Source: Photobacterium halotolerans DSM 18316 (lineage in GTDB: Bacteria; Pseudomonadota; Gammaproteobacteria; Enterobacterales; Vibrionaceae). Taken from it: a stretch of DNA of 64,000 bases. The DNA is taken from positions 62,001-126,000 of the forward strand of contig NZ_AULG01000013.1 in assembly GCF_000425165.1 (NCBI RefSeq), in the 5' to 3' direction. A program made the position numbers and the translations under genes. The notes beneath the pieces are model-generated. The model ran no database searches. It was not told the origin of the DNA and worked only from the letters and a program-made list of their open reading frames with translations. Below, piece by piece: positions 1-64,000 of the stretch (its first letter is position 1; every line of letters starts with the position of its first letter).

Positions 1-2
1 CT

Positions 3-1361
3 TATTACGGCATCCATTCTCTTCGCGCTTACGAGAACTTCAATATTTCTTCAATGCGTATTTCCGACGTGCCAGAGTTTGTTCGCGGCATGGTCTTTAC
101 CAAGAAAGCGGCAGCACGTGCCAATATGGAATTGGGCAGCATTCCGTCGGAAGTGGGCAAGTACATCATTCAAGCCTGCGATCTGATTCTGGAAACAGGT
201 AAATGCATGGATCAGTTCATTTCAGACGTGTATCAGGGCGGTGCCGGCACTTCAGTGAACATGAACACCAATGAAGTGATCGCCAATATTGCGCTGGAGC
301 TGAAAGGCCATGAAAAAGGCGAATATCACATCATTAACCCGAACGATCATGTCAACAAGAGCCAGTCGACCAACTGTGCTTACCCGACCGGCTTCCGTGT
401 CGCTGTCTACAACAGCATTATCAAGCTGGTGGGTTCGATTGAGCATCTGCAGGCGGCGTTTGATGCCAAAAGCGCAGAATTCAGTGATGTGCTGAAAATG
501 GGCCGTACTCAGCTGCAGGACGCTGTGCCTATGACGGTCGGACAAGAATTCCACGCTTTCAGTATCCTGCTGAAAGAAGAAATCAAAAACCTGAAGTATT
601 CCGCAGCCTTGCTGCTGGAAGTGAACCTGGGCGCCACCGCGATTGGTACCGGCTTGAACGCCCCGGCTGGCTATCAGGAACTGGCGGTGAAATATCTGGC
701 AGAAGCGACTGGCCTGGACTGTGTACCGGCAGAAGACCTGATTGAAGCAACCTCTGACTGTGGCGCTTACGTGACTGTGCACGGCGCGCTGAAGCGTCTG
801 GCGGTTAAGATGTCGAAAGTCTGTAACGATTTGCGTCTGCTGTCATCGGGTCCGCGTGCCGGTCTCAATGAAATTAACCTGCCGGAAATGCAGGCGGGTT
901 CGTCCATCATGCCAGCTAAAGTAAACCCTGTGATTCCGGAAGTGGTAAATCAGGTGTGCTTTAAAGTGATCGGCAACGACACCACAGTGACCTTTGCGGC
1001 AGAAGCCGGACAGCTGCAGCTGAACGTGATGGAGCCGGTGATCGGTCAGGCCATTTTCGAATCGATTGAACTGCTGAGCAATGCCTGTATCAATCTGGCA
1101 GACAAATGTATCTCGGGTATCAAAGTGAACCGCCAGATCTGTGAAGATTACGTCTTCAACTCTATCGGTATCGTGACTTACCTGAATCCGTATATCGGCC
1201 ATCACGAAGGCGATATCGTCGGTAAGATTTGTGCTGAAACCGGTCGCAGCGTGAAAGAAGTTGCGATGGAGCGTGGCCTGCTGAGCGAAGAGGAGCTGAA
1301 CGATATTTTCTCTGCTCAGAACCTGATGCGCCCGACCTACAAAGCCAAACTGTACAGCTAA
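3..1361 (+). CDS. aspA: Aspartate ammonia-lyase, 5' end cut off by the window
   Basis: Aspartase, which reversibly converts L-aspartate to fumarate and ammonia in the cytoplasm. The frame is open from base 3 and reads [17 protein letters not shown] before the first in-window ATG at 54, so the true start lies just outside. By comparison with the roughly 480-residue family, about 20-30 residues are missing. The fumarase/aspartase signature [11 protein letters not shown] is visible around 897-930. The C-terminus is complete and is followed by a strong rho-independent hairpin. The family is recognised with high confidence. Confidence 0.95.
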
Positions 1362-1428
1362 AAGAATGTAATAACTGAAAGAATATAAAGAACAAAAAAT
1401 AAAAGGTCTTGAAACCCTACATCCTTTA

Positions 1429-1458
1429 CCTCCCTTGTTTGCAAGGGAGGTTTTTTTT
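1429..1458 (+). terminator. Rho-independent terminator of aspA
   Basis: The inverted repeat CCTCCCTTG/CAAGGGAGG has a short loop and is followed directly by eight T residues. It lies about 70 bases after the aspA stop. Confidence 0.9.
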
Positions 1459-1479
1459 ATTTCTGGGGGACAGTGATTG

Positions 1480-2385
1480 TCAGTCCCTGCTCATCAGGCC
1501 ATCAATCGGGCTGATCTTACTCAGTGCACTCCAGATGGCTTCGCAGGTCGGGTGTAATCTGGAGTGATAACGGTAAATGTACAGATCCAGCGGCACAGGT
1601 TCTCGTGCGGTAAGTATCTGCAAACGTCCGGCGGCCAGCTCATCTTTGATGGCGTAATCCGGTAACCAGCTGATGCCTTTCCCTTGCATCACCAGGGCTT
1701 TGATAAAATCTGTCATTGATGAGGTACAGACAGTATTCTGCGTTAATGTCCGGTTGGCGCGTTGCAGCGCCCGGCCCATATAACTTTCCGGGGTATAGTC
1801 CAGCGACGGCACGGCGGCATTGTCTGCGGGATCAAATAAGGGTTTACCGTGCTCATCGACCGCCGACACGCAATACAGGTAAGAGCGCCCCAGATAGACA
1901 GAACGGTAAGGCGCCATCTGCAAACTGTCCTCATAAAATGAAAACAGAAAATCACATTTACCGTCGATCAGCTGTTTCACCGCGTCATCCACTTCATTGG
2001 CTACCACTGAAAGCTGAGTGTTTAAGGTCGGGTTAAACAAACAGGCATGCAGCTTAGGCAATACGCTTATCGCCATTGAGTGTGAGGAGCTGATCCGCAC
2101 GGTATGACGCCCCAGAAATGAGCTGCCAGCCAGACGGTTCACCTCGTCATCCAGCTGCTGAAGAATCGACAGCGCAGTCGTTTTAAACTGCTTGCCTTTC
2201 AGTGTCAGCTCGATGGGGGTTTTACTGCGATCGATTAAATTCAGCCCAAGTTCGGCCTCAAGGGATTTTATCCGGCGACTGAAAGCCGGCTGCGTCACAT
2301 TGCGGACAGCGGCAGCATGGGAAAAGTTACGCAGTTCGGCCAGTGTCAGAAAATCCTGTAGCCATTTCGTTTCGATATTTTTCAT
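1480..2385 (-). CDS. LysR-family regulator, HypT (YjiE)-like
   Basis: A 301-residue LysR-type transcription factor. It has an N-terminal winged helix-turn-helix (residues about 8-65, with LAELRNFSHAAAVRNVTQPA and FSRRIKSLE) and a substrate-binding effector domain. The N-terminal NIETKWLQDFLTL and central YMGRALQRAN match E. coli HypT/YjiE, a hypochlorite-responsive regulator, more closely than most LysR proteins. The effector here is not known. It is convergent with aspA across the aspA terminator, and its upstream side faces the hydrolase gene at 2695. Confidence 0.85.
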   Translation of the reverse strand: MKNIETKWLQDFLTLAELRNFSHAAAVRNVTQPAFSRRIKSLEAELGLNLIDRSKTPIELTLKGKQFKTTALSILQQLDDEVNRLAGSSFLGRHTVRISSSHSMAISVLPKLHACLFNPTLNTQLSVVANEVDDAVKQLIDGKCDFLFSFYEDSLQMAPYRSVYLGRSYLYCVSAVDEHGKPLFDPADNAAVPSLDYTPESYMGRALQRANRTLTQNTVCTSSMTDFIKALVMQGKGISWLPDYAIKDELAAGRLQILTAREPVPLDLYIYRYHSRLHPTCEAIWSALSKISPIDGLMSRD

Positions 2386-2395
2386 TATTTAAGTG

Positions 2396-2694
2396 GCTGT
2401 TTTATCGAATAATAATTTGTATTTACGGTTCAACAGGAGCCGTTGCCGGATAAGATTACCAAATCCATGATAATGCCTGCCATCTTTATCTGAAATCATT
2501 TTGGTTACGGCATTGGCTAAGAGGTCGTCATGATTAAAACGGCAGTCATGTTTCTCAATTGTCCTTCGTCAGGATCATGGTACGACCGGCCTGGATAGAA
2601 TAGTGTAGATTATGTGTGGTGTTGCATTTTATGCTGGGAACCAGATGCCAAAAGCGCTATCCAAGAAGATGATTGAATAGAAGGAGATAAACGG
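2396..2694. other. Divergent intergenic region without a recognisable gene
   Basis: About 300 bases between the divergent LysR and hydrolase genes. It holds the AAGGAGATAAACGG ribosome-binding site of the hydrolase and presumably the promoters of both genes. I see no convincing operator or RNA. Confidence 0.5.
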
Positions 2695-3636
2695 ATGTTA
2701 AAGCCTTTATTGTTAAAGCCCTTAATGTTAACAGTGGCTGCGGTCTTTTCAGTGGCGTCCTTGCCGGTTTTTTCAATGGTAACGGAAGAGGCCAAACGGA
2801 GCGATGGTTCGGAGATTACCTATTACCTGACCGGGCGTGACAGCGACCATTTGTTGGTGCTGATTCAGGGTTCAGACTGCAACAGTGTTTTTCATAACAA
2901 CAATATCAATGACTATTTTAGCCAGGTGATGGCAGGTGCCGACATCCTGACGGTAGAAAAATACGGGATTGATAACGGGCTGAGCTGGAATACCGATCCG
3001 CAGCGGACGGACTGTCCTGACACCTATCTGAAACAGGATTCTCCGCTGCAACGGGTGGATGATTACCTGACGGTGCTGGATAAACTGGATCAGGACAATC
3101 GTTATAGCCAGATTATCCTGCTGGGGGGCAGTGAAGGGGCGTTGGTGGCGAATCTGCTGGCCGCAAAGAGTGACAAAGTGACCGCTGTGGTGGCGCTTAA
3201 CGGCGGTGGGCGTTTTTTCATTGATGACGTGCTCTACAACATGCAATCTCAGATGCCAGCGCAGGCATTCAGTGAAGCAGAACAAGGGTTCAGGCAGTTT
3301 GCTGAAGCTGTGCTGCAAAGTAACGAGATGGACACGGCTGTCAGTGGGCACGGTTTCAAATGGTGGAAAGCCATGCTGACGGCAGATCAGCAGCAGATAC
3401 TGCAAACGATTGATGTTCCTGTTCTTTTGATTCAGTCGGAAGAGGATACCAATGTGGATCCGCACGCTTTCGAATCTATGGTCAGGGCATTAAAGAAAAC
3501 CGCCCCCCACATCCAGCCACATACCTATGCTGGCCTTGATCATGCTTTCAATGATGCACAGGGCCAGAGCCAGGTTGAACGCGTGCTGGCAGATATCAAA
3601 GCCTGGATTGGTGGCAGGGTGCAGGCAAAGAATTAA
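2695..3636 (+). CDS. Exported alpha/beta hydrolase
   Basis: A 313-residue protein with a hydrophobic, signal-peptide-like N-terminus (residues about 1-28) followed by an alpha/beta hydrolase fold. The nucleophile elbow is GGSEG in LLGGSEGALVANLL. A C-terminal GLDHAFND supplies the likely catalytic histidine, and an acid lies in the EEDTNVDP stretch. It is probably periplasmic; the substrate is unknown. The start is fixed by the strong AAGGAGATAA site just upstream. It appears monocistronic. Confidence 0.75.
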   Translation: MLKPLLLKPLMLTVAAVFSVASLPVFSMVTEEAKRSDGSEITYYLTGRDSDHLLVLIQGSDCNSVFHNNNINDYFSQVMAGADILTVEKYGIDNGLSWNTDPQRTDCPDTYLKQDSPLQRVDDYLTVLDKLDQDNRYSQIILLGGSEGALVANLLAAKSDKVTAVVALNGGGRFFIDDVLYNMQSQMPAQAFSEAEQGFRQFAEAVLQSNEMDTAVSGHGFKWWKAMLTADQQQILQTIDVPVLLIQSEEDTNVDPHAFESMVRALKKTAPHIQPHTYAGLDHAFNDAQGQSQVERVLADIKAWIGGRVQAKN

Positions 3637-3777
3637 AGTGAACCGCTTCTGAATTGTTGTTCGCAAAACAAACTGGATGGTTGCATTTCTATCCATAAAA
3701 CCATTGTGCCGCTGTGGCTGAAAACGTTATAAACAGACAACGACATTAAGGTCTGAACAGCAAGTCATAGGAACCCG

Positions 3778-4203
3778 ATGAAAGTACATTTTTTTGAAGA
3801 TAATCAGGATGTCCCTTTGGTGCTGGATGTGTTGCGCGAGTTGCGGCCGCAGTACGACAGAGCCGCTTTACAGGCGCAGATCACCAAGCAGATGGCGCAG
3901 GGCTATCAGGTGGTTTACGTCAAGTCGGGCGATCAGGTGATGGGTGTGGCCGGGTTTGTGGTGTCAGAAAAGCTGGCCTGGGGCAAAGCCATTTATATTG
4001 ATGATCTGGTGACGGCTGAGCAACACCGCAGCAAGGGGGTCGGAGAATGTTTGATTGACTGGTTTAAAGTGTACGCAAAGGCGCAGGGGTGCCAGCAATT
4101 GCATCTGGATTCAGGCGTGCAGCGCTTTGCAGCGCATAAGTTCTATTTACGGGAAGGGTTTCACATTGCCAGCCACCACTTTTCGATGACAGAGATAAAG
4201 TAA
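3778..4203 (+). CDS. GNAT-family N-acetyltransferase
   Basis: A 141-residue single-domain acetyltransferase. The acetyl-CoA loop lies in the middle (VTAEQHRSKGVGECLIDWF), followed by FYLREGFH, typical of the C-terminal GNAT strand. The GGAACCC upstream is a modest ribosome-binding site. The acceptor cannot be deduced. It ends at a strong hairpin terminator shared with the convergent peroxiredoxin gene. Confidence 0.85.
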   Translation: MKVHFFEDNQDVPLVLDVLRELRPQYDRAALQAQITKQMAQGYQVVYVKSGDQVMGVAGFVVSEKLAWGKAIYIDDLVTAEQHRSKGVGECLIDWFKVYAKAQGCQQLHLDSGVQRFAAHKFYLREGFHIASHHFSMTEIK

Positions 4204-4211
4204 ATCCGAGA

Positions 4212-4243
4212 ACAACGGAAGCTTGCGCTTCCGTTGTGTTTTT
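4212..4243 (+). terminator. Rho-independent terminator after the GNAT gene
   Basis: The 10-bp arms ACAACGGAAG/CTTCCGTTGT have a six-base loop, followed by GTTTTTC on the plus strand. The minus-strand side lacks a clear T-run. Confidence 0.85.
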
Positions 4244-4249
4244 CTGAAA

Positions 4250-4723
4250 TTACAGGCTTGCCAGAATGGTTTCTGCCTTGCTGACTTCAAATTCTTTCGG
4301 TGCTTCTACGTTCAGCTGTGTGACCACACCGTTGTCGATGATCATCGCATAGCGTTGCGAGCGCAGGCCGCCGAACTTCGCGGTGTCCATCTCCAGACCC
4401 AGCGCTTTGGTGAAGCTGCCGTCACCGTCTGCCAGCATCATAATTTCTGAAGCATTTTGTGCTTCGCCCCAGGCTTGCATCACAAAGGCATCGTTGACTG
4501 ACACGCAGGCAATGATATCCACGCCTTTGGCTTTCAGTTGATCTGCCAGCACCACATAACCTGGCAGGTGAGATTCCGAGCAAGTCGGCGTGAAGGCGCC
4601 GGGAACTGCAAACAACACCACTTTCTTGCCTGCAAACAGTTCTGTAACGTCATGGTTGACCATGCCGTCTTTGGTCAGTTCACCCAGGGTTGCGGCTGGC
4701 AGAGTCTGGCCTTGTTGAATCAT
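4250..4723 (-). CDS. Peroxiredoxin, Prx5/redoxin type
   Basis: A 157-residue thiol peroxidase that reduces peroxides in the cytoplasm. The peroxidatic cysteine is in VPGAFTPTCSESHLPGY, the hallmark of the AhpE/Prx5 group. No glutaredoxin domain is fused, so it probably depends on an external thiol donor. The start at 4723 (MIQQGQ) is preferred over the upstream ATG because AAAGGAAAATACC precedes it. The gene stands alone. Confidence 0.92.
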   Translation of the reverse strand: MIQQGQTLPAATLGELTKDGMVNHDVTELFAGKKVVLFAVPGAFTPTCSESHLPGYVVLADQLKAKGVDIIACVSVNDAFVMQAWGEAQNASEIMMLADGDGSFTKALGLEMDTAKFGGLRSQRYAMIIDNGVVTQLNVEAPKEFEVSKAETILASL

Positions 4724-4999
4724 GGTATTTTCCTTTAGCAATGAGAGTTCAACTCAGTCTAGTCTGATTTGATATGAATAAACACAGATAAATCCTATGG
4801 GATTCAAGCTACTATTTTCAGCCTGATCAAAAATACAGGCAAAGATGACAGACCAAAGATGATAGACAGAGAAGCCTTATCGACAGAGCAGTTACATGGC
4901 ATTGCTTTGGAGGTTCAAGCAAATTACTTTCTTCGCGGGTGGCTAAGGAGATGAATATCGGTATGCGATGCTTAGTTATGAATTTGATTACAGATAGGC

Positions 5000-5040
5000 A
5001 AAGATGAAACAGCCAGAAAAGGGGCTTCTTTTCTGGCTGT
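5000..5040 (-). terminator. Terminator of the RRM protein gene
   Basis: On the minus strand, ACAGCCAGAAAAG pairs perfectly with CTTTTCTGGCTGT across a short loop, followed by the T-rich TTCATCTTT. Confidence 0.8.
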
Positions 5041-5052
5041 CGGAGAACTGAT

Positions 5053-5289
5053 TTAGTGAGCTTTTTTCACCCGGATTTTGCTTTTGGCAAGCGATGTCAT
5101 GTTCAGGCTGGCTATGGCCGCTTTGGCTTGATCCTGATCCGGCATTTCGACGAAAGCGAAGCCTTTGGAATGGCCGGTTTCCTGATCTAACACCAAAGTG
5201 CACTCTGTGACTTTGCCGTGTTCAGAAAACACTTTACGGATGTCTTGCTCAGTGGTTGAACGAGAAAGGTTACGAACTAAAAGTTTCAT
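5053..5289 (-). CDS. Small RRM RNA-binding protein
   Basis: A 78-residue protein made of one RNA recognition motif, like the cyanobacterial Rbp and marine gammaproteobacterial single-RRM proteins. RNP2 is LLVRNL near the N-terminus; RNP1 is KGFAFVEM at about residues 40-47. A short basic tail follows (KSKIRVKKAH). The start is set at MKLLVRNL because the RRM begins there; the Shine-Dalgarno sequence is weak. Such proteins are often cold-induced, but nothing here shows that. Confidence 0.9.
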   Translation of the reverse strand: MKLLVRNLSRSTTEQDIRKVFSEHGKVTECTLVLDQETGHSKGFAFVEMPDQDQAKAAIASLNMTSLAKSKIRVKKAH

Positions 5290-5445
5290 GATGGGTCGTT
5301 TTATTTGAAATGACAGCGGCATTCTCTCAGCTTACCGACCAGAGTGAAAGTAATACTTTGGCGCTGAGGCATTGTCTCCATGCCGGATGGCGAAATATTC
5401 TGTATACTCTTCCCCGTTACCAACACTGCTACCGAAGAAAAGCTT

Positions 5446-5664
5446 ATGACCCGCGAACAACCGAATAACCCCCTGCACGGTCTTACCCTGGAAAAAATCT
5501 TAACCCAATTGGTTGATCATTATGGGTGGACGATTCTGGCGTGCGAAATCGATATTAACTGTTTTAAAAATGACCCTTCCATTAAATCGTCACTGAAGTT
5601 TTTACGCAAAACGGACTGGGCACGAGCAAAAGTGGAAAAGTTATATATTTCAACGTTCAGCTGA
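5446..5664 (+). CDS. VF530-family DNA-binding protein (DUF2132)
   Basis: A 72-residue small basic protein of the family named after Aliivibrio fischeri VF530, whose structure suggested DNA binding. Typical blocks are [25 protein letters not shown] and the C-terminal [17 protein letters not shown]. The start is placed at MTREQPNNP, with GAAGAAAAGC upstream; the frame is open further 5' but that part is not family-like. It ends at a hairpin terminator. Confidence 0.9.
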
Positions 5665-5672
5665 TTGTAATG

Positions 5673-5707
5673 TCAGGGAGGCATTATGCCTCCCTGATGG
5701 TTTTGTT
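5673..5707 (+). terminator. Terminator of the VF530-family gene
   Basis: The 10-bp inverted repeat TCAGGGAGGC/GCCTCCCTGA has the loop ATTAT and is followed by TGGTTTTGTT. It sits between convergent genes. Confidence 0.75.
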
Positions 5708-5716
5708 ACCGGCTCA

Positions 5717-7444
5717 TCACTGCTGCCAGGATTTCAGCAGCTCATCGTATTTGATGGTCACGCCTTTGGGCTTTTCGTCAGCCAGCTTGGCTTTCGGTGC
5801 GCCGGGTTGGGCCAGCCAGTAGGCGGCATCTCTTGGCTTATTGAGTTTAGGGCCACATTCCCCCTGCACATTGGCACGTTCCAAACGTTCCAGCACCCGA
5901 TCCTGTGCGGTTGCCAGCCCGTCCAGTGCCTGCTGCGGGGTTTTCTCACCATTCGCGGCTTCGGCTATGTACTGCCACCAGAGCTGAGCCAGCTTCGGAT
6001 AGTCAGGCACATTGGTGCCGGTTGGCGTCCACTGAACCCGTGCCGGGCTGCGGTAGAATTCAACCAAACCGCCCAGCTTAGGCGCCGCTTCTGTCATGAT
6101 GTCAGTGTTGATGTCTGACTCACGAATCGGGGTCAGGCCGACCAGGGTTTTCTTCAGCGACACGGTTTTAGCCACCGTGAACTGGGCATATAACCAGGCG
6201 GCTTTGCGGCGCTCGGGATCGGTGGCTTTCATCAGTGTCCATGAACCGGCATCCTGGTAGCCCAGTTTCATCCCTTCTTCCCAGTAAGGGCCTTTGGGTG
6301 ACGGCGCCATACGCCATTTAGGCGTGCCGTCCGGATTCACCACTTCCAGCCCGGGTTTGGTCATATCGGCCGTGAAAGCGGTGTACCAGAAAATTTGCTG
6401 AGCGATATTGCCTTGTGCGGGAACGGGACCGGCTTCAGAGAATGTCATGCCCTGGGCTTCAGCGGGCGCGTACTTGTTCAGCCATTCGACATACTTGGTG
6501 GTGGCATAGACAGCCGCCGGGCCATTGGTTGCACCGCCCCGCTCGACGCTGGAGCCAACCGGACGACAGCCTTCCACCCGAATGCCCCATTCGTCGACGG
6601 GTTTACCGTTCGGCAACCCTTTATCCCCCGCGCCCGCCATGGAGAACCAGGCATCGGTAAAGCGCCAGCCAAGTGAGGGATCTTTTTTACCGTAATCCAT
6701 GTGGCCGTAAACGCGTTTGCCGTCGATTTCTTTCACATGCTCGGTAAAGAATTCAGCAATGTCTTCATAGGCAGACCAGTTGACCGGCACGCCTAAATCG
6801 TAACCGTAGATCTCTTTGAACTGTTTCTGCAGATCTTCGCGTTCAAACCAGTCAGCGCGGAACCAGTACAGGTTGGCAAATTGCTGATCGGGCAGTTGAT
6901 AGACCTTGCCGTCCGGCCCTGTGGTAAAGCTCAGGCCGATAAAATCGTCCAGATCCAGCGTGGGCAGGGTAACGTCTTTCCCTTCCCCTGTGATGTAATC
7001 GCTGATCGGAATGACCTTGCCGTAGCGAAAGTGGGTACCAATCAGATCGGAATCATTGATATAGGCGTCGTAGATACTGCGGTTCGACTGCATTTCGGTC
7101 TGCAGTTTTTCCACCACATCCCCTTCCTGAATCAAATCATGGGTCACCTTGATGCCGGTGATTTCCTCAAAGGCTTTTGCCAGCACTTTTGATTCATACT
7201 CGTGGGTGGTGATGGTTTCAGAAACCACCTTGATTTCCATGCCACGGAAGGGTTTGGCAGCTTCAGTAAACCAGGCCATTTCTTTCATCTGATCGTCTTT
7301 GCTGAGCGACGACTGCGCAAACTCATCGTCAATCCATTTCTTCGCCGCATCGCTGTATTGATCAGCCAGTGCAGCCGGCGAAAGCAATAAGCTGATGAGC
7401 AGCCCTAATGTAGTCGGTTTAGGTACAAAGCGTGTCCGGTTCAT
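5717..7444 (-). CDS. glpV: Glycerol ABC transporter substrate-binding protein
   Basis: A 575-residue periplasmic binding protein, the last gene of a six-gene importer operon. A signal peptide covers about residues 1-26 (hydrophobic LGLLISLLLSP, then AALADQ). The long extracytoplasmic solute-binding domain has DAYINDSDLIGTHFRYG and QDAGSWTLMKATDPERRKA. The order glpS-T-P-Q-U-V and the protein types match the glycerol importer described in Rhizobium leguminosarum. The start at 7444 is supported by AAGGAG. The frame is open about 65 codons further 5', but that part reads over glpU. Glycerol as substrate follows from homology. Confidence 0.9.
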   Translation of the reverse strand: MNRTRFVPKPTTLGLLISLLLSPAALADQYSDAAKKWIDDEFAQSSLSKDDQMKEMAWFTEAAKPFRGMEIKVVSETITTHEYESKVLAKAFEEITGIKVTHDLIQEGDVVEKLQTEMQSNRSIYDAYINDSDLIGTHFRYGKVIPISDYITGEGKDVTLPTLDLDDFIGLSFTTGPDGKVYQLPDQQFANLYWFRADWFEREDLQKQFKEIYGYDLGVPVNWSAYEDIAEFFTEHVKEIDGKRVYGHMDYGKKDPSLGWRFTDAWFSMAGAGDKGLPNGKPVDEWGIRVEGCRPVGSSVERGGATNGPAAVYATTKYVEWLNKYAPAEAQGMTFSEAGPVPAQGNIAQQIFWYTAFTADMTKPGLEVVNPDGTPKWRMAPSPKGPYWEEGMKLGYQDAGSWTLMKATDPERRKAAWLYAQFTVAKTVSLKKTLVGLTPIRESDINTDIMTEAAPKLGGLVEFYRSPARVQWTPTGTNVPDYPKLAQLWWQYIAEAANGEKTPQQALDGLATAQDRVLERLERANVQGECGPKLNKPRDAAYWLAQPGAPKAKLADEKPKGVTIKYDELLKSWQQ

Positions 7445-7466
7445 GCGTGAACTCCTTAGTCTTGTA

Positions 7467-7739
7467 TTATCCCCAACGCAGCAAAATGGCCAGCCATAAC
7501 ACAGATAACGTAAACGGTATCCATATTGACAGGTCAGTGATGCCAAGGAAGAGCAGGTGTATATAGGCACTGCTGAGCAGGCCGATAAACAGTCGATCTC
7601 CCCGGGTTGTGCTGATCGGCAAAAAGCCTTTGCGTTCAACACAAGGTTTGAGGATCTCGAAGACGGTCATCGTCAGCAAGATGCCGGCGATAGCAATAAA
7701 GAACAGTGCGCTGGGCAGGGTCCAGGCCATCCAATTCAT
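7467..7739 (-). CDS. glpU: Small membrane protein of the glycerol importer (DUF2160)
   Basis: A 90-residue protein with about three hydrophobic segments (ALFFIAIAGILLTMTVFEI; GLLSSAYIHLLFLGI; PFTLSVLWLAILLRW). It is the DUF2160-type protein found between the permease and binding-protein genes of glpSTPQUV operons. Its exact role in transport is unknown. AGGAGA precedes the ATG. It sits 24 bases after glpQ and 22 before glpV, so it is part of the operon. Confidence 0.9.
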   Translation of the reverse strand: MNWMAWTLPSALFFIAIAGILLTMTVFEILKPCVERKGFLPISTTRGDRLFIGLLSSAYIHLLFLGITDLSIWIPFTLSVLWLAILLRWG

Positions 7740-7763
7740 GATGATCTCCTTTGCGGTATCATG

Positions 7764-8564
7764 CTAAACACGGCCAAGGGCAAACCCTTTGGCGACATGG
7801 TTGCGAACAAACCAAATCACCAGCAATCCGGGAATGATCGTGAGTACACCAGCTGCGGCAAGCACGCCCCAGTCAATGCCGGAGGCACTGACAGTCCGGG
7901 TCATGGTGGCGACAATCGGCTTGGCATTGACGGAGGTCAGGGTGCGGGCAAGCAGCAGTTCGACCCAGCTGAACATGAAACAGAAGAAGGCGGTGACCCC
8001 AATCCCCGAGCGGATCATCGGCAGAAATATGCGGACGAAAAAGCGCGGAAAGCTGTAGCCGTCAATATAAGCAGTTTCATCGATTTCTTTCGGCACGCCC
8101 GACATGAAGCCTTCGAGAATCCACACCGCCAGCGGTACGTTGAACAGGCAGTGCGCGAGTGCAACGGCAATGTGGGTGTCGAACAGTCCGACCGAAGAAT
8201 AAAGCTGGAAAAAGGGCAGCAGGAAGACCGCAGGCGGCGCCATGCGGTTGGTGAGAAGCCAGAAGAACATGTGCTTGTCGCCAATGAAGCGGTAGCGCGA
8301 AAAGGCATAGGCAGCCGGCAGGGCGACCAGCAGAGAAATCACGGTATTCATCGAGACATAAGTCAGCGAATTGATATAGCCGCTGTACCAGGAGGGATCG
8401 GTAAAGATCACTTTGTAATTGGCCAGGGTAAATTCAGTGGGCCAGAAGGTCAGTCCGCCAAGGATCTCTTCATTGGTTTTGAATGACATCATCAGCAGCC
8501 AGTAAATCGGCAGCAGCAAAAACAGGATGTACAGCAGCAAAATGAACGTTTTCCGCTTATGCAT
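7764..8564 (-). CDS. glpQ: Glycerol ABC transporter permease (MalG type)
   Basis: A 266-residue inner-membrane permease with about six transmembrane helices. The cytoplasmic EAA-like loop that contacts the ATPase is EIDETAYIDGYSFPRFFVRI (about residues 155-180). It would pair with GlpP to form the channel. It follows glpP directly and shares the operon. Confidence 0.92.
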   Translation of the reverse strand: MHKRKTFILLLYILFLLLPIYWLLMMSFKTNEEILGGLTFWPTEFTLANYKVIFTDPSWYSGYINSLTYVSMNTVISLLVALPAAYAFSRYRFIGDKHMFFWLLTNRMAPPAVFLLPFFQLYSSVGLFDTHIAVALAHCLFNVPLAVWILEGFMSGVPKEIDETAYIDGYSFPRFFVRIFLPMIRSGIGVTAFFCFMFSWVELLLARTLTSVNAKPIVATMTRTVSASGIDWGVLAAAGVLTIIPGLLVIWFVRNHVAKGFALGRV

Positions 8565-8566
8565 GA

Positions 8567-9436
8567 TTATTTCTCCTTATCCATCACTGTCATTGAGGTG
8601 TAGAACAGCCAGCACACCAGCAGGATGATCAGGAAATAGATGATGGAGAACGCTGCGGCAGGGCCGATATCAAACTGACCCACCGCCATTTTGGTTAGGG
8701 TCTGCGACAGGAAAGTGGTGGCGTTACCTGGGCCGCCGCCGGTCAGTACAAAAGGCTCGGTGTAAATCATGAAGCTGTCCATAAAGCGCAGCAGCACGCC
8801 GATCAGCAGCACATTTTTCAGCTTGGGCAATTGAATGTAGCGGAAAACCGCCCAGTTGGAGGCCCGGTCTATTTTGGCGGCCTGATAATAGACATCGGGA
8901 ATAGCGCGTAAACCGGAATAGCACAGCAGCGCGACCAGTGAGGTCCAGTGCCAGACGTCCATCACCAGCACTGTGACCCAGGCATCGACCGGGTTGGATG
9001 CATAGTTGTAGTCAACCCCGATACTGCTCAAAAACCAGCCGAGCAGGCCGATGTCAGCTCGGCCAAATATTTGCCAGATGGTGCCGACCACGTTCCAGGG
9101 GATCAGCAGCGGGATCGCGAGCACTATCAGTACCAGTGACGCTTTGATCCCTTTGCTCGGCATAGTGAGCGCGACAAGAATGCCGAGCGGAATTTCGATC
9201 AGCAGCACGCAGGCCGAATAGATAAACTGGCGCAGCAGCGAATCATGCAGACGCGAATCGTTGAGCGTTTCTTTATACCATTCACTGCCCACGAAATAGG
9301 CGGTGTTCTGATCGAAGATATCCTGGATCGAGTAATTCACCACTGTCATTAACGGAATGATGGCAGAAAAAGCGACCAGCAGAAAAACCGGTAATACCAG
9401 CCACCATGCTTTGTTATTCACGGTTTTATGCTGCAT
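8567..9436 (-). CDS. glpP: Glycerol ABC transporter permease (MalF type)
   Basis: A 289-residue inner-membrane permease with about six transmembrane helices, starting with a hydrophobic LVLPVFLLVAFSAIIPLM helix. The EAA loop lies around YYQAAKIDRASNWAVFRYIQLPKL. The start at 9436 (MQHKTVNN) is preferred because GGGAGGC lies upstream and the gene then overlaps the end of glpT by 11 bases, as expected for coupled genes. An in-frame start 21 codons upstream lies inside glpT. Confidence 0.92.
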   Translation of the reverse strand: MQHKTVNNKAWWLVLPVFLLVAFSAIIPLMTVVNYSIQDIFDQNTAYFVGSEWYKETLNDSRLHDSLLRQFIYSACVLLIEIPLGILVALTMPSKGIKASLVLIVLAIPLLIPWNVVGTIWQIFGRADIGLLGWFLSSIGVDYNYASNPVDAWVTVLVMDVWHWTSLVALLCYSGLRAIPDVYYQAAKIDRASNWAVFRYIQLPKLKNVLLIGVLLRFMDSFMIYTEPFVLTGGGPGNATTFLSQTLTKMAVGQFDIGPAAAFSIIYFLIILLVCWLFYTSMTVMDKEK

Positions 9437-10574
9437 TGCCGCTGCCTCCCTGAGGGTCGCCATCGCCGTTTTCACTGTCTTCGCCGACCAGATACTCATC
9501 GATGTACAGCTTCAGCCAGCGGCTGGGAAAATTGATCCAGCCATGGCGGGCCGGCACTGGGGAACCTTCGGCAAGCCGGATTTTGATTGGGGTATCATCC
9601 AGCATCACGGTGACGATTTTGTAGGTGCCCAGATCTTCGGTATGGGTGACAGTGACGGCGAAACTGGCCTCTTTTTGTGTGTCCCGTAAATGAACGAATT
9701 CCGGGCGTATCCCGACTTTGATGTTCTCTGACTGGGTGTGAGACAGGGCGAGTTGCTGGCTGGCGGTCAGTGCAATGGGTAAGCCTTTGAAAGTAATGTC
9801 TGCTGAATCTGGCGCTCTTTTAACCGGCAGTAAATTCATGCCGGGGCTGCCGATAAAGTAACCGACAAAGGTATGGTTAGGCTGCTCGAACAGCTCGCGT
9901 GGCGTGCCGAACTGGACAATCGCACCGTCGTACATCACGGCAATTTTGTCGGCAAAAGTGGCCGCTTCCAGCTGGTCGTGGGTGACATAGACCATAGTGA
10001 TATTGAACTGCTCATGGATTTGCTTGAGTTTTCGCCTCAGCTTCCATTTCAGGTGCGGATCTATCACGGTCAGCGGCTCGTCAAACAGAATGGCCGAGAC
10101 ATCATCACGGACCAGGCCTCGTCCCATCGACACTTTCTGCTTTTCATCGGCATTGAGGTTGCGGGCTTTTTTGTCGAGCACCGGCGTCAGTTCCAGAATC
10201 TCGGCAATTTCCTGCACTTTACTGCGGATTTTTGCTGCCGGTGTTTTCATGTTACGCAGCGGGAAGGCCAGGTTGTCAAACACTGTCATGGTGTCGTAAA
10301 TGACAGGGAACTGGAAAACCTGGGCAATGTTGCGATCCTGCGGCTCCAGGCCGTTCATCGTCTGACCATTAAATTTTACCGCACCCTCCGAGGGGGTCAG
10401 CAGGCCGGAAATGATATTGAGCATGGTGCTTTTCCCGCAGCCGGACGGGCCAAGCAAGGCAAAGGCGCCGCCGTCTTCCCAGACATGGGTCATCCGGCGA
10501 ATGGCGTAATCCGCATCGCTGGCAGGGTGCGCCGAGTAACTGTGCGCGAGTGATTCCAGACGAATTTCTGCCAT
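9426..10574 (-). CDS. glpT: Glycerol ABC transporter ATPase GlpT
   Basis: A 382-residue ABC ATPase with a C-terminal TOBE/OB region. Walker A is canonical (GPSGCGKST), Walker B is AILFDEPLTVID and the H-loop histidine is present (VYVTHDQ). The ABC signature is degenerate (LNADEKQKVS instead of LSGGQ). It probably forms a heterodimer with GlpS. The start overlaps the glpS stop. Confidence 0.93.
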   Translation of the reverse strand: MAEIRLESLAHSYSAHPASDADYAIRRMTHVWEDGGAFALLGPSGCGKSTMLNIISGLLTPSEGAVKFNGQTMNGLEPQDRNIAQVFQFPVIYDTMTVFDNLAFPLRNMKTPAAKIRSKVQEIAEILELTPVLDKKARNLNADEKQKVSMGRGLVRDDVSAILFDEPLTVIDPHLKWKLRRKLKQIHEQFNITMVYVTHDQLEAATFADKIAVMYDGAIVQFGTPRELFEQPNHTFVGYFIGSPGMNLLPVKRAPDSADITFKGLPIALTASQQLALSHTQSENIKVGIRPEFVHLRDTQKEASFAVTVTHTEDLGTYKIVTVMLDDTPIKIRLAEGSPVPARHGWINFPSRWLKLYIDEYLVGEDSENGDGDPQGGSGNAA

Positions 10575-11665
10575 TATTGTTTCTCCCAGCCTGAACGGGC
10601 GGCCTGTATCAGCTGCCGTTCTTTTGAGAACACATAAAGCTTGTGGGTTGGCACATAAATATTGATACGGCTGTCGACCGCGTATTCATGCACGCCGGGA
10701 AGGTGCAGCACCATGGACAACTCCCGGTTGGACACATGGAGAAAAGTTTCACTGCCGCTGATTTCGGCCAGTTCGACATCAACGGCCAGCTCAAGATCGT
10801 CATCGTTGTTCGGCACTAAGGTCAGGTGATTCGGCCGGATGCCGAAGACATAGTGATCGGGCGGCAGATCGCTTAAATCATCGTTCAGGGCAAAGTGAAC
10901 GTGTTCGGAAAAAGACACATTGTCCGCGCTGATTTGCCCTGTGATCAGGTTGATCGGCGGTTCGCCGAACAGCTCGGCGCAGGTCACACTGGCCGGGTTG
11001 TGGTAGACCTCGGAGGTCGGCCCCGACTGAATGATCTCTCCTTCATGCATGAGCACCACATTGCCGCCCAGGGCGAGGGCTTCATTGGGTTCAGTGGTGG
11101 CATACACCGCGATGGTATTGCGGGAGGCAAACAGCTCCCTCATTTCCTGCCTTAACTCTTCGCGTAATTTGTAATCGAGATTGACCAGAGGTTCGTCGAA
11201 CAAAATGATGTCGGCATCTTTCACCAGTGCACGGGCCATGGCGGTACGCTGTTGCTGACCACCTGATAATTCAAGCGGGTAGCGTTTGAGGAAATCTTCA
11301 ATGTGCAGCATCTTTGCGGTCTGCATAACACGTTCATCAATCTGTGCTTTTGGCAGTTTTTCCAGTTGCAGCGGAGAGGCGATATTTTCGTAAACCGTGA
11401 GATTGGGGTAGTTAATGAATTGCTGGTACACCATGGAAATATTGCGCTCGCGGACGGGAATGCCCGTTACATCCCGGCCATTGAAAGAAATGTTGCCAGA
11501 GGTGGGTTTATCCAAACCCGCAATCAGCCGCATCAGGGATGTTTTTCCAGCCAGCGTGCGGCCCAGCAATACGTTAAAGGAGCCGGGTTCAAGTTCGAGG
11601 CTGGTATCTTTTATCCAGTCGAGCCCGTCTACCGTGCGGGTGATTGTGTCCAAAATGAGCGACAT
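10574..11665 (-). CDS. glpS: Glycerol ABC transporter ATPase GlpS
   Basis: A 363-residue ABC ATPase, first gene of the importer operon. The signature LSGGQQQRTAMARALVKD and Walker B IILFDEPLVNLD are canonical. Walker A is unusual (GRTLAGKTS), and the H-loop histidine is absent (VYATTEPNE). The start is set at MSLILDTI (11665), not the upstream in-frame start at 11722. The latter would place a good -24/-12 promoter inside the coding region, and AAGGAG lies upstream of 11665. Confidence 0.92.
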   Translation of the reverse strand: MSLILDTITRTVDGLDWIKDTSLELEPGSFNVLLGRTLAGKTSLMRLIAGLDKPTSGNISFNGRDVTGIPVRERNISMVYQQFINYPNLTVYENIASPLQLEKLPKAQIDERVMQTAKMLHIEDFLKRYPLELSGGQQQRTAMARALVKDADIILFDEPLVNLDYKLREELRQEMRELFASRNTIAVYATTEPNEALALGGNVVLMHEGEIIQSGPTSEVYHNPASVTCAELFGEPPINLITGQISADNVSFSEHVHFALNDDLSDLPPDHYVFGIRPNHLTLVPNNDDDLELAVDVELAEISGSETFLHVSNRELSMVLHLPGVHEYAVDSRINIYVPTHKLYVFSKERQLIQAARSGWEKQ

Positions 11666-11703
11666 GTCTGTTCTGGCTCCTTGTCTGTTACTCACCAGCA
11701 CTA

Positions 11704-11719
11704 CGCGAAAAATATGCCA
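11704..11719 (-). promoter_or_regulatory. Sigma-54 (-24/-12) promoter candidate of glpSTPQUV
   Basis: On the minus strand the sequence reads TGGCATATTTTTCGCG. The GG and GC doublets are spaced exactly as in the RpoN consensus TGGCACGN4TTGCW. It lies about 40 bases before the glpS start and opposite a sigma-54 activator gene. Five of six -24 bases and the -12 GC match. Confidence 0.65.
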
Positions 11720-11823
11720 CATTTATTTAACATCTTTATATGTTATCTATCCTTATGATTAACAGGGTATTTTGTCTTTATTGTTTTGCTTGTTATTCGT
11801 TAAAAACATGTTGGATATGTTGA

Positions 11824-11844
11824 TTGTTAACATTGTGTGAACAA
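11824..11844. promoter_or_regulatory. Inverted repeat, likely upstream activator site
   Basis: TTGTTAACA-TTG-TGTGAACAA is a 21-bp inverted repeat with one mismatch. It lies about 105 bases upstream of the -24/-12 element and 75 bases before the activator start. That distance suits an enhancer for the AcoR-like regulator, which could also be autoregulated. Confidence 0.5.
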
Positions 11845-11918
11845 TAGTTAACGTTCAGGAATGTGTGTTTGGGCTGGCTGCGGCCAACAGCAATGAGAGC
11901 GGGAAGCAAAGGTCGGAC

Positions 11919-13781
11919 ATGGATAACAGATTGCAAAGCGATGATCGCCTTGTCTGCGAATCCTGGCAGCGTTGTCGGGATTACGGATTGGCAAGTCACC
12001 AGACTCCTGAATTAACCCTACCTAACCCCTTGCACTGGCAGCAGAAACGACAACTGGCAGAGGTGATGGTAGCTGTCACCCGCGAGAAGGTGTTACCCGG
12101 TTTTCAGAGCATGCTCGCCAACAGCAGCAGTTTGGTCATCCTCACGGATCATGAGGGGTATTTGCTGGAGCGGTGGGGGAATCCGTCTTTCATGCAGCAG
12201 ATGGCACCGGCATTATTTGAACCCGGAGCCTGCTGGCAGGAAAAAGTGATAGGCACCAATGCGATTGGTACAGCCTTGCACACGCATCAGATTACCGACA
12301 TCCGCCGCGATGAGCATTTCCTGCTGCAAAACCGTTTTATGAACGCCTCGGCATCGCCCATCGTTGATCCGCATCGTCAGACAGTGGGAGTGCTTAACGT
12401 CTCCAGCGATGCTTACCTGCCAACGACCCAGATACACGGCATGGTGAAAGTCATGTCTCAGGCGATTGAAAATCAGCTGATTCTTGCCGCTTATGGCCAG
12501 CACTTCTGGCAGTTTGTCTTCAATACCAGCCCGGATAACCTGGGCAGCCAGTGGGCCGGGCTGCTGGTGTTTGATTTTCAGGGGCAAATTGTCTCGGCTA
12601 ACCGCCGGGCTGATTTGTTGTTAGGTAAGCCATTGGCGGGCATCACCATAGACATGGTGGCCGGCATGTCGCTGCAGGCGCTGATGACAACACAGCAGGA
12701 TGCCACACTGACATTCAGCGGGTTGACGTCTTTTCCGCTGTTTGCCCGAATTAAAGCCCCGGCTGAAGCGTCTGTTGCGGTAACAGCTGACATTGCCTTT
12801 TCCCGCCATACAAATCGAAAAACACTACAGTGTGAGCCCTCGCTGACGGATCTCGATACGGGTGATAAGCAGATGGCGAAAGCCGTTCATCAGGCGATGA
12901 GTGTGCTCAACAGCGATATTCCCTTATTGATACACGGCGAAACCGGCGTGGGAAAAGAGCGTTTTGTGCGCGCTTTTCATGCCTCTTCGTATCGGGCTGC
13001 TTTTGAGATGGTGGCCGTCAACTGTGCCGCCATTCCATCCGAGCTGGTGGAGTCTGAGCTGTTTGGCTACGTTAAGGGTGCCTTTACCGGTGCCAACCCC
13101 AAAGGCAGCATGGGGCTGATCCGCCGTGCTGATAAAGGCACGCTGTTTCTTGATGAAATCGGTGATATGCCGTTGCCGACCCAGGCCAGATTGCTACGTG
13201 TGCTGCAAGAAAAACGGGTAACGCCTTTAGGAAGCAGTGAAAGCTATCCGGTGGATTTTCAGCTGGTCTGCGCTACACATCAGTCGCTGCGTGATGAGAT
13301 AAAAGCCAGGCAGTTCCGGGAAGATGTATATTACCGGATCAACGGTCTGACCGTGGCTCTGCCTGCCCTGCGTGACAGGCAGGATATTGAGCAGGTGGTA
13401 CTGTCTGTGCTTGGTGAAGTCTGTAAAGGTGATCGCCATGTCGCTATCAGTGATGAGGTGATGCAGTTGTTCAATGCGCACAACTGGCCCGGTAATATTC
13501 GTCAGTTGCATAATGTGCTGCGGGTCGCCACTGTGCTGGCGGCAGGCAAGATCATTGAACCCCAGCATTTGCCGGATGATTTTTTCTGGGATCTCAAAGG
13601 GGTTGCCCGCATCGCCGACGACATTGATGACGAACTGCTGGAAGAGGACTGGCAGACCGCGTTGCCGAAAGTGTACCTGGCGCTGGGCCGCAATGTCAGT
13701 AAAACCGCGGAAGCAATGAGCGTGAGCCGCAATACTGTCTATAAACGCTTGAAGCAACTGGGCTTGTGGCATGACGGGTGA
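11919..13781 (+). CDS. Sigma-54-dependent activator, AcoR-like
   Basis: A 620-residue enhancer-binding protein. The N-terminal sensory part (about residues 1-290) has a GAF-like domain as in AcoR (GYLLERWGNP, then EKVIGTNAIGTALH) and a PAS-like segment. The AAA+ domain has Walker A GETGVGKE, GAFTGA for sigma-54 contact and Walker B GTLFLDEIGD. A C-terminal Fis-type helix-turn-helix has NVSKTAEAMSVSRNTVYKRLKQLGL. It is transcribed divergently from glpSTPQUV, so control of that operon is likely. The frame opens earlier (GTG at 11865), but MDNRLQ at 11919 with AAAGGTCGG upstream is the better start. Confidence 0.9.
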   Translation: MDNRLQSDDRLVCESWQRCRDYGLASHQTPELTLPNPLHWQQKRQLAEVMVAVTREKVLPGFQSMLANSSSLVILTDHEGYLLERWGNPSFMQQMAPALFEPGACWQEKVIGTNAIGTALHTHQITDIRRDEHFLLQNRFMNASASPIVDPHRQTVGVLNVSSDAYLPTTQIHGMVKVMSQAIENQLILAAYGQHFWQFVFNTSPDNLGSQWAGLLVFDFQGQIVSANRRADLLLGKPLAGITIDMVAGMSLQALMTTQQDATLTFSGLTSFPLFARIKAPAEASVAVTADIAFSRHTNRKTLQCEPSLTDLDTGDKQMAKAVHQAMSVLNSDIPLLIHGETGVGKERFVRAFHASSYRAAFEMVAVNCAAIPSELVESELFGYVKGAFTGANPKGSMGLIRRADKGTLFLDEIGDMPLPTQARLLRVLQEKRVTPLGSSESYPVDFQLVCATHQSLRDEIKARQFREDVYYRINGLTVALPALRDRQDIEQVVLSVLGEVCKGDRHVAISDEVMQLFNAHNWPGNIRQLHNVLRVATVLAAGKIIEPQHLPDDFFWDLKGVARIADDIDDELLEEDWQTALPKVYLALGRNVSKTAEAMSVSRNTVYKRLKQLGLWHDG

Positions 13782-13843
13782 TCACATCTGCACTGTTATT
13801 GCAGTATGATTGTGGCAGTCAGTATTTTATCAGGGTCAATCAC

Positions 13844-14197
13844 ATGTACATCGGCGCGGTATCCAAGCGGACAGGGTTGTCAGTCAAGGCCATCAGATTG
13901 TATGAAGACATGGGCCTGATCCGCGTCCCGCTTCGTCAGGGTAATTACAGGGTATATACAGAGACGGACGTCGAGGTGCTCCAGCTTATCAAAGAGGCCA
14001 AGCAACTTGGCGTGACCCTGAACCGGCTGAAAGGCGTGATACGCTATCGGGATGGTGACGTGGACTGGGATCGTATCCATTGTTTCTTGCTTGATGTCAG
14101 GCAGCAACTGATGGCAGAGCACGCATTGCTTGAGCAGAAAATAAAACGCGTGGAGCTATGTCTCCGATCTATGGATAGCTGCCCGCAGACTGCTTGA
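13844..14197 (+). CDS. MerR-family regulator
   Basis: A 117-residue regulator with an N-terminal MerR winged helix (YIGAVSKRTGLSVKAIRLYEDMGLI) and a short dimerisation helix. Cysteines at about 80, 106 and 113 could bind a metal or sense redox state, but there is no clear CueR/ZntR/SoxR motif. The start at 13844 has AGGGTC upstream; the frame is open 22 codons further 5'. It is followed by a MerR-type promoter overlapping its own stop codon, driving the quinone reductase gene. Confidence 0.85.
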   Translation: MYIGAVSKRTGLSVKAIRLYEDMGLIRVPLRQGNYRVYTETDVEVLQLIKEAKQLGVTLNRLKGVIRYRDGDVDWDRIHCFLLDVRQQLMAEHALLEQKIKRVELCLRSMDSCPQTA

Positions 14198-14225
14198 CTC
14201 TGCCCTATAGGGGAGGCTTTACACT
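14194..14225 (+). promoter_or_regulatory. MerR-type promoter with 20-bp spacer
   Basis: The -35 TTGACT and -10 TACACT are separated by 20 bp, too long for ordinary sigma-70 promoters but typical of MerR-controlled ones. The spacer holds the near-palindrome CTCTGCCCTATAGGGGAG. The -35 overlaps the stop codon of the MerR gene. Confidence 0.75.
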
Positions 14226-14256
14226 CATGATTGATTTTGGATAACAAGGAACGATC

Positions 14257-14832
14257 ATGAGCAAAAACATTCTTTTACTGAATGCCAACCCGAAAACAGA
14301 GAGTTTTGCCCGGGTGCTGGCTGACGCCTATGAAGTTGAGGCGCGAGAGCAATTCACGGTGCATCGTGTAAATTTATCGGACATGGACTTCAACCCGAAT
14401 CTGGTCGCTGGCTATGATGCTATCCAGCCACTTGAGCCTTGTTTAGAAGCGTTTCAGCGTCAACTTGCCGGGGCGGATCATCTGGTGCTGATTTCTCCGA
14501 TCTGGTGGGGTGGCATACCGGCAAAATTCAAGGGCCTGATCGACAGAGCGATTCTGCCCGGTTTCGCTTTTCAGTTTGAGGAAAACAATCCCTACCCGGT
14601 GCAGTTACTGCAAGGTAAAACAGCCCGGATCATTCTGAGCATGGATGCCCCTGCCGAATTGCAGGCCGAACAGGCTGAACCTGTGCAGGCCCAGCTTGAC
14701 CGATTCACGCTTCAGTTTTGCGGAGTCAGCCCTGCCGATACCACCTTGCTGGGATCGGTGATCTCGTCGACGGAAACCCAGCGGGATTCCTGGCTGAGAG
14801 AGATCCAAGCACTTGGGCGGCAGGGTAGTTAG
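14257..14832 (+). CDS. FMN-dependent NAD(P)H quinone reductase family protein
   Basis: A 191-residue flavodoxin-fold oxidoreductase of the MdaB/KefF/YwrO type. The N-terminal strand and phosphate loop are NILLLNANPKTESFA. The conserved SPIWWGGIPAKFKGLIDR (about residues 79-96) and a following GFAF loop place it in this group. It likely reduces quinones or electrophilic compounds by two electrons in the cytoplasm. AAGGAACGATC precedes the ATG. The MerR-type promoter upstream indicates control by the preceding gene's product. Confidence 0.88.
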   Translation: MSKNILLLNANPKTESFARVLADAYEVEAREQFTVHRVNLSDMDFNPNLVAGYDAIQPLEPCLEAFQRQLAGADHLVLISPIWWGGIPAKFKGLIDRAILPGFAFQFEENNPYPVQLLQGKTARIILSMDAPAELQAEQAEPVQAQLDRFTLQFCGVSPADTTLLGSVISSTETQRDSWLREIQALGRQGS

Positions 14833-14852
14833 CAATGCCGTCTGAATTGAAT

Positions 14853-15755
14853 TTACGTATGGGCTGACATTTTTTCGGTCAGCCATATCCGGTAAAATTC
14901 AACAAAAGTTCTGACTTTCGCCGGAATAAAAGCACCCGGCGGGAATACGGCGTAAATCCCGCCACGGGGCAATTGCCAGTCGGTGAACAAGGGCACTAAT
15001 TCCGGATCATTTTCGCCAAAATGGGTCGCAATCACCGACAATCCCGCGTTACTTTTGATCAGGCTGCGCATGGCACTGGTGTTGTCGACCCGAACATGAC
15101 TTTGCATCTGAACCTGAACCTGTTCGTCTGCTCGGGTGAACGTCCAGGTCAGCGCGCTTGGCAGGGGCGAAAACTCAATCCAGCGATGATGTTTCAGTTC
15201 AGCTGGCTGCTGCGGTCTGCCCATTTCCTGCAAATACCCGGCTGAGGCCATCACACGTTGTTCAAACTCGCCCAGTTTCTGCGCCCGAAGGCTGGAATCT
15301 TTCAGCCATCCCATCCGAATGGCCAAATCAATGCCATCGCGCACCATATCCGACACCTTATCGCCGCCGCGCAGCTCAATGGTGAGCTTTGGATGCACTT
15401 TGGCAAACGCGGCGACAGCGGGCGCCAGCATCAGCGTCATATGATCTACAGGAGCTGTGATCCGCAGCGTGCCGGACAGGGCTTGTGCACTGGTGCTGGC
15501 TTCGCTGAGGGTTTCGTCCAGTTTAGTCAACAATGGCTGGCAGGCCAGATAGAGCTGCTGTCCTGCTTCTGTCAGCGTGACCTGACGCGTGGTCCGGTTA
15601 AACAGTGCTGAACCCAGATGGGCTTCAAGCGCTTTGATATTCAGGCTGATTTTGGTTTTCGTACAGCCCAGTTTCTCGGCCGCAGCCGTAAATGACCCTG
15701 CCTCAACGGTGGCAATAAATAAGGGCAGGGTATTCAGGTCAAGTGCGTGACTCAT
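14853..15755 (-). CDS. LysR-family regulator
   Basis: A 300-residue LysR regulator of the CrgA/YafC-like group. The helix-turn-helix is at residues about 10-65 (FIATVEAGSFTAAAEKLG and LFNRTTRQVTLTEAG) and an effector-binding domain follows. Starts at 15755 (MSHALDL) or 15764 are both possible. It is divergent from an NmrA-like reductase gene with a long palindrome between them, the usual layout for a LysR protein controlling its neighbour and itself. Confidence 0.88.
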   Translation of the reverse strand: MSHALDLNTLPLFIATVEAGSFTAAAEKLGCTKTKISLNIKALEAHLGSALFNRTTRQVTLTEAGQQLYLACQPLLTKLDETLSEASTSAQALSGTLRITAPVDHMTLMLAPAVAAFAKVHPKLTIELRGGDKVSDMVRDGIDLAIRMGWLKDSSLRAQKLGEFEQRVMASAGYLQEMGRPQQPAELKHHRWIEFSPLPSALTWTFTRADEQVQVQMQSHVRVDNTSAMRSLIKSNAGLSVIATHFGENDPELVPLFTDWQLPRGGIYAVFPPGAFIPAKVRTFVEFYRIWLTEKMSAHT

Positions 15756-15759
15756 TGTG

Positions 15760-15788
15760 TTCACTGTTATGAATTCAATAACAGTGAA
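15760..15788. promoter_or_regulatory. 29-bp palindromic operator between the LysR and reductase genes
   Basis: The perfect arms TTCACTGTTAT/ATAACAGTGAA flank GAATTCA. It sits immediately upstream of the LysR start and about 80 bases before the divergent reductase gene. It is the likely binding site of the LysR protein. Confidence 0.7.
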
Positions 15789-15866
15789 TTATCCAACGGC
15801 GTATTTTTCAAATCAATCTTTCATCGCACAATGTGTCCATCAACGAAAACAATCGAGGACAACATC

Positions 15867-16508
15867 ATGAAAATTGCAATCATTGGCGCAAGTGGTTTTA
15901 TTGGTTCAGCACTGCGAGAAGAAGCCCTGAGCCGGGGTCATCAGGTGACCGCACTGGTCAGTCGTCCGGAACGTCTGGCAACACAACCCGGCCTGACGAT
16001 CGAGAAAGCCGATGCGCACAATACCCAGGCACTGACAGCGCAACTGGCGGGTTACGATGCCGTACTGAGCGCATTTTCCGGCCACGCCCAGACGGATGTT
16101 GCCGGCTACTTTGCTCAGGGTTTCGACAGTATTCTGGCGGCGGCACAGGCTGCTGATGCCAAGCGCCTGATGGTCGTCGGTGGCGCGGGCTCGCTGGAAG
16201 TCGCACCCGGCGTACAACTGATTGATACCCCTGAGTTTCCGGCTGAATACAAAGCCACAGCAGAAGGAGCCAGATACGCGCTGAATGTCCTGCGTGGACA
16301 GCAGGGCGTGAACTGGACCATGTTATCTCCGGCAGCCATGATTGCACCGGGCGAGCGGACCGGCCAGTATCAGCTGGGCTCAGATCAACTGCTGACTGAC
16401 GCAGAGGGCAACAGCCGTATTTCTGTGGAAGACTACGCAAAAGCCATGATTGATGAGCTGGAAGCTTCTGCGCATGTCAATCAACGCTTTACGCTGGCTT
16501 ACGCCTGA
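15867..16508 (+). CDS. NAD(P)-binding atypical SDR (NmrA-like)
   Basis: A 213-residue Rossmann-fold protein. The N-terminal nucleotide-binding motif is IAIIGASGFIGSALREEA, followed by KRLMVVGGAGSLEV, typical of YwnB/BVR-B-like atypical short-chain dehydrogenases. It probably reduces a small electrophile or flavin; the substrate is not deducible. The start at 15867 has GAGGACAACATC upstream; longer in-frame starts run into the operator. It is likely under the divergent LysR regulator. Confidence 0.85.
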   Translation: MKIAIIGASGFIGSALREEALSRGHQVTALVSRPERLATQPGLTIEKADAHNTQALTAQLAGYDAVLSAFSGHAQTDVAGYFAQGFDSILAAAQAADAKRLMVVGGAGSLEVAPGVQLIDTPEFPAEYKATAEGARYALNVLRGQQGVNWTMLSPAAMIAPGERTGQYQLGSDQLLTDAEGNSRISVEDYAKAMIDELEASAHVNQRFTLAYA

Positions 16509-16533
16509 TCCCGCCGTCCCTGCCTTTGGATGG

Positions 16534-16561
16534 AAAAACGCAGCTTAGGCTGCGTTTTTTG
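16534..16561 (+). terminator. Terminator after the NmrA-like gene
   Basis: AAACGCAGC/GCTGCGTTT stem with a TTAG-type loop, followed by a T-run. Confidence 0.85.
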
Positions 16562-16635
16562 TTATCCCTTTACCCCACTGCTTTTTGCGGTCTTGATTGT
16601 GTAAAGTCGCCATCTGAAAACTAAAATGCTGGTAC

Positions 16636-17442
16636 TCAGGGCGCGATGAAAGCTTCTTTAGCAAATGCGCGGTGTAGTAAAGCGATAAAATCACGGGTAT
16701 CAGAGAAATGTGTTGTATTAATCTTGGAAATCGCGATACCCGGTGTCCAGGAATTCATGACAGCGGCCGCCTGAAAACAGAGTAAGTTGGTTTCCGTGAT
16801 ATCTTGCTCTTGCTGCGGTATCTGCATTGCATCCAGCTGACGCTGCACTATCTGCATTGTGGTGCCACACAGCTTTGCACCCTTGGGCCAGATCACAGTT
16901 TCACCGTCCCAGAAGGCGAGATTCCAGATACTCGCTTCAGTGAACCGACCCTGATTATCTGTGAAGATGGCGTCATCGAATCCTTGGTTAACCGCTTGAC
17001 GCATCAAATGGGTTTTTGCAATTTCACCGACATGCTTAATGGAAGGCAGCATTCGTTCATGAGCAAAGGTTTTCATGGTTAAAGGGCCTTGGGGCCCGTC
17101 ACTGGCAGCGGACTGGCGAATCAGTATGTTTAACCTTGAGTCATCCTCACGGGGAGTAAACTCTCCGCTGTCAGAATACACGTAGACCATGAGCGATGTA
17201 TTTTCCTCTCCGGACCGTAAGACGTCGCGAATCTGATTAAGAATGGCATCGTCACTTAACGATTTTCCAAATACATAGTGCGAGGCTTGTTGCAGGCGTT
17301 CAAGGTGCAGGTCGAGTCCCCGAATTTTCCCTTTGCGCACTTGCATGGCAGTAAAGTGGGCATGGCCTGCAAACGTCAGCGTTGACAATTGAGATCCGGT
17401 AGCCAGCTGCCCATTGATGACGGCTGTATCTTGAGTTGGCAT
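16636..17442 (-). CDS. Aminotransferase class IV family protein
   Basis: A 268-residue fold-type IV PLP enzyme, the group of branched-chain and D-amino-acid aminotransferases and aminodeoxychorismate lyase. The likely PLP lysine is in MLPSIKHVGEIAKT, followed by the conserved QGFDDAIFTD and RFTEASIWNLAFW block. The C-terminal phosphate-binding TTM appears in LCGTTMQIVQ. The start at 17442 is supported by CAAGGAGACAC. The substrate is uncertain; it is not next to pab or ilv genes. Confidence 0.85.
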   Translation of the reverse strand: MPTQDTAVINGQLATGSQLSTLTFAGHAHFTAMQVRKGKIRGLDLHLERLQQASHYVFGKSLSDDAILNQIRDVLRSGEENTSLMVYVYSDSGEFTPREDDSRLNILIRQSAASDGPQGPLTMKTFAHERMLPSIKHVGEIAKTHLMRQAVNQGFDDAIFTDNQGRFTEASIWNLAFWDGETVIWPKGAKLCGTTMQIVQRQLDAMQIPQQEQDITETNLLCFQAAAVMNSWTPGIAISKINTTHFSDTRDFIALLHRAFAKEAFIAP

Positions 17443-17575
17443 GTGTCTCCTTGCCTCCATAAGCATGAATTTATTGATTGAAAGAAGCTAAATGCTGGGA
17501 AGAATATTGATTTATTGCGTCGGGAAAGAGAAACAAGTAATACTTGAATCTGCATTTGATAATTTTTGAAGATGA

Positions 17576-18547
17576 ATGATCAGTAAATTTATACCGGGAA
17601 CCAGAGCCCTGCGGATATTTGTTGCAGCGGGAAAGCATTTAAATTTCTCAGCAGCGGCAAAAGAAATCAGCCTCACACCAGCGGCGGTGAGTTATCAGAT
17701 AAAGGAAATGGAAGAGCAACTGGGTTTTTCTTTATTTAAAAGAAACAGCCGTTCCATTCAATTGACTCCTGAGGGGAGTATATTGTTTACCGCTGTTTCT
17801 GAATCTCTCGATAATATGGAACAGGCTCTCGGCTATGTCAGAAGGATTAACAAGAATAGCTCGCATCTAACTTTGTCAGTCGGCGCCAGATTTGCCACAT
17901 ACTGGCTATTACCTAAACTGGGAGAATTTAAACAACTGAGGCCAGATTTATCGATAACGTTAGACATTACGGATGACGTCAGAGATTTTGGTCGTGATGG
18001 CATTGATATGGCCATCCGGTTCGGTAATGGCCGATTTCCTGATTGTGTGGTTAATAAGCTATTTGAAACGTCAGTCGCACCTGTCTGTAGTGCCGAGTTT
18101 TTAGCGAATCATCAGGACATAAATAAACCGGAAGATCTTCTCAGTTTGCCGCTAAGTTATGTTAATTGTTCGGTAAACGGGCAAACCTGGCCTGACTGGA
18201 AAATGTGGATGAGCCAGGCAAATGTCAATGGATTTGATTATAGCCAGAGTATTGCGTTCTCTGATCTCAACCATGTGATCCAAGCGGTTCAGGACAATGT
18301 CACTGTGGGCTTGGTTGAACCTATACTTGTAGCAAACCAGTTATCGCAAGGGTCATTCGTGCAACTGTTTGATCTGACAATGAAACTACCCGATGAGTTT
18401 GCGTATTACTTTGTTTATCCGAGTAGCAGTGAGAAAGAAAAAGCAGTGGCAGATTTTTTGAGTTGGTTATTTACTGTCATTGAGAGTCATCACGAAAACA
18501 TCAGGTCTCTGGAGAGTGAGCCCATCGTGGTAAAAAATTCCTGTTAA
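17576..18547 (+). CDS. LysR-family regulator, GcvA-like
   Basis: A 323-residue LysR regulator. Its N-terminus (GTRALRIFVAAGKHLNFSAAAKEISLTPAAVSYQIK) follows the GcvA/AmpR subgroup pattern. The effector domain includes GRDGIDMAIRFGNG, another GcvA-group feature. It is divergent from the class IV aminotransferase gene with about 130 bases between them, so control of that gene is plausible. The Shine-Dalgarno site is weak. Confidence 0.88.
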   Translation: MISKFIPGTRALRIFVAAGKHLNFSAAAKEISLTPAAVSYQIKEMEEQLGFSLFKRNSRSIQLTPEGSILFTAVSESLDNMEQALGYVRRINKNSSHLTLSVGARFATYWLLPKLGEFKQLRPDLSITLDITDDVRDFGRDGIDMAIRFGNGRFPDCVVNKLFETSVAPVCSAEFLANHQDINKPEDLLSLPLSYVNCSVNGQTWPDWKMWMSQANVNGFDYSQSIAFSDLNHVIQAVQDNVTVGLVEPILVANQLSQGSFVQLFDLTMKLPDEFAYYFVYPSSSEKEKAVADFLSWLFTVIESHHENIRSLESEPIVVKNSC

Positions 18548-18585
18548 ACTCAGTAGATAAATTACCTGAATGCCAAGGAGGCACA

Positions 18586-19308
18586 ATGCAGCAGCGACAG
18601 GACAGAATCGGCTTTGCGGTGCTGGGAGTGTGTATTGTACTCGGGCTGGCTCTGCTGGGCTATTTGCTTGGTCATGCTGCGCTGAGCTATAAGCAGCTTG
18701 ACCGCAGTGTAACGGTGAAAGGGTTATCGGAAAGAGAATACCCGGCCGATATTGTGATATGGCCGATTCAGTACAATGTCGCCAGTAATGATTTAACCGA
18801 GCTGTATCAGATGCTGGATGGTCAGACATCGCAGATCCGATCTTACCTGCGGGGCAATGGGATCGGTGCTGATGAGATTTCTGTCTCTACTCCGGCGATT
18901 ACAGATAAGTCCGCTCAGCAGTATGGTAATGACGCGCAGGCGCAGTATCGTTACACCGCGATGCAGACGGTCACTGTGTACTCCACTCATATTGATGCGG
19001 TACGTAATGTGATGGGATCGCTCTCTGAGTTGGGTAAACAAGGTATCGTTTTCACTGGCGATGCCTATCAGACCCAGACCGAATACATTTTTACCCGCCT
19101 GAACGCCATTAAACCTGAGATGATCGAAGAAGCTACCCGAAACGCCCGTGAAGTGGCGCAGAAGTTTGCCTCGGATTCCGACAGCACACTCGGAAAAATC
19201 CGCAAAGCGTCGCAGGGACAGTTTTCAATCAGTGCGCGCGATAAAAATAATCCGCATATTAAGAAAGTCAGAGTGGTTTCGACGGTTGAGTACTATCTGT
19301 CTGATTAA
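18586..19308 (+). CDS. SIMPL-domain protein (DUF541)
   Basis: A 240-residue protein with one N-terminal transmembrane helix (about residues 10-30, FAVLGVCIVLGLALLGYLLG) and a periplasmic SIMPL/DUF541 domain. The domain has SVTVKGLSEREYPAD and the C-terminal RVVSTVEYYL. Members form ring-like assemblies and are linked to oxidative stress, but the function is unclear. A very good ribosome-binding site (AAGGAGGCACA) precedes the ATG. Confidence 0.88.
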   Translation: MQQRQDRIGFAVLGVCIVLGLALLGYLLGHAALSYKQLDRSVTVKGLSEREYPADIVIWPIQYNVASNDLTELYQMLDGQTSQIRSYLRGNGIGADEISVSTPAITDKSAQQYGNDAQAQYRYTAMQTVTVYSTHIDAVRNVMGSLSELGKQGIVFTGDAYQTQTEYIFTRLNAIKPEMIEEATRNAREVAQKFASDSDSTLGKIRKASQGQFSISARDKNNPHIKKVRVVSTVEYYLSD

Positions 19309-19423
19309 TGAAAGAGTAATAAATAAGAACACTGGGTTGAGTTTGGCGTGAAGGAATCACAATATCAGTACTATTTTTAATACCAAAGAAAACAAAAATT
19401 ATCGTTGTCGATTACGTATCAAT

Positions 19424-19720
19424 ATGACTGAACCTGAGCATCAGGTTTGGCAAAGAATTCGCAGTCATCAACTTGGGGTGAAGTTTCGCCGTCAGCATGG
19501 CATTGGTCGATATATTGTGGATTTTTATTGTCAGGATAAAAAGCTAGTGATTGAAATTGATGGTGATAGCCATTATTCGGATCTGGCTCTTCAATACGAT
19601 GCAAAACGTGATGCCTTAATGGCTGAATTAGGTATTCGGATATTACGTTTTACAAATTTGGAAGTGATGAGCAATTTGGACGATGTTGTTGAGGTGATAT
19701 ATCGTGCTGTTCACCGATAA
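19424..19720 (+). CDS. DUF559 endonuclease-like protein
   Basis: A 98-residue protein with the DUF559 fold, related to Vsr-type endonucleases. Conserved pieces are LGVKFRRQHGIGRYIVDFYC, the acidic VIEIDGDSH (candidate catalytic Asp/Glu) and GIRILRFTNLEV. The frame is open 24 codons upstream, reading NTKENKNYRCRLRIN, but with no standard start codon there, so the N-terminus may be longer or damaged. Only 13 bases separate its stop from the first of two palindromic repeat units. DNA cleavage is assumed from the family. Confidence 0.8.
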   Translation: MTEPEHQVWQRIRSHQLGVKFRRQHGIGRYIVDFYCQDKKLVIEIDGDSHYSDLALQYDAKRDALMAELGIRILRFTNLEVMSNLDDVVEVIYRAVHR

Positions 19721-19733
19721 GGTGCAGAATATT

Positions 19734-19845
19734 CCCTACCCTTGGCAAGAGGAGGGTTAGGGTGGGGGTCGTGAAGTGAGCACGGATGTTGAGTTTGTGC
19801 CCGGTAACCCCCTCCTAGCCTCCCCCTTGAAAAGGGGGAGGAACT
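19734..19845. repeat. Palindromic repeat unit, copy 1
   Basis: A roughly 110-base unit built of two GC-rich hairpins. The first is of the CCCTCCCCTTGGCAAGGGGAGGG type (here with two changes) plus TTAGGGTGGGG. The second is CCTCCCCCTTGAAAAGGGGGAGG, preceded by CCGGTAACCCCCTCCTAG. Six copies occur in the window. Confidence 0.9.
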
Positions 19846-19872
19846 GATCGAGTGTGCCGTAATTGCAGAATT

Positions 19873-19980
19873 CCCTCCCCTTGGCAAGGGGAGGGTTAGG
19901 GTGGGGGTCGTGAAGTGAGCGCGGATGTTAAGTCAGTGCCCGGTAACCCCCTCCTGGCCTCCCCTTGAAAAGGGGAAGGG
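19873..19980. repeat. Palindromic repeat unit, copy 2
   Basis: The same unit as copy 1, 27 bases further on and in the same orientation. It ends 7 bases before the stop codon of the convergent TetR gene, so its second hairpin may act as that gene's terminator. Confidence 0.9.
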
Positions 19981-19987
19981 TTCAAAT

Positions 19988-20575
19988 CTATGCCTGCTGA
20001 TTTCCATGAGAAAGCTGGTTCAGCAAAACATCCACACACTTCTCTGCCGCATCCAGATCTTTCCCGACAAATGCCGACACAATCGCCCCTTCTTTCATCA
20101 GACAAATTGCGTCTGTTAAGTGCTCCGCTTTGTTGTGAAGGTGCTGCTGAATCAGTGCCCGGACTTTGCGTTTGTGCTCGCAGCAATAGTCGGCAATTGC
20201 GGTGTTTTCTTCGCTGAATTCAGCCGATGCGTTGATAAAGAAGCAGCCGCGAAAAGGGCTTAAGGTCGGCACCCGGCCATGGAACCAGTCGCTCAGGCCC
20301 TTGAACAGAAAGGTGATCACCTCTTCATCGTTGCTCGCCGGCGCTAATTGCTGCTCCAGCCACGTCATAAAAATCTCGTCGCGCGCTGCCAGTGCCGCGA
20401 GTATGAGCTCGTCTTTACTGCTGAAGTAGCTGTAGAGGGTTTTCTTTGCCACCCCAGAGACTTTCAGCACTTCGTTGATCCCCACCGCATGAATGCCCTG
20501 GCGGTAAAACAGGGTGAGCGCGGTATTTGTCAGCAGTTGTTTTTTGTCCGTTTTTAATGACTTTGTCGTACTCAT
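19988..20575 (-). CDS. TetR-family repressor
   Basis: A 195-residue TetR regulator with an N-terminal helix-turn-helix at about residues 10-55 (GIHAVGINEVLKVSGVAKKTLYSYFSSKDEL) and a C-terminal ligand domain of the YxaF/AcrR-like type. The start at 20575 has AGGAGGATGC upstream. It is divergent from an HPP-family membrane protein, with two identical-arm operators in the shared promoter region, so it very likely represses both. Confidence 0.9.
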   Translation of the reverse strand: MSTTKSLKTDKKQLLTNTALTLFYRQGIHAVGINEVLKVSGVAKKTLYSYFSSKDELILAALAARDEIFMTWLEQQLAPASNDEEVITFLFKGLSDWFHGRVPTLSPFRGCFFINASAEFSEENTAIADYCCEHKRKVRALIQQHLHNKAEHLTDAICLMKEGAIVSAFVGKDLDAAEKCVDVLLNQLSHGNQQA

Positions 20576-20609
20576 GCATCCTCCTGAACTGAAAAGCATC
20601 TTGACATCA

Positions 20610-20659
20610 GTAGACTGACTTGTCTACTCTGTTTTTGTCTTGTAGACAGATCGGTCTAC
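20610..20659. promoter_or_regulatory. Two TetR operators in the divergent promoter region
   Basis: Two 18-bp sites, GTAGAC-N6-GTCTAC, lie at 20610-20627 and 20642-20659. A TTGACA -35 candidate is at 20601-20606, with a -10 candidate TACTCT overlapping the first site. Binding would block transcription toward the HPP gene and probably toward the repressor itself. Confidence 0.85.
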
Positions 20660-20682
20660 CACTTATCAAAAAGGAGTACAAC

Positions 20683-21138
20683 ATGAATCAATACGGGATT
20701 GCACTGTTATCCGGGCTGGGTGCGGCGGTCGCTATCGGATTATTGTCGCTGGCAGAGAACCTGACTTCGGCCGGACTATGGCTGATGGCTCCTTTTGGCG
20801 CGACGGCAGTCTTGGTCTTCGGGATACCGGACAGCCCGTTAGCACAACCCAGAAATGTGATAGCCGGTCATTTGTTAACGGCATTTATCGGGGTGTTTTT
20901 TGTCAGCGTTGTTGGCGTCACGCCCTTCACTCTGGCGCTGGCTTCAGGCCTTGCTGTCTCTGCCATGCTGCTGACTAAAACGACCCATCCGCCAGCGGGT
21001 GCGAATCCGCTCTTGATCATGCTGACCGGGCAAAGCTGGTCGTTTTTGATAACGCCGGTATTGATTGGCGCGGTTGTCATGGTGCTTGTCGGCCTGCTGG
21101 TCAATAAAGGTCTCTGGCGCTGGAGGCGACAAGTCTGA
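20683..21138 (+). CDS. HPP-family integral membrane protein
   Basis: A 151-residue membrane protein with four or five hydrophobic helices and the family's HPP motif in LLTKTTHPPAGANPLLIM (about residues 101-118). It also has the conserved LMAPFGATAVLVFG. Some HPP proteins transport nitrite in plastids and cyanobacteria; the role in this organism is unknown. AAAAAGGAGTACAAC precedes the ATG. It is controlled by the TetR operators upstream. Confidence 0.88.
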   Translation: MNQYGIALLSGLGAAVAIGLLSLAENLTSAGLWLMAPFGATAVLVFGIPDSPLAQPRNVIAGHLLTAFIGVFFVSVVGVTPFTLALASGLAVSAMLLTKTTHPPAGANPLLIMLTGQSWSFLITPVLIGAVVMVLVGLLVNKGLWRWRRQV

Positions 21139-21267
21139 ACGCGGTGAAATGTCACTTTTATGGTGAAAAAATGTCTCTTTTTGCGCTATGAAACTGATTC
21201 AATGGTTAATAGGATTGAGCCAACTCATTAATCATTCGATTGATAACCATACCCACAGGAATTTGTT

Positions 21268-22605
21268 GTGTCTGATTCTCTTTCTTACGTGCTGATCAAT
21301 AGCGTTGAACTGTTTGCGGACTATCAGCAGTCGCTGATAGAGCTGCTGAAACTCAGCCAGGCTGACGACGCTATTTTAGGTTTTGATGCTGGCTTTGATG
21401 AACACAAAGCGAGCCGGTATTTATCTTCACTGGAAAGAGATATCGCCAGTCAGGTACTGCAAATTCTGGTTGGGGTGAAAAACGGCACAGTAGTGGTTTG
21501 CTGTTTCTTTAAGAAAAGCCATCAGCAAACCACCAGGCATATTTGTGATCTACAAAAGGGGATGATTCATCCCCATTGCCGCAGCCAGGGATTACTGGAA
21601 CAGACACTGGCTGCGATAGCACACTCGTGCATGGCGCAGGGTGTTGAACTGCTCACACTGGATGTGCGGGGTGGTTCAAAGGCTCATCGAATCTGGAACA
21701 AGTGTGGGTTTGAAACTTATGGAATTCTGAATGATTACAGCCGCTATCAGGGGCAGTCATTCGACGGACATTTCATGAAACAACGCACGGTTGATCTCTG
21801 GAACCGTTTTAAAACATTCCATCAACAAGGAAGTCAAACTATGTCAGTTGGCGCTGAACTTATTCATAAAAAAGATTTTCGCGAATTAATGCGTGAGACA
21901 TTAGAAAATCACCTGACCTTAGGTCACCCGCTTTTTAAATATCTGCTGGATGAAAATAATCCCAACCCGGATTTATTAAAGTTCACCACTTTGCAGGGCT
22001 ATCAGCTCACCAAGCATTTCCTGACGTATATTGAGCATTTGTTCTTTCATTGCCCTTTGCCAAAACACAAGCGGGCGCTGCTGCACAACATGTATGAAGA
22101 AGAAACCGGCCGGTTATCCAATACCAAAAACCATGTTGAGCTGATGCAGGATTTTATCAAGGCATTAGGCATTTCGGACACTGAGCGTGACGCGGCTATT
22201 GCATTGCCACAGACTCAGGCACTGATTGATTATCGCTTGATCGCCTGTAAAAACCCGGATTTGTACCACATAGGTGCAGCGGCCGTGATGGTCGCCAGTG
22301 AAGGGCAGAACCTGGAAAGTGTGGGCGACGAAGCGCGTCACAATATTCTGGGTAAAGTGTATGACCTCAAAGAAGCCGATTTGCTGTTCTTCTCTGTTCA
22401 TCAGGAAGAAGATGTCGGCCATGTTCAACAAGGTCTGGCGCTGCTGGCTGATCTCTGTGATACACCGAAAAAGCAACAGGAAGCGCTTGAAGCGATTAAT
22501 ACCACTTGCGAGCTGTTTTACGGGATGTATCAAGGGGTGTATGAGCACTTTGGTTATGACAAAAAAGATCAACAGGTGAAAGCGGAGTCGCTTCAGGAGG
22601 CCTGA
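21268..22605 (+). CDS. GNAT fused to a heme-oxygenase-like diiron oxidase
   Basis: A 445-residue two-domain protein. Residues about 60-185 form a GNAT acetyltransferase (LQKGMIHPHCRSQGLLEQTL, then HRIWNKCGFETYGIL). Residues about 200-435 form an HDO-fold oxidase of the BesC/UndA/SznF type. Candidate iron ligands are a Glu in YIEHLF, a Glu and His in EEETGRLSNTKNH, a Glu in VASEGQNLES and the HxxxDxxH motif in HQEEDVGH. HDO enzymes cleave or N-oxygenate amino acids. The GTG start has AGGA upstream. An internal ATG at 21841 preceded by AAGGAAGTCAAACT could give the oxidase alone. First gene of a four-gene operon; substrate unknown. Confidence 0.82.
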   Translation: MSDSLSYVLINSVELFADYQQSLIELLKLSQADDAILGFDAGFDEHKASRYLSSLERDIASQVLQILVGVKNGTVVVCCFFKKSHQQTTRHICDLQKGMIHPHCRSQGLLEQTLAAIAHSCMAQGVELLTLDVRGGSKAHRIWNKCGFETYGILNDYSRYQGQSFDGHFMKQRTVDLWNRFKTFHQQGSQTMSVGAELIHKKDFRELMRETLENHLTLGHPLFKYLLDENNPNPDLLKFTTLQGYQLTKHFLTYIEHLFFHCPLPKHKRALLHNMYEEETGRLSNTKNHVELMQDFIKALGISDTERDAAIALPQTQALIDYRLIACKNPDLYHIGAAAVMVASEGQNLESVGDEARHNILGKVYDLKEADLLFFSVHQEEDVGHVQQGLALLADLCDTPKKQQEALEAINTTCELFYGMYQGVYEHFGYDKKDQQVKAESLQEA

Positions 22606-23852
22606 TGGATATATCCCGTAATAAACAGATCATCGCCATTTTCGTTGGCGTGCTGGTGACTTTCTGGGCGTCATCGATTAAGGGGAGCTATCAGGTTTAC
22701 TTCCTGGATTTAGCCAGCATGTGCGGATTGGGACGGGGTGTCTTCTCGTTAACCAGCGCCTTGTTTGGCTTGTCGATTGGTATATTGTCCCCTGTTGTCG
22801 GCTGGATATGTGACCGTATCGGCCCGGCGCTGACCATATTGTCTGGCGCTGTTGTTGCGGTGTTTGTCTATCTGTTGATGGCTGTGTCATTCAACTTCTG
22901 GCTGTTTCTGGTGTTGTTCGGTGTGCTGGCGGCTTATGCATTAACAGCGATGACCTTTGTGCCGCTGGCGCTTTTGGTCGACCGTATCTTTGACAGTCAG
23001 AACAAAGGTATGGCCTACGCCGCCATTACCAATGGTACCGCGATTGGCTTTATGGTGCTGTCGCCATTCTGGGTGTGGCTGAATACCTTTGTGATCTGGC
23101 AAGACATCAGCCTGATCATCTTCGGTGTGTTTGCTGTGGTGATCCTGCCTGCCTGTATCTGGCTATGCCGTGTTTTTCCTCGCCGGGAGTTTATCTCTGA
23201 AACAGGTGCCGAGAGCCACGAAGATGATTTGAAATGGCATCAACACCTGAGAAAACCATTGTTTCTGTTGCTGGCGCTGTCATTCGGCGGTTGTGGTGCC
23301 TCGATGGCTTATGTCGATGTGCATTTGGTTCCTATGTTACAGGAACGTTTTACCGGGGGAGAAGGGGAGGCCACCATAGTTGCCTCATCATTGAGCGTGC
23401 TGGGTGCCGCAGAGCTCATCGGTGCGTTTTTGGTAGGGTATTTGCTGCGCTTCTCGGCGCCGGCATTGATGTTGTCTCTGCTTTACGCGGTCCGTGGCGC
23501 TTCTATGCTGATTGTGCTCTCTGCAGACAATTTACTGCTGTGTATGATTTTTGCCGTACTGTTTGGCCTGACCTATATGGGCACCGTGATAGTGACGTCC
23601 CTTATGTGTCTTAAAGCCTATGGCGAGAAAGTGAAAGGCAAGATTTTTGGCTGCCTGTTTACCGTCCACCAGGTGTTCGTCTTTGGCACGGTATGGCTGG
23701 GCGGCCTGTCTTATGATGCGACGCAAAGTTATTCCTTCATCACACTGGCGGTGACCGGGTTGTGCTTTGTCTCTGTCGCAATGGGGCTGGTTTTTTACTT
23801 CTCTGACGCCTTTAAAGACAAACCGCAATCGCAGGTTGTTACACCATCTTAA
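22605..23852 (+). CDS. MFS transporter
   Basis: A 415-residue major facilitator with 12 predicted helices. A motif-A-like loop GWICDRIGPALTILSG lies between helices 2 and 3, as in monocarboxylate/oxalate-formate-type carriers. The start codon overlaps the stop of the preceding gene (TGATG), with CAGGAGG upstream, so expression is coupled to the GNAT-oxidase. It probably exports the pathway product or imports its precursor. Confidence 0.88.
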   Translation: MDISRNKQIIAIFVGVLVTFWASSIKGSYQVYFLDLASMCGLGRGVFSLTSALFGLSIGILSPVVGWICDRIGPALTILSGAVVAVFVYLLMAVSFNFWLFLVLFGVLAAYALTAMTFVPLALLVDRIFDSQNKGMAYAAITNGTAIGFMVLSPFWVWLNTFVIWQDISLIIFGVFAVVILPACIWLCRVFPRREFISETGAESHEDDLKWHQHLRKPLFLLLALSFGGCGASMAYVDVHLVPMLQERFTGGEGEATIVASSLSVLGAAELIGAFLVGYLLRFSAPALMLSLLYAVRGASMLIVLSADNLLLCMIFAVLFGLTYMGTVIVTSLMCLKAYGEKVKGKIFGCLFTVHQVFVFGTVWLGGLSYDATQSYSFITLAVTGLCFVSVAMGLVFYFSDAFKDKPQSQVVTPS

Positions 23853-23884
23853 TCGCCGACTCAATCATGAAAGGAATAAAAAGC

Positions 23885-25075
23885 ATGGAGCAATCAACCC
23901 GAGCAATACACATGGGGTTTCCTTCACTGGATGACTCTCATGCCGCTGCCATTGCCATGACATCGGCCTATGACTTTACATCGGCGCAGGAAGCCAGTGA
24001 CAGGTTCAACGGTGTAACAGAAGGGAATATTTACAGCCGTTTTACCAACCCATCAGTCGAACATTTTGAACGAAAACTGGCCTCACTGGAAAACGCGGAA
24101 TCCGCGGTGGCCTTTGCCTCTGGCATGGCCGCTTATCTGGCACTGGCCATGACGTTTCTAAAACAGGGCGACCATGTCGTGCTGGCCAGCGGTATTTTCG
24201 GTACCACGACCCACCTGTTTCGTCAGTATTTCGGCCAGTTTGGTATCACGGCGACCTGCGTGGATCTCGATGATCAGCATGCCTGGCAAGCCGCCATGTG
24301 CGATCGTACCCGCATGATACTGGTTGAGTCTCCCACCAACCCATTGCTGAAAGTGGCGGATTTAACCTGGTTATCCGGGCTGGCAAGACGAAATAATGCT
24401 TTGTTGGTGGTGGATAACACTTTGCTGTCTCCGGTCAACCAGCGTCCGTTAAACCATGGTGCCGATCTGGTGTTGCACTCAACCGGCAAATTCATGGACG
24501 GGCAGGGCAGAACGGTTGGCGGTGTCATTGCCGGACGTAAAGACGTGATCCAGCCGTTGAAAAACTATCTGCGCAGCTCCGGGACTTGCATGAATGCCTT
24601 TACGGCTTGGGTGCTGAGTCACGGTCTGGACACGCTGACAGCCAGAATGGCTATGCATGAACAGAACGCCAGAAAAGTAGAAGCCTGGTTGCGCCAGCAG
24701 TCTTGTGTCAAGCAGGTATTTTCCACCTTCAGTCATTCACATCCGCAGGCTGAGGTGATTGCCAGACAGCAAACCGGCCACAGCCCGGTGATCAGTTTTG
24801 TTGTTGAGGGCGGTCAGGAAGCGGCCTGGCGGTGTATTGATGCGCTGAATCTGGTGGCCCGCTGTACCAATATTGGTGATACCAAGTCGATGGTGACCCA
24901 CCCGGCCTCGACGACCCATTGCCGCTATTCTCAGGAAGAGAAGCAGCAGTATGGCATCTCAGACGGCCTGGTCAGGCTGTGTGTCGGGCTGGAAGCCAGT
25001 CAGGATATCATTTTGGATCTGGGGCAGGCACTGGCTGCCTCTCAGGTAAAACATTCACTCAGGGAAGTTGTATAG
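23885..25075 (+). CDS. Cys/Met-metabolism PLP enzyme, MetZ-like
   Basis: A 396-residue fold-type I PLP enzyme of the cystathionine gamma-synthase family, closest in motifs to O-succinylhomoserine sulfhydrylase. Visible are STRAIHMGFP at the N-terminus, NPSVEHFERKLASLE, SGMAAYLAL, and the PLP lysine in LHSTGKFMDGQGRTVGG. The active-site strand ends with SMVTHPASTTH. Start M7 at 23885 has AAAGGAATAAAAAGC upstream. It could act in gamma-replacement/elimination on an unusual amino acid made by the upstream oxidase. A plain methionine role is less likely given the operon. Confidence 0.85.
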   Translation: MEQSTRAIHMGFPSLDDSHAAAIAMTSAYDFTSAQEASDRFNGVTEGNIYSRFTNPSVEHFERKLASLENAESAVAFASGMAAYLALAMTFLKQGDHVVLASGIFGTTTHLFRQYFGQFGITATCVDLDDQHAWQAAMCDRTRMILVESPTNPLLKVADLTWLSGLARRNNALLVVDNTLLSPVNQRPLNHGADLVLHSTGKFMDGQGRTVGGVIAGRKDVIQPLKNYLRSSGTCMNAFTAWVLSHGLDTLTARMAMHEQNARKVEAWLRQQSCVKQVFSTFSHSHPQAEVIARQQTGHSPVISFVVEGGQEAAWRCIDALNLVARCTNIGDTKSMVTHPASTTHCRYSQEEKQQYGISDGLVRLCVGLEASQDIILDLGQALAASQVKHSLREVV

Positions 25076-25080
25076 CTGTC

Positions 25081-25944
25081 ATGATGAACACATTTCGTAA
25101 TGCTGCTCTTTGGGTTGCCTCTGTACTGGTAACCAGTACAGTCAATGCGGCGCAGAGCCACACCGCGGACATTTTGTACAAACATAACTATGTCGCTTTT
25201 CAGTCGGGCCAATCGGCTGATAATCCGGTGACTGTGGCTGCACGTTTCACCAAACCTGACGGTATTGAGACACCGCTGCCTGCGGTTATCATAGTGCACG
25301 GTTCTGGCGGTGTGGACGAACGCGGCGAACTCTACAGCCAGGTACTGAACAGGCAGGGCTTTGCCACATTGGAAATCGACATGTGGGCTGCCCGCGGGCT
25401 GGAAGGCGGGCTGTCTCGCCCGAAACATGTCAAAGACACGCTACCGGATGTGTATGCGGCGATTGATTATCTGAAATCCCGCCAGGATATCAATGCCGGC
25501 GAACTGGGTTTGATTGGTTTTTCCTGGGGCGGTGTAGTTGCCATGCTGATGGCAGGCGAGCAGGAATCTGGCTCGCTGAAAGCCTTGGTGGCCAATTATC
25601 CTGTGTGCTGGGCCTATAACAAGGTGCCAGGGTATCCGTTTACCGGTATTGCTGCAGACCGCCACTTAATGATCCTGTCTGGCGAAGAGGACAAATATGA
25701 TGGCCCGGATGATTGCAAGACACTGGTCAGCCAGTTGCCACCGTCTAACCAGTCCTTGGTGAAACTGGTGACGCTGCCCGGCGCCACTCATGCTTTTGAG
25801 TTGCCCAGAGCAGAAAGTACCTTTTTTGATCCTTATGCTTTTCGGGGCAAAGGAGGGAATGTTCCCATCCGTTATAACCCGGAGGCGACCAAACATGCTC
25901 TTAAACTGGCGTCGCAGTTTTTTGTTACCCAGTTGAGCGATTGA
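25081..25944 (+). CDS. Exported dienelactone-hydrolase-family protein
   Basis: A 287-residue alpha/beta hydrolase with a signal peptide (residues about 1-21, ending VNAAQS). The oxyanion region is IIVHGSGGVDERG and the nucleophile elbow GFSWGG, with the serine between Phe and Trp. The acid is probably in SGEEDKYDGPDD and the histidine in GATHAFELP. It begins 6 bases after the MetZ-like gene, so it is in the same operon. Its 3' end overlaps the convergent regulator gene by 20 bases. The substrate is unknown. Confidence 0.82.
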   Translation: MMNTFRNAALWVASVLVTSTVNAAQSHTADILYKHNYVAFQSGQSADNPVTVAARFTKPDGIETPLPAVIIVHGSGGVDERGELYSQVLNRQGFATLEIDMWAARGLEGGLSRPKHVKDTLPDVYAAIDYLKSRQDINAGELGLIGFSWGGVVAMLMAGEQESGSLKALVANYPVCWAYNKVPGYPFTGIAADRHLMILSGEEDKYDGPDDCKTLVSQLPPSNQSLVKLVTLPGATHAFELPRAESTFFDPYAFRGKGGNVPIRYNPEATKHALKLASQFFVTQLSD

Positions 25945-26953
25945 ACAGGTATCTCCCTGTACTTTCGGCCGCCGCGTCCACTTTTGCGGCGGATCCTTTT
26001 GGCAGGGTTTTATACTTTTTCTTCCAGGCGGCCCGCAATGAGCTGGCCTGGGGGAAACCGGATTTTAACGCTGCTACCTCAATAGTGTCACCATTTTCAA
26101 TGTAGCATTTGGCTTCTTCCAGTCTCAGCTCGACCAGAAATTCCCGAATGGTCAGGCCGGTGGCGTTTTTAAATTCCCGCTGCATATGGCGGGAAGAAAC
26201 CCGAAAAGCGTCGGCAATATCGGCCAGTGCCAGTTTTTCATGCAGTCTGGCCTGCAGGTAATCCTGAATGGAATGCACCAGTGGTGAAATGTGACTGCGA
26301 TAGCTGAGCTGTTTGGATATCTGCGGATCGTTCGCCATCCGGCGCCGATAGACCACCAACTCCCGTGCCACTTCCATAGCAAACCGGCTGCCGCTGATCT
26401 CTTCGATGAGCTGAAGGGCCAGATCAATACCGGCTGTGACACCTGCCGTGGTGTAAACCTGACCATCCTGTACAAAAATCCGTTCCGGCAACACCTTCGC
26501 AGCAGGGAAATAGCGTGATAATGCTTTTGTCAGCTTGTGATGCGTTGTCGACTGACGGTTATCCAGCCAGCCTGCTAAGCCCAGTAAAAAAGCCCCGGTG
26601 CAAATACCGAGAATCCGGGTATCGGCTTTCGGGGTGCGCCTGAGCCATTCAATGCATCGCTCACTGGCCTGATTGCGGTATATCTCTTCATGGTATTTCG
26701 ATGCACACACAACCACGATGGCATTATGTGGCAAGACAGACGGCAAAGGCTGTATACCGCCGAGAGTGAGCCCCTGATGACTGTTCAGAGAGTTTTGATC
26801 ACTGATGAAATGCAGATTCAGATCCATGCCATAGCTGATGGCTTCATGAAAAGCCTGACAGGGGCCTGCCAGATCGAGTAAATGCACGTCAGGTGTCAGC
26901 AGGAAGTAGATATCAATCGGGGTATTATTCGGGTTGGCATGCTTCATTACCAT
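25925..26953 (-). CDS. GlxA-type AraC regulator with DJ-1/PfpI domain
   Basis: A 342-residue transcription factor. The N-terminal DJ-1/PfpI-like ligand domain (about 10-195) contains ILGICTGAFLLGLAGWLDNR with the nucleophile-elbow cysteine and TTAGVTAGIDLAL. The C-terminal AraC helix-turn-helix pair (about 235-330) has LADIADAFRVSSRHMQREF and EVAALKSGFPQASSLRAAWKK. It is convergent with the preceding operon and could control it, but no operator is obvious. Confidence 0.9.
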   Translation of the reverse strand: MVMKHANPNNTPIDIYFLLTPDVHLLDLAGPCQAFHEAISYGMDLNLHFISDQNSLNSHQGLTLGGIQPLPSVLPHNAIVVVCASKYHEEIYRNQASERCIEWLRRTPKADTRILGICTGAFLLGLAGWLDNRQSTTHHKLTKALSRYFPAAKVLPERIFVQDGQVYTTAGVTAGIDLALQLIEEISGSRFAMEVARELVVYRRRMANDPQISKQLSYRSHISPLVHSIQDYLQARLHEKLALADIADAFRVSSRHMQREFKNATGLTIREFLVELRLEEAKCYIENGDTIEVAALKSGFPQASSLRAAWKKKYKTLPKGSAAKVDAAAESTGRYLFNRSTG

Positions 26954-27303
26954 TCAGTCCATTGAAGGTGTATTCAGGAAACAATGTACCACCCAGCCAG
27001 ACAGAGTGACTAGTGCCATTGAAAGAGTATGGTAGTCTTGGACAATAACACTATGATTTTATTCAATGTAAGGTCGAGATATGGAAATGGAGCAGGCCTC
27101 GCAATGGCGGCCGGTATTTGGGATCCTATACCGATGCAGGGGGTAGCGAAACCGTATTACGATTTCAGTTAATGCCGATAATTACTGATATGTCTGAATC
27201 TAAGGGTAGAGTGTCCGATTAGAGATATGTATTTCTGAGCTGACCTGAGACAATGAATACATACGTACAGCGTATTTTTCTACCATCTCAGCGAAGGCAG
27301 CGC
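26954..27303. other. Intergenic region, no supported gene
   Basis: About 350 bases between divergent genes. It contains a 21-codon open frame from 27081 with no family resemblance and no good ribosome-binding site. I see no RNA structure or repeat. Confidence 0.4.
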
Positions 27304-28191
27304 ATGATCTACTTATTTCCCTTATTGACGGTTTCAATTTGGGCAGGGAATGCCATTGTTAACAAACTTTCCTACAGCGTAATCGATCCGGGAGCGATCG
27401 CCTTTTACCGCTGGTTTTTTGCCATGCTGGCACTGACACCTTTTGTTATTACCTCTGTTATCCGTCAGTGGCCAAACATTAAACCGCATTTGTCGAAGTT
27501 GGCATTGCTGGCGTTTCTGGGCATGGTGCTTAACCAGTCGCTGGGGTATTTTGCTGCACCGACCACCACAGCCACCAATATGGCGCTGATTATGTCACTG
27601 GTTCCTCTGATGAGCATGTTTCTGAGTGTGCCTATTCTGAAACAAAAGCTATCGCCACTGGCAATGGTGGGTGCTGTACTGTCGCTTGGCGGGCTGGTAT
27701 TGATGCTGAGCCACGGCGATCCGTCTCAGTTGCTCGCACAGGGTATTAATCAGGGTGATGGCTTACTCCTGCTGGCTGCGTTCGTGTATGCGCTTTACTG
27801 TGTATTACTCAAACGCTGGGATATGCCCCTGAGTAACTGGCAGTCTGTGTATGTTCAGGGCATGTTTGCCGTTCTGTTCCTCCTGCCTATGCTGTTTAAC
27901 AGTCAGCGGGTGGCGATTACCGGCGATGCACTACCTCTGGTGTTGTTTGCCGCGATTCCTGCTTCTGTGATTGCGCCCTGGTGCTGGATGAAAGGGATCA
28001 AAATGCTGGGCGCAGATAAAACAGCCATGTTCATGAACCTGATGCCAGTGATCACCGCTATCATTGCGAGTGTTCTGCTGAACGAACAGCTGGAAGCTGT
28101 GCATTTGATCGGCGGCGGTATGGTGCTTTGCGGGGTGGCCGTCGCCCAACTGAGGCTGAAAGCCCGCCGGAGCAAACTGGTGACGGCATAA
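27304..28191 (+). CDS. DMT-superfamily transporter (EamA)
   Basis: A 295-residue inner-membrane protein with ten predicted helices in two EamA repeats (WAGNAIVNKLSYSVIDP in the first, LLAAFVYALYCVLLKRWD opening the second). It is likely a metabolite exporter; the substrate is unknown. The start at 27304 (MIYLFPLL) has GAAGGCAGCGC upstream; an in-frame ATG 17 codons earlier is less likely. A strong terminator follows and marks the left edge of the phenazine island. Confidence 0.88.
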   Translation: MIYLFPLLTVSIWAGNAIVNKLSYSVIDPGAIAFYRWFFAMLALTPFVITSVIRQWPNIKPHLSKLALLAFLGMVLNQSLGYFAAPTTTATNMALIMSLVPLMSMFLSVPILKQKLSPLAMVGAVLSLGGLVLMLSHGDPSQLLAQGINQGDGLLLLAAFVYALYCVLLKRWDMPLSNWQSVYVQGMFAVLFLLPMLFNSQRVAITGDALPLVLFAAIPASVIAPWCWMKGIKMLGADKTAMFMNLMPVITAIIASVLLNEQLEAVHLIGGGMVLCGVAVAQLRLKARRSKLVTA

Positions 28192-28220
28192 CAGTGAATC
28201 AGTCAAAGATAGCATTCAGA

Positions 28221-28247
28221 AAGGCAGCGGAAACGCTGCTTTTTTTA
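28221..28247 (+). terminator. Terminator after the EamA transporter gene
   Basis: AAGGCAGCG-GAAA-CGCTGCTTT hairpin with a GNRA-type loop and a T-run. Confidence 0.9.
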
Positions 28248-28259
28248 TCAGTAGTGCAC

Positions 28260-28659
28260 AGTTATTGCTGTTGATTGCTGATAGTCAAATAAATTTGAAT
28301 TAAAAACTTCACCAAAGAGAACTCAGTTGCGCAGAAAGATCCGATGATGAATTAATTTTGATGTCATTGTTTTGATGATGATCAAAATCCATCCGAGAAA
28401 ATCAAAGGTTATATTCCATATAGGGATAAAATTGATTCTAACTCATTGAACATAAAATGCTTAGTGTGACTATTTCCACAAAAAACACTTAAATAAAAGA
28501 GAAATATAGAATAATAAATTTTTAAAACAATCACTTATAGTGAGATTTCTGACTATAGATAATTCTATAGGCACTTTTTTGCATATTGAGTATTGAAGTT
28601 GTAAATAAAGATGTTAAAGTTTCTCAAAATGTTAATAAGGCAATTTTGAAGGAATGAAA
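28260..28659. promoter_or_regulatory. AT-rich regulatory region ahead of the phenazine cluster
   Basis: About 400 AT-rich bases without a gene, the only sizeable gap before a 16-kb co-directional gene run. It carries three palindromes: TTTTGAT-GATG-ATCAAAA (28370-28387), TCACT-TAT-AGTGA (28531-28543) and CTATAG-N6-CTATAG (28553-28570). They are candidate operators for the cluster; which protein binds is unknown. Confidence 0.55.
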
Positions 28660-29049
28660 ATGGTTAATAAAAACGCACCAGCATCATTAGCTAACCTACA
28701 TTTGATATATGTGTCTGATGTCGAGCGTTCAACAGATTTATATAAAGAGCTTTTTAATGCTGAACCTGTTTTCAGTAGCCCACGTTATGTCGCGTTTCCT
28801 ACTTCTGAATCCGGGAGTGCATTATTTGCACTGTGGTCGGGCGGAGCCGTACCTGATCCTGAAATCCAGAGATATAGTGAAATCGGAATCATGCTAAAAA
28901 CTAATGATGATGTAAACCTTAAGTTTGAAACGTTAAAAGAACATCCAAGTTTATCTATCGTTAAAGAACCTTATGATGAAGTATTTGGTCGAACTTTTGT
29001 TGTAAAAGATCCTGATGGACACTTAATTCGTATCAGTCCACTCGATTAA
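28660..29049 (+). CDS. ehpR: EhpR-like phenazine-binding resistance protein
   Basis: A 129-residue VOC/glyoxalase-bleomycin-resistance fold protein. It has LIYVSDVERSTDLYKELF at the start and RTFVVKDPDGHLIRISPLD at the end; a metal-binding enzyme triad is not evident. It resembles EhpR of Pantoea agglomerans Eh1087, which binds griseoluteic acid and protects the producer. It is the first gene of the cluster, as expected for self-resistance. The start at 28660 is chosen because AAGGA is too close to the earlier ATG (28654). It could be another VOC protein, but the context strongly favours EhpR. Confidence 0.82.
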   Translation: MVNKNAPASLANLHLIYVSDVERSTDLYKELFNAEPVFSSPRYVAFPTSESGSALFALWSGGAVPDPEIQRYSEIGIMLKTNDDVNLKFETLKEHPSLSIVKEPYDEVFGRTFVVKDPDGHLIRISPLD

Positions 29050-29060
29050 TCATCTTAATC

Positions 29061-29104
29061 TGGGTATCAGTTGAATTACTCAACATTGAGCCTTCTGGTA
29101 CCCA
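29061..29104 (+). promoter_or_regulatory. Possible hairpin between ehpR and phzB
   Basis: The outer arms TGGGTA/TACCCA enclose an inner GTTGA-ATTAC-TCAAC stem, followed by an AT-rich stretch with a CTTTTCTTTT tract. It could attenuate transcription between the resistance gene and the biosynthetic genes, or be chance. Confidence 0.3.
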
Positions 29105-29183
29105 ATTATTAAAATTCTTTTCTTTTAGCTATCATCATTGATGTATGGGCGCTATTTTTTACTCTAAAAAGTGAATTTTTATT

Positions 29184-29651
29184 ATGAATGTTGAAGAAAA
29201 TACAATACGCGAAACAAACCGTGAAGTTGTCAGGAAGTATTTAGAATATACAAAAGGAAAATTGCGATTAGAACGACATAAATTGTATGCAGACGATGCA
29301 CAAGGAGGGCTTTGGACGACTGAGACTGGTCAACCGATTATCATTCGTGGAATTGAAAGTTTGGAGCGTCATGCACATTGGTCTCTACAATGTTTTCCCG
29401 ATTGGGAGTGGTATAACATTGAAATTTATACAACGGACAATCCAAATCATATCTGGGTAGAATGTGATGGCAGAGGCATCATTCGTTTTCCGGGGTATCC
29501 AGAGAAATATTATGAGAATCACTTTATTCATTCGTTTGAATTACATGATGGGTTGATTGTCAGAAATCGAGAGTTTATGAACCCAATCATGCAGTTAAAA
29601 GCGTTAGATATCAGTGTTCCGAAAATAAAAAGAGAAGGTATACCTGCCTAA
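29184..29651 (+). CDS. phzB: Phenazine biosynthesis protein PhzA/PhzB
   Basis: A 155-residue SnoaL/NTF2-fold protein that promotes condensation of two 6-amino-5-oxo-cyclohex-2-ene-1-carboxylate molecules to the tricyclic phenazine precursor. Typical blocks are NREVVRKYLEYTKGKLRLERHKLYA, HWSLQCFPDWEWYN and HFIHSFELHDG. There is a single copy, as in the Eh1087 cluster, rather than the phzA-phzB pair of pseudomonads. No strong Shine-Dalgarno site is seen before the ATG. Confidence 0.93.
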   Translation: MNVEENTIRETNREVVRKYLEYTKGKLRLERHKLYADDAQGGLWTTETGQPIIIRGIESLERHAHWSLQCFPDWEWYNIEIYTTDNPNHIWVECDGRGIIRFPGYPEKYYENHFIHSFELHDGLIVRNREFMNPIMQLKALDISVPKIKREGIPA

Positions 29652-29748
29652 TAATTTAATATTTATTTAAATGCCGAGAAGATAAATTTAACGTTCATGA
29701 ATATCATGCTTGATGCATTCAAGAAAATGGAGTTAAAAAGGATTTTCA

Positions 29749-30378
29749 ATGTATAGGACTCTTAAGTCAGAACCATATAATACTAACGATTTGATCCTCC
29801 CTTCTAATCAAGTTTTGAATTGGGATATTAATAAAAAAAGTTGCGCGCTTCTCGTACATGATATGCAAAGATATTTTGTGAATTCATTACCGGAAGAGAC
29901 TGCAGAAAATTTAGTGACTGCAACTGAAAGAATCATGCATTGGGCGAGAAAAAATAACATCCCAGTTATCTATAGTGCGCAACCAGGGAGAATGTCACTG
30001 GAACAGCGTGGATTACTTGCTGACCTTTGGGGACCCGGCATGCGGACCTGTGAGGAAGACCGTCGGGTGATTAATGAACTCACTCCACAGTCTGACGATA
30101 TCGTATTAACGAAGTGGCGTTATAGTGCATTCTTTAATTCCGAATTAGAAGAAATACTTTCAGCGCGCGGTTGTGATTCATTAATGATTACGGGCCTGTA
30201 TGCATCGATAGGTATTCAGGCGACAGCCATTGATGCATTTACACGGGATATTCGTCCAATTGTTATTGCTGATGCAACGGCTGATTTTACAAGAATAAGT
30301 CATCAGCAAGCTTTGAATTACATGTCAGACACGTGCGCAAAAGTCATATCAAAACTTGAGTTAGATAATTATGAGTAG
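29749..30378 (+). CDS. phzD: Isochorismatase-family phenazine enzyme PhzD
   Basis: A 209-residue hydrolase that converts 2-amino-2-desoxyisochorismate to trans-2,3-dihydro-3-hydroxyanthranilate (DHHA). The catalytic aspartate is in LLVHDMQRYFV and the lysine in VLTKWRYSAF. The canonical cysteine of isochorismatases is replaced within GLYASIGIQ, as in known PhzD proteins (GVYAHVG). Length matches PhzD. AAAGGATTTTCA precedes the ATG. The gene end overlaps phzE by 8 bases. Confidence 0.95.
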   Translation: MYRTLKSEPYNTNDLILPSNQVLNWDINKKSCALLVHDMQRYFVNSLPEETAENLVTATERIMHWARKNNIPVIYSAQPGRMSLEQRGLLADLWGPGMRTCEEDRRVINELTPQSDDIVLTKWRYSAFFNSELEEILSARGCDSLMITGLYASIGIQATAIDAFTRDIRPIVIADATADFTRISHQQALNYMSDTCAKVISKLELDNYE

Positions 30379-32302
30379 TCTGCTATCTTCAATTATTTCA
30401 AATCCAGAAAAACCATTTGCTATTATTTATCGTCCCACAATAGACGCTGGAATGATTAACCTATTTCAGTGCAGTGTTGATAAACATATGGTAATTAATG
30501 AAGCTATAGAACAGACACAATTAAAATCAGATAAAGGCCTTTTATTACTGCCTTTCAGACAAGTCATAGAGAATGATTATAATGCGATAGACGATGAAAT
30601 GCCCGTGCTGAGTTTGGCAATTGAGGTATCTGAAAAAATTCCTGTACATGAGTTTATTCATTCCATAACAGATTATTCAGTTAACACAAAGCATGAACAT
30701 TTTAATTTAAACGATCAAGAATATAGTCGCCGGGTTCGTCATTTGATTGACAATGAAATCGGACAAGGTGCAGGGTCAAACTTTGTATTGCAACGAAAAC
30801 TTCATGCAACCATTGATGAATATGAACCATCAAAGTTGTTCAGCTTGTTTCGAAATTTATTAAAAACAGAAAGTTCAGCTTATTGGATTTTCTTGATTCA
30901 AACAGGTGAGCAATCGTTTATTGGAGCATCTCCTGAACTACACGCATCTTTAAATAATGGTGAAGTGATGATGAATCCAATTAGTGGTACCTATGCTTAC
31001 CCATCTGATGGAGCGATGGATGAATCAATTCTGAGTTTTCTTTCATGTCAGAAAGAAATCGGAGAGTTATCCATGGTTGTAGATGAAGAACTAAAAATGA
31101 TGTCTAGCCTCTGTGAATCGGGTGGACAAGTGAGTGCCCTGAAATTAAAACAACTGAGTCGCGTAGCGCATACAGAGTATATTCTGAGTGGTCAAAGTGA
31201 AGCGAGTATTGCTAAAGTCTTGAAAGAGACGTTGCCTGCACCAACCGTAACAGGCAGCCCAGTCCAAAATGCTTGTAATGTGATTTCGCGTTATGAGCCT
31301 GAAGGACGCCGTTATTACAGCGGAGTTGTGGCATTCGTTGAGAAGCACGGTGAATCTACAGCGCTGGATTCTGCGATCCTCATTCGTACGGCTGAAATCG
31401 GTCAGCAAGGTGAAGTAGAAATCACAGCAGGGGCGACCATTGTTAGAGATTCAATTCCGGTTAATGAAACCAACGAAACTCGCAGTAAAGCAGCTTCTTT
31501 GTATCATGCAATGTTTGGTGCAGAACAACGTTCGGGAGTCAAACAAGGACGGAACTCACCAGATAAGCAAGCAACTTTGCTGAATGATATCCCGGGGGTT
31601 CAGGAGCTATTAGCACGGCGAAGCACAGAAAATTCGAATTTCTGGCGAACTGAACCCAATAAACGAAATCGGCAGGATGACTGTTATCTGGGCAAACAGG
31701 TTTTAATCATCGACGGTAACGATACATTCACATCAATGTTAAAGACGTTGTTCACCTCTGCTGGCGCTATTGCGACAGTTGTCAAAGTGGCAGAGGAGAT
31801 TGATTTTACTTCCTATGACCTGGTGCTGGCAGGGCCTGGACCCGGAAATCCAGAAGATAAATCGGATAAACGCGTCTTTTTAATGCGGAAACTGATCAGA
31901 AGATTAATTGAAGCAGAACACCCATTTTTTGCTGTTTGTCTGAGTCATCAATTATTGGCTCAAGAGCTTGGGTTACCAATCATTCGTCTTAATCCGCCAA
32001 ACCAAGGATTACAGAAAGCCATCACTTTGGGTAACCAAAAAGAACTTGTTGGATTTTACAATACATTTTGTGTTACGGCAGATGATATGACAATCCTCAA
32101 AATGAAAGAAAGAGATATCGACTTATTTTTAGATGAAAAAACACATCAAATATATGCGATCCAAAGCAGTTGTTTTGCATCAGTACAATTTCATTTGGAA
32201 TCATTTTTAACGGTTAATGGCCCACAACTTCTCGATTATTTTGTGAAGCCTCTCTTGAATTATCAGTATTTTAAGGAAGCAGAAGTATGCGCAGTCATAT
32301 AA
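30371..32302 (+). CDS. phzE: 2-amino-2-desoxyisochorismate synthase PhzE
   Basis: A 643-residue fusion that aminates chorismate to ADIC, the entry step of phenazine synthesis. Residues about 100-395 are the chorismate-using anthranilate-synthase-I-like domain (GASPELHASL, MNPISGTYAYPSDG, EITAGATIVRDS). Residues about 435-635 are the class I glutamine amidotransferase with the nucleophile in FFAVCLSHQLLAQELGLP and the His-Glu pair in QFHLES. Length fits PhzE. It is coupled to phzD and phzF by overlaps. Confidence 0.96.
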   Translation: MSSLLSSIISNPEKPFAIIYRPTIDAGMINLFQCSVDKHMVINEAIEQTQLKSDKGLLLLPFRQVIENDYNAIDDEMPVLSLAIEVSEKIPVHEFIHSITDYSVNTKHEHFNLNDQEYSRRVRHLIDNEIGQGAGSNFVLQRKLHATIDEYEPSKLFSLFRNLLKTESSAYWIFLIQTGEQSFIGASPELHASLNNGEVMMNPISGTYAYPSDGAMDESILSFLSCQKEIGELSMVVDEELKMMSSLCESGGQVSALKLKQLSRVAHTEYILSGQSEASIAKVLKETLPAPTVTGSPVQNACNVISRYEPEGRRYYSGVVAFVEKHGESTALDSAILIRTAEIGQQGEVEITAGATIVRDSIPVNETNETRSKAASLYHAMFGAEQRSGVKQGRNSPDKQATLLNDIPGVQELLARRSTENSNFWRTEPNKRNRQDDCYLGKQVLIIDGNDTFTSMLKTLFTSAGAIATVVKVAEEIDFTSYDLVLAGPGPGNPEDKSDKRVFLMRKLIRRLIEAEHPFFAVCLSHQLLAQELGLPIIRLNPPNQGLQKAITLGNQKELVGFYNTFCVTADDMTILKMKERDIDLFLDEKTHQIYAIQSSCFASVQFHLESFLTVNGPQLLDYFVKPLLNYQYFKEAEVCAVI

Positions 32303-33138
32303 AATTAGAATATGGTGTGTTTAATGCTTTTACTCACTCGCCAATCTCAGGAAATCCTGTGGCAGTTTTTTATGAGTCTGAGCAATTATCAGCATCATTC
32401 ATGCAGTCTATTGCCAGTCAACTACAGTTATCTGAAACGACTTTTCTCCATACGAGTCATGATAAAAAAAATGTGGAAGTTCGCATTTTTACACCTGTGA
32501 ATGAATTACCATTTGCTGGTCATCCGTTAATGGGTACTGCTGCTGCATATGCAAGAAAGTACAACGTTAATGATTTTGTATTTCATACAAAAAAGGGTCC
32601 TGCATCAGTCTCAGTCAAACATATCTCTGATGATGTGAGCGAAGTGGAAATGACAGTTCCGCTTGCAACATCACAACCTTTTTCTGAGAAAGATAAATTG
32701 CTAAAAGCATTAGGTTTGGAAGGGTCTGAGTTACCCATCGAAATGTATGATGCAGGTGCCAGACATGTTTTGGTTTCAGTGAGTGATAAATCTGTGTTAC
32801 ATCAGATCAAACCCAATCATACCGCGCTTGAAGCATTCGAAAATATGGCAATTAACTGTTTTTGCTGGGATGGAGATAGCATTGAAAATCGAATGTTTTC
32901 ACCAGCGTATGGCGTCAAAGAAGATGCTGGTACGGGTTCTGTGGTATGGCCAATAGCACAACATCTGGTTCAATATGGACAGTTTTCACTCAATAAAAAA
33001 CTGATGATACTGCAAGGGACACAACTGAGCCGGCAATCTGAAATGTATGGTGAAATTAAGTCTGATCAAGGTATCGGAACCCATGCAATATTATCAGGAA
33101 ATGTTTATCACTTCTCGGATTGTCAAGCCAGAATTTAA
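32287..33138 (+). CDS. phzF: DHHA isomerase PhzF
   Basis: A 283-residue PhzF that isomerises DHHA to the aminoketone that dimerises to phenazine. The catalytic glutamate is in LQLSETTFLH, the conserved LPFAGHPLMGTA follows and the second-half acid loop is SPAYGVKEDAGTGSVVWP. It overlaps phzE by 16 bases; AAGGAAGCAGAAGT lies upstream. The two PhzF lobes are intact. Confidence 0.95.
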   Translation: MRSHIKLEYGVFNAFTHSPISGNPVAVFYESEQLSASFMQSIASQLQLSETTFLHTSHDKKNVEVRIFTPVNELPFAGHPLMGTAAAYARKYNVNDFVFHTKKGPASVSVKHISDDVSEVEMTVPLATSQPFSEKDKLLKALGLEGSELPIEMYDAGARHVLVSVSDKSVLHQIKPNHTALEAFENMAINCFCWDGDSIENRMFSPAYGVKEDAGTGSVVWPIAQHLVQYGQFSLNKKLMILQGTQLSRQSEMYGEIKSDQGIGTHAILSGNVYHFSDCQARI

Positions 33139-33158
33139 TTGAGTGAAAGAGATAGAAA

Positions 33159-33788
33159 ATGAGTAGACTTGAGTCATTAACTGGGCGATTGAATTTACCA
33201 TTTCCACAATATGATACACCACCGGATTCACCTAAGGAAATCATAAATCAATGGATCACCCGAGCCCGATCCGGTGATGTCAGAGAACCTGACGCTTATA
33301 CACTTGCGACATGTAATTCTGCCGGTGAAATAACAATGAGAACCATGTTTCCGATCACTATAGACGGCGAAGTCATGTTATTTGCAACGCATAGTTGTAG
33401 TCGAAAAGGGAGTGATATCAGAGAAAGTGGTATCGCGAGTGCACATATTTACTGGCGTGAGATCGGTCGTCAGTTAAGTGTTTCCGGTACAATGAGTTTA
33501 GCGGATGAATCGATCGCTGATTCGGCATGGAATGCACGTGATGCTGCTTATGATCCTGTTTCTGTTGTGTCTCATCAAAGTGAAAAATTTAATGATTTTG
33601 ATTCATTTTATAGAGATGTTAAAGGATATGAAAATCAAGGGAAACAACCAAAGCCTGAACGTTTTGTTGTTTATGCGTTGAAAATTAATCATTGTGAATT
33701 TTGGTCGGCAAACCAAGACCGGATTCATCAAAGATTAGCTTATACATTGACTGAAAAAGGATGGTACTGTGAAAGATTACAGCCATGA
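33159..33788 (+). CDS. phzG: FMN-dependent oxidase PhzG
   Basis: A 209-residue protein of the pyridoxamine-5'-phosphate oxidase fold. It helps oxidise the reduced tricycle toward phenazine-1,6-dicarboxylate or phenazine-1-carboxylate. Recognisable parts are NQWITRARSGDVREPDAYTL, ATHSCSRKGSDIRESG (FMN-binding region) and YALKINHCEFW near the C-terminus. It overlaps the next gene by 20 bases. Confidence 0.93.
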   Translation: MSRLESLTGRLNLPFPQYDTPPDSPKEIINQWITRARSGDVREPDAYTLATCNSAGEITMRTMFPITIDGEVMLFATHSCSRKGSDIRESGIASAHIYWREIGRQLSVSGTMSLADESIADSAWNARDAAYDPVSVVSHQSEKFNDFDSFYRDVKGYENQGKQPKPERFVVYALKINHCEFWSANQDRIHQRLAYTLTEKGWYCERLQP

Positions 33789-34860
33789 TCTGAACGAAAT
33801 TGAAAACTTAAATAAACCTGATCTTTTTATTCAGTCAATAATTAAATGGCATTTTTCTGAAGAAACAGGGTCAGAGTTCTGGTTGAAAATACGTTCTGAG
33901 TTGGAGTTTGATCCAATAAAGGAAGTTAACACTTTCAGCGACTTGAAGAAGTTTCCTGATTTTTCAGAACGTTTAAGAACGGTTCCTGTCGAGCAATTAA
34001 TCCCACGTGGATTGAAAGATGATAAGAACTTTTCAGTTTATGAAAGTGGAGGAACCACTGGGGCACCTAAGTATGTGATAGCCTATGATGCATGGATAAA
34101 TAATCTTGTAGATTGGCGAATGTCCTCCTATAAAAATCGTCCGGGTCGCCCAACAGGGAATACATTGGCCGCGGTCCCTACTGGTCCACATATTGTTGGT
34201 GCTATTAATAAAATTCGGGCCAAAGCATTAGGTGGCGTTTTTTTTTCGATCGATATTGATCCCCGTTGGGTAAAACAGTTAATCTCGAAAAATGAAATGC
34301 AGTCAGTTCGGAGTTATTCATCTCATTTAGTTGAACAGATCAGAAATACGCTGTTGACTCAACAGATCCGCTTTCTTGTCACCACGCCACCTATTTTACG
34401 AGCCCTGCTCAAAGATGAATCTTTGGTAGAACATATGCGAAAAACGCTTGTTCAGATTACTTTAGGTGGGACAGAAATTGATCTGGATGAAGTTAAGTTT
34501 ATTGCAACAGAAATTTTGCCTGAATGTGAATTCAGTGCGAGCTATGGAAGCACTTCAGCATTAGGTGTTTCTCGCTCTTCACTGATTCATCGTGAGAGCT
34601 TATATGTGGAATACGACAACTATAGTCCGTTTATTACGTATGAAGTTGTCAATGCTGCAACACAAGAGCCTGTCAATTATGGTCAGCGGGGACAAGTTAT
34701 TGTGTCTCATCTGAGCAGATATGCGTTTTATCCCCGTGTGATTGAACGTGATACCGCGATCAGATTAGAAGGAAAACAGGGCCAAGTTGGCGATAGGGTG
34801 GCTAATATCTCACCCCTGCGTGTTGTTGAGGGTAATCAGGTGATTGAGGGTGTCTACTGA
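33769..34860 (+). CDS. ehpF: ANL-superfamily aryl-carboxylate adenylating enzyme, EhpF-like
   Basis: A 363-residue adenylating enzyme, short for the ANL superfamily. The ATP P-loop is YESGGTTGAPKYV (about residue 88), followed by FSASYGSTSALGVS, the usual A5-like region. It corresponds to EhpF of P. agglomerans, proposed to activate one carboxyl of phenazine-1,6-dicarboxylate so that the partner reductase can make an aldehyde. The GTG start is preceded by AAAAAGGATGGTACT and lies inside phzG. LuxE-like acyl-protein synthetase is an alternative name for the same activity type. Confidence 0.85.
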   Translation: MKDYSHDLNEIENLNKPDLFIQSIIKWHFSEETGSEFWLKIRSELEFDPIKEVNTFSDLKKFPDFSERLRTVPVEQLIPRGLKDDKNFSVYESGGTTGAPKYVIAYDAWINNLVDWRMSSYKNRPGRPTGNTLAAVPTGPHIVGAINKIRAKALGGVFFSIDIDPRWVKQLISKNEMQSVRSYSSHLVEQIRNTLLTQQIRFLVTTPPILRALLKDESLVEHMRKTLVQITLGGTEIDLDEVKFIATEILPECEFSASYGSTSALGVSRSSLIHRESLYVEYDNYSPFITYEVVNAATQEPVNYGQRGQVIVSHLSRYAFYPRVIERDTAIRLEGKQGQVGDRVANISPLRVVEGNQVIEGVY

Positions 34861-36242
34861 TGGGCACAGAAACGCTGTCTTTATCCGAAATGCCAATCAT
34901 TAAAGCGATCACTCCTGTTAGCCAAGACAATATCGCACGTTACGTGACTGTTTCTGATATTACAGGTAAAGATTTCGCTCATTTAATTCAATTACCCAAA
35001 ATGTTTATCAGTCATGCAGTGAATAAACTTCGCAAAGGTAAACATCTAACGGATGATGAGCGAAAAATCGCCTTAAAAAAAGCAGGTCAGCTTTTTCATT
35101 CAGGCACAGTTGGCGGGTTCAATCCGGACGATTACGTCAATCAAGTTGTTTCTGTCACCGGCTTACCAGAAGAGGTTGTTAAGAAGGCTCTTCAAAAGAT
35201 CGGTGATGCCACCTCGCATGCTTTTCGTGATTCAGCATTGGGTTTCGCGAAAGGCGTCCCAGATGCTTATTCAGATCAGGTGAAACAAAGAGGTTGTGCG
35301 CAGGTTGTTCGTAAAGGGGAAGTATTAGCTGTCATCGCGCCAGGAAATGGAACAGGCGTTCATGCGCTTTGGCCGCAGGCTATCGCATTGGGATATCGCG
35401 TTGTGTTAAGACCATCAGAACGTGAGCCATGGACAGCGCACCGTTTAGTCCAAGCTTTGACAGAGTCTGGGCTTGCTGATTATGTTGTCATGTTGCCAAC
35501 CGCTCATGACGGCGTTGAGGAAATCATTGAAGCGGCAGATCTGAGTATCGTGTATGGCGGAGAAGACACCGTCACTCGGTATGAAAACCGTTCTGATGTT
35601 CTGGTGCAAGGGCCGGGAAGATCCAAAATGGTGATTGGTAATGATTATCCTCAGCAAGATGCTTTTGAACTTGTTTTTGAATCAGTCCTTGGATTAGGGG
35701 GCGCGGCATGTGTCTGCACGAGCAGTGTCTTCATTGAAGGTGATGCCGAAGCGTTTGCCCGTGCTTTTCAGGATTATGTGTACGATCGGCTGCAGGATCC
35801 ACACGAGAGAGAGCGTTATCTTCCTCAATTGTCATCTCAGCGTTATGACTGGTGGATACAGCAAGTTGAGCAGTATCAGGATTTTATATTCAGTCGGCCG
35901 GAAGTGTTTTCTCTAAAATCGGGTACCAGACAAGTCATGCCATTGATCATGCTGGCTGATTCTACTGATCAACCCATCGTCCAACTTGAATTACCTGTTG
36001 CATCGGTAACATTTGTGCCATTTCAACATCAGGCGTGTTTATCATTTTTAGCACCAGCACTTGTTGTCTCGGTTGCGACAAAGAAAGTGGCTTTGATTCA
36101 GTCGATCAGTGAGATCCCGGAGATTAGAAACCTATACATTGGTCAGGTTCCTACAATCTGGATGCAAGCCCACGTCCCACATGATGGGTATATTGCTGAG
36201 TTTTTAACCCGGTCAAGGGGATATCGAGTCGATTTTAGTTGA
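34860..36242 (+). CDS. LuxC/aldehyde-dehydrogenase-like acyl reductase
   Basis: A 460-residue NAD(P)H-dependent reductase of the LuxC/acyl-CoA reductase group. Features are VLAVIAPGNGTGVHALWPQA (nucleotide site), VVLRPSEREPWTAHRL and the catalytic-cysteine loop LGLGGAACVCTSS. Its start overlaps the EhpF-like gene stop (TGATG). With that enzyme it would reduce a phenazine carboxylate to the aldehyde, on the way to griseoluteic acid. It is in the position of ehpG in the known cluster. Confidence 0.85.
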   Translation: MGTETLSLSEMPIIKAITPVSQDNIARYVTVSDITGKDFAHLIQLPKMFISHAVNKLRKGKHLTDDERKIALKKAGQLFHSGTVGGFNPDDYVNQVVSVTGLPEEVVKKALQKIGDATSHAFRDSALGFAKGVPDAYSDQVKQRGCAQVVRKGEVLAVIAPGNGTGVHALWPQAIALGYRVVLRPSEREPWTAHRLVQALTESGLADYVVMLPTAHDGVEEIIEAADLSIVYGGEDTVTRYENRSDVLVQGPGRSKMVIGNDYPQQDAFELVFESVLGLGGAACVCTSSVFIEGDAEAFARAFQDYVYDRLQDPHERERYLPQLSSQRYDWWIQQVEQYQDFIFSRPEVFSLKSGTRQVMPLIMLADSTDQPIVQLELPVASVTFVPFQHQACLSFLAPALVVSVATKKVALIQSISEIPEIRNLYIGQVPTIWMQAHVPHDGYIAEFLTRSRGYRVDFS

Positions 36243-36312
36243 GCGGCAAGTTTTATTCGATGCTTCTTATCAGAAGTTTAATTTAAATTGAGCATTTAGT
36301 AGCGAATGATTT

Positions 36313-37002
36313 ATGAATAACCCAACAATAAATGAATTTGATAAAGCGGATTTCCAAGGTGTTTACGAAGGTAAAACATTAATAAGCAGTGCAGAAATAA
36401 CTGCCGTCCCTTGGGATATTGGTCGACCACAGCCAGTAGTTCAAGATATTCTGGAAAAAGGTCAGAAAAACAGGTTATTGGATGTTGGTTGTGGATTGGG
36501 GCTGAACGCAAAGCAAGCGAATGATTTGGGATATCAGGTCACTGCGATTGATAGCGCATCAAAAGCGATTGAACATTGTTTAAATGTTCATCAGAAGACC
36601 GGCATTCAGTTTCAATTAGCGAATGCTTGCGATACTGGACTCAATGAAAAATTTGATATTATCTTAGATTCAGCTGTTTATCACTCAATTCCATCGAGTG
36701 ACAGAAGTGCCTATATGAAAGAAATGCGGCGCTTGGCGAATGATGACGCTGAATTTCATCTAATCACCTTTGCGCCATCACAACATGGTATGCCGAAACC
36801 TTTAGCAATTGAATTGTCAGAGATTATACAATTGGCCGAAATAAATGATTGGGCGATCCAATCTGTTGAACGGGTGACATATAAAGGAAATGCAGGAGCT
36901 ATTTCTGATTTCCAAAAGAAAAAGAACCTTAACATACTCACGGATGAAAATGGATTAACTTGTTTACCAAGCTGGCACGTTATTCTCAAAGTGAAAATCT
37001 GA
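36313..37002 (+). CDS. SAM-dependent methyltransferase
   Basis: A 229-residue class I methyltransferase. SAM motif I is LLDVGCGLGLNAKQANDLGY (about residues 56-75), with the acidic strand end VTAIDSAS and a post-motif FDIILDSAVYHSI. It probably O-methylates the hydroxyphenazine to give the methoxy group of griseoluteic-type products; this is inferred from context. The Shine-Dalgarno sequence is weak. The genes on both sides run the same way with gaps of 70 and 24 bases. Confidence 0.85.
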   Translation: MNNPTINEFDKADFQGVYEGKTLISSAEITAVPWDIGRPQPVVQDILEKGQKNRLLDVGCGLGLNAKQANDLGYQVTAIDSASKAIEHCLNVHQKTGIQFQLANACDTGLNEKFDIILDSAVYHSIPSSDRSAYMKEMRRLANDDAEFHLITFAPSQHGMPKPLAIELSEIIQLAEINDWAIQSVERVTYKGNAGAISDFQKKKNLNILTDENGLTCLPSWHVILKVKI

Positions 37003-37026
37003 AAATAACTGAACTAGGATCTGAAT

Positions 37027-38457
37027 ATGAGTCAGAATAAAATGGCCTTTGGTGGTCTGTGTCTTGGATTTTTCATCGTAATGATGGATACAACCACAGT
37101 TCCATTGATTTATACATCATTAATTAAAGACTTTGGTGTAACCCCTGCTATGGCTGCGTGGGTGAATAACAGCTATTTAATTTCTTATGCAGCATTTCTG
37201 CTATTAGGTGGTCGCCTTGGCGATGCATACAATCGCAAACTTCTGGTATCGAGCGCTTTACTCCTTCTCGCATTTGGCGCTTTACTCAGTGGTTATGGAG
37301 AAACTTTAAATCAGGTCATTATCGGCCGTGCCATCATGGGCGTTGGTGCTGGCTTATTAACACCTCAAAGTATGGCTTTTATTTCCATTATCTTTGCTGA
37401 AGGTGGCAGGGGAAAAGCATTTGGTATCTGGGGCGCTGTGGCAGGGATAGCGACGGCAACAGGCCCGGTTGTCACGCAATTCTTCTTACAGGTGTCTGAC
37501 TGGCGATGGGTTATGTGGATTAATATACCCGTCGCCATGATTGGACTGTTGGTGACATCGATCTATTTACCAAAGACACAAGGGAATGGCCTGAAGTTGA
37601 AAGAGCTCGTGTTTAACGGACTATTCAGCTTTTCTATTGCCATTGTTATTCTCAGTTTACAACTGATTCATGAGAGCGCTGAAAACATCTATAAAGTTCT
37701 GGCATTTTTAGCGCTTGGTATTTTAGGTACATTCTGGTTATTAAGACATGAGATTTCTCATCGGTCCGCATATGTTTTACCTTTTGAAATCTGGAAAGAT
37801 ATAAAATTTATGAGAACGTGTCTTATCTCAGGTTTATTAGGTTTAGGACTGACGTCTCTTTATTTGCCGCTGGCTTATCTCATTGAGATAAGAATGAATT
37901 TTGGTCCTGTTTTTATCAGTATCATTATGGTAACAATCGCGTTGGCGAATGCAGTCGTCGGGCCAGTTGCAGGCAGTCTGTCGGATAAAAAAGAACCTGA
38001 AGTAATTGTTCGTTATGGTCTCTTATCGCTTGCTTTCTCTGCTTTGCTCTTAGGGGGGGTTGGTCTCACGATGGCTGGCGGATTGAATGCATTTGTCATG
38101 ACGGTGATCGCAATGATATTTGCAGGAATAGGAACGGGCTTAGCTTTTGCTCCTTTGGCAAACCTCGCTTTAAGAGATATATCACCTCAGGTTATTGGTC
38201 GTGCCGCTGCATTTTTTAATAGTACGCGTCAATTACTGAGTGCACTTGGGAGCGTCATTGTTGCATTGCTTTTTGATTATATGGTTCGAAATAATCAGTT
38301 ATTTGGCTTTACCGAAGAAAACGCTTTACAGCCTTATTCTCCAGTCGTCGCTTATGCAGCTTTCGCATGTTTGCTGGTCATCGCTGGCTGTGTTGGCCTG
38401 GGTGCTTGGTTATCTCGAGAGCATACAAAAACGGAAAATGAAACGGTGCAAAGTTAA
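37027..38457 (+). CDS. MFS drug exporter, DHA2 (14-helix) type
   Basis: A 476-residue major facilitator with about 14 helices, of the EmrB/QacA group. Motif A is GGRLGDAYNRKLL after helix 2; a GIATATGPVVTQF stretch resembles motif C. As the only transporter in the phenazine cluster, it most likely exports the product and adds resistance together with the EhpR-like protein. Confidence 0.92.
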   Translation: MSQNKMAFGGLCLGFFIVMMDTTTVPLIYTSLIKDFGVTPAMAAWVNNSYLISYAAFLLLGGRLGDAYNRKLLVSSALLLLAFGALLSGYGETLNQVIIGRAIMGVGAGLLTPQSMAFISIIFAEGGRGKAFGIWGAVAGIATATGPVVTQFFLQVSDWRWVMWINIPVAMIGLLVTSIYLPKTQGNGLKLKELVFNGLFSFSIAIVILSLQLIHESAENIYKVLAFLALGILGTFWLLRHEISHRSAYVLPFEIWKDIKFMRTCLISGLLGLGLTSLYLPLAYLIEIRMNFGPVFISIIMVTIALANAVVGPVAGSLSDKKEPEVIVRYGLLSLAFSALLLGGVGLTMAGGLNAFVMTVIAMIFAGIGTGLAFAPLANLALRDISPQVIGRAAAFFNSTRQLLSALGSVIVALLFDYMVRNNQLFGFTEENALQPYSPVVAYAAFACLLVIAGCVGLGAWLSREHTKTENETVQS

Positions 38458-38479
38458 GAATTATTAAGGGACAAATACT

Positions 38480-39277
38480 ATGAATATCTGGGTTGTGAGT
38501 GGTTGCTCCAGCGGACTTGGTCGTGCATGGACTGAATCTATTATCAATGAACGAAAGGAAATCGTGATCGGAATTACTCGCTCTGAAGCATCAGCAGAAG
38601 AGATGGTTTCACTTTATTCGGAACGATTTATCCCTTGTATTGCTGATGTCCGTGATGAAAAAGGTCTGAAAGAACAGCTGACGGCATTAGCCCATCAGGT
38701 TGGTACACCAAATCGCGTGGTGACGTGCGCTGGCTATGCACAATTCGGGACACTGGAAGATTTATCTAATCAGCAACTGAGAGAGCAGTTCGAAACGAAC
38801 GTTGAAGGAACGCTGAACGTCATCAGACCGTTACTGCCATTGATGCGGACTTTGGAAGAAGCAAGAATTTTGTTGGTTTCCAGTATGAGTGGTGTTGCTT
38901 GCTGGCCACTTTTGGGTGCTTATCAGATGAGTAAGTATGCCATTGAGGCATTAGGTGAAACCTTGAGACTCGAACTTGAAGATACGCCTATCCAGGTTGG
39001 CATTATCGAGCCGGGTCCGCACAAAACTGGCTGGGCAACTTTTTCCGCAAAAAGGCAGAAGGTGAGTGATTTCTATGACGAAGAAGCACTGAAAAGTCGT
39101 GTAAGCTGTGGCTTTCAAGTAGAAGACCCGACAGCAAGTTTACCTTTTTTCTGGCAGATGTTTGATCAAACCAAAATGCCGCTGAGAATTGCAACTTCAA
39201 AACCATTTGTCGAAATGATTTGTGAAAAATCAATGGAAAATATGCAGTTATTGAGAGGTTCCTTTGAGCAATTATAA
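38480..39277 (+). CDS. Short-chain dehydrogenase/reductase
   Basis: A 265-residue classical SDR. The cofactor glycine motif is VVSGCSSGLGRAW (TGxxxGxG type), the mid-chain motif is CAGYAQFG and the catalytic triad Ser/Tyr/Lys is in VSSMSG and YQMSK. The PGPHKTGW loop follows. In this cluster it could reduce the formyl group to the hydroxymethyl of griseoluteic acid. TTAAGGGACAAATACT precedes the ATG. Confidence 0.88.
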   Translation: MNIWVVSGCSSGLGRAWTESIINERKEIVIGITRSEASAEEMVSLYSERFIPCIADVRDEKGLKEQLTALAHQVGTPNRVVTCAGYAQFGTLEDLSNQQLREQFETNVEGTLNVIRPLLPLMRTLEEARILLVSSMSGVACWPLLGAYQMSKYAIEALGETLRLELEDTPIQVGIIEPGPHKTGWATFSAKRQKVSDFYDEEALKSRVSCGFQVEDPTASLPFFWQMFDQTKMPLRIATSKPFVEMICEKSMENMQLLRGSFEQL

Positions 39278-40424
39278 AGCTGTTCCGCATAAAAATTTGA
39301 GCGCTAATATTGATGCATTGATTGCATCCTATGTGCTTGAAGATGGTTCGGAAATATTATCAAACCAGACGATTCAAGTGCTCCAGAATAGCTCGTTACT
39401 GAGAATTCTTGACGAGAGCCCATTAAATGGCCCAGGCCTGTTGGGTGATGTGGTTTCTGTTTGTCGGTCCCTTGGCAAGATAGATGCCTCACTTGGCTGG
39501 CTCGTTGGTGTTTCGAATTCTTCATGGTCAATGAAAGCAAACTTTGATCTTCCTGAGACTGTTCTTGCGAACATGAAGGAGAATTCGATGCTGTCAATGG
39601 TGCTGGGGCGTCCTGGTACTCTGGTTCCTGACGAAAATGGCACAGGATGGCGCTTAAATGGGGAGTGGAAGTATGCATCTGGTTATCCATTGTCATCCTA
39701 CTTTTTCGGTTTGGCTGCAACAAACGAGGGGATAGTGAAGGTTGTTGTTATGCCGTCTCAGGCACTCAAGATCACTTCACCCTGGCATTCAACCGGATTA
39801 CTTGGCACACAAAGTGTCACGATTCAAGCGTGTGATGTCATGATCCCTGAATCATTCACTGTGAATTATCAGCCAATATTGCAAGGCAGTTTGGATGGCC
39901 GATTTGAAGGGCGCTCGTACGCGGGGTATTTCACCGGCGTGTTGATGAACTGCCTGGTTGGCACAATTTTAGGTGCAACCGAATCTGCGCTTGATTATGT
40001 GGTAGCCAATTTGCAACGGCCAATCGGTGGCAGCACTTATGCTTCAATGCGAGATTCGGGTCCTGTCAGGTACGAATTAGGTCGTTTGAAAAGCAATTTA
40101 GATCTACTGATACGTGCGGCAGAGTATAACGCCAGCATCGTTGATCATGCCGTTGATCAGGTATCGGCTCCTTTATCGGATAACGACCGGGTTGAGATTA
40201 GAGCCAGGGCAACTCAGGTGATGAAAGGCTGTACTGAAATCGTGCAATCCTTGTTGTGGATTTATGGTTCATCCGGTTTGGATACCAGCTGCCCGCTAGA
40301 GAAAATCTGGCGTGATGTGAATGTCGGTGCTCGACATGGCGGATTTTCAAAGTTCATACCAGAGGAAATGATTGGCCTAACATTGCTCAATGCTGATCCG
40401 GTTTCACTGTCAAGAATGTTTTAA
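39264..40424 (+). CDS. Acyl-CoA-dehydrogenase-fold flavin monooxygenase
   Basis: A 386-residue protein of the acyl-CoA dehydrogenase/class D flavin monooxygenase superfamily. Visible are SLGKIDASLGWLVGV, RLNGEWKYASGYPLSSYFF, the TGLLGTQSVTIQACDV strand typical of the middle beta domain, and a C-terminal helical bundle with SSGLDTSCPLEKIWRDV. It is a candidate phenazine hydroxylase supplying the oxygen that is then methylated. The start appears to be TTG at 39264, preceded by GAGAGGTTCC and overlapping the SDR gene by 14 bases; no suitable ATG is available. Confidence 0.82.
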   Translation: MSNYKAVPHKNLSANIDALIASYVLEDGSEILSNQTIQVLQNSSLLRILDESPLNGPGLLGDVVSVCRSLGKIDASLGWLVGVSNSSWSMKANFDLPETVLANMKENSMLSMVLGRPGTLVPDENGTGWRLNGEWKYASGYPLSSYFFGLAATNEGIVKVVVMPSQALKITSPWHSTGLLGTQSVTIQACDVMIPESFTVNYQPILQGSLDGRFEGRSYAGYFTGVLMNCLVGTILGATESALDYVVANLQRPIGGSTYASMRDSGPVRYELGRLKSNLDLLIRAAEYNASIVDHAVDQVSAPLSDNDRVEIRARATQVMKGCTEIVQSLLWIYGSSGLDTSCPLEKIWRDVNVGARHGGFSKFIPEEMIGLTLLNADPVSLSRMF

Positions 40425-40495
40425 TCGTTCATCTCTCATAGAGTATTGAGTCTAATTAATGATGTCTGTATGAGAGATATTAATATGGAAATGAT

Positions 40496-41992
40496 ATGAA
40501 CATCACCTCAAAATCTTGCCATGTAAATACAAGTCTTACATGTCTGAATGAAAAATTAGAATGGTTACTTTTAACACAACCGGATAAAGAAGCGTTGATC
40601 TGTGGCCAGGTAACTTTCAGTTATCAGCAGGTCATCCGAACAGCACTAGATATTTCAGAGCAATTCGCAGAAGCAGGTCTTGATAAAGGTCATCGATTAG
40701 CACTGGATGCGCCAAGATCAAGTGAGCTTTACTCTATTATTATTGCATGTCTGCTTTCTGGTATTTCATTTATTTATGTGCCAAGAAGTTTAGAACCTGA
40801 AAGTAAAATTAAATTTGCAAGAGATACATCTTGTGCAGCGATATTCTCTCTGACGTCTGAGTTTGATTTGTTGGATCAAGTTTCGATGGGGGCGGGATTG
40901 TTATCGATATTTCCTGAACGAACAATCCCAAGAAATCCTCATTCTCGTTCGGGTACTGAGATTTATTGTGTCAGAACTTCAGGGACAACCGGCGAACCCA
41001 AAATTGTCCCAATCTATGCACGGCAGCTTACATCTTTTCTCAAGAATGTCGATATAGAATTCGACATACCAGTGAAGAGAAGATGGTTATGGTTACATGA
41101 TTTGTCATTTGATTTATCAATATGGGAAATCATGGGGTGTTTGTTTTATGGTGGCGGACTGGTGATTCTCAGTGAGGAAGAAAAAAGAGAGCCAAGTAGC
41201 ATATGGCGTGTCCTCGAAGAGAACCATGTCAACCAAATCATGGTAACACCTTCGGAATTCCGTTTTATTTTTAGTGAGGTTCGGCCTCAGGATGTGACAA
41301 AGCTGTCACTTGAAGAAATACTCTTTTGTGGTGAAAAGCTTTCTGTGGAAACAGTTAGGCCATTTTTTTCTGAATTTAATGGCCAACAAGTGAAGTTAGT
41401 GAATACATACGGTCCCTCGGAAGCAACAATATTTTGCTCAGCACATACTGTGACTGAGCAAGATATTCTGAACGGTTCAATACCGATCGGAAAAGCATTT
41501 CACGACATGATTTTTTCTCTTGGAAGTCAGGAGAACGAACACGTCGGAGAGCTTTTATTACAAGGTGGTCAGGTTTTTGAAGGTTATGAAGGGCGACCTC
41601 TGGAGAATAATATATATAAGACGGGTGATATTTGCTCAGTTGGTTATGATGATGTGTTTCATTATATCAAGCGGACAGGCGGATTTGTGAAGGTGAATGG
41701 TTTTCGGATCGATTTATTAGAAATTGAAGAGTATTTACAGTCAATTCCTGGTGTTGGCGAAGCCGTTGTGCTGGTTGAAAATAAATCAGAGGACTTATCC
41801 ATTTTATGTGCTTGTATTAATGTGATGTTTGATAGTTTATTGACGACCAGAGACTTAAGGACATTCTGTGCGAAGCTATCTCCTTGGCTGCGACCTGCGC
41901 GCTATTTGATGATTCCACAAAATGATTGGCCAATGAATATTCGAGGAAAAACAAATAAGGCAGAATTAGAAAAGAGGTTATATGAACAGTAA
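40496..41992 (+). CDS. Amino-acid adenylation enzyme (DltA/NRPS A-domain-like)
   Basis: A 498-residue stand-alone adenylation protein. Core motifs are RTSGTTGEPKIVPI (A3), LHDLSFDLSIWE (A4), NTYGPSEATIF (A5), YKTGDICS (A7) and RTGGFVKVNGFRIDLLEIEE (A8). The C-terminal catalytic lysine is probably in NIRGKTNKAEL. With the carrier protein encoded immediately after, it should load an amino acid; in the Ehp pathway this would be D-alanine. It overlaps the carrier gene by 11 bases. Confidence 0.88.
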   Translation: MNITSKSCHVNTSLTCLNEKLEWLLLTQPDKEALICGQVTFSYQQVIRTALDISEQFAEAGLDKGHRLALDAPRSSELYSIIIACLLSGISFIYVPRSLEPESKIKFARDTSCAAIFSLTSEFDLLDQVSMGAGLLSIFPERTIPRNPHSRSGTEIYCVRTSGTTGEPKIVPIYARQLTSFLKNVDIEFDIPVKRRWLWLHDLSFDLSIWEIMGCLFYGGGLVILSEEEKREPSSIWRVLEENHVNQIMVTPSEFRFIFSEVRPQDVTKLSLEEILFCGEKLSVETVRPFFSEFNGQQVKLVNTYGPSEATIFCSAHTVTEQDILNGSIPIGKAFHDMIFSLGSQENEHVGELLLQGGQVFEGYEGRPLENNIYKTGDICSVGYDDVFHYIKRTGGFVKVNGFRIDLLEIEEYLQSIPGVGEAVVLVENKSEDLSILCACINVMFDSLLTTRDLRTFCAKLSPWLRPARYLMIPQNDWPMNIRGKTNKAELEKRLYEQ

Positions 41993-42209
41993 TCACGAGA
42001 TGCTAGAAATATTACTATGTGAAATCAAGGTTGTCCTCGGAGAAAATGATATCAGAGTTAGTGATAATCTGATTGAGATGGGTGGCAACTCCATTATTGC
42101 CATGAAAATATCTGAGACGTTAAAAAAAAGAGATAAAATTTTAGTGAATGTCACACAATTACTTGGCGCTAAAATATCAGATGTCGAATTATCAAAATTA
42201 AAAGGGTAG
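41982..42209 (+). CDS. Acyl/peptidyl carrier protein
   Basis: A 75-residue carrier protein with the phosphopantetheine serine in EMGGNSIIAMKI (about residue 37). It is acidic at the front and short, like DltC-type carriers. It sits between the adenylation enzyme (overlap) and the KAS III-like protein (9-base gap), so it is the likely shuttle for the activated amino acid. Confidence 0.9.
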   Translation: MNSNHEMLEILLCEIKVVLGENDIRVSDNLIEMGGNSIIAMKISETLKKRDKILVNVTQLLGAKISDVELSKLKG

Positions 42210-42218
42210 ATTGATTTC

Positions 42219-43241
42219 ATGAAAATAATCAGTATGGGCAGCCAGCTATCAGTGTCAGAACACTTGGAAAGGGTCGATCACCCAAATCAAATGCAATTAA
42301 ATACACTGAAATTTGCCGGGTACGCTCAATTTTGGAAAGAACCGGGAAGTGTCAGAGAAATGGCTGGTATTGCAGCAAAAAAAGCTTTATTAAAAGCACG
42401 GATTCGTCCTGAAGATATTGGCTTTATCGTTGCTGGTCAATCGGGTGTACCTGACTATATTGGAATTGATTTTGCGTGCCAGGTCGGAGCGGAATTATCT
42501 TGTAAAGATATTCGAACAATTAATATTGTTGAGGGGTGTAATAGTGGCATTAGTGTCTGGGAACATGCTGCGTCTCTCTTGAAAAAACAATCTGCAGATA
42601 AAGTTGGCCTTGTGGTGGTTGCTCAGCGTATTAGCGAAGCGCATCAAGACAGATTTGGTTTAATGAATGCCATCTTGAGTGATGGTGCGGCTGTCGCATT
42701 GGTTGCGTCTGAGCATTGGGAGATGGATGGGGCTGCTTTACACTATCTCGGTGCTGAAGATATATCAGATTGTCGCTTTGTGGACATGATGCGTGTTGAG
42801 CATGGTGGTGGTCTGCAACCATATGTCACGGAAGCGTTTGATGCGCGTCATGACAAATTGGGACGTGAACGTATCGCAGATATTTATAATTTCGACGCAG
42901 ATGCTTTAAATGATTTTTTGGCCCTGCGTGCTGAGAATAATATCAATATTATTAATAAGGTTATCTCGAAAAGTAAAAAGAAAATAGAAAACCCGTTTCT
43001 TATTCAAACATTGGAAGGTCAGCAAAGCATTGAAAGTTTATGTGCGAAATTAGATATACCGACAGATAGAAGTAATTTGGAATTGTTATCTGAAGTAGGA
43101 CATGCAGGTTGTGCTGATTTACTAATATCGTTGGATGTTTTGGTGGATAGAGAGATGATAAAGCCAGGTGATGATATTATCATGAGTACCATTTCAACAG
43201 GTTTAAAATGGGGAGCTGCTATTTTTCATTATCAAAAATGA
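42219..43241 (+). CDS. KAS III-like acyltransferase
   Basis: A 340-residue thiolase-fold protein related to 3-oxoacyl-ACP synthase III. The nucleophilic cysteine is in NIVEGCNSGISVWEHA (about residue 110). A late GHAGCADLLISLD corresponds to the conserved asparagine region of FabH, here altered, and the FabH HQAN motif is not recognisable. Condensing-enzyme residues are thus changed, as in CerJ-like enzymes that make esters. It likely transfers the carrier-bound amino acid to the phenazine hydroxymethyl. Confidence 0.82.
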   Translation: MKIISMGSQLSVSEHLERVDHPNQMQLNTLKFAGYAQFWKEPGSVREMAGIAAKKALLKARIRPEDIGFIVAGQSGVPDYIGIDFACQVGAELSCKDIRTINIVEGCNSGISVWEHAASLLKKQSADKVGLVVVAQRISEAHQDRFGLMNAILSDGAAVALVASEHWEMDGAALHYLGAEDISDCRFVDMMRVEHGGGLQPYVTEAFDARHDKLGRERIADIYNFDADALNDFLALRAENNINIINKVISKSKKKIENPFLIQTLEGQQSIESLCAKLDIPTDRSNLELLSEVGHAGCADLLISLDVLVDREMIKPGDDIIMSTISTGLKWGAAIFHYQK

Positions 43242-43393
43242 TTTGAAAATTCTGTTCTATCTATTACTTTTTTTATCAAGTTCAACCCACTTTCGATAAG
43301 TCTATGCTGAAAGTGTCTGTGTCTATGGATGAGATGATGTTTTGTATTGGCCTTGAAACGTCATTTTTAAAGAATGAATTGAATCGGTTTATT

Positions 43394-44467
43394 ATGGAAA
43401 ATATTCTTGAAGTAAATGATATTGAATGCAGTGGATTAGATTTTATATCCCCTTCTTTGTTGAAGTCTCAATATCCGATATCAGCAAATGAAAAGTTCGA
43501 AATTAATAAGTTTAGAAAAACTATTTGTGACATCATTGATGGCAATGATCCCAGATTACTTGTGATTTGTGGGCCATGTTCTATTCATGATCCTTATGCT
43601 GCTATTGAGTATGCACAGCGATTGAAGCGGATATCTGAAAAAGTTGAAGGTCAAATCTTTATTGTAATGCGGGCTTATCTTGAAAAACCGCGTACTGTCT
43701 CCGGATGGAAGGGATTGATCAACGATCCCAATATGGATGGGAGTTGCAATATTGAACAAGGGTTAAAAGTATCGAGAGATTTTTTAACTCGTCTTGTTCA
43801 ACTTGGTATACCGTTAGCAACGGAAGTGCTTGATCCAAACATTTCACACTATTTCAATGATATTTTTAGCTGGGCAGCAGTTGGTGCCAGAACTGCTGAG
43901 TCTCAAATACATCGTGAGCTTGCATCAGGTCTATCAATGCCCGTTGGCTATAAAAACTCAACCAGTGGCAGTGTCTTACCTGCAATTCATGCCATACAGT
44001 CATCGTCATTATCGCATAGCCATATTGGTGTGAATGAAGACGGAAAAGTTTGCTTGATGAGAACGCCAGGAAACTCACATGGTCACATTATTCTTCGTGG
44101 CGGAAAGTCACCCAATTATAGCCATGAGGATGTAATAAGACATGTGTCGGAATTGAAGAAACTCGGTGTCAGACCGAACGTTGTAGTTGATTGTAGCCAT
44201 GGGAATTCAGAGAAAGATTTTCGTCGTCAGTCCATTGTCGTCGATTCAGTGATCATTCAAATTATGCAGGGAAATCGCCATATTGTCGGATTAATGCTTG
44301 AGAGTCACCTTTACGAAGGGAATCAACCTATTCTTGAACAACGTGAGCAAATGAAATATGGCGTTTCTATTACGGATAGCTGCGTTGGTTGGCAAGAAAC
44401 GGAGAAGATCTTGTTGGATATTCATCAAAAAATGAAGAAAGTGAACTCGGGAAAGACAGGCGAATGA
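43394..44467 (+). CDS. Type I DAHP synthase (AroF/G/H family)
   Basis: A 357-residue 3-deoxy-D-arabino-heptulosonate-7-phosphate synthase, first step of the shikimate pathway. Motifs: DPRLLVICGPCSIHDP, MRAYLEKPRTVSGWKGLIND, AVGARTAESQIHRELASGL and VVDCSHGNSEKDF. The frame opens at 43304, but the start at MENILEVND (43394) gives the family length and aligns with E. coli AroF. No start has a clear Shine-Dalgarno site. As the last gene of the phenazine cluster it would raise chorismate supply. Pseudomonad PhzC, by contrast, is a type II enzyme. Confidence 0.92.
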   Translation: MENILEVNDIECSGLDFISPSLLKSQYPISANEKFEINKFRKTICDIIDGNDPRLLVICGPCSIHDPYAAIEYAQRLKRISEKVEGQIFIVMRAYLEKPRTVSGWKGLINDPNMDGSCNIEQGLKVSRDFLTRLVQLGIPLATEVLDPNISHYFNDIFSWAAVGARTAESQIHRELASGLSMPVGYKNSTSGSVLPAIHAIQSSSLSHSHIGVNEDGKVCLMRTPGNSHGHIILRGGKSPNYSHEDVIRHVSELKKLGVRPNVVVDCSHGNSEKDFRRQSIVVDSVIIQIMQGNRHIVGLMLESHLYEGNQPILEQREQMKYGVSITDSCVGWQETEKILLDIHQKMKKVNSGKTGE

Positions 44468-44539
44468 TACAACGCATGTATGATCCCAGATGATTTCGAG
44501 CTGACCTTCGATTAAAAGTGGATGCATGAATGAATTATT

Positions 44540-44567
44540 TCGGTGTTTGGCATAAACCGAACACCGA
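44540..44567 (+). terminator. Hairpin after the phenazine cluster, possible terminator
   Basis: TCGGTGTTTGG-CATAAA-CCGAACACCGA forms an 11-bp stem with one G-U pair. There is no strong T-run on either side, so termination is plausible but not certain. Confidence 0.5.
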
Positions 44568-44570
44568 CTA

Positions 44571-44960
44571 TTATGCATGAATATCCGACCATTTCAGTCC
44601 GAATTTTGTTAGATACTTTTGCAGGCGGTTGGAGTCGTTACTGGACGATTTCTGTAATCTGCTGACATTGAAGAGCACACGTTCGGCGTCGGCCAGCGTA
44701 CATAAACGGGTAATGGTTGCAGTTATATCCCAGAAACTTCCCCGTCAGAGGGCATGAGGCGATTTTGCAAATCGCAGAAACTCAGTTTTGCTTCTTTACT
44801 AAATTGAACGCATTTCCCATTTTTTCGAGTAAAGCACTCCAGTTTAAAGTGGAGGTTGGCCGGAATATCTTCACGACGATCTTTCAGTGCTGGGAGTGAA
44901 TAGGCCTATAAATTAATGCGGGCTAACTAATCCTCATGGTATTACCCGTACGAATCTGTG
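44571..44960 (-). pseudogene. rtcR: Relic of rtcR (sigma-54 regulator of RNA repair genes), 3' part
   Basis: On the minus strand, broken frames read LARINL, a stop, then AYSLPALKDRREDIPANLHF, KLECFTRKNGKCVQFSKEA, a frameshift, and ITATITRLCTLADAERV with a C-terminal SRLQKSSSNDSNRLQKYL. This order matches the AAA+ end and C-terminal part of RtcR, where EDLYARINLW, LPxLRDRREDI and GNFRDLNAAVTRMATL occur. It has at least two in-frame stops and one shift and lacks the N-terminal CARF-like part. No rtcA or rtcB is in the window. Confidence 0.75.
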
Positions 44961-44993
44961 GTTGCAGCAGGGCGGGAGCATCCTTTACTTATA

Positions 44994-45490
44994 TTATAAC
45001 CCAAAGAAATCCCTTGACCGATAATCATCTCTCCAAGCTACCTTTTTCAGTTTTATTTTTGGCTTAGGGCGCCATAGTCACACTGTTTTATTATGTTCAT
45101 CACAAAACGCCTGAACAGCGCAATGTTCTCATCCGCATCATCTGGGGTTATTCGTGAGCTATCTTCTTTGAAAAAATATCTAACACGTAATAAAACGTTT
45201 CGATGCTACCTTTACCTTGATAACATGATGCCGCTCCAGGGCGACGATACTTCGAACTGTCGGTCACTTTTCTTTCAAATCGTCTGGTCAATTGGCCTTT
45301 GGCTGAAAAACATACTGTTCTAATTTACGGCCATGTTAATCTTGAACAATTTCTGTCACTGCTTGCTCTTTTGTGCGTCGAATACTGCCTGAAATTGAGA
45401 AACAACGGCTTCATGAAGCTTTGGCTGGTTGTTTTCACCTGGGCAAATATGTGCGCTTTTCTGTCTCCGAAGAAACATATTCAATAAGGT
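44994..45490 (-). pseudogene. Relic of an ISAs1-family transposase, C-terminal half
   Basis: On the minus strand, shifted frames give HGRKLEQYVFQPKANWPDDL, KEKWPTVRSIVALE, KGSIETFYYVLDI, RITPDDADENIALFRRFVMN, IIKQCDYGALSQK and finally LKKVAWRDDYRSRDFFGL before a stop. These correspond in order to the C-terminal half of ISAs1/H-repeat-associated transposases. At least three frameshifts or stops show that it is dead. It abuts the rtcR relic. Confidence 0.72.
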
Positions 45491-45740
45491 TCAATTTCTT
45501 AGACTAGTTAAGAGTTTACGTCTATTAAAGGATAGTTTCTAACAAAGTGCGACTCAGCCCTGATTTTGCTGACATCCTCAGGGAAAATTCTGGACGAATT
45601 TATAGGTAGTCAGTGCCGGGAGTGCCTGCAACCGATCCAGGCAGCGACAAAGCACTAAAAGCATTTCTGAGCACTATTTGGGCTAACAAAGACTTTCTGG
45701 CGCAGTAAAGCGTGATGGCGCATATGTGTCGTTATGCGGT
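45491..45740. other. Non-coding or decayed stretch
   Basis: About 250 bases between the transposase relic and the aegerolysin terminator. No long open frame or recognisable protein relic was found on either strand. Confidence 0.4.
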
Positions 45741-45784
45741 GAAAAAGAGAAAGGCAGTGGGGATAGTGTATCCCGCACTGCCTT
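45741..45784 (-). terminator. Terminator of the aegerolysin gene
   Basis: On the minus strand, AAGGCAGTG-C-GGGATA pairs with TATCCCCACTGCCTT around a CAC loop with one bulge, then TCTCTTTTT. It starts 6 bases after the stop codon. Confidence 0.85.
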
Positions 45785-45789
45785 AGTTG

Positions 45790-46203
45790 TTAGCCGACGT
45801 GTTTCTTAATGACTTCCACCGTCAGGACACCGATGGCGCCAGAGTTCATGGAGCCACCAGTCACAGAGACAACATACTTGCTGTTCTGGCCTGTTTGAGA
45901 CCAGCTGTTTGACTTACTGCCCCAGGGACAATCCCAAACCAGGGTCACGACTTTTGTTGAACCGTCGTACAGATCAAACGAACCTTGGGTACCGGAAGCT
46001 GAATCAGAGCGACCACAGGAGCTTACGATGTTAAAACCTTCCTGCCCAATTTCGACGACTTGCCCATTCACTTCTTCAGGTGACAGTTCATGATCTTTAT
46101 TGTCGTACTGATAAAATTTACCCCAGCTGTGTTGCGCATTTTTCACTTGCAGGTTGCAGTTATCTGCGATGACGGTATAGCTGACCCATTGTGCGTAAGC
46201 CAT
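45790..46203 (-). CDS. Aegerolysin-family protein
   Basis: A 137-residue small beta-sandwich protein of the aegerolysin family (fungal ostreolysin/pleurotolysin A, some bacterial members), which bind specific membrane lipids such as sphingomyelin or ceramide phosphoethanolamine. The match runs over the full length: MAYAQWVSYTV start, KNAQHSWGKFYQ, CGRSDSASGTQGSFDLYDG, VWDCPWGSKSNSW and a final GAIGVLTVEVIKK. It has no signal peptide, as is usual in the family. A strong AAGGAGCTTAC site and a good terminator indicate a working gene. No MACPF partner gene is in the window. Confidence 0.88.
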   Translation of the reverse strand: MAYAQWVSYTVIADNCNLQVKNAQHSWGKFYQYDNKDHELSPEEVNGQVVEIGQEGFNIVSSCGRSDSASGTQGSFDLYDGSTKVVTLVWDCPWGSKSNSWSQTGQNSKYVVSVTGGSMNSGAIGVLTVEVIKKHVG

Positions 46204-46584
46204 GTAAGCTCCTTAAAAATACAATTAAGTTTAAGAAACCTAGAATTATCGCTGACGACTCATTACCACTTACTAGCGATTGTTCTAAGCAGTCAGCATG
46301 AAATTAGTTAATGAATATCCGAATAACAACAGCATGTTTATGATGTGTGATTTTGGGATAAGAATTCTGTAATTCATCATCATATGATTTACATATTGGC
46401 TTAGAATTTGGTTTCTGCACGAATATTCCCTTCTTTGAACTAAGGCGATGAATTGCCCGAATTTGATGAAACGCGTCGATTTCCACCAAGGCTCTCCGGT
46501 TCATCCGTCACGAATGCTGTTTTTACCTTGTAGATTCTTTTATCAACATCTACTATTCAATCGCTATCAAGGATGAGAGTATCA
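46204..46584. other. AT-rich gap upstream of the aegerolysin gene
   Basis: About 380 bases. A 66-codon minus-strand frame at 46304-46504 has no family I recognise and no clear ribosome-binding site, so I leave it uncalled. The region probably carries the promoters of the divergent aegerolysin and DUF2946 genes. Confidence 0.4.
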
Positions 46585-46935
46585 ATGCGCCCAGGGAATC
46601 CACTACACAGAATGATGATTGTTGCCAGCCTGTTGAGCTGGCTGTTGATCATTGCTATGCCTGTGGTCAATGCCCATCACCAGCCTGCGGGCACCTGGGC
46701 CAGCTTGTGTACACTGGGCGGTTTTAAACTCGTCAAACTGGCCGATGGTAAAGATCAGCTCAAGCATGATACTCAGGGGCACTGTCCCATCGGTGTTTTC
46801 AGCCTGGCGCATATTGATGACAGATGGCTGGGGCTGGGTGAGCCAGGGCTCGAACAACCAGTCAGCGCCTATCAGTTCACGCCTCGCCAGTGGCACTATT
46901 TTCTTTCGCCTTCCAGAGCGCCGCCAGCGGTTTAA
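46585..46935 (+). CDS. DUF2946-family protein
   Basis: A 116-residue protein with one N-terminal hydrophobic segment that may be a signal or anchor (MMIVASLLSWLLIIAMPVVNA) and a cysteine/histidine-bearing body (LCTLGGFKLVKL, GHCPIGVFSLAH). DUF2946 proteins are often encoded next to copper or iron genes and the PepSY membrane protein, as here. AAGGA overlaps the earlier ATG at 46573, so the ATG at 46585 is preferred. Function unknown. Confidence 0.7.
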   Translation: MRPGNPLHRMMIVASLLSWLLIIAMPVVNAHHQPAGTWASLCTLGGFKLVKLADGKDQLKHDTQGHCPIGVFSLAHIDDRWLGLGEPGLEQPVSAYQFTPRQWHYFLSPSRAPPAV

Positions 46936-47058
46936 CCGGGATAGATCCGTCTGATCCCGGCTTACGCATTCCCCAAACATTTCTCTATGCTGGTTGTTTC
47001 TGCCTGACAGACAGAAACGGTGTAATTGTGCGTATTTTTCGCACTGGAAGGAAACTCA

Positions 47059-48468
47059 ATGACAAATAATAACGAGACTCTGGCGCAGCAGGATAAGCTG
47101 CCATCACCACAACGTAACGGTTACATGACGGCCTGGCGCTGGCATTTTTATGCCGGTTTGTATGTGGTGCCTTTTTTGCTCATGCTGGCGGTAACCGGCC
47201 TGATGATGCTCTACGCGGGGACGATTGATAATATCCGTTTCAAAGACCTGCTTTTTGTCGAGCCTGCTGCTCAAAGTCTGCCTGTCAGTCAGCAGCTCAA
47301 TGCTGTTCAGCAAGCTTATCCCCAGGCCACAATTCATCAATATTTAACCCCTAAGCAGCCTGAAGATGCGGCGCGTTTTGCGGTAGTGACAGCAGATGGA
47401 CACGGCTTGTTCGTGACAGTGAACCCTTACACAGCTGAAGTGCTGGGCTCACTTGATCGCGATAACAACCTGTACACGCTGGCGAATGAAATACACGGCA
47501 CGCTGCTTATCGGCAACATCGGCGATCGCCTGATTGAACTGGCGGCGAGTTTTGCCGTGATCCTGATTGTGAGTGGTGCTTACATGTGGTGGCCGCGCGA
47601 CAACGCCAGCAGAGCCGGTGCGCTGCGTGTGCGTATGACCAGCGGCAAGCGTACGTTCTGGCGCGATCTTCACGCGAATCTTGGGATCTTAACGTCTGTG
47701 TTTTTACTGCTTTTTCTGCTGTCTGGCCTGTCCTGGTCGGGAATCTGGGGAAGCAAGATGGTTCAGGCATGGAACAGCTTTCCCGCGGAGGTATTTGGTG
47801 ATGTCCCACTCTCGGATGCCAAGCATGCCGACATGAACCACGGCGAACTGGAAGAAGTGCCGTGGAACCTGGAGCAAACGCCTGTGCCTGTGTCTGGCTC
47901 ACATGCCGGCCATCACGGCATGGCGGGTAAGGTGGATCTGGAGTCGGTTGTTTCGTTTGCCAAACAGCAGGGCTTTACGTCATTTCGTGTCAATCTGCCT
48001 AAAGGTGAGCAGGGCGCATACAGCGTGCTGCAAAGCACCATGAGTAACGATATTAACGATGCGACGCAAGACCGCACCCTGCACATCGACCAGTACACAG
48101 GCAAGATTCTGGCAGATATCAGGTACGAACAATATTCCCCGATGGCGAAAGTGATGGCGTGGGGCATTGCGCTGCACGAGGGCGATTTTGGCTGGTGGAA
48201 CAAAGCAGCAAACACTGTGCTCTGCCTGGCATTCATTGTGATCAGCCTGAGTGGTATCGCGATGTGGTGGCTGCGCCGGCCGAAAGGCAAGCGTGTGCTG
48301 TCTGCACCGCCTGCACCGAAGAATATGACGCTGTGGAAAGGCGCAACGGTGGTGATTATGGTGTTAGGTGTGTGTTTCCCGCTGGCAGGGATAGCGATTG
48401 TGACTGTGCTGCTCGCCGACCGTCTGATCTTCAGCCGGGTCCCGACACTCGCGCGATTCTTTGGGTAA
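47059..48468 (+). CDS. PepSY-associated membrane protein
   Basis: A 469-residue inner-membrane protein with four or five helices: WHFYAGLYVVPFLLMLAVTGLMMLY near the start, a pair around ELAASFAVILIVSGAYMWWP and LLFLLSGLSWSGIW, and C-terminal helices. A periplasmic PepSY region lies in between. Members occur with siderophore uptake genes and are thought to be ferric reductases or iron-linked. The start at 47059 (MTNNNET) has GGAAGGAAACTCA upstream. Confidence 0.85.
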   Translation: MTNNNETLAQQDKLPSPQRNGYMTAWRWHFYAGLYVVPFLLMLAVTGLMMLYAGTIDNIRFKDLLFVEPAAQSLPVSQQLNAVQQAYPQATIHQYLTPKQPEDAARFAVVTADGHGLFVTVNPYTAEVLGSLDRDNNLYTLANEIHGTLLIGNIGDRLIELAASFAVILIVSGAYMWWPRDNASRAGALRVRMTSGKRTFWRDLHANLGILTSVFLLLFLLSGLSWSGIWGSKMVQAWNSFPAEVFGDVPLSDAKHADMNHGELEEVPWNLEQTPVPVSGSHAGHHGMAGKVDLESVVSFAKQQGFTSFRVNLPKGEQGAYSVLQSTMSNDINDATQDRTLHIDQYTGKILADIRYEQYSPMAKVMAWGIALHEGDFGWWNKAANTVLCLAFIVISLSGIAMWWLRRPKGKRVLSAPPAPKNMTLWKGATVVIMVLGVCFPLAGIAIVTVLLADRLIFSRVPTLARFFG

Positions 48469-48477
48469 TTTTCATTT

Positions 48478-48591
48478 CCCTCCCCTTGGCAAGGGGAGGG
48501 TTAGGGTGGGGTTTCGAACAGCGCGCACGGATTTGGCATTTGTGCTCAGTAACCCCCTCCTAACCTCCCCCTTGAAAAGGGGGAGGAACTG
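48478..48591. repeat. Palindromic repeat unit, copy 3
   Basis: The same two-hairpin unit as at 19.7-20.0 kb, lying between the convergent PepSY and kinase-like genes. The central part (TTTCGAACAGCGCGCACGG) differs from the other copies while the hairpin arms are conserved. Confidence 0.9.
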
Positions 48592-48629
48592 TCCGAGTAG
48601 TGTAGTCCATAACAGGCATGATTTTCGGA

Positions 48630-49406
48630 TCATGCAGCTAAATTGAGCCAGTCTGGTAAAACCTGCCGAAACCAGTTGAGGTAGTGATCGCAGTCTGGCT
48701 TTTGCCTGTCTTTCAAAATATTCACCACCTCCACCACAATCCATGCTTTGGCAAGAATAAGGTGCTTTATCAGCGTCTCTTGCGTTAACAGGGAAGTATG
48801 CGCCAGATACCGGTTAGTGATGGCTTTATAAGCGGTAATGTTGCCCATGCCTTTTACCAGTGGCGCTAAATCTATCGCTGGACTGCCCTGACCTAAGCGC
48901 TCCCAGTCGAATAACACCAAATCACCATTGTCTCGTTTGCCCCAATTACCAGCGTTACTGTCGCCAGACAGACAGGCAAGCGGGGAGAAAAGAGGTTCAG
49001 ACTGCTCTCTCAGCTTAAGTAATTGTGCTTCGCTTTGGCCTGAAAGTTGGAGATGTTCTAATGCTTGGAATGTATGCTGAGCTTTCCAGTCATGTAGCCG
49101 TTTTGGGTGCTCGGGACGAAGCGAAAAGTGGTGAACAGCAGTTAACTGTCGAAAACATCTTGGATCGTCTTGCAGCTCCTCCAGAGAAACTGAATGTGGA
49201 ATGTATTCGAGTTGAAGTACACGGTTGTCGGTATCGCAAAGGTAAACTGCCGGTGTATTTACACCTAACGTGCTCATCTGCGGGGCAATTTGCAGATAGA
49301 AAAGCAATTCAACGTCACTGGCATTGAGCTTTTCTATGTAATGTCTGCCTTCCGTTTTCCTGAGAAAGACCTGAGCGTTACCCATTTGAGTGAGTTCTTG
49401 AGTCAT
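48630..49406 (-). CDS. Phosphotransferase-family protein (APH/choline-kinase-like)
   Basis: A 258-residue kinase-like protein. The catalytic loop is ACLSGDSNAGNWG (the usual HGD is SGD here) and the metal-binding loop is LVLFDWERLGQGSPAIDLA. The substrate could be a small alcohol or thiamine-like compound; antibiotic resistance cannot be claimed. The start at 49406 (MTQELTQ) has AGGTATCACA upstream. The frame continues 32 codons 5' to a TTG overlapping the next gene, which is less likely. Confidence 0.75.
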   Translation of the reverse strand: MTQELTQMGNAQVFLRKTEGRHYIEKLNASDVELLFYLQIAPQMSTLGVNTPAVYLCDTDNRVLQLEYIPHSVSLEELQDDPRCFRQLTAVHHFSLRPEHPKRLHDWKAQHTFQALEHLQLSGQSEAQLLKLREQSEPLFSPLACLSGDSNAGNWGKRDNGDLVLFDWERLGQGSPAIDLAPLVKGMGNITAYKAITNRYLAHTSLLTQETLIKHLILAKAWIVVEVVNILKDRQKPDCDHYLNWFRQVLPDWLNLAA

Positions 49407-49491
49407 TGTGATACCTGATGTTTCAGGGTTACCTGAATAACCGGGATGACAGATAACGCCCACAGAATCATGGCAAAGAGATATGCCATAG

Positions 49492-50067
49492 TTAACTTCC
49501 AATGAGTGCTATGTGACGTTTTATCGTCTCGGCGCATTCTGATGCTGACAATCTGTCAGTGTTGACGGTTAAATCATAGCTAATGCCTTGATGCACTCGG
49601 GAAGCTTGCTCAATGGCAGAGCCTGGGAGCCTGTCCCCCCGCTTCCTCTCACGCAGTCTGAGCGATTCGTCAGAGCAGGTTACACCTATGTATAAACAGT
49701 TGCAGCCAGCAAGGACAGACTGCCAGATTGCCATTTCGGTTTCACCGTCGATTACATCGTCCACGATGACTTTAAGACCGGAATCAATCATATGTCTGAC
49801 CGTTGTTCGGTAAACGGTGTTTACTTTTTTACCGAAACTGCCCGAGGAAATACGCTTGACCGGTTGGTTTTGCAGTAACTGGGTTTGCCAGTAAAACCCA
49901 TCTGCCTTTTGGTCGGATTCTCCCAGTGCATTGGCATTATCAGGCATCATCACGATGAAGGTGTCGATACCAAGGTGCAGATAGTAATCGTCCAGACAGT
50001 GTTGTAGTTCGCGGGCAATTGAGCTTTTACCAGCACTGCTGGGTCCGTTGAGAAAGATGAGATCCAT
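49492..50067 (-). CDS. Chloramphenicol-phosphotransferase-like P-loop kinase
   Basis: A 191-residue P-loop protein. Walker A is FLNGPSSAGKSSIARELQ at the N-terminus, with a middle VIVDDVIDGE strand and an LRERKRGDRLPGSA lid, as in chloramphenicol phosphotransferase-like proteins. Substrate unknown. It runs in the same direction as, and just upstream of, the APH-like gene. Confidence 0.8.
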   Translation of the reverse strand: MDLIFLNGPSSAGKSSIARELQHCLDDYYLHLGIDTFIVMMPDNANALGESDQKADGFYWQTQLLQNQPVKRISSGSFGKKVNTVYRTTVRHMIDSGLKVIVDDVIDGETEMAIWQSVLAGCNCLYIGVTCSDESLRLRERKRGDRLPGSAIEQASRVHQGISYDLTVNTDRLSASECAETIKRHIALIGS

Positions 50068-50100
50068 TTTTTATTTACGTTTAATAGTGAGCAGCAAGAG

Positions 50101-50505
50101 TTACTCCGGAAACCCCGGCAGGTGTTTGGTTAGCATACCGGCTTGGTGCCAGGGTGCCTGCTCATCACAGAAAATCTGACAGTCCGGGGATTTGGATGGC
50201 AACTCGTTCAGTGAGCCTGCCGGCACGATCAAGGCTTTTCCGCTCTGGGACAAATAGGGCAGGTTCGCGCCGCATTGGCCGCAAAAGGCATTGGAGAAAG
50301 TGCGTGTCGGATGGTTGTATCGCACTATGGCCTGTTCACCCTGCTCCCACCGGATATTGTGCGGCTGAGTAAAGAGGTTGGAAGCATGGGCTGATCCCGT
50401 CAGCTTTTTGCACTGATCGCAGTGACACAAATAAAAATGAGAAAAATCGTCATCCAGTGAAAAGGTGACTGCGCCGCACAGGCAAGCGCCGTGTAATTTA
50501 CGCAT
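50101..50505 (-). CDS. GFA/CENP-V-family zinc protein
   Basis: A 134-residue protein of the glutathione-dependent formaldehyde-activating (GFA) family. Zinc cysteines are in GACLCGAVTF, LCHCDQCKKLTGS and FCGQCGAN. Most members have unknown substrates. It lies 33 bases upstream of the P-loop kinase gene on the same strand. AAGGAATGTTCA precedes the ATG. Confidence 0.9.
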   Translation of the reverse strand: MRKLHGACLCGAVTFSLDDDFSHFYLCHCDQCKKLTGSAHASNLFTQPHNIRWEQGEQAIVRYNHPTRTFSNAFCGQCGANLPYLSQSGKALIVPAGSLNELPSKSPDCQIFCDEQAPWHQAGMLTKHLPGFPE

Positions 50506-50749
50506 TGAACATTCCTTGTTGTTCGCAACCTGCTAAATGTTGGATTTAACACTATTGCATATTGTTCAAACTGTAAATGCAAAAATAATCAACGCAATAA
50601 AGCTGGCCGCCACCTGATGGCATTTTTGTTTAATATTCATGTTGATGCGTAATGCCGTTGATAGTAGCCTGACCCCAGCATGCAAAATTGACGTCAGTTG
50701 GCTCAATGGTGAATTGGCATTCTCTTTTTCCCCTACACAGAGAAACTTC

Positions 50750-51676
50750 ATGGATAGAAAACATACCTTTGGTGTCATTTTGGCACTGCTTGCCGCCTTT
50801 TTTAACGGCATGGTTGGCATACTGAGTGTTAACTTGTTTCAGTCGGGCCTCTCGCCGGAAGCCGTGGCATTTTATAAATGCGTCGTTGCCTTGCTGATAA
50901 TTGTGATGTTACTGGCCGTCACCGGACAAACCGCCACTTTGCTTTCTTATGTAAAAACCAAGTGGAAAGCCTTGTCGGTGTGCAGTTTCTTTGGCTTCTT
51001 CATGCTGTACTTTTTTGAAACGGCATCTTACGAAACCCTGAATGTTGCCGTGGTGGTCTTCCTGCTGTTCGGTGTCTCTACCCTGGTAACCTTTTTTGCC
51101 AACGCACTGTTTGAAAAGCGAAACCTGGTGGCGCAGGAATGGATGTCGGTCCTGTTCGCAGTACTGGGTCTGTACCTGATCTTCATGGAAAATGAGACTA
51201 TCGCCAGTTCAGATAATACCGGCTTTGTGTTCGCGGTGCTGGCGGGGGGGGGTTACGGGCTGTTTCTGGTGCTCAATAAGAAACTGAACATTGGCGGCGG
51301 GTTAGTTCCGGTTTGCGGATTGCTGCTGTTTGGTGTGGTGTATCTGTTTGTCCCCTTTTCCATGTCGGGCTTTGCTGGTGTAGAAAGCAATGTCTGGTTA
51401 ACGCTCTTATTGCTGGCGCTGCTGCCCACCATAGGCGGTTTCTGGTGCACGACCAAGTCCCTGACTATTTTGAAAAGCCAGACGGTTCAGCTGGTTGAAC
51501 TTTCGGAACCCATTTTTGCTTTGATGCTGGGTTTTGTTTTCTTAGGTCAGTTAGTCTCGCCGATGCAGATGCTGGGCGGAGGCTGCATTTTGGGAGCGAT
51601 TCTGATCCATGAAGTGAAGCTGTCCACGCTGAAATCACTGAGTAAGCGAAAAGTGGCGACGGGCCCGACCCGGTAA
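50750..51676 (+). CDS. DMT-superfamily transporter
   Basis: A 308-residue membrane protein with about ten helices (FGVILALLAAFFNGMVGIL first; VFLGQLVSPMQMLGGGCILG near the end) in two EamA-type repeats. It is a probable small-molecule exporter. The start is set at MDRKHTFG (50750); the frame is open 37 codons further 5' without transporter character. It is divergent from the GFA gene and ends at a strong terminator. Confidence 0.85.
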   Translation: MDRKHTFGVILALLAAFFNGMVGILSVNLFQSGLSPEAVAFYKCVVALLIIVMLLAVTGQTATLLSYVKTKWKALSVCSFFGFFMLYFFETASYETLNVAVVVFLLFGVSTLVTFFANALFEKRNLVAQEWMSVLFAVLGLYLIFMENETIASSDNTGFVFAVLAGGGYGLFLVLNKKLNIGGGLVPVCGLLLFGVVYLFVPFSMSGFAGVESNVWLTLLLLALLPTIGGFWCTTKSLTILKSQTVQLVELSEPIFALMLGFVFLGQLVSPMQMLGGGCILGAILIHEVKLSTLKSLSKRKVATGPTR

Positions 51677-51713
51677 ACTTTTTCTCTTCTTTATCAGCAT
51701 ACACGTACAGATC

Positions 51714-51745
51714 AAACAGCCAGCCTCAGACTGGCTGTTTTTTTG
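51714..51745 (+). terminator. Terminator after the DMT transporter gene
   Basis: AAACAGCCAG/CTGGCTGTTT stem with loop CCTCAGA, followed by a T-run. Confidence 0.9.
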
Positions 51746-51870
51746 GTACCCGGATTAAATGGCTGATGGTGAGCCTTCATTTTACCAACCAGATGACATC
51801 TCATATCAGTGGGTACTGAGATATTACATGTGCTCATGAAGTGATCGTGGGCGCTGTACCGGGCTTAAAG

Positions 51871-52872
51871 CTAACTCACCGTAAGAACAATTTTTCCAAT
51901 ATGCTTGCCGGATTCCATCATTGCATGTGCGCGCGCGGCTTCGTGTAACGGGAACGTGCTGTGAATGATGGGATGACATCGACCTGCATTGAGAATCGGC
52001 CAGATATTTTTAAGCAAGTCGTTGGCAATTTCGGCTTTTTCGGCCGAAGTCCGTGCTCGCATAGTTGAACCAGTGACAACTGCCCGCTTCAACGCGAGTT
52101 CTTGCAGATTCACTCGCTCTGCACAGACTCCGCCAAGGAAACCAATGATTACCAGCCGGCCATCCATTCCCAAACTCCGCATATTTCCAGAGAAATAGGA
52201 TGCACCCATTATATCGAGAATGATATCAACGCCACGGCCATCCGTTTGCTTCAAAATGAAATCGGAAAAATCAGTTTTCCGGTAGTTGATAGGGGTAGCG
52301 CCAAGATCTGCGATTACATCGCATTTATCATCTGATCCAGCCGTCGCATATGCCTCGATACCGAATTCGCGGCATAGCATCAACGCGGTTGTGCCGATGC
52401 CACTTGTCCCGCCGTGAATCAGAACACTCTGACCTTGCTTTGCGCCACCGAGCTTGAATAAGTTTGCCCAGACTGTGAACAGGGTTTCGGGAAGAGCCGC
52501 CGCCGCTGTCATTGACATGCCGTCCGGCACTGGCAGTGTCTGGCTTTCTGGCACAGTACAATATTCACCATAGCCACCGCCATTAGTCAGTGCGCATACT
52601 CGGTCACCAATCTGTACGCCCGTAACACCTTCTCCAATTGATGAAACCGTTCCGGCAACCTCAAGGCCAGGAATTGGAGTGACGCCTTCAGGCATTGGGT
52701 AATGACCCTGGCGTTGAATGACGTCAGGACGATTAACACCTGCGGCCTCGACCCGAACCAAGATTTCCCCGGTCTTTGGCACCGGAATCGTTGTCTCAAG
52801 GGGCGTTAAAACCTCTGGCCCGCCAGGCTCAGAGATTTCAATGACAGTCATTTTATTCGCAGTATGTAACAT
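51871..52872 (-). CDS. NAD(P)H quinone oxidoreductase (zeta-crystallin/PIG3 type)
   Basis: A 333-residue medium-chain reductase. The N-terminal GroES-like domain has GVNRPDVIQRQGHYPMP and GLEVAGTVSSIG. The Rossmann domain has VLIHGGTSGIGTTALMLC, typical of PIG3-like NADPH quinone reductases without zinc cysteines. AAGGACTGACGTAC precedes the ATG. It follows the LuxR relic and hchA on the same strand, so it may belong to an aldehyde/electrophile stress group. Confidence 0.9.
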   Translation of the reverse strand: MLHTANKMTVIEISEPGGPEVLTPLETTIPVPKTGEILVRVEAAGVNRPDVIQRQGHYPMPEGVTPIPGLEVAGTVSSIGEGVTGVQIGDRVCALTNGGGYGEYCTVPESQTLPVPDGMSMTAAAALPETLFTVWANLFKLGGAKQGQSVLIHGGTSGIGTTALMLCREFGIEAYATAGSDDKCDVIADLGATPINYRKTDFSDFILKQTDGRGVDIILDIMGASYFSGNMRSLGMDGRLVIIGFLGGVCAERVNLQELALKRAVVTGSTMRARTSAEKAEIANDLLKNIWPILNAGRCHPIIHSTFPLHEAARAHAMMESGKHIGKIVLTVS

Positions 52873-53054
52873 GTACGTCAGTCCTTATGATTTCGTTTTT
52901 CGTTGAATATTCCAATCACATTCTGTCTCATCACTAACCATTTTTCTGCACGTTGCAGCACGTACCCTCTTACAGGGAGGGAGCTCAGCTTCCACCACGT
53001 TTAGGATCGCATCGATCATTTCAATAGGCATGTGTTGTTTATTGAGTGCGCGGA

Positions 53055-53195
53055 TCACCCCTCGATGTCACCATTACGAATCGCCATTCTGATGGCTTCA
53101 GCGGTGGTTGCCACACCAAGACGAAGACGGGCCCGGCGGAGGTGGTTTTCTACCGTGCGTATGGATAGCCCAAGAGTAGCTGCAATGTCAGATTT
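53055..53195 (-). pseudogene. Truncated LuxR-type helix-turn-helix
   Basis: A minus-strand fragment reading KSDIAATLGLSIRTVENHLR, then RARLRLGVATTAEAIRMA and a stop. This is the recognition and dimer helices of a LuxR/NarL-type regulator. The upstream part of the frame overlaps the end of hchA and does not look like LuxR, so the N-terminal domains are gone. It is a relic lying between hchA and the quinone reductase gene. Confidence 0.7.
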
Positions 53196-53250
53196 CGACC
53201 GCCTCCAATGATCATTGCAGCTCGAATTGCATCGTCTGCTGGCATAGGTA

Positions 53251-54114
53251 TTACTCTTTGCCAATCTCGTCAAGCAGAGCTTTGGCTGCAAGTTTCCCGA
53301 GATTATTCCCGGCGAGGGGGCTATCGCCCGTCAGCATCTTCCGGTCCTGATGCGTTGCACCTGAAATATCCGTATTCACAATGTCGAAGCCAAGCGCTTT
53401 CAGCTTTTCTCCGAATTTCCATGTCAAATGACCGGGCATGTAGCCAATGTCCGGAGTCTGGGCGTCGAGATCATCAGGAAAAGCACAAATCTTGTAACCT
53501 GCAAAGTTTGGGTTGTTGCCAACAGAAAGAAAGGCGGCGGGTCCATGACAGAGTGATATCATGAACTTGTCATTGGCATTAGCCCATTCAAGCACGGCTT
53601 TCATCTCTGGGCTTTCAGGCAGACCGATTAACGCACCATGGCCTCCGGGAATGAACACCCCAATATAGTCGGAATCATCGCCAAGCGCTTTTTCGACAAC
53701 GTCTGCAAGCTTCAAAGGTTTCTTGAACTGGTCACGATATTGGGCGAAGAGTCCCTTTATTTCTTCGTCTTCCGATGGCATCGCCCAGAACTCAAATTTA
53801 ACCGGGTTGCCAGAAAGCGTAGCGACATCGAAAGAAAAACCGGCTTTGTTCAGATGATACATCGGCAGAAGCGTTTCCACGGGGTGGTTTCCCGTCGAAA
53901 ACATGGTGCCATTCTCTGTAAGCAGATAGCGTTCGTCTGCTCCAACCATCAGGATCTTCCAGCGACCGCCAGTGTAAGGGTCTGGATAGTTTGCATCGCT
54001 CAGATCAGATTTAGGTGAAGTAAACTGGCTCAGTGAATAGGGCGAGGGGAAGAACGCATTGTCTTCCGCTGGATCTGGAGTCGGGCGTTTATTGTCAGAT
54101 TGCACATTCGTCAT
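53251..54114 (-). CDS. hchA: Hsp31-type glyoxalase III/chaperone HchA
   Basis: A 287-residue DJ-1/PfpI superfamily protein, recognisable as HchA along its length: [15 protein letters not shown], the [20 protein letters not shown] block with the catalytic glutamate, [15 protein letters not shown], the nucleophile in [13 protein letters not shown] and the C-terminal [19 protein letters not shown]. Family members convert methylglyoxal to lactate without glutathione and act as holding chaperones. AACCCATTGAGC and GGAGGCAGCC lie upstream of the ATG. Confidence 0.93.
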
Positions 54115-54368
54115 GGCTGCCTCCGGTGCTCAATGGGATTGACCATCTAACTATAGAAGGCTGAACCAAACAGTAAATGGGGGATATCCCTCAATATGGC
54201 AGCACGATGCCGCTGCCAAAGGATCTGATGAAGCAGATAAATAGCTGCGCCTGCGCCGGTATTGATAGTGTGACTATGATGCGATATCACAGAATCTGGT
54301 TTTTACACTTCGTTAACATTGTGCCGTGTTTTAGAGTTATTGCTTGGTGACGGTATCAGGACAATGCA

Positions 54369-54872
54369 ATGAAAACTCTGGAACAGCAATTGACCCAATA
54401 TGCGCTCTATCATCGTTCAAAGCGCAATATACACACGCACTTTGTCGGTATCCCCTTGATTGTTTTTGCCGTGATCTGCCTGTTTGCCAGAGTAGCGTTT
54501 TCATTAGGGGAGATGGAGTTCAATGGTGCTTATGTTGCCGTGGCATCGAGTGTGCTCTACTACTTGCGCCTCAGTGTGCCGATGGGCCTGATGATGGCGT
54601 TTGTGCTGTCAGTGATGACCATGGCGGCTGTGCCGATTGCTGCGCTGCCCTTATTGGGCTGGCTGGGTTTCAGCCTTAGCCTGTTCTTCCTGGGTTGGGT
54701 GATTCAGTTTATTGGCCATTATTTTGAAGGCAAGAAGCCTGCCTTTATTGATGATCTTGCCGGCCTGATCATTGGCCCCTTGTTCGTCCTGGCTGAAGTG
54801 CTTTTTTTGCTGGGATGGTTTAGATCACTGGAAAAGCATATTGAACAGCATGCCGGACCTGTCAAGCCTTAA
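54369..54872 (+). CDS. Mpo1-like membrane protein (DUF962)
   Basis: A 167-residue membrane protein of the Mpo1/YGL010W family, whose yeast member is an iron-dependent 2-hydroxy fatty acid dioxygenase. Conserved histidines lie in YHRSKRNIHTHFVGIPLIV near the N-terminus and in QFIGHYFEGKKPAFIDD. Four to five hydrophobic helices are present. The bacterial role is not established; fatty-acid alpha-oxidation is a reasonable guess. Confidence 0.85.
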   Translation: MKTLEQQLTQYALYHRSKRNIHTHFVGIPLIVFAVICLFARVAFSLGEMEFNGAYVAVASSVLYYLRLSVPMGLMMAFVLSVMTMAAVPIAALPLLGWLGFSLSLFFLGWVIQFIGHYFEGKKPAFIDDLAGLIIGPLFVLAEVLFLLGWFRSLEKHIEQHAGPVKP

Positions 54873-55189
54873 CTCTTTATGCCTTGACTCATTAAGCCTT
54901 AGAAAGAGAGCAAGGGCACTGCCCGGTTATTTTGCGGCTTGTCTGTGAAAATGCACTATTGTTAACACTGCTGGGTTAACAGTGCAGGGTGTGTGGGTTT
55001 CTGGTTAACCATGCCCATTTTACCTTTCTCTATTTTCTCTATTTTCTCTCGTCGATCTCCCTCACATTGTTGACACTTCTGACTGTCGATATTTACTCCC
55101 TGTTAACAACTCCCTTGTTTTTGGTCTTTTTAAGGTCTATTTTTATCTTATTGATTAATTATTGTTGACAATATGCATTGGTTGGATGG
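54873..55189. other. Gene-free region ahead of the propionate regulator
   Basis: About 300 bases with several GTTAAC motifs, including an imperfect inverted repeat (TGCACTATTGTTAACAC... GTTAACAGTGCA, 54952-54984). A short direct repeat of TCTATTTTCTC lies near 55030. No open frame of note. It likely holds the promoter of the GntR gene. Confidence 0.4.
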
Positions 55190-55225
55190 ATGGAAAGTGT
55201 TGTGAGTATTGATATTGTAGACAAT
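55161..55225. promoter_or_regulatory. Pair of palindromic operators at the GntR gene
   Basis: ATTGTTGACAAT (55161-55172) and ATTGTAGACAAT (55214-55225) are both ATTGT-N2-ACAAT palindromes flanking the probable start of the GntR gene. Such TTGTNNACAA sites are typical of FadR/VanR-type GntR proteins, so autoregulation is likely. Confidence 0.65.
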
Positions 55226-55921
55226 GTGCAAGATCCCACGCTGACTATGAGCGGTAAAGCTGATCCTGTAAAAGAGCCGACCAAATCCAACAGTTTGCTG
55301 GAAGTGCTGGTCGAGCGCATCGTCACCGGGGTTTTTCCTGCCGGCAGTAAGATATCTGAACCTGAACTGGCCCGTCAGTTTGCCGTCAGCCGTGGCCCGC
55401 TGCGTGAAGCCATGATGCGGGTTGAAGCCTTGGGTTTGGTCGAGCGTATTCCCCATGTCGGCGCCCGGGTCGTTGCACTCAGTCCGCAGAAGCTGGCAGA
55501 AATTTATGCTGTGCGGGAAGCGCTGGAAGGCATGGCGGCGCGTCAGGCCTGTGAAAAAATCACTGACGAAGAAATTGCCGGGCTGGAGGCCTTATTGCAA
55601 ACCCATCAGACCCATATTGAGCAGGTTGATGGTGCTTCCTATTTTCACCAGCACGGTGACTTCGATTTCCACTACCGGATCATCAAAGCCAGTCGAAACA
55701 GCAAGTTAATCAGCTTGTTGTGCGATGAGCTTTACCACCTGCTGCGTATGTACCGTTATCAGTCACCGCGTTCGCATTCACGTCCGGAGCGGGCACTGAA
55801 CGAGCACACACAGATTCTGGCAGCGATACGGGATCGCGACGGGGAACTGGCTGAAATGCTGATGCGCCGCCACATCATGCGCAGCAGAACTCTGATCGAA
55901 AGCCAGTTAAACAAGGACTGA
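55190..55921 (+). CDS. GntR-family regulator of the methylcitrate genes
   Basis: A 243-residue FadR/VanR-subfamily repressor. The winged helix (about residues 35-100) has GSKISEPELARQFAVSRGPLREAMMR. The helical FCD ligand domain has REALEGMAARQACE and metal-binding-type histidines (HGDFDFHYRI). Immediately upstream of prpB, it is the usual regulator of prp genes in Shewanella and Vibrio relatives. The start is uncertain: ATG at 55190 is chosen, but an upstream TTG (55178) or ATG at 55247 are possible, the last leaving both operators outside the gene. Confidence 0.85.
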   Translation: MESVVSIDIVDNVQDPTLTMSGKADPVKEPTKSNSLLEVLVERIVTGVFPAGSKISEPELARQFAVSRGPLREAMMRVEALGLVERIPHVGARVVALSPQKLAEIYAVREALEGMAARQACEKITDEEIAGLEALLQTHQTHIEQVDGASYFHQHGDFDFHYRIIKASRNSKLISLLCDELYHLLRMYRYQSPRSHSRPERALNEHTQILAAIRDRDGELAEMLMRRHIMRSRTLIESQLNKD

Positions 55922-55975
55922 TACTCAGCAGACTGCGTTCTGCCGGGTAATTCTTACAACAACAAGGAGCATGTT

Positions 55976-56845
55976 ATGAAGCCAGGACAGCGTTTCCGTC
56001 AGGCTGTTGCAGACAACCACCCGCTGCAGGTGGTGGGGACGATCAATCCATACTGCGCCATGATGGCAAAACAGGTGGGTCACCAGGCGATTTACCTGTC
56101 TGGCGGCGGGATCGCCAATGCCTCTTATGGTCTGCCGGATTTGGGGATCACTACCCTGAATGATGTGACGGAAGACGTGCGCCGGATCACCGCCGCCTGT
56201 GATCTGCCGCTGCTGGTGGATATCGATACCGGTTTTGGCGGCGCATTCAATATTGCCCGCACCATTCGTGAAATGGAGCGGGCCGGAGCTGCTGCGGTCC
56301 ATATGGAAGATCAGGTGGCGCAGAAACGCTGCGGGCACCGTCCGAATAAAGCCATTGTCAGCCAGGCTGAGATGGTCGATCGCATCAAAGCGGCCGTTGA
56401 TGCCCGTCAGGATGACAGCTTTGTCATTATGGCCCGTACCGATGCACTGGCCGTTGAAGGGATGGATGCCGCGATAGAGCGGGCCATTGCCTGTGTGGAA
56501 GCCGGTGCCGATATGATTTTCCCGGAAGCCATGATTTCGCTCGAGCAGTACCGCCAGTTTGTGGATGCAGTCAAAGTGCCCGTGCTGGCCAATATCACGG
56601 AATTCGGTGCCACGCCGCTGTTTTCCTGCGAAGAGCTGGCCGGGCAGGGAGTCGGCATGGTGCTTTATCCGCTGTCAGCCTTTCGTGCCATGAACAAAGC
56701 GGCATTGAATGTGTATCAGCACCTGCTGACAGACGGTCATCAGCGCAACGTGGTTGATCAGATGCAAACCCGCGAAGAGCTTTATGACTATCTTGGCTAC
56801 CATGAATATGAGCAGACGCTGGACAAACTCTTCAGCGGCCAGTGA
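55976..56845 (+). CDS. prpB: 2-methylisocitrate lyase
   Basis: A 289-residue PrpB, which cleaves 2-methylisocitrate to pyruvate and succinate. Visible are [21 protein letters not shown], the metal-binding [18 protein letters not shown] and the active-site loop [29 protein letters not shown] precedes the ATG. It is the first enzyme gene of the locus; three palindromic repeats separate it from prpC. Confidence 0.96.
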
Positions 56846-56862
56846 CAACGTGCACAAATATT

Positions 56863-56973
56863 CCCTCCCCTTGGCAAGGGGAGGGTTAGGGTGGGGTTCG
56901 CAGGGTGTGCGCAGATTCAGAGATTGTGCCCGGTAACCCCTCCTAGCCTCCCCCTTGAAAAGGGGGAGGAACG
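56863..56973. repeat. Palindromic repeat unit, copy 4 (prpB-prpC gap)
   Basis: First of three tandem units between prpB and prpC, beginning 17 bases after the prpB stop. It has the same two-hairpin layout as the other copies. The first hairpin, without a T-run, could still trim or protect the prpB mRNA end. Confidence 0.92.
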
Positions 56974-57002
56974 GTACTGAGTTTGTTGTTAACACGAATA
57001 TT

Positions 57003-57114
57003 CCCTCCCCTTGGCAAGGGGAGGGCTAGGGTGGGGTTCGTAGGGTGTGCGCAGATTCAGAGATTGTGCCCGGTAACCTCCTCCTAGCCTCCCCCTTGAA
57101 AAGGGGGGAGGAAC
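57003..57114. repeat. Palindromic repeat unit, copy 5 (prpB-prpC gap)
   Basis: Second tandem unit, about 140 bases after copy 4. The linker GGTACTGAGTTTGTTGTTAA is the same on both of its sides, so the array grew by duplication of unit plus linker. Confidence 0.92.
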
Positions 57115-57144
57115 GGTACTGAGTTTGTTGTTAACACGAATATT

Positions 57145-57254
57145 CCCTCCCCTTGGCAAGGGGAGGGCTAGGGTGGGGTTCGTAGGGTGTGCGCAGATTC
57201 AGAGATTGTGCCCGGTAACCCCCTCCTAGCCTCCCCCTTGAAAAGGGGGAGGGA
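57145..57254. repeat. Palindromic repeat unit, copy 6 (prpB-prpC gap)
   Basis: Third tandem unit, differing from copy 5 at only a few bases and ending about 80 bases before the ribosome-binding site of prpC. Confidence 0.92.
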
Positions 57255-57346
57255 CAGAAAGCATTCATACAACAGAAAAAGAGAAGGCGTACGAAGTGAG
57301 CGTCTAAATCCAATAACGTGACGACCAGCAACAAAAGGAGCCTGTA

Positions 57347-58534
57347 ATGACTGCGACACAATCAGTGACAGCGGACAATGAAAACACGGCAAACAAGGAC
57401 AGTTCACTCAACAAGCCACTGGGCGGGGCAGGTCTGCGCGGTCAGAGTGCCGGCAGCACCGCACTATGTACCGTGGGCAAAACCGGTACCGGCCTGACAT
57501 ACCGTGGTTATGACATCACGGATCTGGCGCACAATGCCCAGTTCGAAGAAGTGGCTTATCTGCTGCTGAAAGGCAAACTGCCGACCCAGGCAGAGCTGGA
57601 TCAGTATAAAGCGACACTGAAAGCCAAACGCGGCCTGCCCGATGCATTGAAAACCGTGCTGGAAGCGATTCCGGCACAGGCACACCCGATGGACGTGATG
57701 CGTACCGGCTGCTCCATGCTGGGTAACCTGGATCAGGAAACGGATTTCAGCCAGCAGGCAGACAAAACCGACACGTTACTGGCCATGCTGCCGGCAATCA
57801 TCTGCTACTGGTACCGTTACAGTCACGACGGGGTGCGCATCGATACCGCCAGTTCTGAGCAGGACTGTACCGGCGGCTATTTTCTGGAAATGCTGACCGG
57901 CAAGGCGCCGTCGGAGCTGCACAAGCAGGTCATGCATTGCTCGCTGATCCTCTATGCCGAGCATGAGTTCAATGCCTCGACCTTCACCGCGCGTGTCTGC
58001 GCTTCCACGCTGTCTGATCTGCATTCGTGCATTACGGCAGCGATCGGCAGCCTGCGCGGCCCGCTGCACGGCGGAGCCAACGAAGCGGCGATGGCGATGA
58101 TCGAACACTGGAAAACCCCGGACGAAGCGGAAAGCCATATCCTCACCATGCTGGCGAACAAAGACAAAATCATGGGCTTTGGGCATGCAATTTATCGCGA
58201 CTCAGACCCGCGTAACGCGCTGATCAAAGAGTGGGCGCGCAGGTTGTCGGCCGATGCCGGTGATGCCCATTTATATGCTGTGTCCGAGCGGGTGGAAGCG
58301 GTGATGAAACGCGAAAAAGGCCTGTTTGCCAATGCGGACTTTTTCCATGCATCGGCATATCACTTTATGGGCATTCCCACCAAATTGTTTACGCCAATCT
58401 TTGTCATGAGCCGCGTCACCGGCTGGGCCGCGCATGTTTATGAGCAGCGTGAGAATAACCGCATCATCCGGCCGAGCGCAGATTATATCGGCCCGGATCA
58501 TCAGGACTGGCTGCCGATAGACCAACGCCGCTGA
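57347..58534 (+). CDS. prpC: 2-methylcitrate synthase
   Basis: A 395-residue citrate-synthase-fold enzyme that condenses propionyl-CoA with oxaloacetate. The catalytic residues are in LHGGANEAAMAMIEHW (histidine), MGFGHAIYRDSDPR (histidine) and the late FTPIFVMSRVTGWAAHVYEQ region. It has a polar N-terminal extension of about 25 residues compared with typical PrpC. The AAAAGGAGCCTGTA site fixes the ATG. Confidence 0.95.
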   Translation: MTATQSVTADNENTANKDSSLNKPLGGAGLRGQSAGSTALCTVGKTGTGLTYRGYDITDLAHNAQFEEVAYLLLKGKLPTQAELDQYKATLKAKRGLPDALKTVLEAIPAQAHPMDVMRTGCSMLGNLDQETDFSQQADKTDTLLAMLPAIICYWYRYSHDGVRIDTASSEQDCTGGYFLEMLTGKAPSELHKQVMHCSLILYAEHEFNASTFTARVCASTLSDLHSCITAAIGSLRGPLHGGANEAAMAMIEHWKTPDEAESHILTMLANKDKIMGFGHAIYRDSDPRNALIKEWARRLSADAGDAHLYAVSERVEAVMKREKGLFANADFFHASAYHFMGIPTKLFTPIFVMSRVTGWAAHVYEQRENNRIIRPSADYIGPDHQDWLPIDQRR

Positions 58535-58594
58535 TACTCCCTCCCTTGAAAGGGAATCGAAACAATATCGACTCAGAAGTAAAAGGAAAGATGA

Positions 58595-60046
58595 ATGAGC
58601 CTCAACGTTGAACTGAATGAACGCCCGCAGCCGGATGCACTGCTGGTAAAAATTGCCGATTATGTGGCCAATAGCGAAATTACCTCAGCCGAGGCCTATA
58701 ACACCGCCCGTAACTGCCTGATGGATACCCTGGGCTGTGGCCTGCTGGCGCTGCGCTTCCCTGAATGCACCAAGCATCTGGGCCCGACTGTGCCGGGTAC
58801 AACTGTACTGAACGGCGCGCGTGTACCGGGCACCTCCCACGAACTGGACCCGATCACCGCTGCGTTTAACATTGGCTGCATCATTCGCTGGCTGGATTTC
58901 AACGATACCTGGCTGGCCGCAGAATGGGGCCATCCGTCTGACAACCTGGGCGGTATTCTGGCTACGGCCGATTACCTGAGCCGTGTCGCTGTTTCGGAAG
59001 GCAAAGCGCCGCTGACCATGCGTGACGTGCTGACCGCCATGATCAAAGCCCATGAAATTCAGGGCGTTCTGGCGCTGGAAAACAGCTATAACCGCGTAGG
59101 TCTGGATCATGTGTTGCTGGTGCGTGTGGCATCGACGGCTGTGGTGACTAAGATGCTGGGCGGAAATCGCGATCAGATCATAGATGCCGTGTCCCAGGCC
59201 TGGGTCGATGGTTGTGCGCTGCGCACCTATCGTCACGCGCCGAATGCCGGCTCCCGTAAGTCGTGGGCCGCGGGTGACGCTACCTCCCGTGCCGTGCGTC
59301 TGGCAATGATCACCATGAAAGGCGAAATGGGTCTGCCGTCAGTGCTGACCGCACCTAAATGGGGCTATTACGATGTGCTGTTCAACGGTCAGCCGTTCAG
59401 GTTGAATCAGGATTTTGGCAGCTACGTGATGGAAAATGTGCTGTTTAAGATTTCTTTCCCGGCAGAGTTCCACGCCCAGACAGCGGTAGAGTGTGCGGTG
59501 ACGCTGCATGATCAGGTGAAGGACCGTCTGGACGACATCGAGCGTATCGAAGTGACCACGCACGAATCTGCCATTCGCATTATTTCCAAATCCGGCGATC
59601 TGGCCAATCCTGCCGACCGCGATCACTGCCTGCAGTACATGATTGCTGTGCCTCTGATTCACGGCGATCTGATTGCGGAGCACTATGAAGATGACTTCCA
59701 CCGTGGCGACAGCCGTATCGATGTGCTGCGCAGCAAAATGGAAATCATTGAAGATAAGCGTTACAGCGCCGAATATATGGAGTCAGACAAGCGCTCGATT
59801 GCCAATGCTATTCAGATTTTCTTCAGCGATGGCACCAGCACCGAGAAGGTCTCGGTCGAGTACCCGATTGGTCACCGCCGCCGTCGTGAAGAAGGCATTC
59901 CTGTGCTGGAGCGTAAGTTCAGACGCAACCTGCTGACCCGCTTCCCACAGGGCATGAGCGATAAGATTGTTGAGCTCTGCAGTGATCAGGCCAGGCTGGA
60001 AGCAACCCCGGTGAATGAGTTTATGGCGCTGTTTGTCATTAACTGA
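58595..60046 (+). CDS. prpD: 2-methylcitrate dehydratase
   Basis: A 483-residue PrpD (MmgE/PrpD family), which dehydrates 2-methylcitrate to 2-methyl-cis-aconitate. Typical stretches are [40 protein letters not shown] and [18 protein letters not shown]. Full family length. AAGGAAAGATGA precedes the ATG. The locus therefore uses prpD rather than the acnD-prpF pair; a hydratase to make methylisocitrate (for example AcnB) must be encoded elsewhere. Confidence 0.96.
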
Positions 60047-60075
60047 TCACAACGGGAAATTGTCCGTCTGTAACA

Positions 60076-60106
60076 GAAACCGGCGTACTGAGCGCCGGTT
60101 TTTTTG
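60076..60106 (+). terminator. Terminator of the prp genes
   Basis: AAACCGGCG/CGCCGGTTT stem with loop TACTGAG, followed by a T-run, 30 bases after the prpD stop. Confidence 0.92.
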
Positions 60107-60160
60107 TCTGTTTTTGTTAATCACACTTATCGCATTCATCACACAGGACAAGGTAGCCCA

Positions 60161-60397
60161 TCAGTGAAGGACGGGCTGGGAAATGGCTTTTTTCAATTGT
60201 TCAAGTACATACTCAGCAGATACCAGAATCACAAACGTCACTGTGGGTAACCGAAATGTGCTGTCTGTCACCGGCATTGCCGGAAAAACCTGACTCATCG
60301 GCCAGCGTGGCGGCGCCAATGTCTGATGGTTGGTATCACTGGATCTTGGACTGCACTCTGTTAATTCCAGATGCAGTCTGGGTAGTTGCGTCAGCAT
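60161..60397 (-). CDS. Small hypothetical ORF
   Basis: A 78-residue minus-strand frame starting MLTQLPRLHLELTEC and ending VILVSAEYVLEQLKKAISQP. A good ribosome-binding site (TTGAGGTGAGC) lies just before the ATG. I recognise no family. It is the only candidate gene in the roughly 600 bases between prpD and menF; the overlapping plus-strand frames lack comparable start signals. Confidence 0.3.
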   Translation of the reverse strand: MLTQLPRLHLELTECSPRSSDTNHQTLAPPRWPMSQVFPAMPVTDSTFRLPTVTFVILVSAEYVLEQLKKAISQPVLH

Positions 60398-60651
60398 GCT
60401 CACCTCAATTTACAGGCAGGAGTCTTCCTGTCATCCCTCAAAAAATAAACGCACTGAAAGTAAGGCTAATGGCTCTCTTGCTATTGATATAAGGACGAAA
60501 AAGCGAACTTCAAGTCTCCGCACTCAGCTTCTTTATTGTTCAGGATAAAAAATGAAAACAATATTGATCTGGTGCATCTCAGGGCAGTTGACTGAGCAGT
60601 AGAATGCGGGCTGAGTTCGGCTGATTTCCAATTCTGCTCTGTGAGGTCAAG

Positions 60652-61983
60652 GTGTCGCATTTATGTCAGACGGTCAGTGCACTTATTGAACGTGTTCGCA
60701 CGGCGCCGGAAAGTACTGCCCGGCTGAGACAGCCGCTGGCGGCTCAGTCTGACGTGTCGGGCGTCGACTGGCTGGATGCCCAGACGCTGTATCCGAAATT
60801 GTACTGGCAATCGCGTGATGGTCAGGAGGAAGTGGTGGCACTGGGCCAGCATGCGGTTTATTCCGATCCGCAGCCTGCCTGCGCCCTGCTCCAGGATGAA
60901 CAGCGTGTGTGGGGCTGCCGTGCTTTTGATGCTGAGGAAAACCGCAGCGATCCGACGCTGTGTTCTTATTTTTTCCTGCCCTGTATTGAGCTGATCCGCG
61001 AGGGCGACACATGGTCACTGGCGGTGAACCTGCATGGCGGCAAAGCATCAGTGATAGCAAAGCTCAGACAATTAGTGACCAAGAAAAGCGTGTTGCCTGC
61101 CATTAGCGGCGCAGAGACAGCGGCGCCGATCGTGTCTGTGCGCCACACCCCGAATCACACTCACTGGCACAAGCTGGTCGGCGATGTGCTGGCGGGCATT
61201 CAGGCCGGGCAGTTCGACAAAGTGGTGCTGGCCAGAAAGAGCACAGTAGCAATCAATTCTGCGATATCAGCCGCGCAATTACTCAGTGCCAGCCGTCAGG
61301 CCAATGCGCACAGTTTTCATTTCATGCTGGCGCTGGATGAGCAACGGGGGTTTGTGGGCTCGAGCCCTGAGCGTTTGTATCAGCGTGACGGTGCCAGTCT
61401 TCAGACCGAAGCACTTGCCGGTACTATTGGCCGCGGGCGCACACCTGCACAGGATCGGCAATGGGCCCGCTGGCTCAGCCTGGATGCGAAAAACCGTCAG
61501 GAAAATCAGTACGTGGTGGACGATATTACCGATCGTCTGGCGCCCTATGTTGATAATCTTGATGTTGAGGCATCGCCAGCACTGCTGCAACTGTGTCAGG
61601 TACAGCACTTAAAACGCCACTTTCGTGCCCGGCTCAAACCCGGCGTCTGTGGCGTGAATCTGCTCCATGCGCTGCAACCTACCGCTGCCGTGGCCGGATT
61701 GCCCCGCAGCTCAGCCATGCAGTTTATCCGCCAGTATGAACCGTTTGACCGCGGCTGGTATGCTGGTTCGCTGGGTTATGTCAGTCGCGAAAAAGCAGAA
61801 TTCTGTGTGGCGATCCGCAGCGCTTATGTCATGCAGGATCAACTGCAGCTTTTTGCCGGAGCGGGCATAGTGGCAGGCTCTGAAGCTAGCAGTGAATGGC
61901 AGGAGCTGGACAGGAAAATGTCGACCCTGCTGGCGCTAATCCAAGATTTCGCTGCCGCAACGCACGTGTCTGAGGTGGCCTGA
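60652..61983 (+). CDS. menF: Isochorismate synthase MenF
   Basis: A 443-residue chorismate-utilising enzyme making isochorismate, the first committed step of menaquinone synthesis. The catalytic lysine is in GQFDKVVLARKSTV. Further motifs are FVGSSPERLYQRDG, EALAGTIGRGRTP with the catalytic glutamate, and AVAGLPRSSAMQFI with YAGSLGYVSREKAEFCVAIR. The likely GTG start has GTGAGGTCAAG upstream. It overlaps menD (TGATG), so the two are translationally coupled. Confidence 0.94.
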   Translation: MSHLCQTVSALIERVRTAPESTARLRQPLAAQSDVSGVDWLDAQTLYPKLYWQSRDGQEEVVALGQHAVYSDPQPACALLQDEQRVWGCRAFDAEENRSDPTLCSYFFLPCIELIREGDTWSLAVNLHGGKASVIAKLRQLVTKKSVLPAISGAETAAPIVSVRHTPNHTHWHKLVGDVLAGIQAGQFDKVVLARKSTVAINSAISAAQLLSASRQANAHSFHFMLALDEQRGFVGSSPERLYQRDGASLQTEALAGTIGRGRTPAQDRQWARWLSLDAKNRQENQYVVDDITDRLAPYVDNLDVEASPALLQLCQVQHLKRHFRARLKPGVCGVNLLHALQPTAAVAGLPRSSAMQFIRQYEPFDRGWYAGSLGYVSREKAEFCVAIRSAYVMQDQLQLFAGAGIVAGSEASSEWQELDRKMSTLLALIQDFAAATHVSEVA

Positions 61984-63728
61984 TGATTGGCGGACAGGCT
62001 CACCTGAACCGGATCTGGGCGCGAACCCTGCTCGAAGAATTGTCACGCCTGGGGGTGACAGAGCTCTGCCTTGCCCCCGGTTCACGCTCGACACCGCTGG
62101 CACTGGAAGCCGACGCGCATCCGGCACTGAATCTGCATACCCATTTTGATGAGCGCGGACTGGGCTTTCTTGCGCTCGGTATGGCCAAAGCCAGCGGCCA
62201 GCCTGTGGCGGTTATCGTGACCTCCGGCACCGCGGTGGCCAATCTGATACCGGCTGTGGTTGAAGCGGGACTGACCGGTGAAAAGCTGGTGTTGCTGACC
62301 GCCGACCGGCCTGTCGAACTGATCGGCTGCGGCGCCAATCAGGCGATCTGCCAGCCGGGAATCTTCTCTTCTCACGTGACCGCCAGCCTGGATCTGCCCA
62401 GCCCTTCTGTGACTGTCCCGTTAAGCTGGCTGCTGACATCGGTAGATGAGCTGCTGTTTCGCCAGCGTCAGCAGGGTGGTGCGGTGCACATAAACTGCCC
62501 GTTTCCGGAGCCTCTGTATTCGCCAGACCCGCCGGATGAATCGGGCTATTACACAGGGTTGCTTGCTCACTGGCGAAGCGCGGAGCAGCCTTTTACCTGT
62601 GTGTCTGTTCAGCCTGCACGGGTCACTGTGCCTGATGATATTCAGGCGCTGCGCAGCAAAAAGACGGTCATTATCGCCGGTGACATGTCTGTTTCAGACG
62701 CGCAGGCGGTGGCCGCACTGGCGGCAGCGCTGGCATGTCCGCTGTTGTGCGATCCGCAATCGGGGATTGGCAGTGACTGGGCGCACTACGATCTCTGGCT
62801 GCAGGTTGACGAGCTGGCCGCGCCGCTGAATGAGTGCAATCTGATCCTCCAGTTTGGCTCACGCCTGATTTCCAAGCGCCTGACCCAGTGGATTGCCCGG
62901 CAGGTCGGTGAAAGGCAGGGCGAATACTGGTATGTGTCGGCCGACAGGGCACGTCACAATCCGGACCACCTGCCGCAATGCCATTTTGTCGCGGGTATTG
63001 CCGACTGGGCAGACAAGGCCCTGACAGCGTTAGCAAAAACCGCCGCTGATGATCCGCTGCCCGGACAGACACATCAGCAGCAGTGGCGACAGGCACTCCG
63101 GCACACGGCGCAGCAGGTCCATGCCAGGGTCGGCAGCTATTTAGCGGCCAGTGGCGCAATGTCGGAGCTGGCACTGGCGATGGATCTGAGCCACAGGGGT
63201 CAGCAGGCGAGTCTCTTTCTGGGTAACAGCCTGATTGCCAGACTGGTTGACATGTTTACTCTGTTTGACGGGCGTGCTGTTTACACCAACCGGGGCGCTT
63301 CGGGCATTGACGGGCTGGTCGCCACTGCGGCAGGGGTGCAGCGTGCCAGCGGCAGTCCTTTGATTTTGCTGCTGGGCGATACCTCGCTGCTGCATGATCT
63401 GAATTCGCTGGCGTTATTGACCCGCAGCAAAACACCTGTGGTTATCGTCGTCACGAACAACGACGGCGGTGCCATTTTTGACCTGCTGCCTGTCCCGCCG
63501 GACAGTAAACAGCATCTGTACCAGATGCCGCACGGTTATCAGTTTGAGCACGCTGCCCGTCAGTTTGGACTGGCGTATTACAAAACCGCGACACTGTCTG
63601 CTTATCAATCGGTTGTGAATGAGCATTTGCTTGCCGGGACAGGCGCGCTGCTGGTGGAGATCCCGACGACGCCGGGAGAAGCCGGCGAGCAGCTCAGCCA
63701 GTTCATCAGAGATCTGCATGCTCTGTAG
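61983..63728 (+). CDS. menD: SEPHCHC synthase MenD
   Basis: A 581-residue thiamine-diphosphate enzyme that adds the succinyl-semialdehyde unit from 2-oxoglutarate to isochorismate. Visible are LCLAPGSRSTPLALEA, the SGTAVANLIPAVVEAGLTGE block, LVLLTADRPVELIGCGANQA and the C-terminal ThDP region with GASGIDGLVATAAG and LLLGDTSLLHDLNSLALL. Length is typical. The end overlaps the menH start by 11 bases. Confidence 0.96.
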   Translation: MIGGQAHLNRIWARTLLEELSRLGVTELCLAPGSRSTPLALEADAHPALNLHTHFDERGLGFLALGMAKASGQPVAVIVTSGTAVANLIPAVVEAGLTGEKLVLLTADRPVELIGCGANQAICQPGIFSSHVTASLDLPSPSVTVPLSWLLTSVDELLFRQRQQGGAVHINCPFPEPLYSPDPPDESGYYTGLLAHWRSAEQPFTCVSVQPARVTVPDDIQALRSKKTVIIAGDMSVSDAQAVAALAAALACPLLCDPQSGIGSDWAHYDLWLQVDELAAPLNECNLILQFGSRLISKRLTQWIARQVGERQGEYWYVSADRARHNPDHLPQCHFVAGIADWADKALTALAKTAADDPLPGQTHQQQWRQALRHTAQQVHARVGSYLAASGAMSELALAMDLSHRGQQASLFLGNSLIARLVDMFTLFDGRAVYTNRGASGIDGLVATAAGVQRASGSPLILLLGDTSLLHDLNSLALLTRSKTPVVIVVTNNDGGAIFDLLPVPPDSKQHLYQMPHGYQFEHAARQFGLAYYKTATLSAYQSVVNEHLLAGTGALLVEIPTTPGEAGEQLSQFIRDLHAL

Positions 63729-64000
63729 CCAGTTTCTTACCCGGAGCGATCAGCCTGAACAGCCGGTGATGGTGTTTCTCCATGGCCTGCTGGGCAGCGG
63801 AGCAGACTGGCTTGATTGTGCTCAGTGGCTGCAAGCCTATTCCTGTATCGGGCTGGATTTGCCCGGTCATGGCGGCAGCCGCGCTGTTGCCTGTCACTCT
63901 CTGGATGAGGCGGCGGGACAGGTTCGCGATAGCCTGACCAAGCTTCAGCTGGCTGACCGGCCCCTGGTGCTGACGGGCTACTCACTGGGTGCCCGTATCG
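63718..64000 (+). CDS. menH: SHCHC synthase MenH, 3' end cut off by the window
   Basis: The first 94 codons of an alpha/beta hydrolase-fold enzyme that eliminates pyruvate from SEPHCHC. The oxyanion-loop region MVFLHGLLGSGADW and GLDLPGHGGS are followed by the nucleophile elbow TGYSLGAR at the window edge. The ATG lies inside the end of menD, giving an 11-base overlap. Identity rests on motifs plus position after menD. Confidence 0.9.
   Translation, partial: MLCSQFLTRSDQPEQPVMVFLHGLLGSGADWLDCAQWLQAYSCIGLDLPGHGGSRAVACHSLDEAAGQVRDSLTKLQLADRPLVLTGYSLGARI

Follow-up and report, generated by a model that had tools for sequence, protein, structure and literature searches.

Organization of the locus

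A run of 16 co-directional open reading frames (ORFs), overlapping or separated by short gaps, occupies 28654-44467 (+) of the window, as we call the whole 64,000-nucleotide stretch of DNA that was analyzed (Table 1). An initial sequence-only reading had counted 16 such genes, and all of them were located. Pfam matches bear out the domain classes it had named, except that "flavin monooxygenase" was a loose term for a protein with an acyl-CoA-dehydrogenase (HsaA-like) fold. Its impression that the cluster is more AT-rich than both sides also holds: the GC content of the 16 cluster genes is 0.33 to 0.46, versus 0.47 to 0.57 in the 10 flanking genes measured, and GC3 is 0.24 to 0.45, versus 0.45 to 0.67. 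The run had further been said to start right after a terminator. A hairpin with a T-run does lie there, at 28226-28240, but such matches are no commoner than in shuffled sequence (12 in the scanned stretch versus 11.6 in shuffles) and so are uninformative, as are the sigma-70-like promoter matches (36 versus 45.6 in shuffles, no better than chance).

Table 1. Features of the phenazine locus, with positions in the window
Feature	Position	Strand	Evidence
Terminator-like hairpin with T-run, 3' of EamA gene	28226..28252	+	Hairpin scan
AT-rich leader, presumed promoter region of operon	28254..28653	+	Position, composition
ehpR, predicted griseoluteic acid/AGA-binding resistance protein	28654..29049	+	PDB 3sk1 EhpR E 3.3e-43; Pantoea 55.7%
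ehpA by order/phzA/B, single copy	29184..29651	+	PF03284 E 9e-73; Pantoea 76%; PDB 3ff0 PhzB2
ehpB by order/phzD isochorismatase	29749..30378	+	Pantoea 61%; PDB PhzD
ehpC by order/phzE, ADIC synthase	30371..32302	+	Pantoea 54%; profile match
ehpD by order/phzF isomerase	32287..33138	+	Pantoea 60%; PDB PhzF
ehpE by order/phzG flavin oxidase	33159..33788	+	NF038138 E 1e-57, under its cut-off; Pantoea 53%
ehpF, ANL-fold enzyme, predicted to act on phenazine-1,6-dicarboxylate	33769..34860	+	PDB 3l2k/3hgu EhpF E 8e-157, full length; Pantoea 63%
ehpG, aldehyde dehydrogenase/LuxC-like reductase, predicted partner of EhpF	34860..36242	+	PF00171, PF05893; Pantoea 52%
SAM-dependent methyltransferase, presumed O-methylation	36313..37002	+	PF08241; Pantoea 59%
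ehpJ, predicted MFS exporter	37027..38457	+	PF07690; TIGR00711 under cut-off; Pantoea 61%
SDR, ehpK by order, presumed aldehyde to CH2OH	38480..39277	+	PF00106; Pantoea 66%; YxxxK present
Flavin-dependent hydroxylase, acyl-CoA-dehydrogenase fold, ehpL by order	39264..40424	+	PF08028; HsaA-like under cut-off; Pantoea 58%
Amino-acid adenylation enzyme, ehpM by order	40496..41992	+	PF00501; DltA model E 5e-44, under cut-off; Pantoea 48%
Carrier protein, GGNS attachment site, ehpN by order	41982..42209	+	PF00550; Pantoea 45%; Ser present
KAS III-like acyltransferase, ehpO by order	42219..43241	+	
phzC, DAHP synthase	43304..44467	+	TIGR00034 E 1.9e-139, over cut-off
Hairpin without clear T-run, between phzC and rtcR remnant	44541..44566	+	Read by eye
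Broken rtcR remnant, in pieces	44574..45016	-	tblastn with intact congener RtcR

The phzB-D-E-F-G core for phenazine-1,6-dicarboxylate is complete here, with PDB matches for phzB, phzF, and phzD. PhzF has the expected Glu, His, and Asp motifs, and EhpG the expected Cys motif. Five DAHP synthase matches occur in the genome, the phzC product among them, and translation of phzC may actually begin within the ORF. A hairpin similar to that downstream of phzC is seen in Photobacterium arenosum. The EhpR-like binder and the ANL enzyme called from the letters match chains of known structure, those of EhpR and EhpF, respectively. EhpR keeps all five griseoluteic-acid-binding residues (R42, Y43, W57, F109, and L128) named in the accessible part of PMC3175449; the M. 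variabilis protein keeps four of the five, and the EhpR-like protein of an Escherichia coli plasmid cluster keeps one. In this comparison the Bartonella row is readable at only two of the five positions, and P. arenosum was entered twice.

Comparison with the Pantoea cluster and other relatives

The reference was the ehp, or D-alanylgriseoluteic acid (AGA), cluster on a plasmid of Pantoea agglomerans CFSAN047154, a cluster also found in strain Eh1087; the portion of PMC11350110 available to us counts CFSAN047154 among AGA-cluster strains. For 15 of the 16 proteins the best match lies there in colinear position, at 44.6 to 75.7% amino acid identity, in agreement with the earlier claim of a complete Ehp-type phenazine cluster. 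The two clusters have 15 genes in common: a colinear series of 14 that runs from phzB through the KAS III-like gene, and ehpR, which sits at the same end of both. Low similarity of the tailoring proteins to Ehp proteins had been named beforehand as grounds for giving up this assignment; the methyltransferase, MFS exporter, SDR, hydroxylase, adenylation enzyme, carrier, and KAS III-like protein all stand in Pantoea order at 45 to 66% identity, and EhpF (63%) and EhpG (52%) are likewise colinear. The published set, as given in extracts of PMC3175449, is 15 ORFs, ehpA-O, plus ehpR. Here 14 ehp letters and ehpR are accounted for, leaving either H or I without an assigned gene.

The clusters differ in that ehpR is inverted in Pantoea but lies on the operon strand here, and in that the Photobacterium operon is closed by phzC, an addition relative to Pantoea. 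The Pantoea cluster is on a 211-kb plasmid, and the Photobacterium cluster is on a 218.6-kb contig. Unlike Pantoea, the Photobacterium cluster lacks DUF2165: none was found in the cluster, there is no room for it at 43241-43304, and whole-genome searches, run without a working positive control, came back empty. The consulted passages of PMC11350110 describe DUF2165 as lying downstream of the cluster in every representative of three genera. It is not one of the published genes (ehpA-O and ehpR) and is associated with the cluster, not defining of it.

Among other relatives, Vibrio sp. Of7-15 has a match for each of the 16 genes, with their order kept, and in the tree it is the closest neighbor of the Photobacterium pair (support, 80), but unlike the window it has DUF2165, located after the KAS III-like gene and before phzC. 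Xenorhabdus szentirmaii resembles the window in having ehpR on the operon strand, genes F to O colinear, and the start of a DAHP synthase gene at the end of the fetched stretch, as with phzC here; it differs in that phzE and phzF were not found in the fetched stretch and in that DUF2165 is present. The cluster of E. coli plasmid NZ_CP076707 has in common the ehpR-like gene, phzB-G, ehpF, ehpG, the SDR gene, and phzC, but nothing in it matches the genes for the methyltransferase, exporter, hydroxylase, carrier, or KAS III-like protein at E 1e-5, and its identity to the adenylation enzyme is only 24%. The Proteus mirabilis ICEPm2 operon (PMC11278526) looks the same as the NZ_CP076707 cluster, to judge from gene order and length. 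Of 329 Vibrionaceae genomes, 3 carry the KAS III-like gene, the window genome being one of them, and AGA-type phenazine genes are rarely met with in this family.

Proposed pathway and the attached amino acid

We consider it very probable that the window holds a complete AGA-type (ehp) operon in Photobacterium with the pathway proposed here, of which we infer every chemical step, the identity of the amino acid, and production itself from the genes. PhzC would supply the shikimate pathway, and EhpA-E (PhzB, D, E, F, and G) would convert chorismate to phenazine-1,6-dicarboxylate. EhpF would turn one carboxyl into an adenylate, and EhpG together with the SDR would take the activated carboxyl through the aldehyde to CH2OH. 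A methoxy group provided by the flavin hydroxylase and the methyltransferase would then give griseoluteic acid. EhpM would activate an amino acid, most likely D-alanine, and load it onto the carrier EhpN, from which the KAS III-like EhpO would pass it to the hydroxymethyl group, and the product would be bound by EhpR and exported by EhpJ.

EhpM is a relative of DltA; an identification as DltA itself was rejected because it scores far under the TIGR01734 cut-off (150.6 bits against 559.85), which none of 148 same-order genomes reached. According to part of PMC9338922, DltA has a conserved cysteine, close to the side chain of the D-alanyl group, that participates in the choice between D and L. 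In EhpM the pocket pair Cys301/Thr322 is common to Pantoea, P. arenosum, Vibrio, Facilibium, Bartonella, and Aeromonas and absent from the adenylation enzymes of Xenorhabdus, Microbulbifer, and Janthinobacterium. The DltA cysteine is presumably the counterpart of position 301, at which two aligned DltA-like enzymes (from same-order genomes, under the DltA cut-off) have Ile. Because EhpM keeps the Cys/Thr pair of Pantoea, the attached amino acid is likely to be D-alanine.

It is possible, though we think it unlikely, that the griseoluteic acid core instead receives another amino acid, or several, through EhpM-N-O, yielding a pelagiomicin- or phenaszentine-like ester. X. szentirmaii, whose tailoring genes are colinear, is a reported maker of pelagiomicin B and phenaszentines (accessible parts of PMC11477647 and PMC10221052). 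The window and Pantoea differ at 4 of the 10 pocket positions (236 L/F, 278 M/S, 299 L/V, and 330 I/V), and Leu236, Met278, and Leu299 are common to the window and X. szentirmaii. At positions 301 and 322, however, X. szentirmaii has Gly301/Val322, and the window has Cys301/Thr322 as in AGA-cluster Pantoea, which speaks against this alternative.

The predicted structure of EhpO (mean pLDDT, 74.7; residues 141-151 and 184-226 below 50) matches FabH and the acyltransferase ChlB3, and sequence alignments place Thr264 and His295 where KAS III enzymes have the catalytic His and Asn. A bolder proposal, that the product is a new aminoacyl-griseoluteic acid (non-D-alanine or a mixture) and that Thr264/His295 form a rearranged aminoacyl-ester active site, strikes us as doubtful. 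The genome has two PPTase-family matches, candidates to activate EhpN.

Production of a simpler phenazine only, either phenazine dicarboxylate or free griseoluteic acid with the ester genes idle, would fit a cluster without DUF2165. We regard it as improbable, given that M, N, and O all have open reading frames under constraint (dN/dS, 0.13 to 0.21) and that the carrier serine is present.

Insertion, maintenance, and meaning

The host had been guessed to belong to the Vibrionaceae, correctly: it is a member of Photobacterium close to P. arenosum, in which this cluster is found at the corresponding position. Inserted between the EamA gene and rtcR, the cluster forms an AT-rich segment of 16.3 kb whose left and right edges lie at ~28253 and ~44572, where homology to congener G035 stops and resumes. 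G035 represents the unoccupied site, with the homologous ends ~28 bases apart and an intact rtcR beyond. Congeners G063 and G062 have no cluster gene at the site, but G063 is further deleted, and G062 has other genes there.

Horizontal transfer, suggested by the sequence-only reading, is supported by the unoccupied site, the base composition, and the patchy distribution. The "IS/rtcR debris" reported at the right end stands for rtcR but not for the IS part, since none of the eight flanking ORFs scanned is a transposase. An IS-borne transfer was rejected because those eight ORFs include neither transposase nor integrase and because 28236-28420 and 44441-44600 share no direct or inverted words of at least 10 bases. 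A repeat of ~130 bp at 45572-45704 has 13 further matches in the genome. Recent transfer was also rejected: the cluster and its flanks are about equally diverged from P. arenosum, and the insertion is therefore not recent.

Measured against P. arenosum, dN/dS is 0.06 to 0.29 across the 16 genes; all of them look to be under purifying selection, and the gene set is apparently maintained. That the operon is a relic, silent or in decay, as the broken rtcR next to it and the rearrangement of the region among congeners might suggest, is very hard to reconcile with 16 open ORFs at such ratios, matched over (nearly) their full length in P. arenosum.

AGA has been reported from the marine Vibrio SANK 73794 (PMC3175449), and griseoluteic acid and pelagiomicin C have been reported from Vibrio sp. 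(PMC3225927), in each case according to the accessible text. For Photobacterium, a genus-wide cluster survey that includes P. arenosum CAU 1568 (PMC9456166) does not contain the word phenazine in its main text, and P. halotolerans MELD1 is said, in an excerpt and without detail, to carry genes for an "antimicrobial compound like phenazine." The available portions of open-licence PMC papers naming both griseoluteic acid and Photobacterium draw no link between the two. AGA is a known compound class; what is new here is the Photobacterium cluster, with minor variant features. Complete genes in two Photobacterium species and one Vibrio represent a genetic route to griseoluteic-acid chemistry, and homologous clusters with differing adenylation pockets offer a ready comparison for amino-acid choice.

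Gene content and match to the Pantoea cluster

The sequence-only reading had described 16 co-directional genes with short gaps or overlaps, and the ORF listing bears this out: 16 ORFs on the forward strand overlap or closely follow one another, and every one of their 16 domain assignments is backed by Pfam. The further claim that they form an Ehp-type cluster is upheld by comparison with the D-alanylgriseoluteic acid (AGA) genes of Pantoea agglomerans, taken from the plasmid record NZ_CP034476.1. The gene set and order are the same in both, and 15 of the window proteins are 44.6 to 75.7% identical to their Pantoea counterparts. The window EhpF, an ANL-fold enzyme, and EhpR, a ligand-binding resistance protein, also match PDB entries bearing those names.

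PMC3175449 gives the published set as 15 genes, A to O, plus R. Letters besides F, R, G, and J were given here by gene order, which leaves one of H and I without a gene in the window. Three differences separate the window cluster from that of Pantoea. The DAHP synthase gene phzC, which lies within the window cluster, is its only gene without a counterpart in the Pantoea cluster; ehpR stands in line with the other genes in the window but on the opposite strand in Pantoea; and the DUF2165 gene is absent from the window cluster.

Cluster genes and neighboring elements in the window (identities are percent amino acids by local blastp against Pantoea agglomerans NZ_CP034476.1)
Feature	Window coordinates	Strand	Assignment	Identity to Pantoea (%)
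Cluster, 16 ORFs	28654-44467	+		
ehpR			Pfam glyoxalase fold	55.7
phzB			Pfam PHZA_PHZB	75.7
phzD			Pfam isochorismatase	60.7
phzE			Pfam chorismate-binding + GATase	54.3
phzF			Pfam PhzF	59.8
phzG			Pfam PhzG-type oxidase	53.1
ehpF			Pfam AMP-binding	63.4
ehpG			Pfam Aldedh/LuxC	51.6
Methyltransferase			Pfam methyltransferase	58.8
Exporter gene			Pfam MFS	61.2
SDR gene			Pfam SDR	66.4
Hydroxylase			Pfam acyl-CoA-dehydrogenase fold	58.0
Adenylation enzyme			Pfam AMP-binding	48.4
Carrier protein			Pfam carrier	44.6
KAS III-like gene			Pfam KAS III C-terminal	57.2
phzC			Pfam DAHP synthase	none in cluster
Aegerolysin-family gene	45790-46203	-	PF06355, E 2.1e-38	
Small interspersed repeat	45572-45704		MITE-like	
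Repeat of ~125 bases	48476-48603			

Insertion site, composition, and age

Codon use in the cluster had been called more AT-rich than in the DNA on both sides, and base composition agrees: GC content is 0.33 to 0.46 in the 16 cluster genes versus 0.47 to 0.57 in the ten flanking genes measured. In the congener genome G035, the counterparts of window positions 28253 (left edge, past the EamA gene) and 44572 (right edge) are only ~28 bases apart, and past the latter stands an intact 530-amino-acid RtcR, together with an RtcB. Broken pieces of rtcR remain in the window; in Photobacterium arenosum, only its last 20 residues were detected.

In three congeners (G035, G062, and G063), EamA lies on a second contig, of 1.4 to 1.7 Mb, so the insertion site is probably on chromosome 2. 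Between EamA and the PepSY gene, G035 (locus L105) has rtcR/rtcB plus an MFS gene, and G062 (locus L104) has two radical SAM genes; this variable content suggests an insertion hot spot.

DNA identity to P. arenosum is 92.9% across 27100-44614 versus 88.6 to 93.6% in other large blocks, and dS is 0.11 to 0.33 for the 16 cluster genes versus 0.12 to 0.34 for seven flanking genes; cluster and flanks have thus diverged to a similar degree. By a simple counting method on the best aligned stretch, dN/dS is 0.06 to 0.29 in the cluster and 0.02 to 0.12 in the flanking genes. The similar divergence, together with these ratios, argues for a single insertion older than the split between the window species and P. 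arenosum and maintained by selection.

Several other elements lie nearby. An aegerolysin-family gene is found directly past the cluster, and a homologous stretch occurs in this neighborhood in G062. The small interspersed repeat has 13 further matches in the genome (74 to 82% identity), with no transposase seen. The ~125-base repeat recurs in G035 as several near-adjacent copies downstream of the PepSY gene.

Distribution, relatives, and the AGA reading

A search of 60 genomes turned up EhpF in 2, one of them the window's own; both are among the 36 same-genus genomes, and the second is probably that of P. arenosum CAU 1568, which is named in the genome scan. The KAS III-like gene (E of 1e-60 or better) is present in 3 of 329 Vibrionaceae genomes, again counting the window's own. 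EhpF relatives are encoded at 96 places in the scan, and the best 80 of these were compared as loci. Five share the colinear run from the methyltransferase to the KAS III-like gene: those of P. arenosum, Vibrio sp. Of7-15, Xenorhabdus szentirmaii, Facilibium subflavum, and a Bartonella queenslandensis contig. In three more (Aeromonas popoffii, Janthinobacterium, and Microbulbifer variabilis), the hydroxylase-to-KAS III genes lie upstream of the phz core. The remaining 72 carry EhpF, mostly EhpG, and sometimes phz-core or DAHP synthase genes, with otherwise no match above 35% identity to window proteins within the stretch fetched per locus.

In a tree built on seven concatenated proteins of nine clusters, the window groups with P. 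arenosum (support 100), the Vibrio cluster lies next to these two (support 80), and Pantoea pairs separately with Bartonella (support 100). Microbulbifer was omitted because its hydroxylase gene is partly cut off. The AGA-type cluster of Facilibium subflavum includes DUF2165 and is interrupted by a contig end. That of B. queenslandensis BqUM has a shortened phzE ORF (481 amino acids) and, by eye, adjoins phosphopantetheinyl transferase-like and type IV secretion-like genes; its contig may be contamination or a plasmid.

Besides the missing DUF2165 gene, two points concerning the adenylation enzyme weigh against the AGA reading. Four of its pocket residues differ from those in Pantoea, and the supposed cysteine position of DltA, the D-alanine carrier-protein ligase, is Ile in two weaker DltA-like yardsticks. 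As judged from sequence, the reading of the window cluster as a further AGA/ehp-type cluster is nonetheless well supported. Its occurrence in Photobacterium is a useful but unsurprising find.
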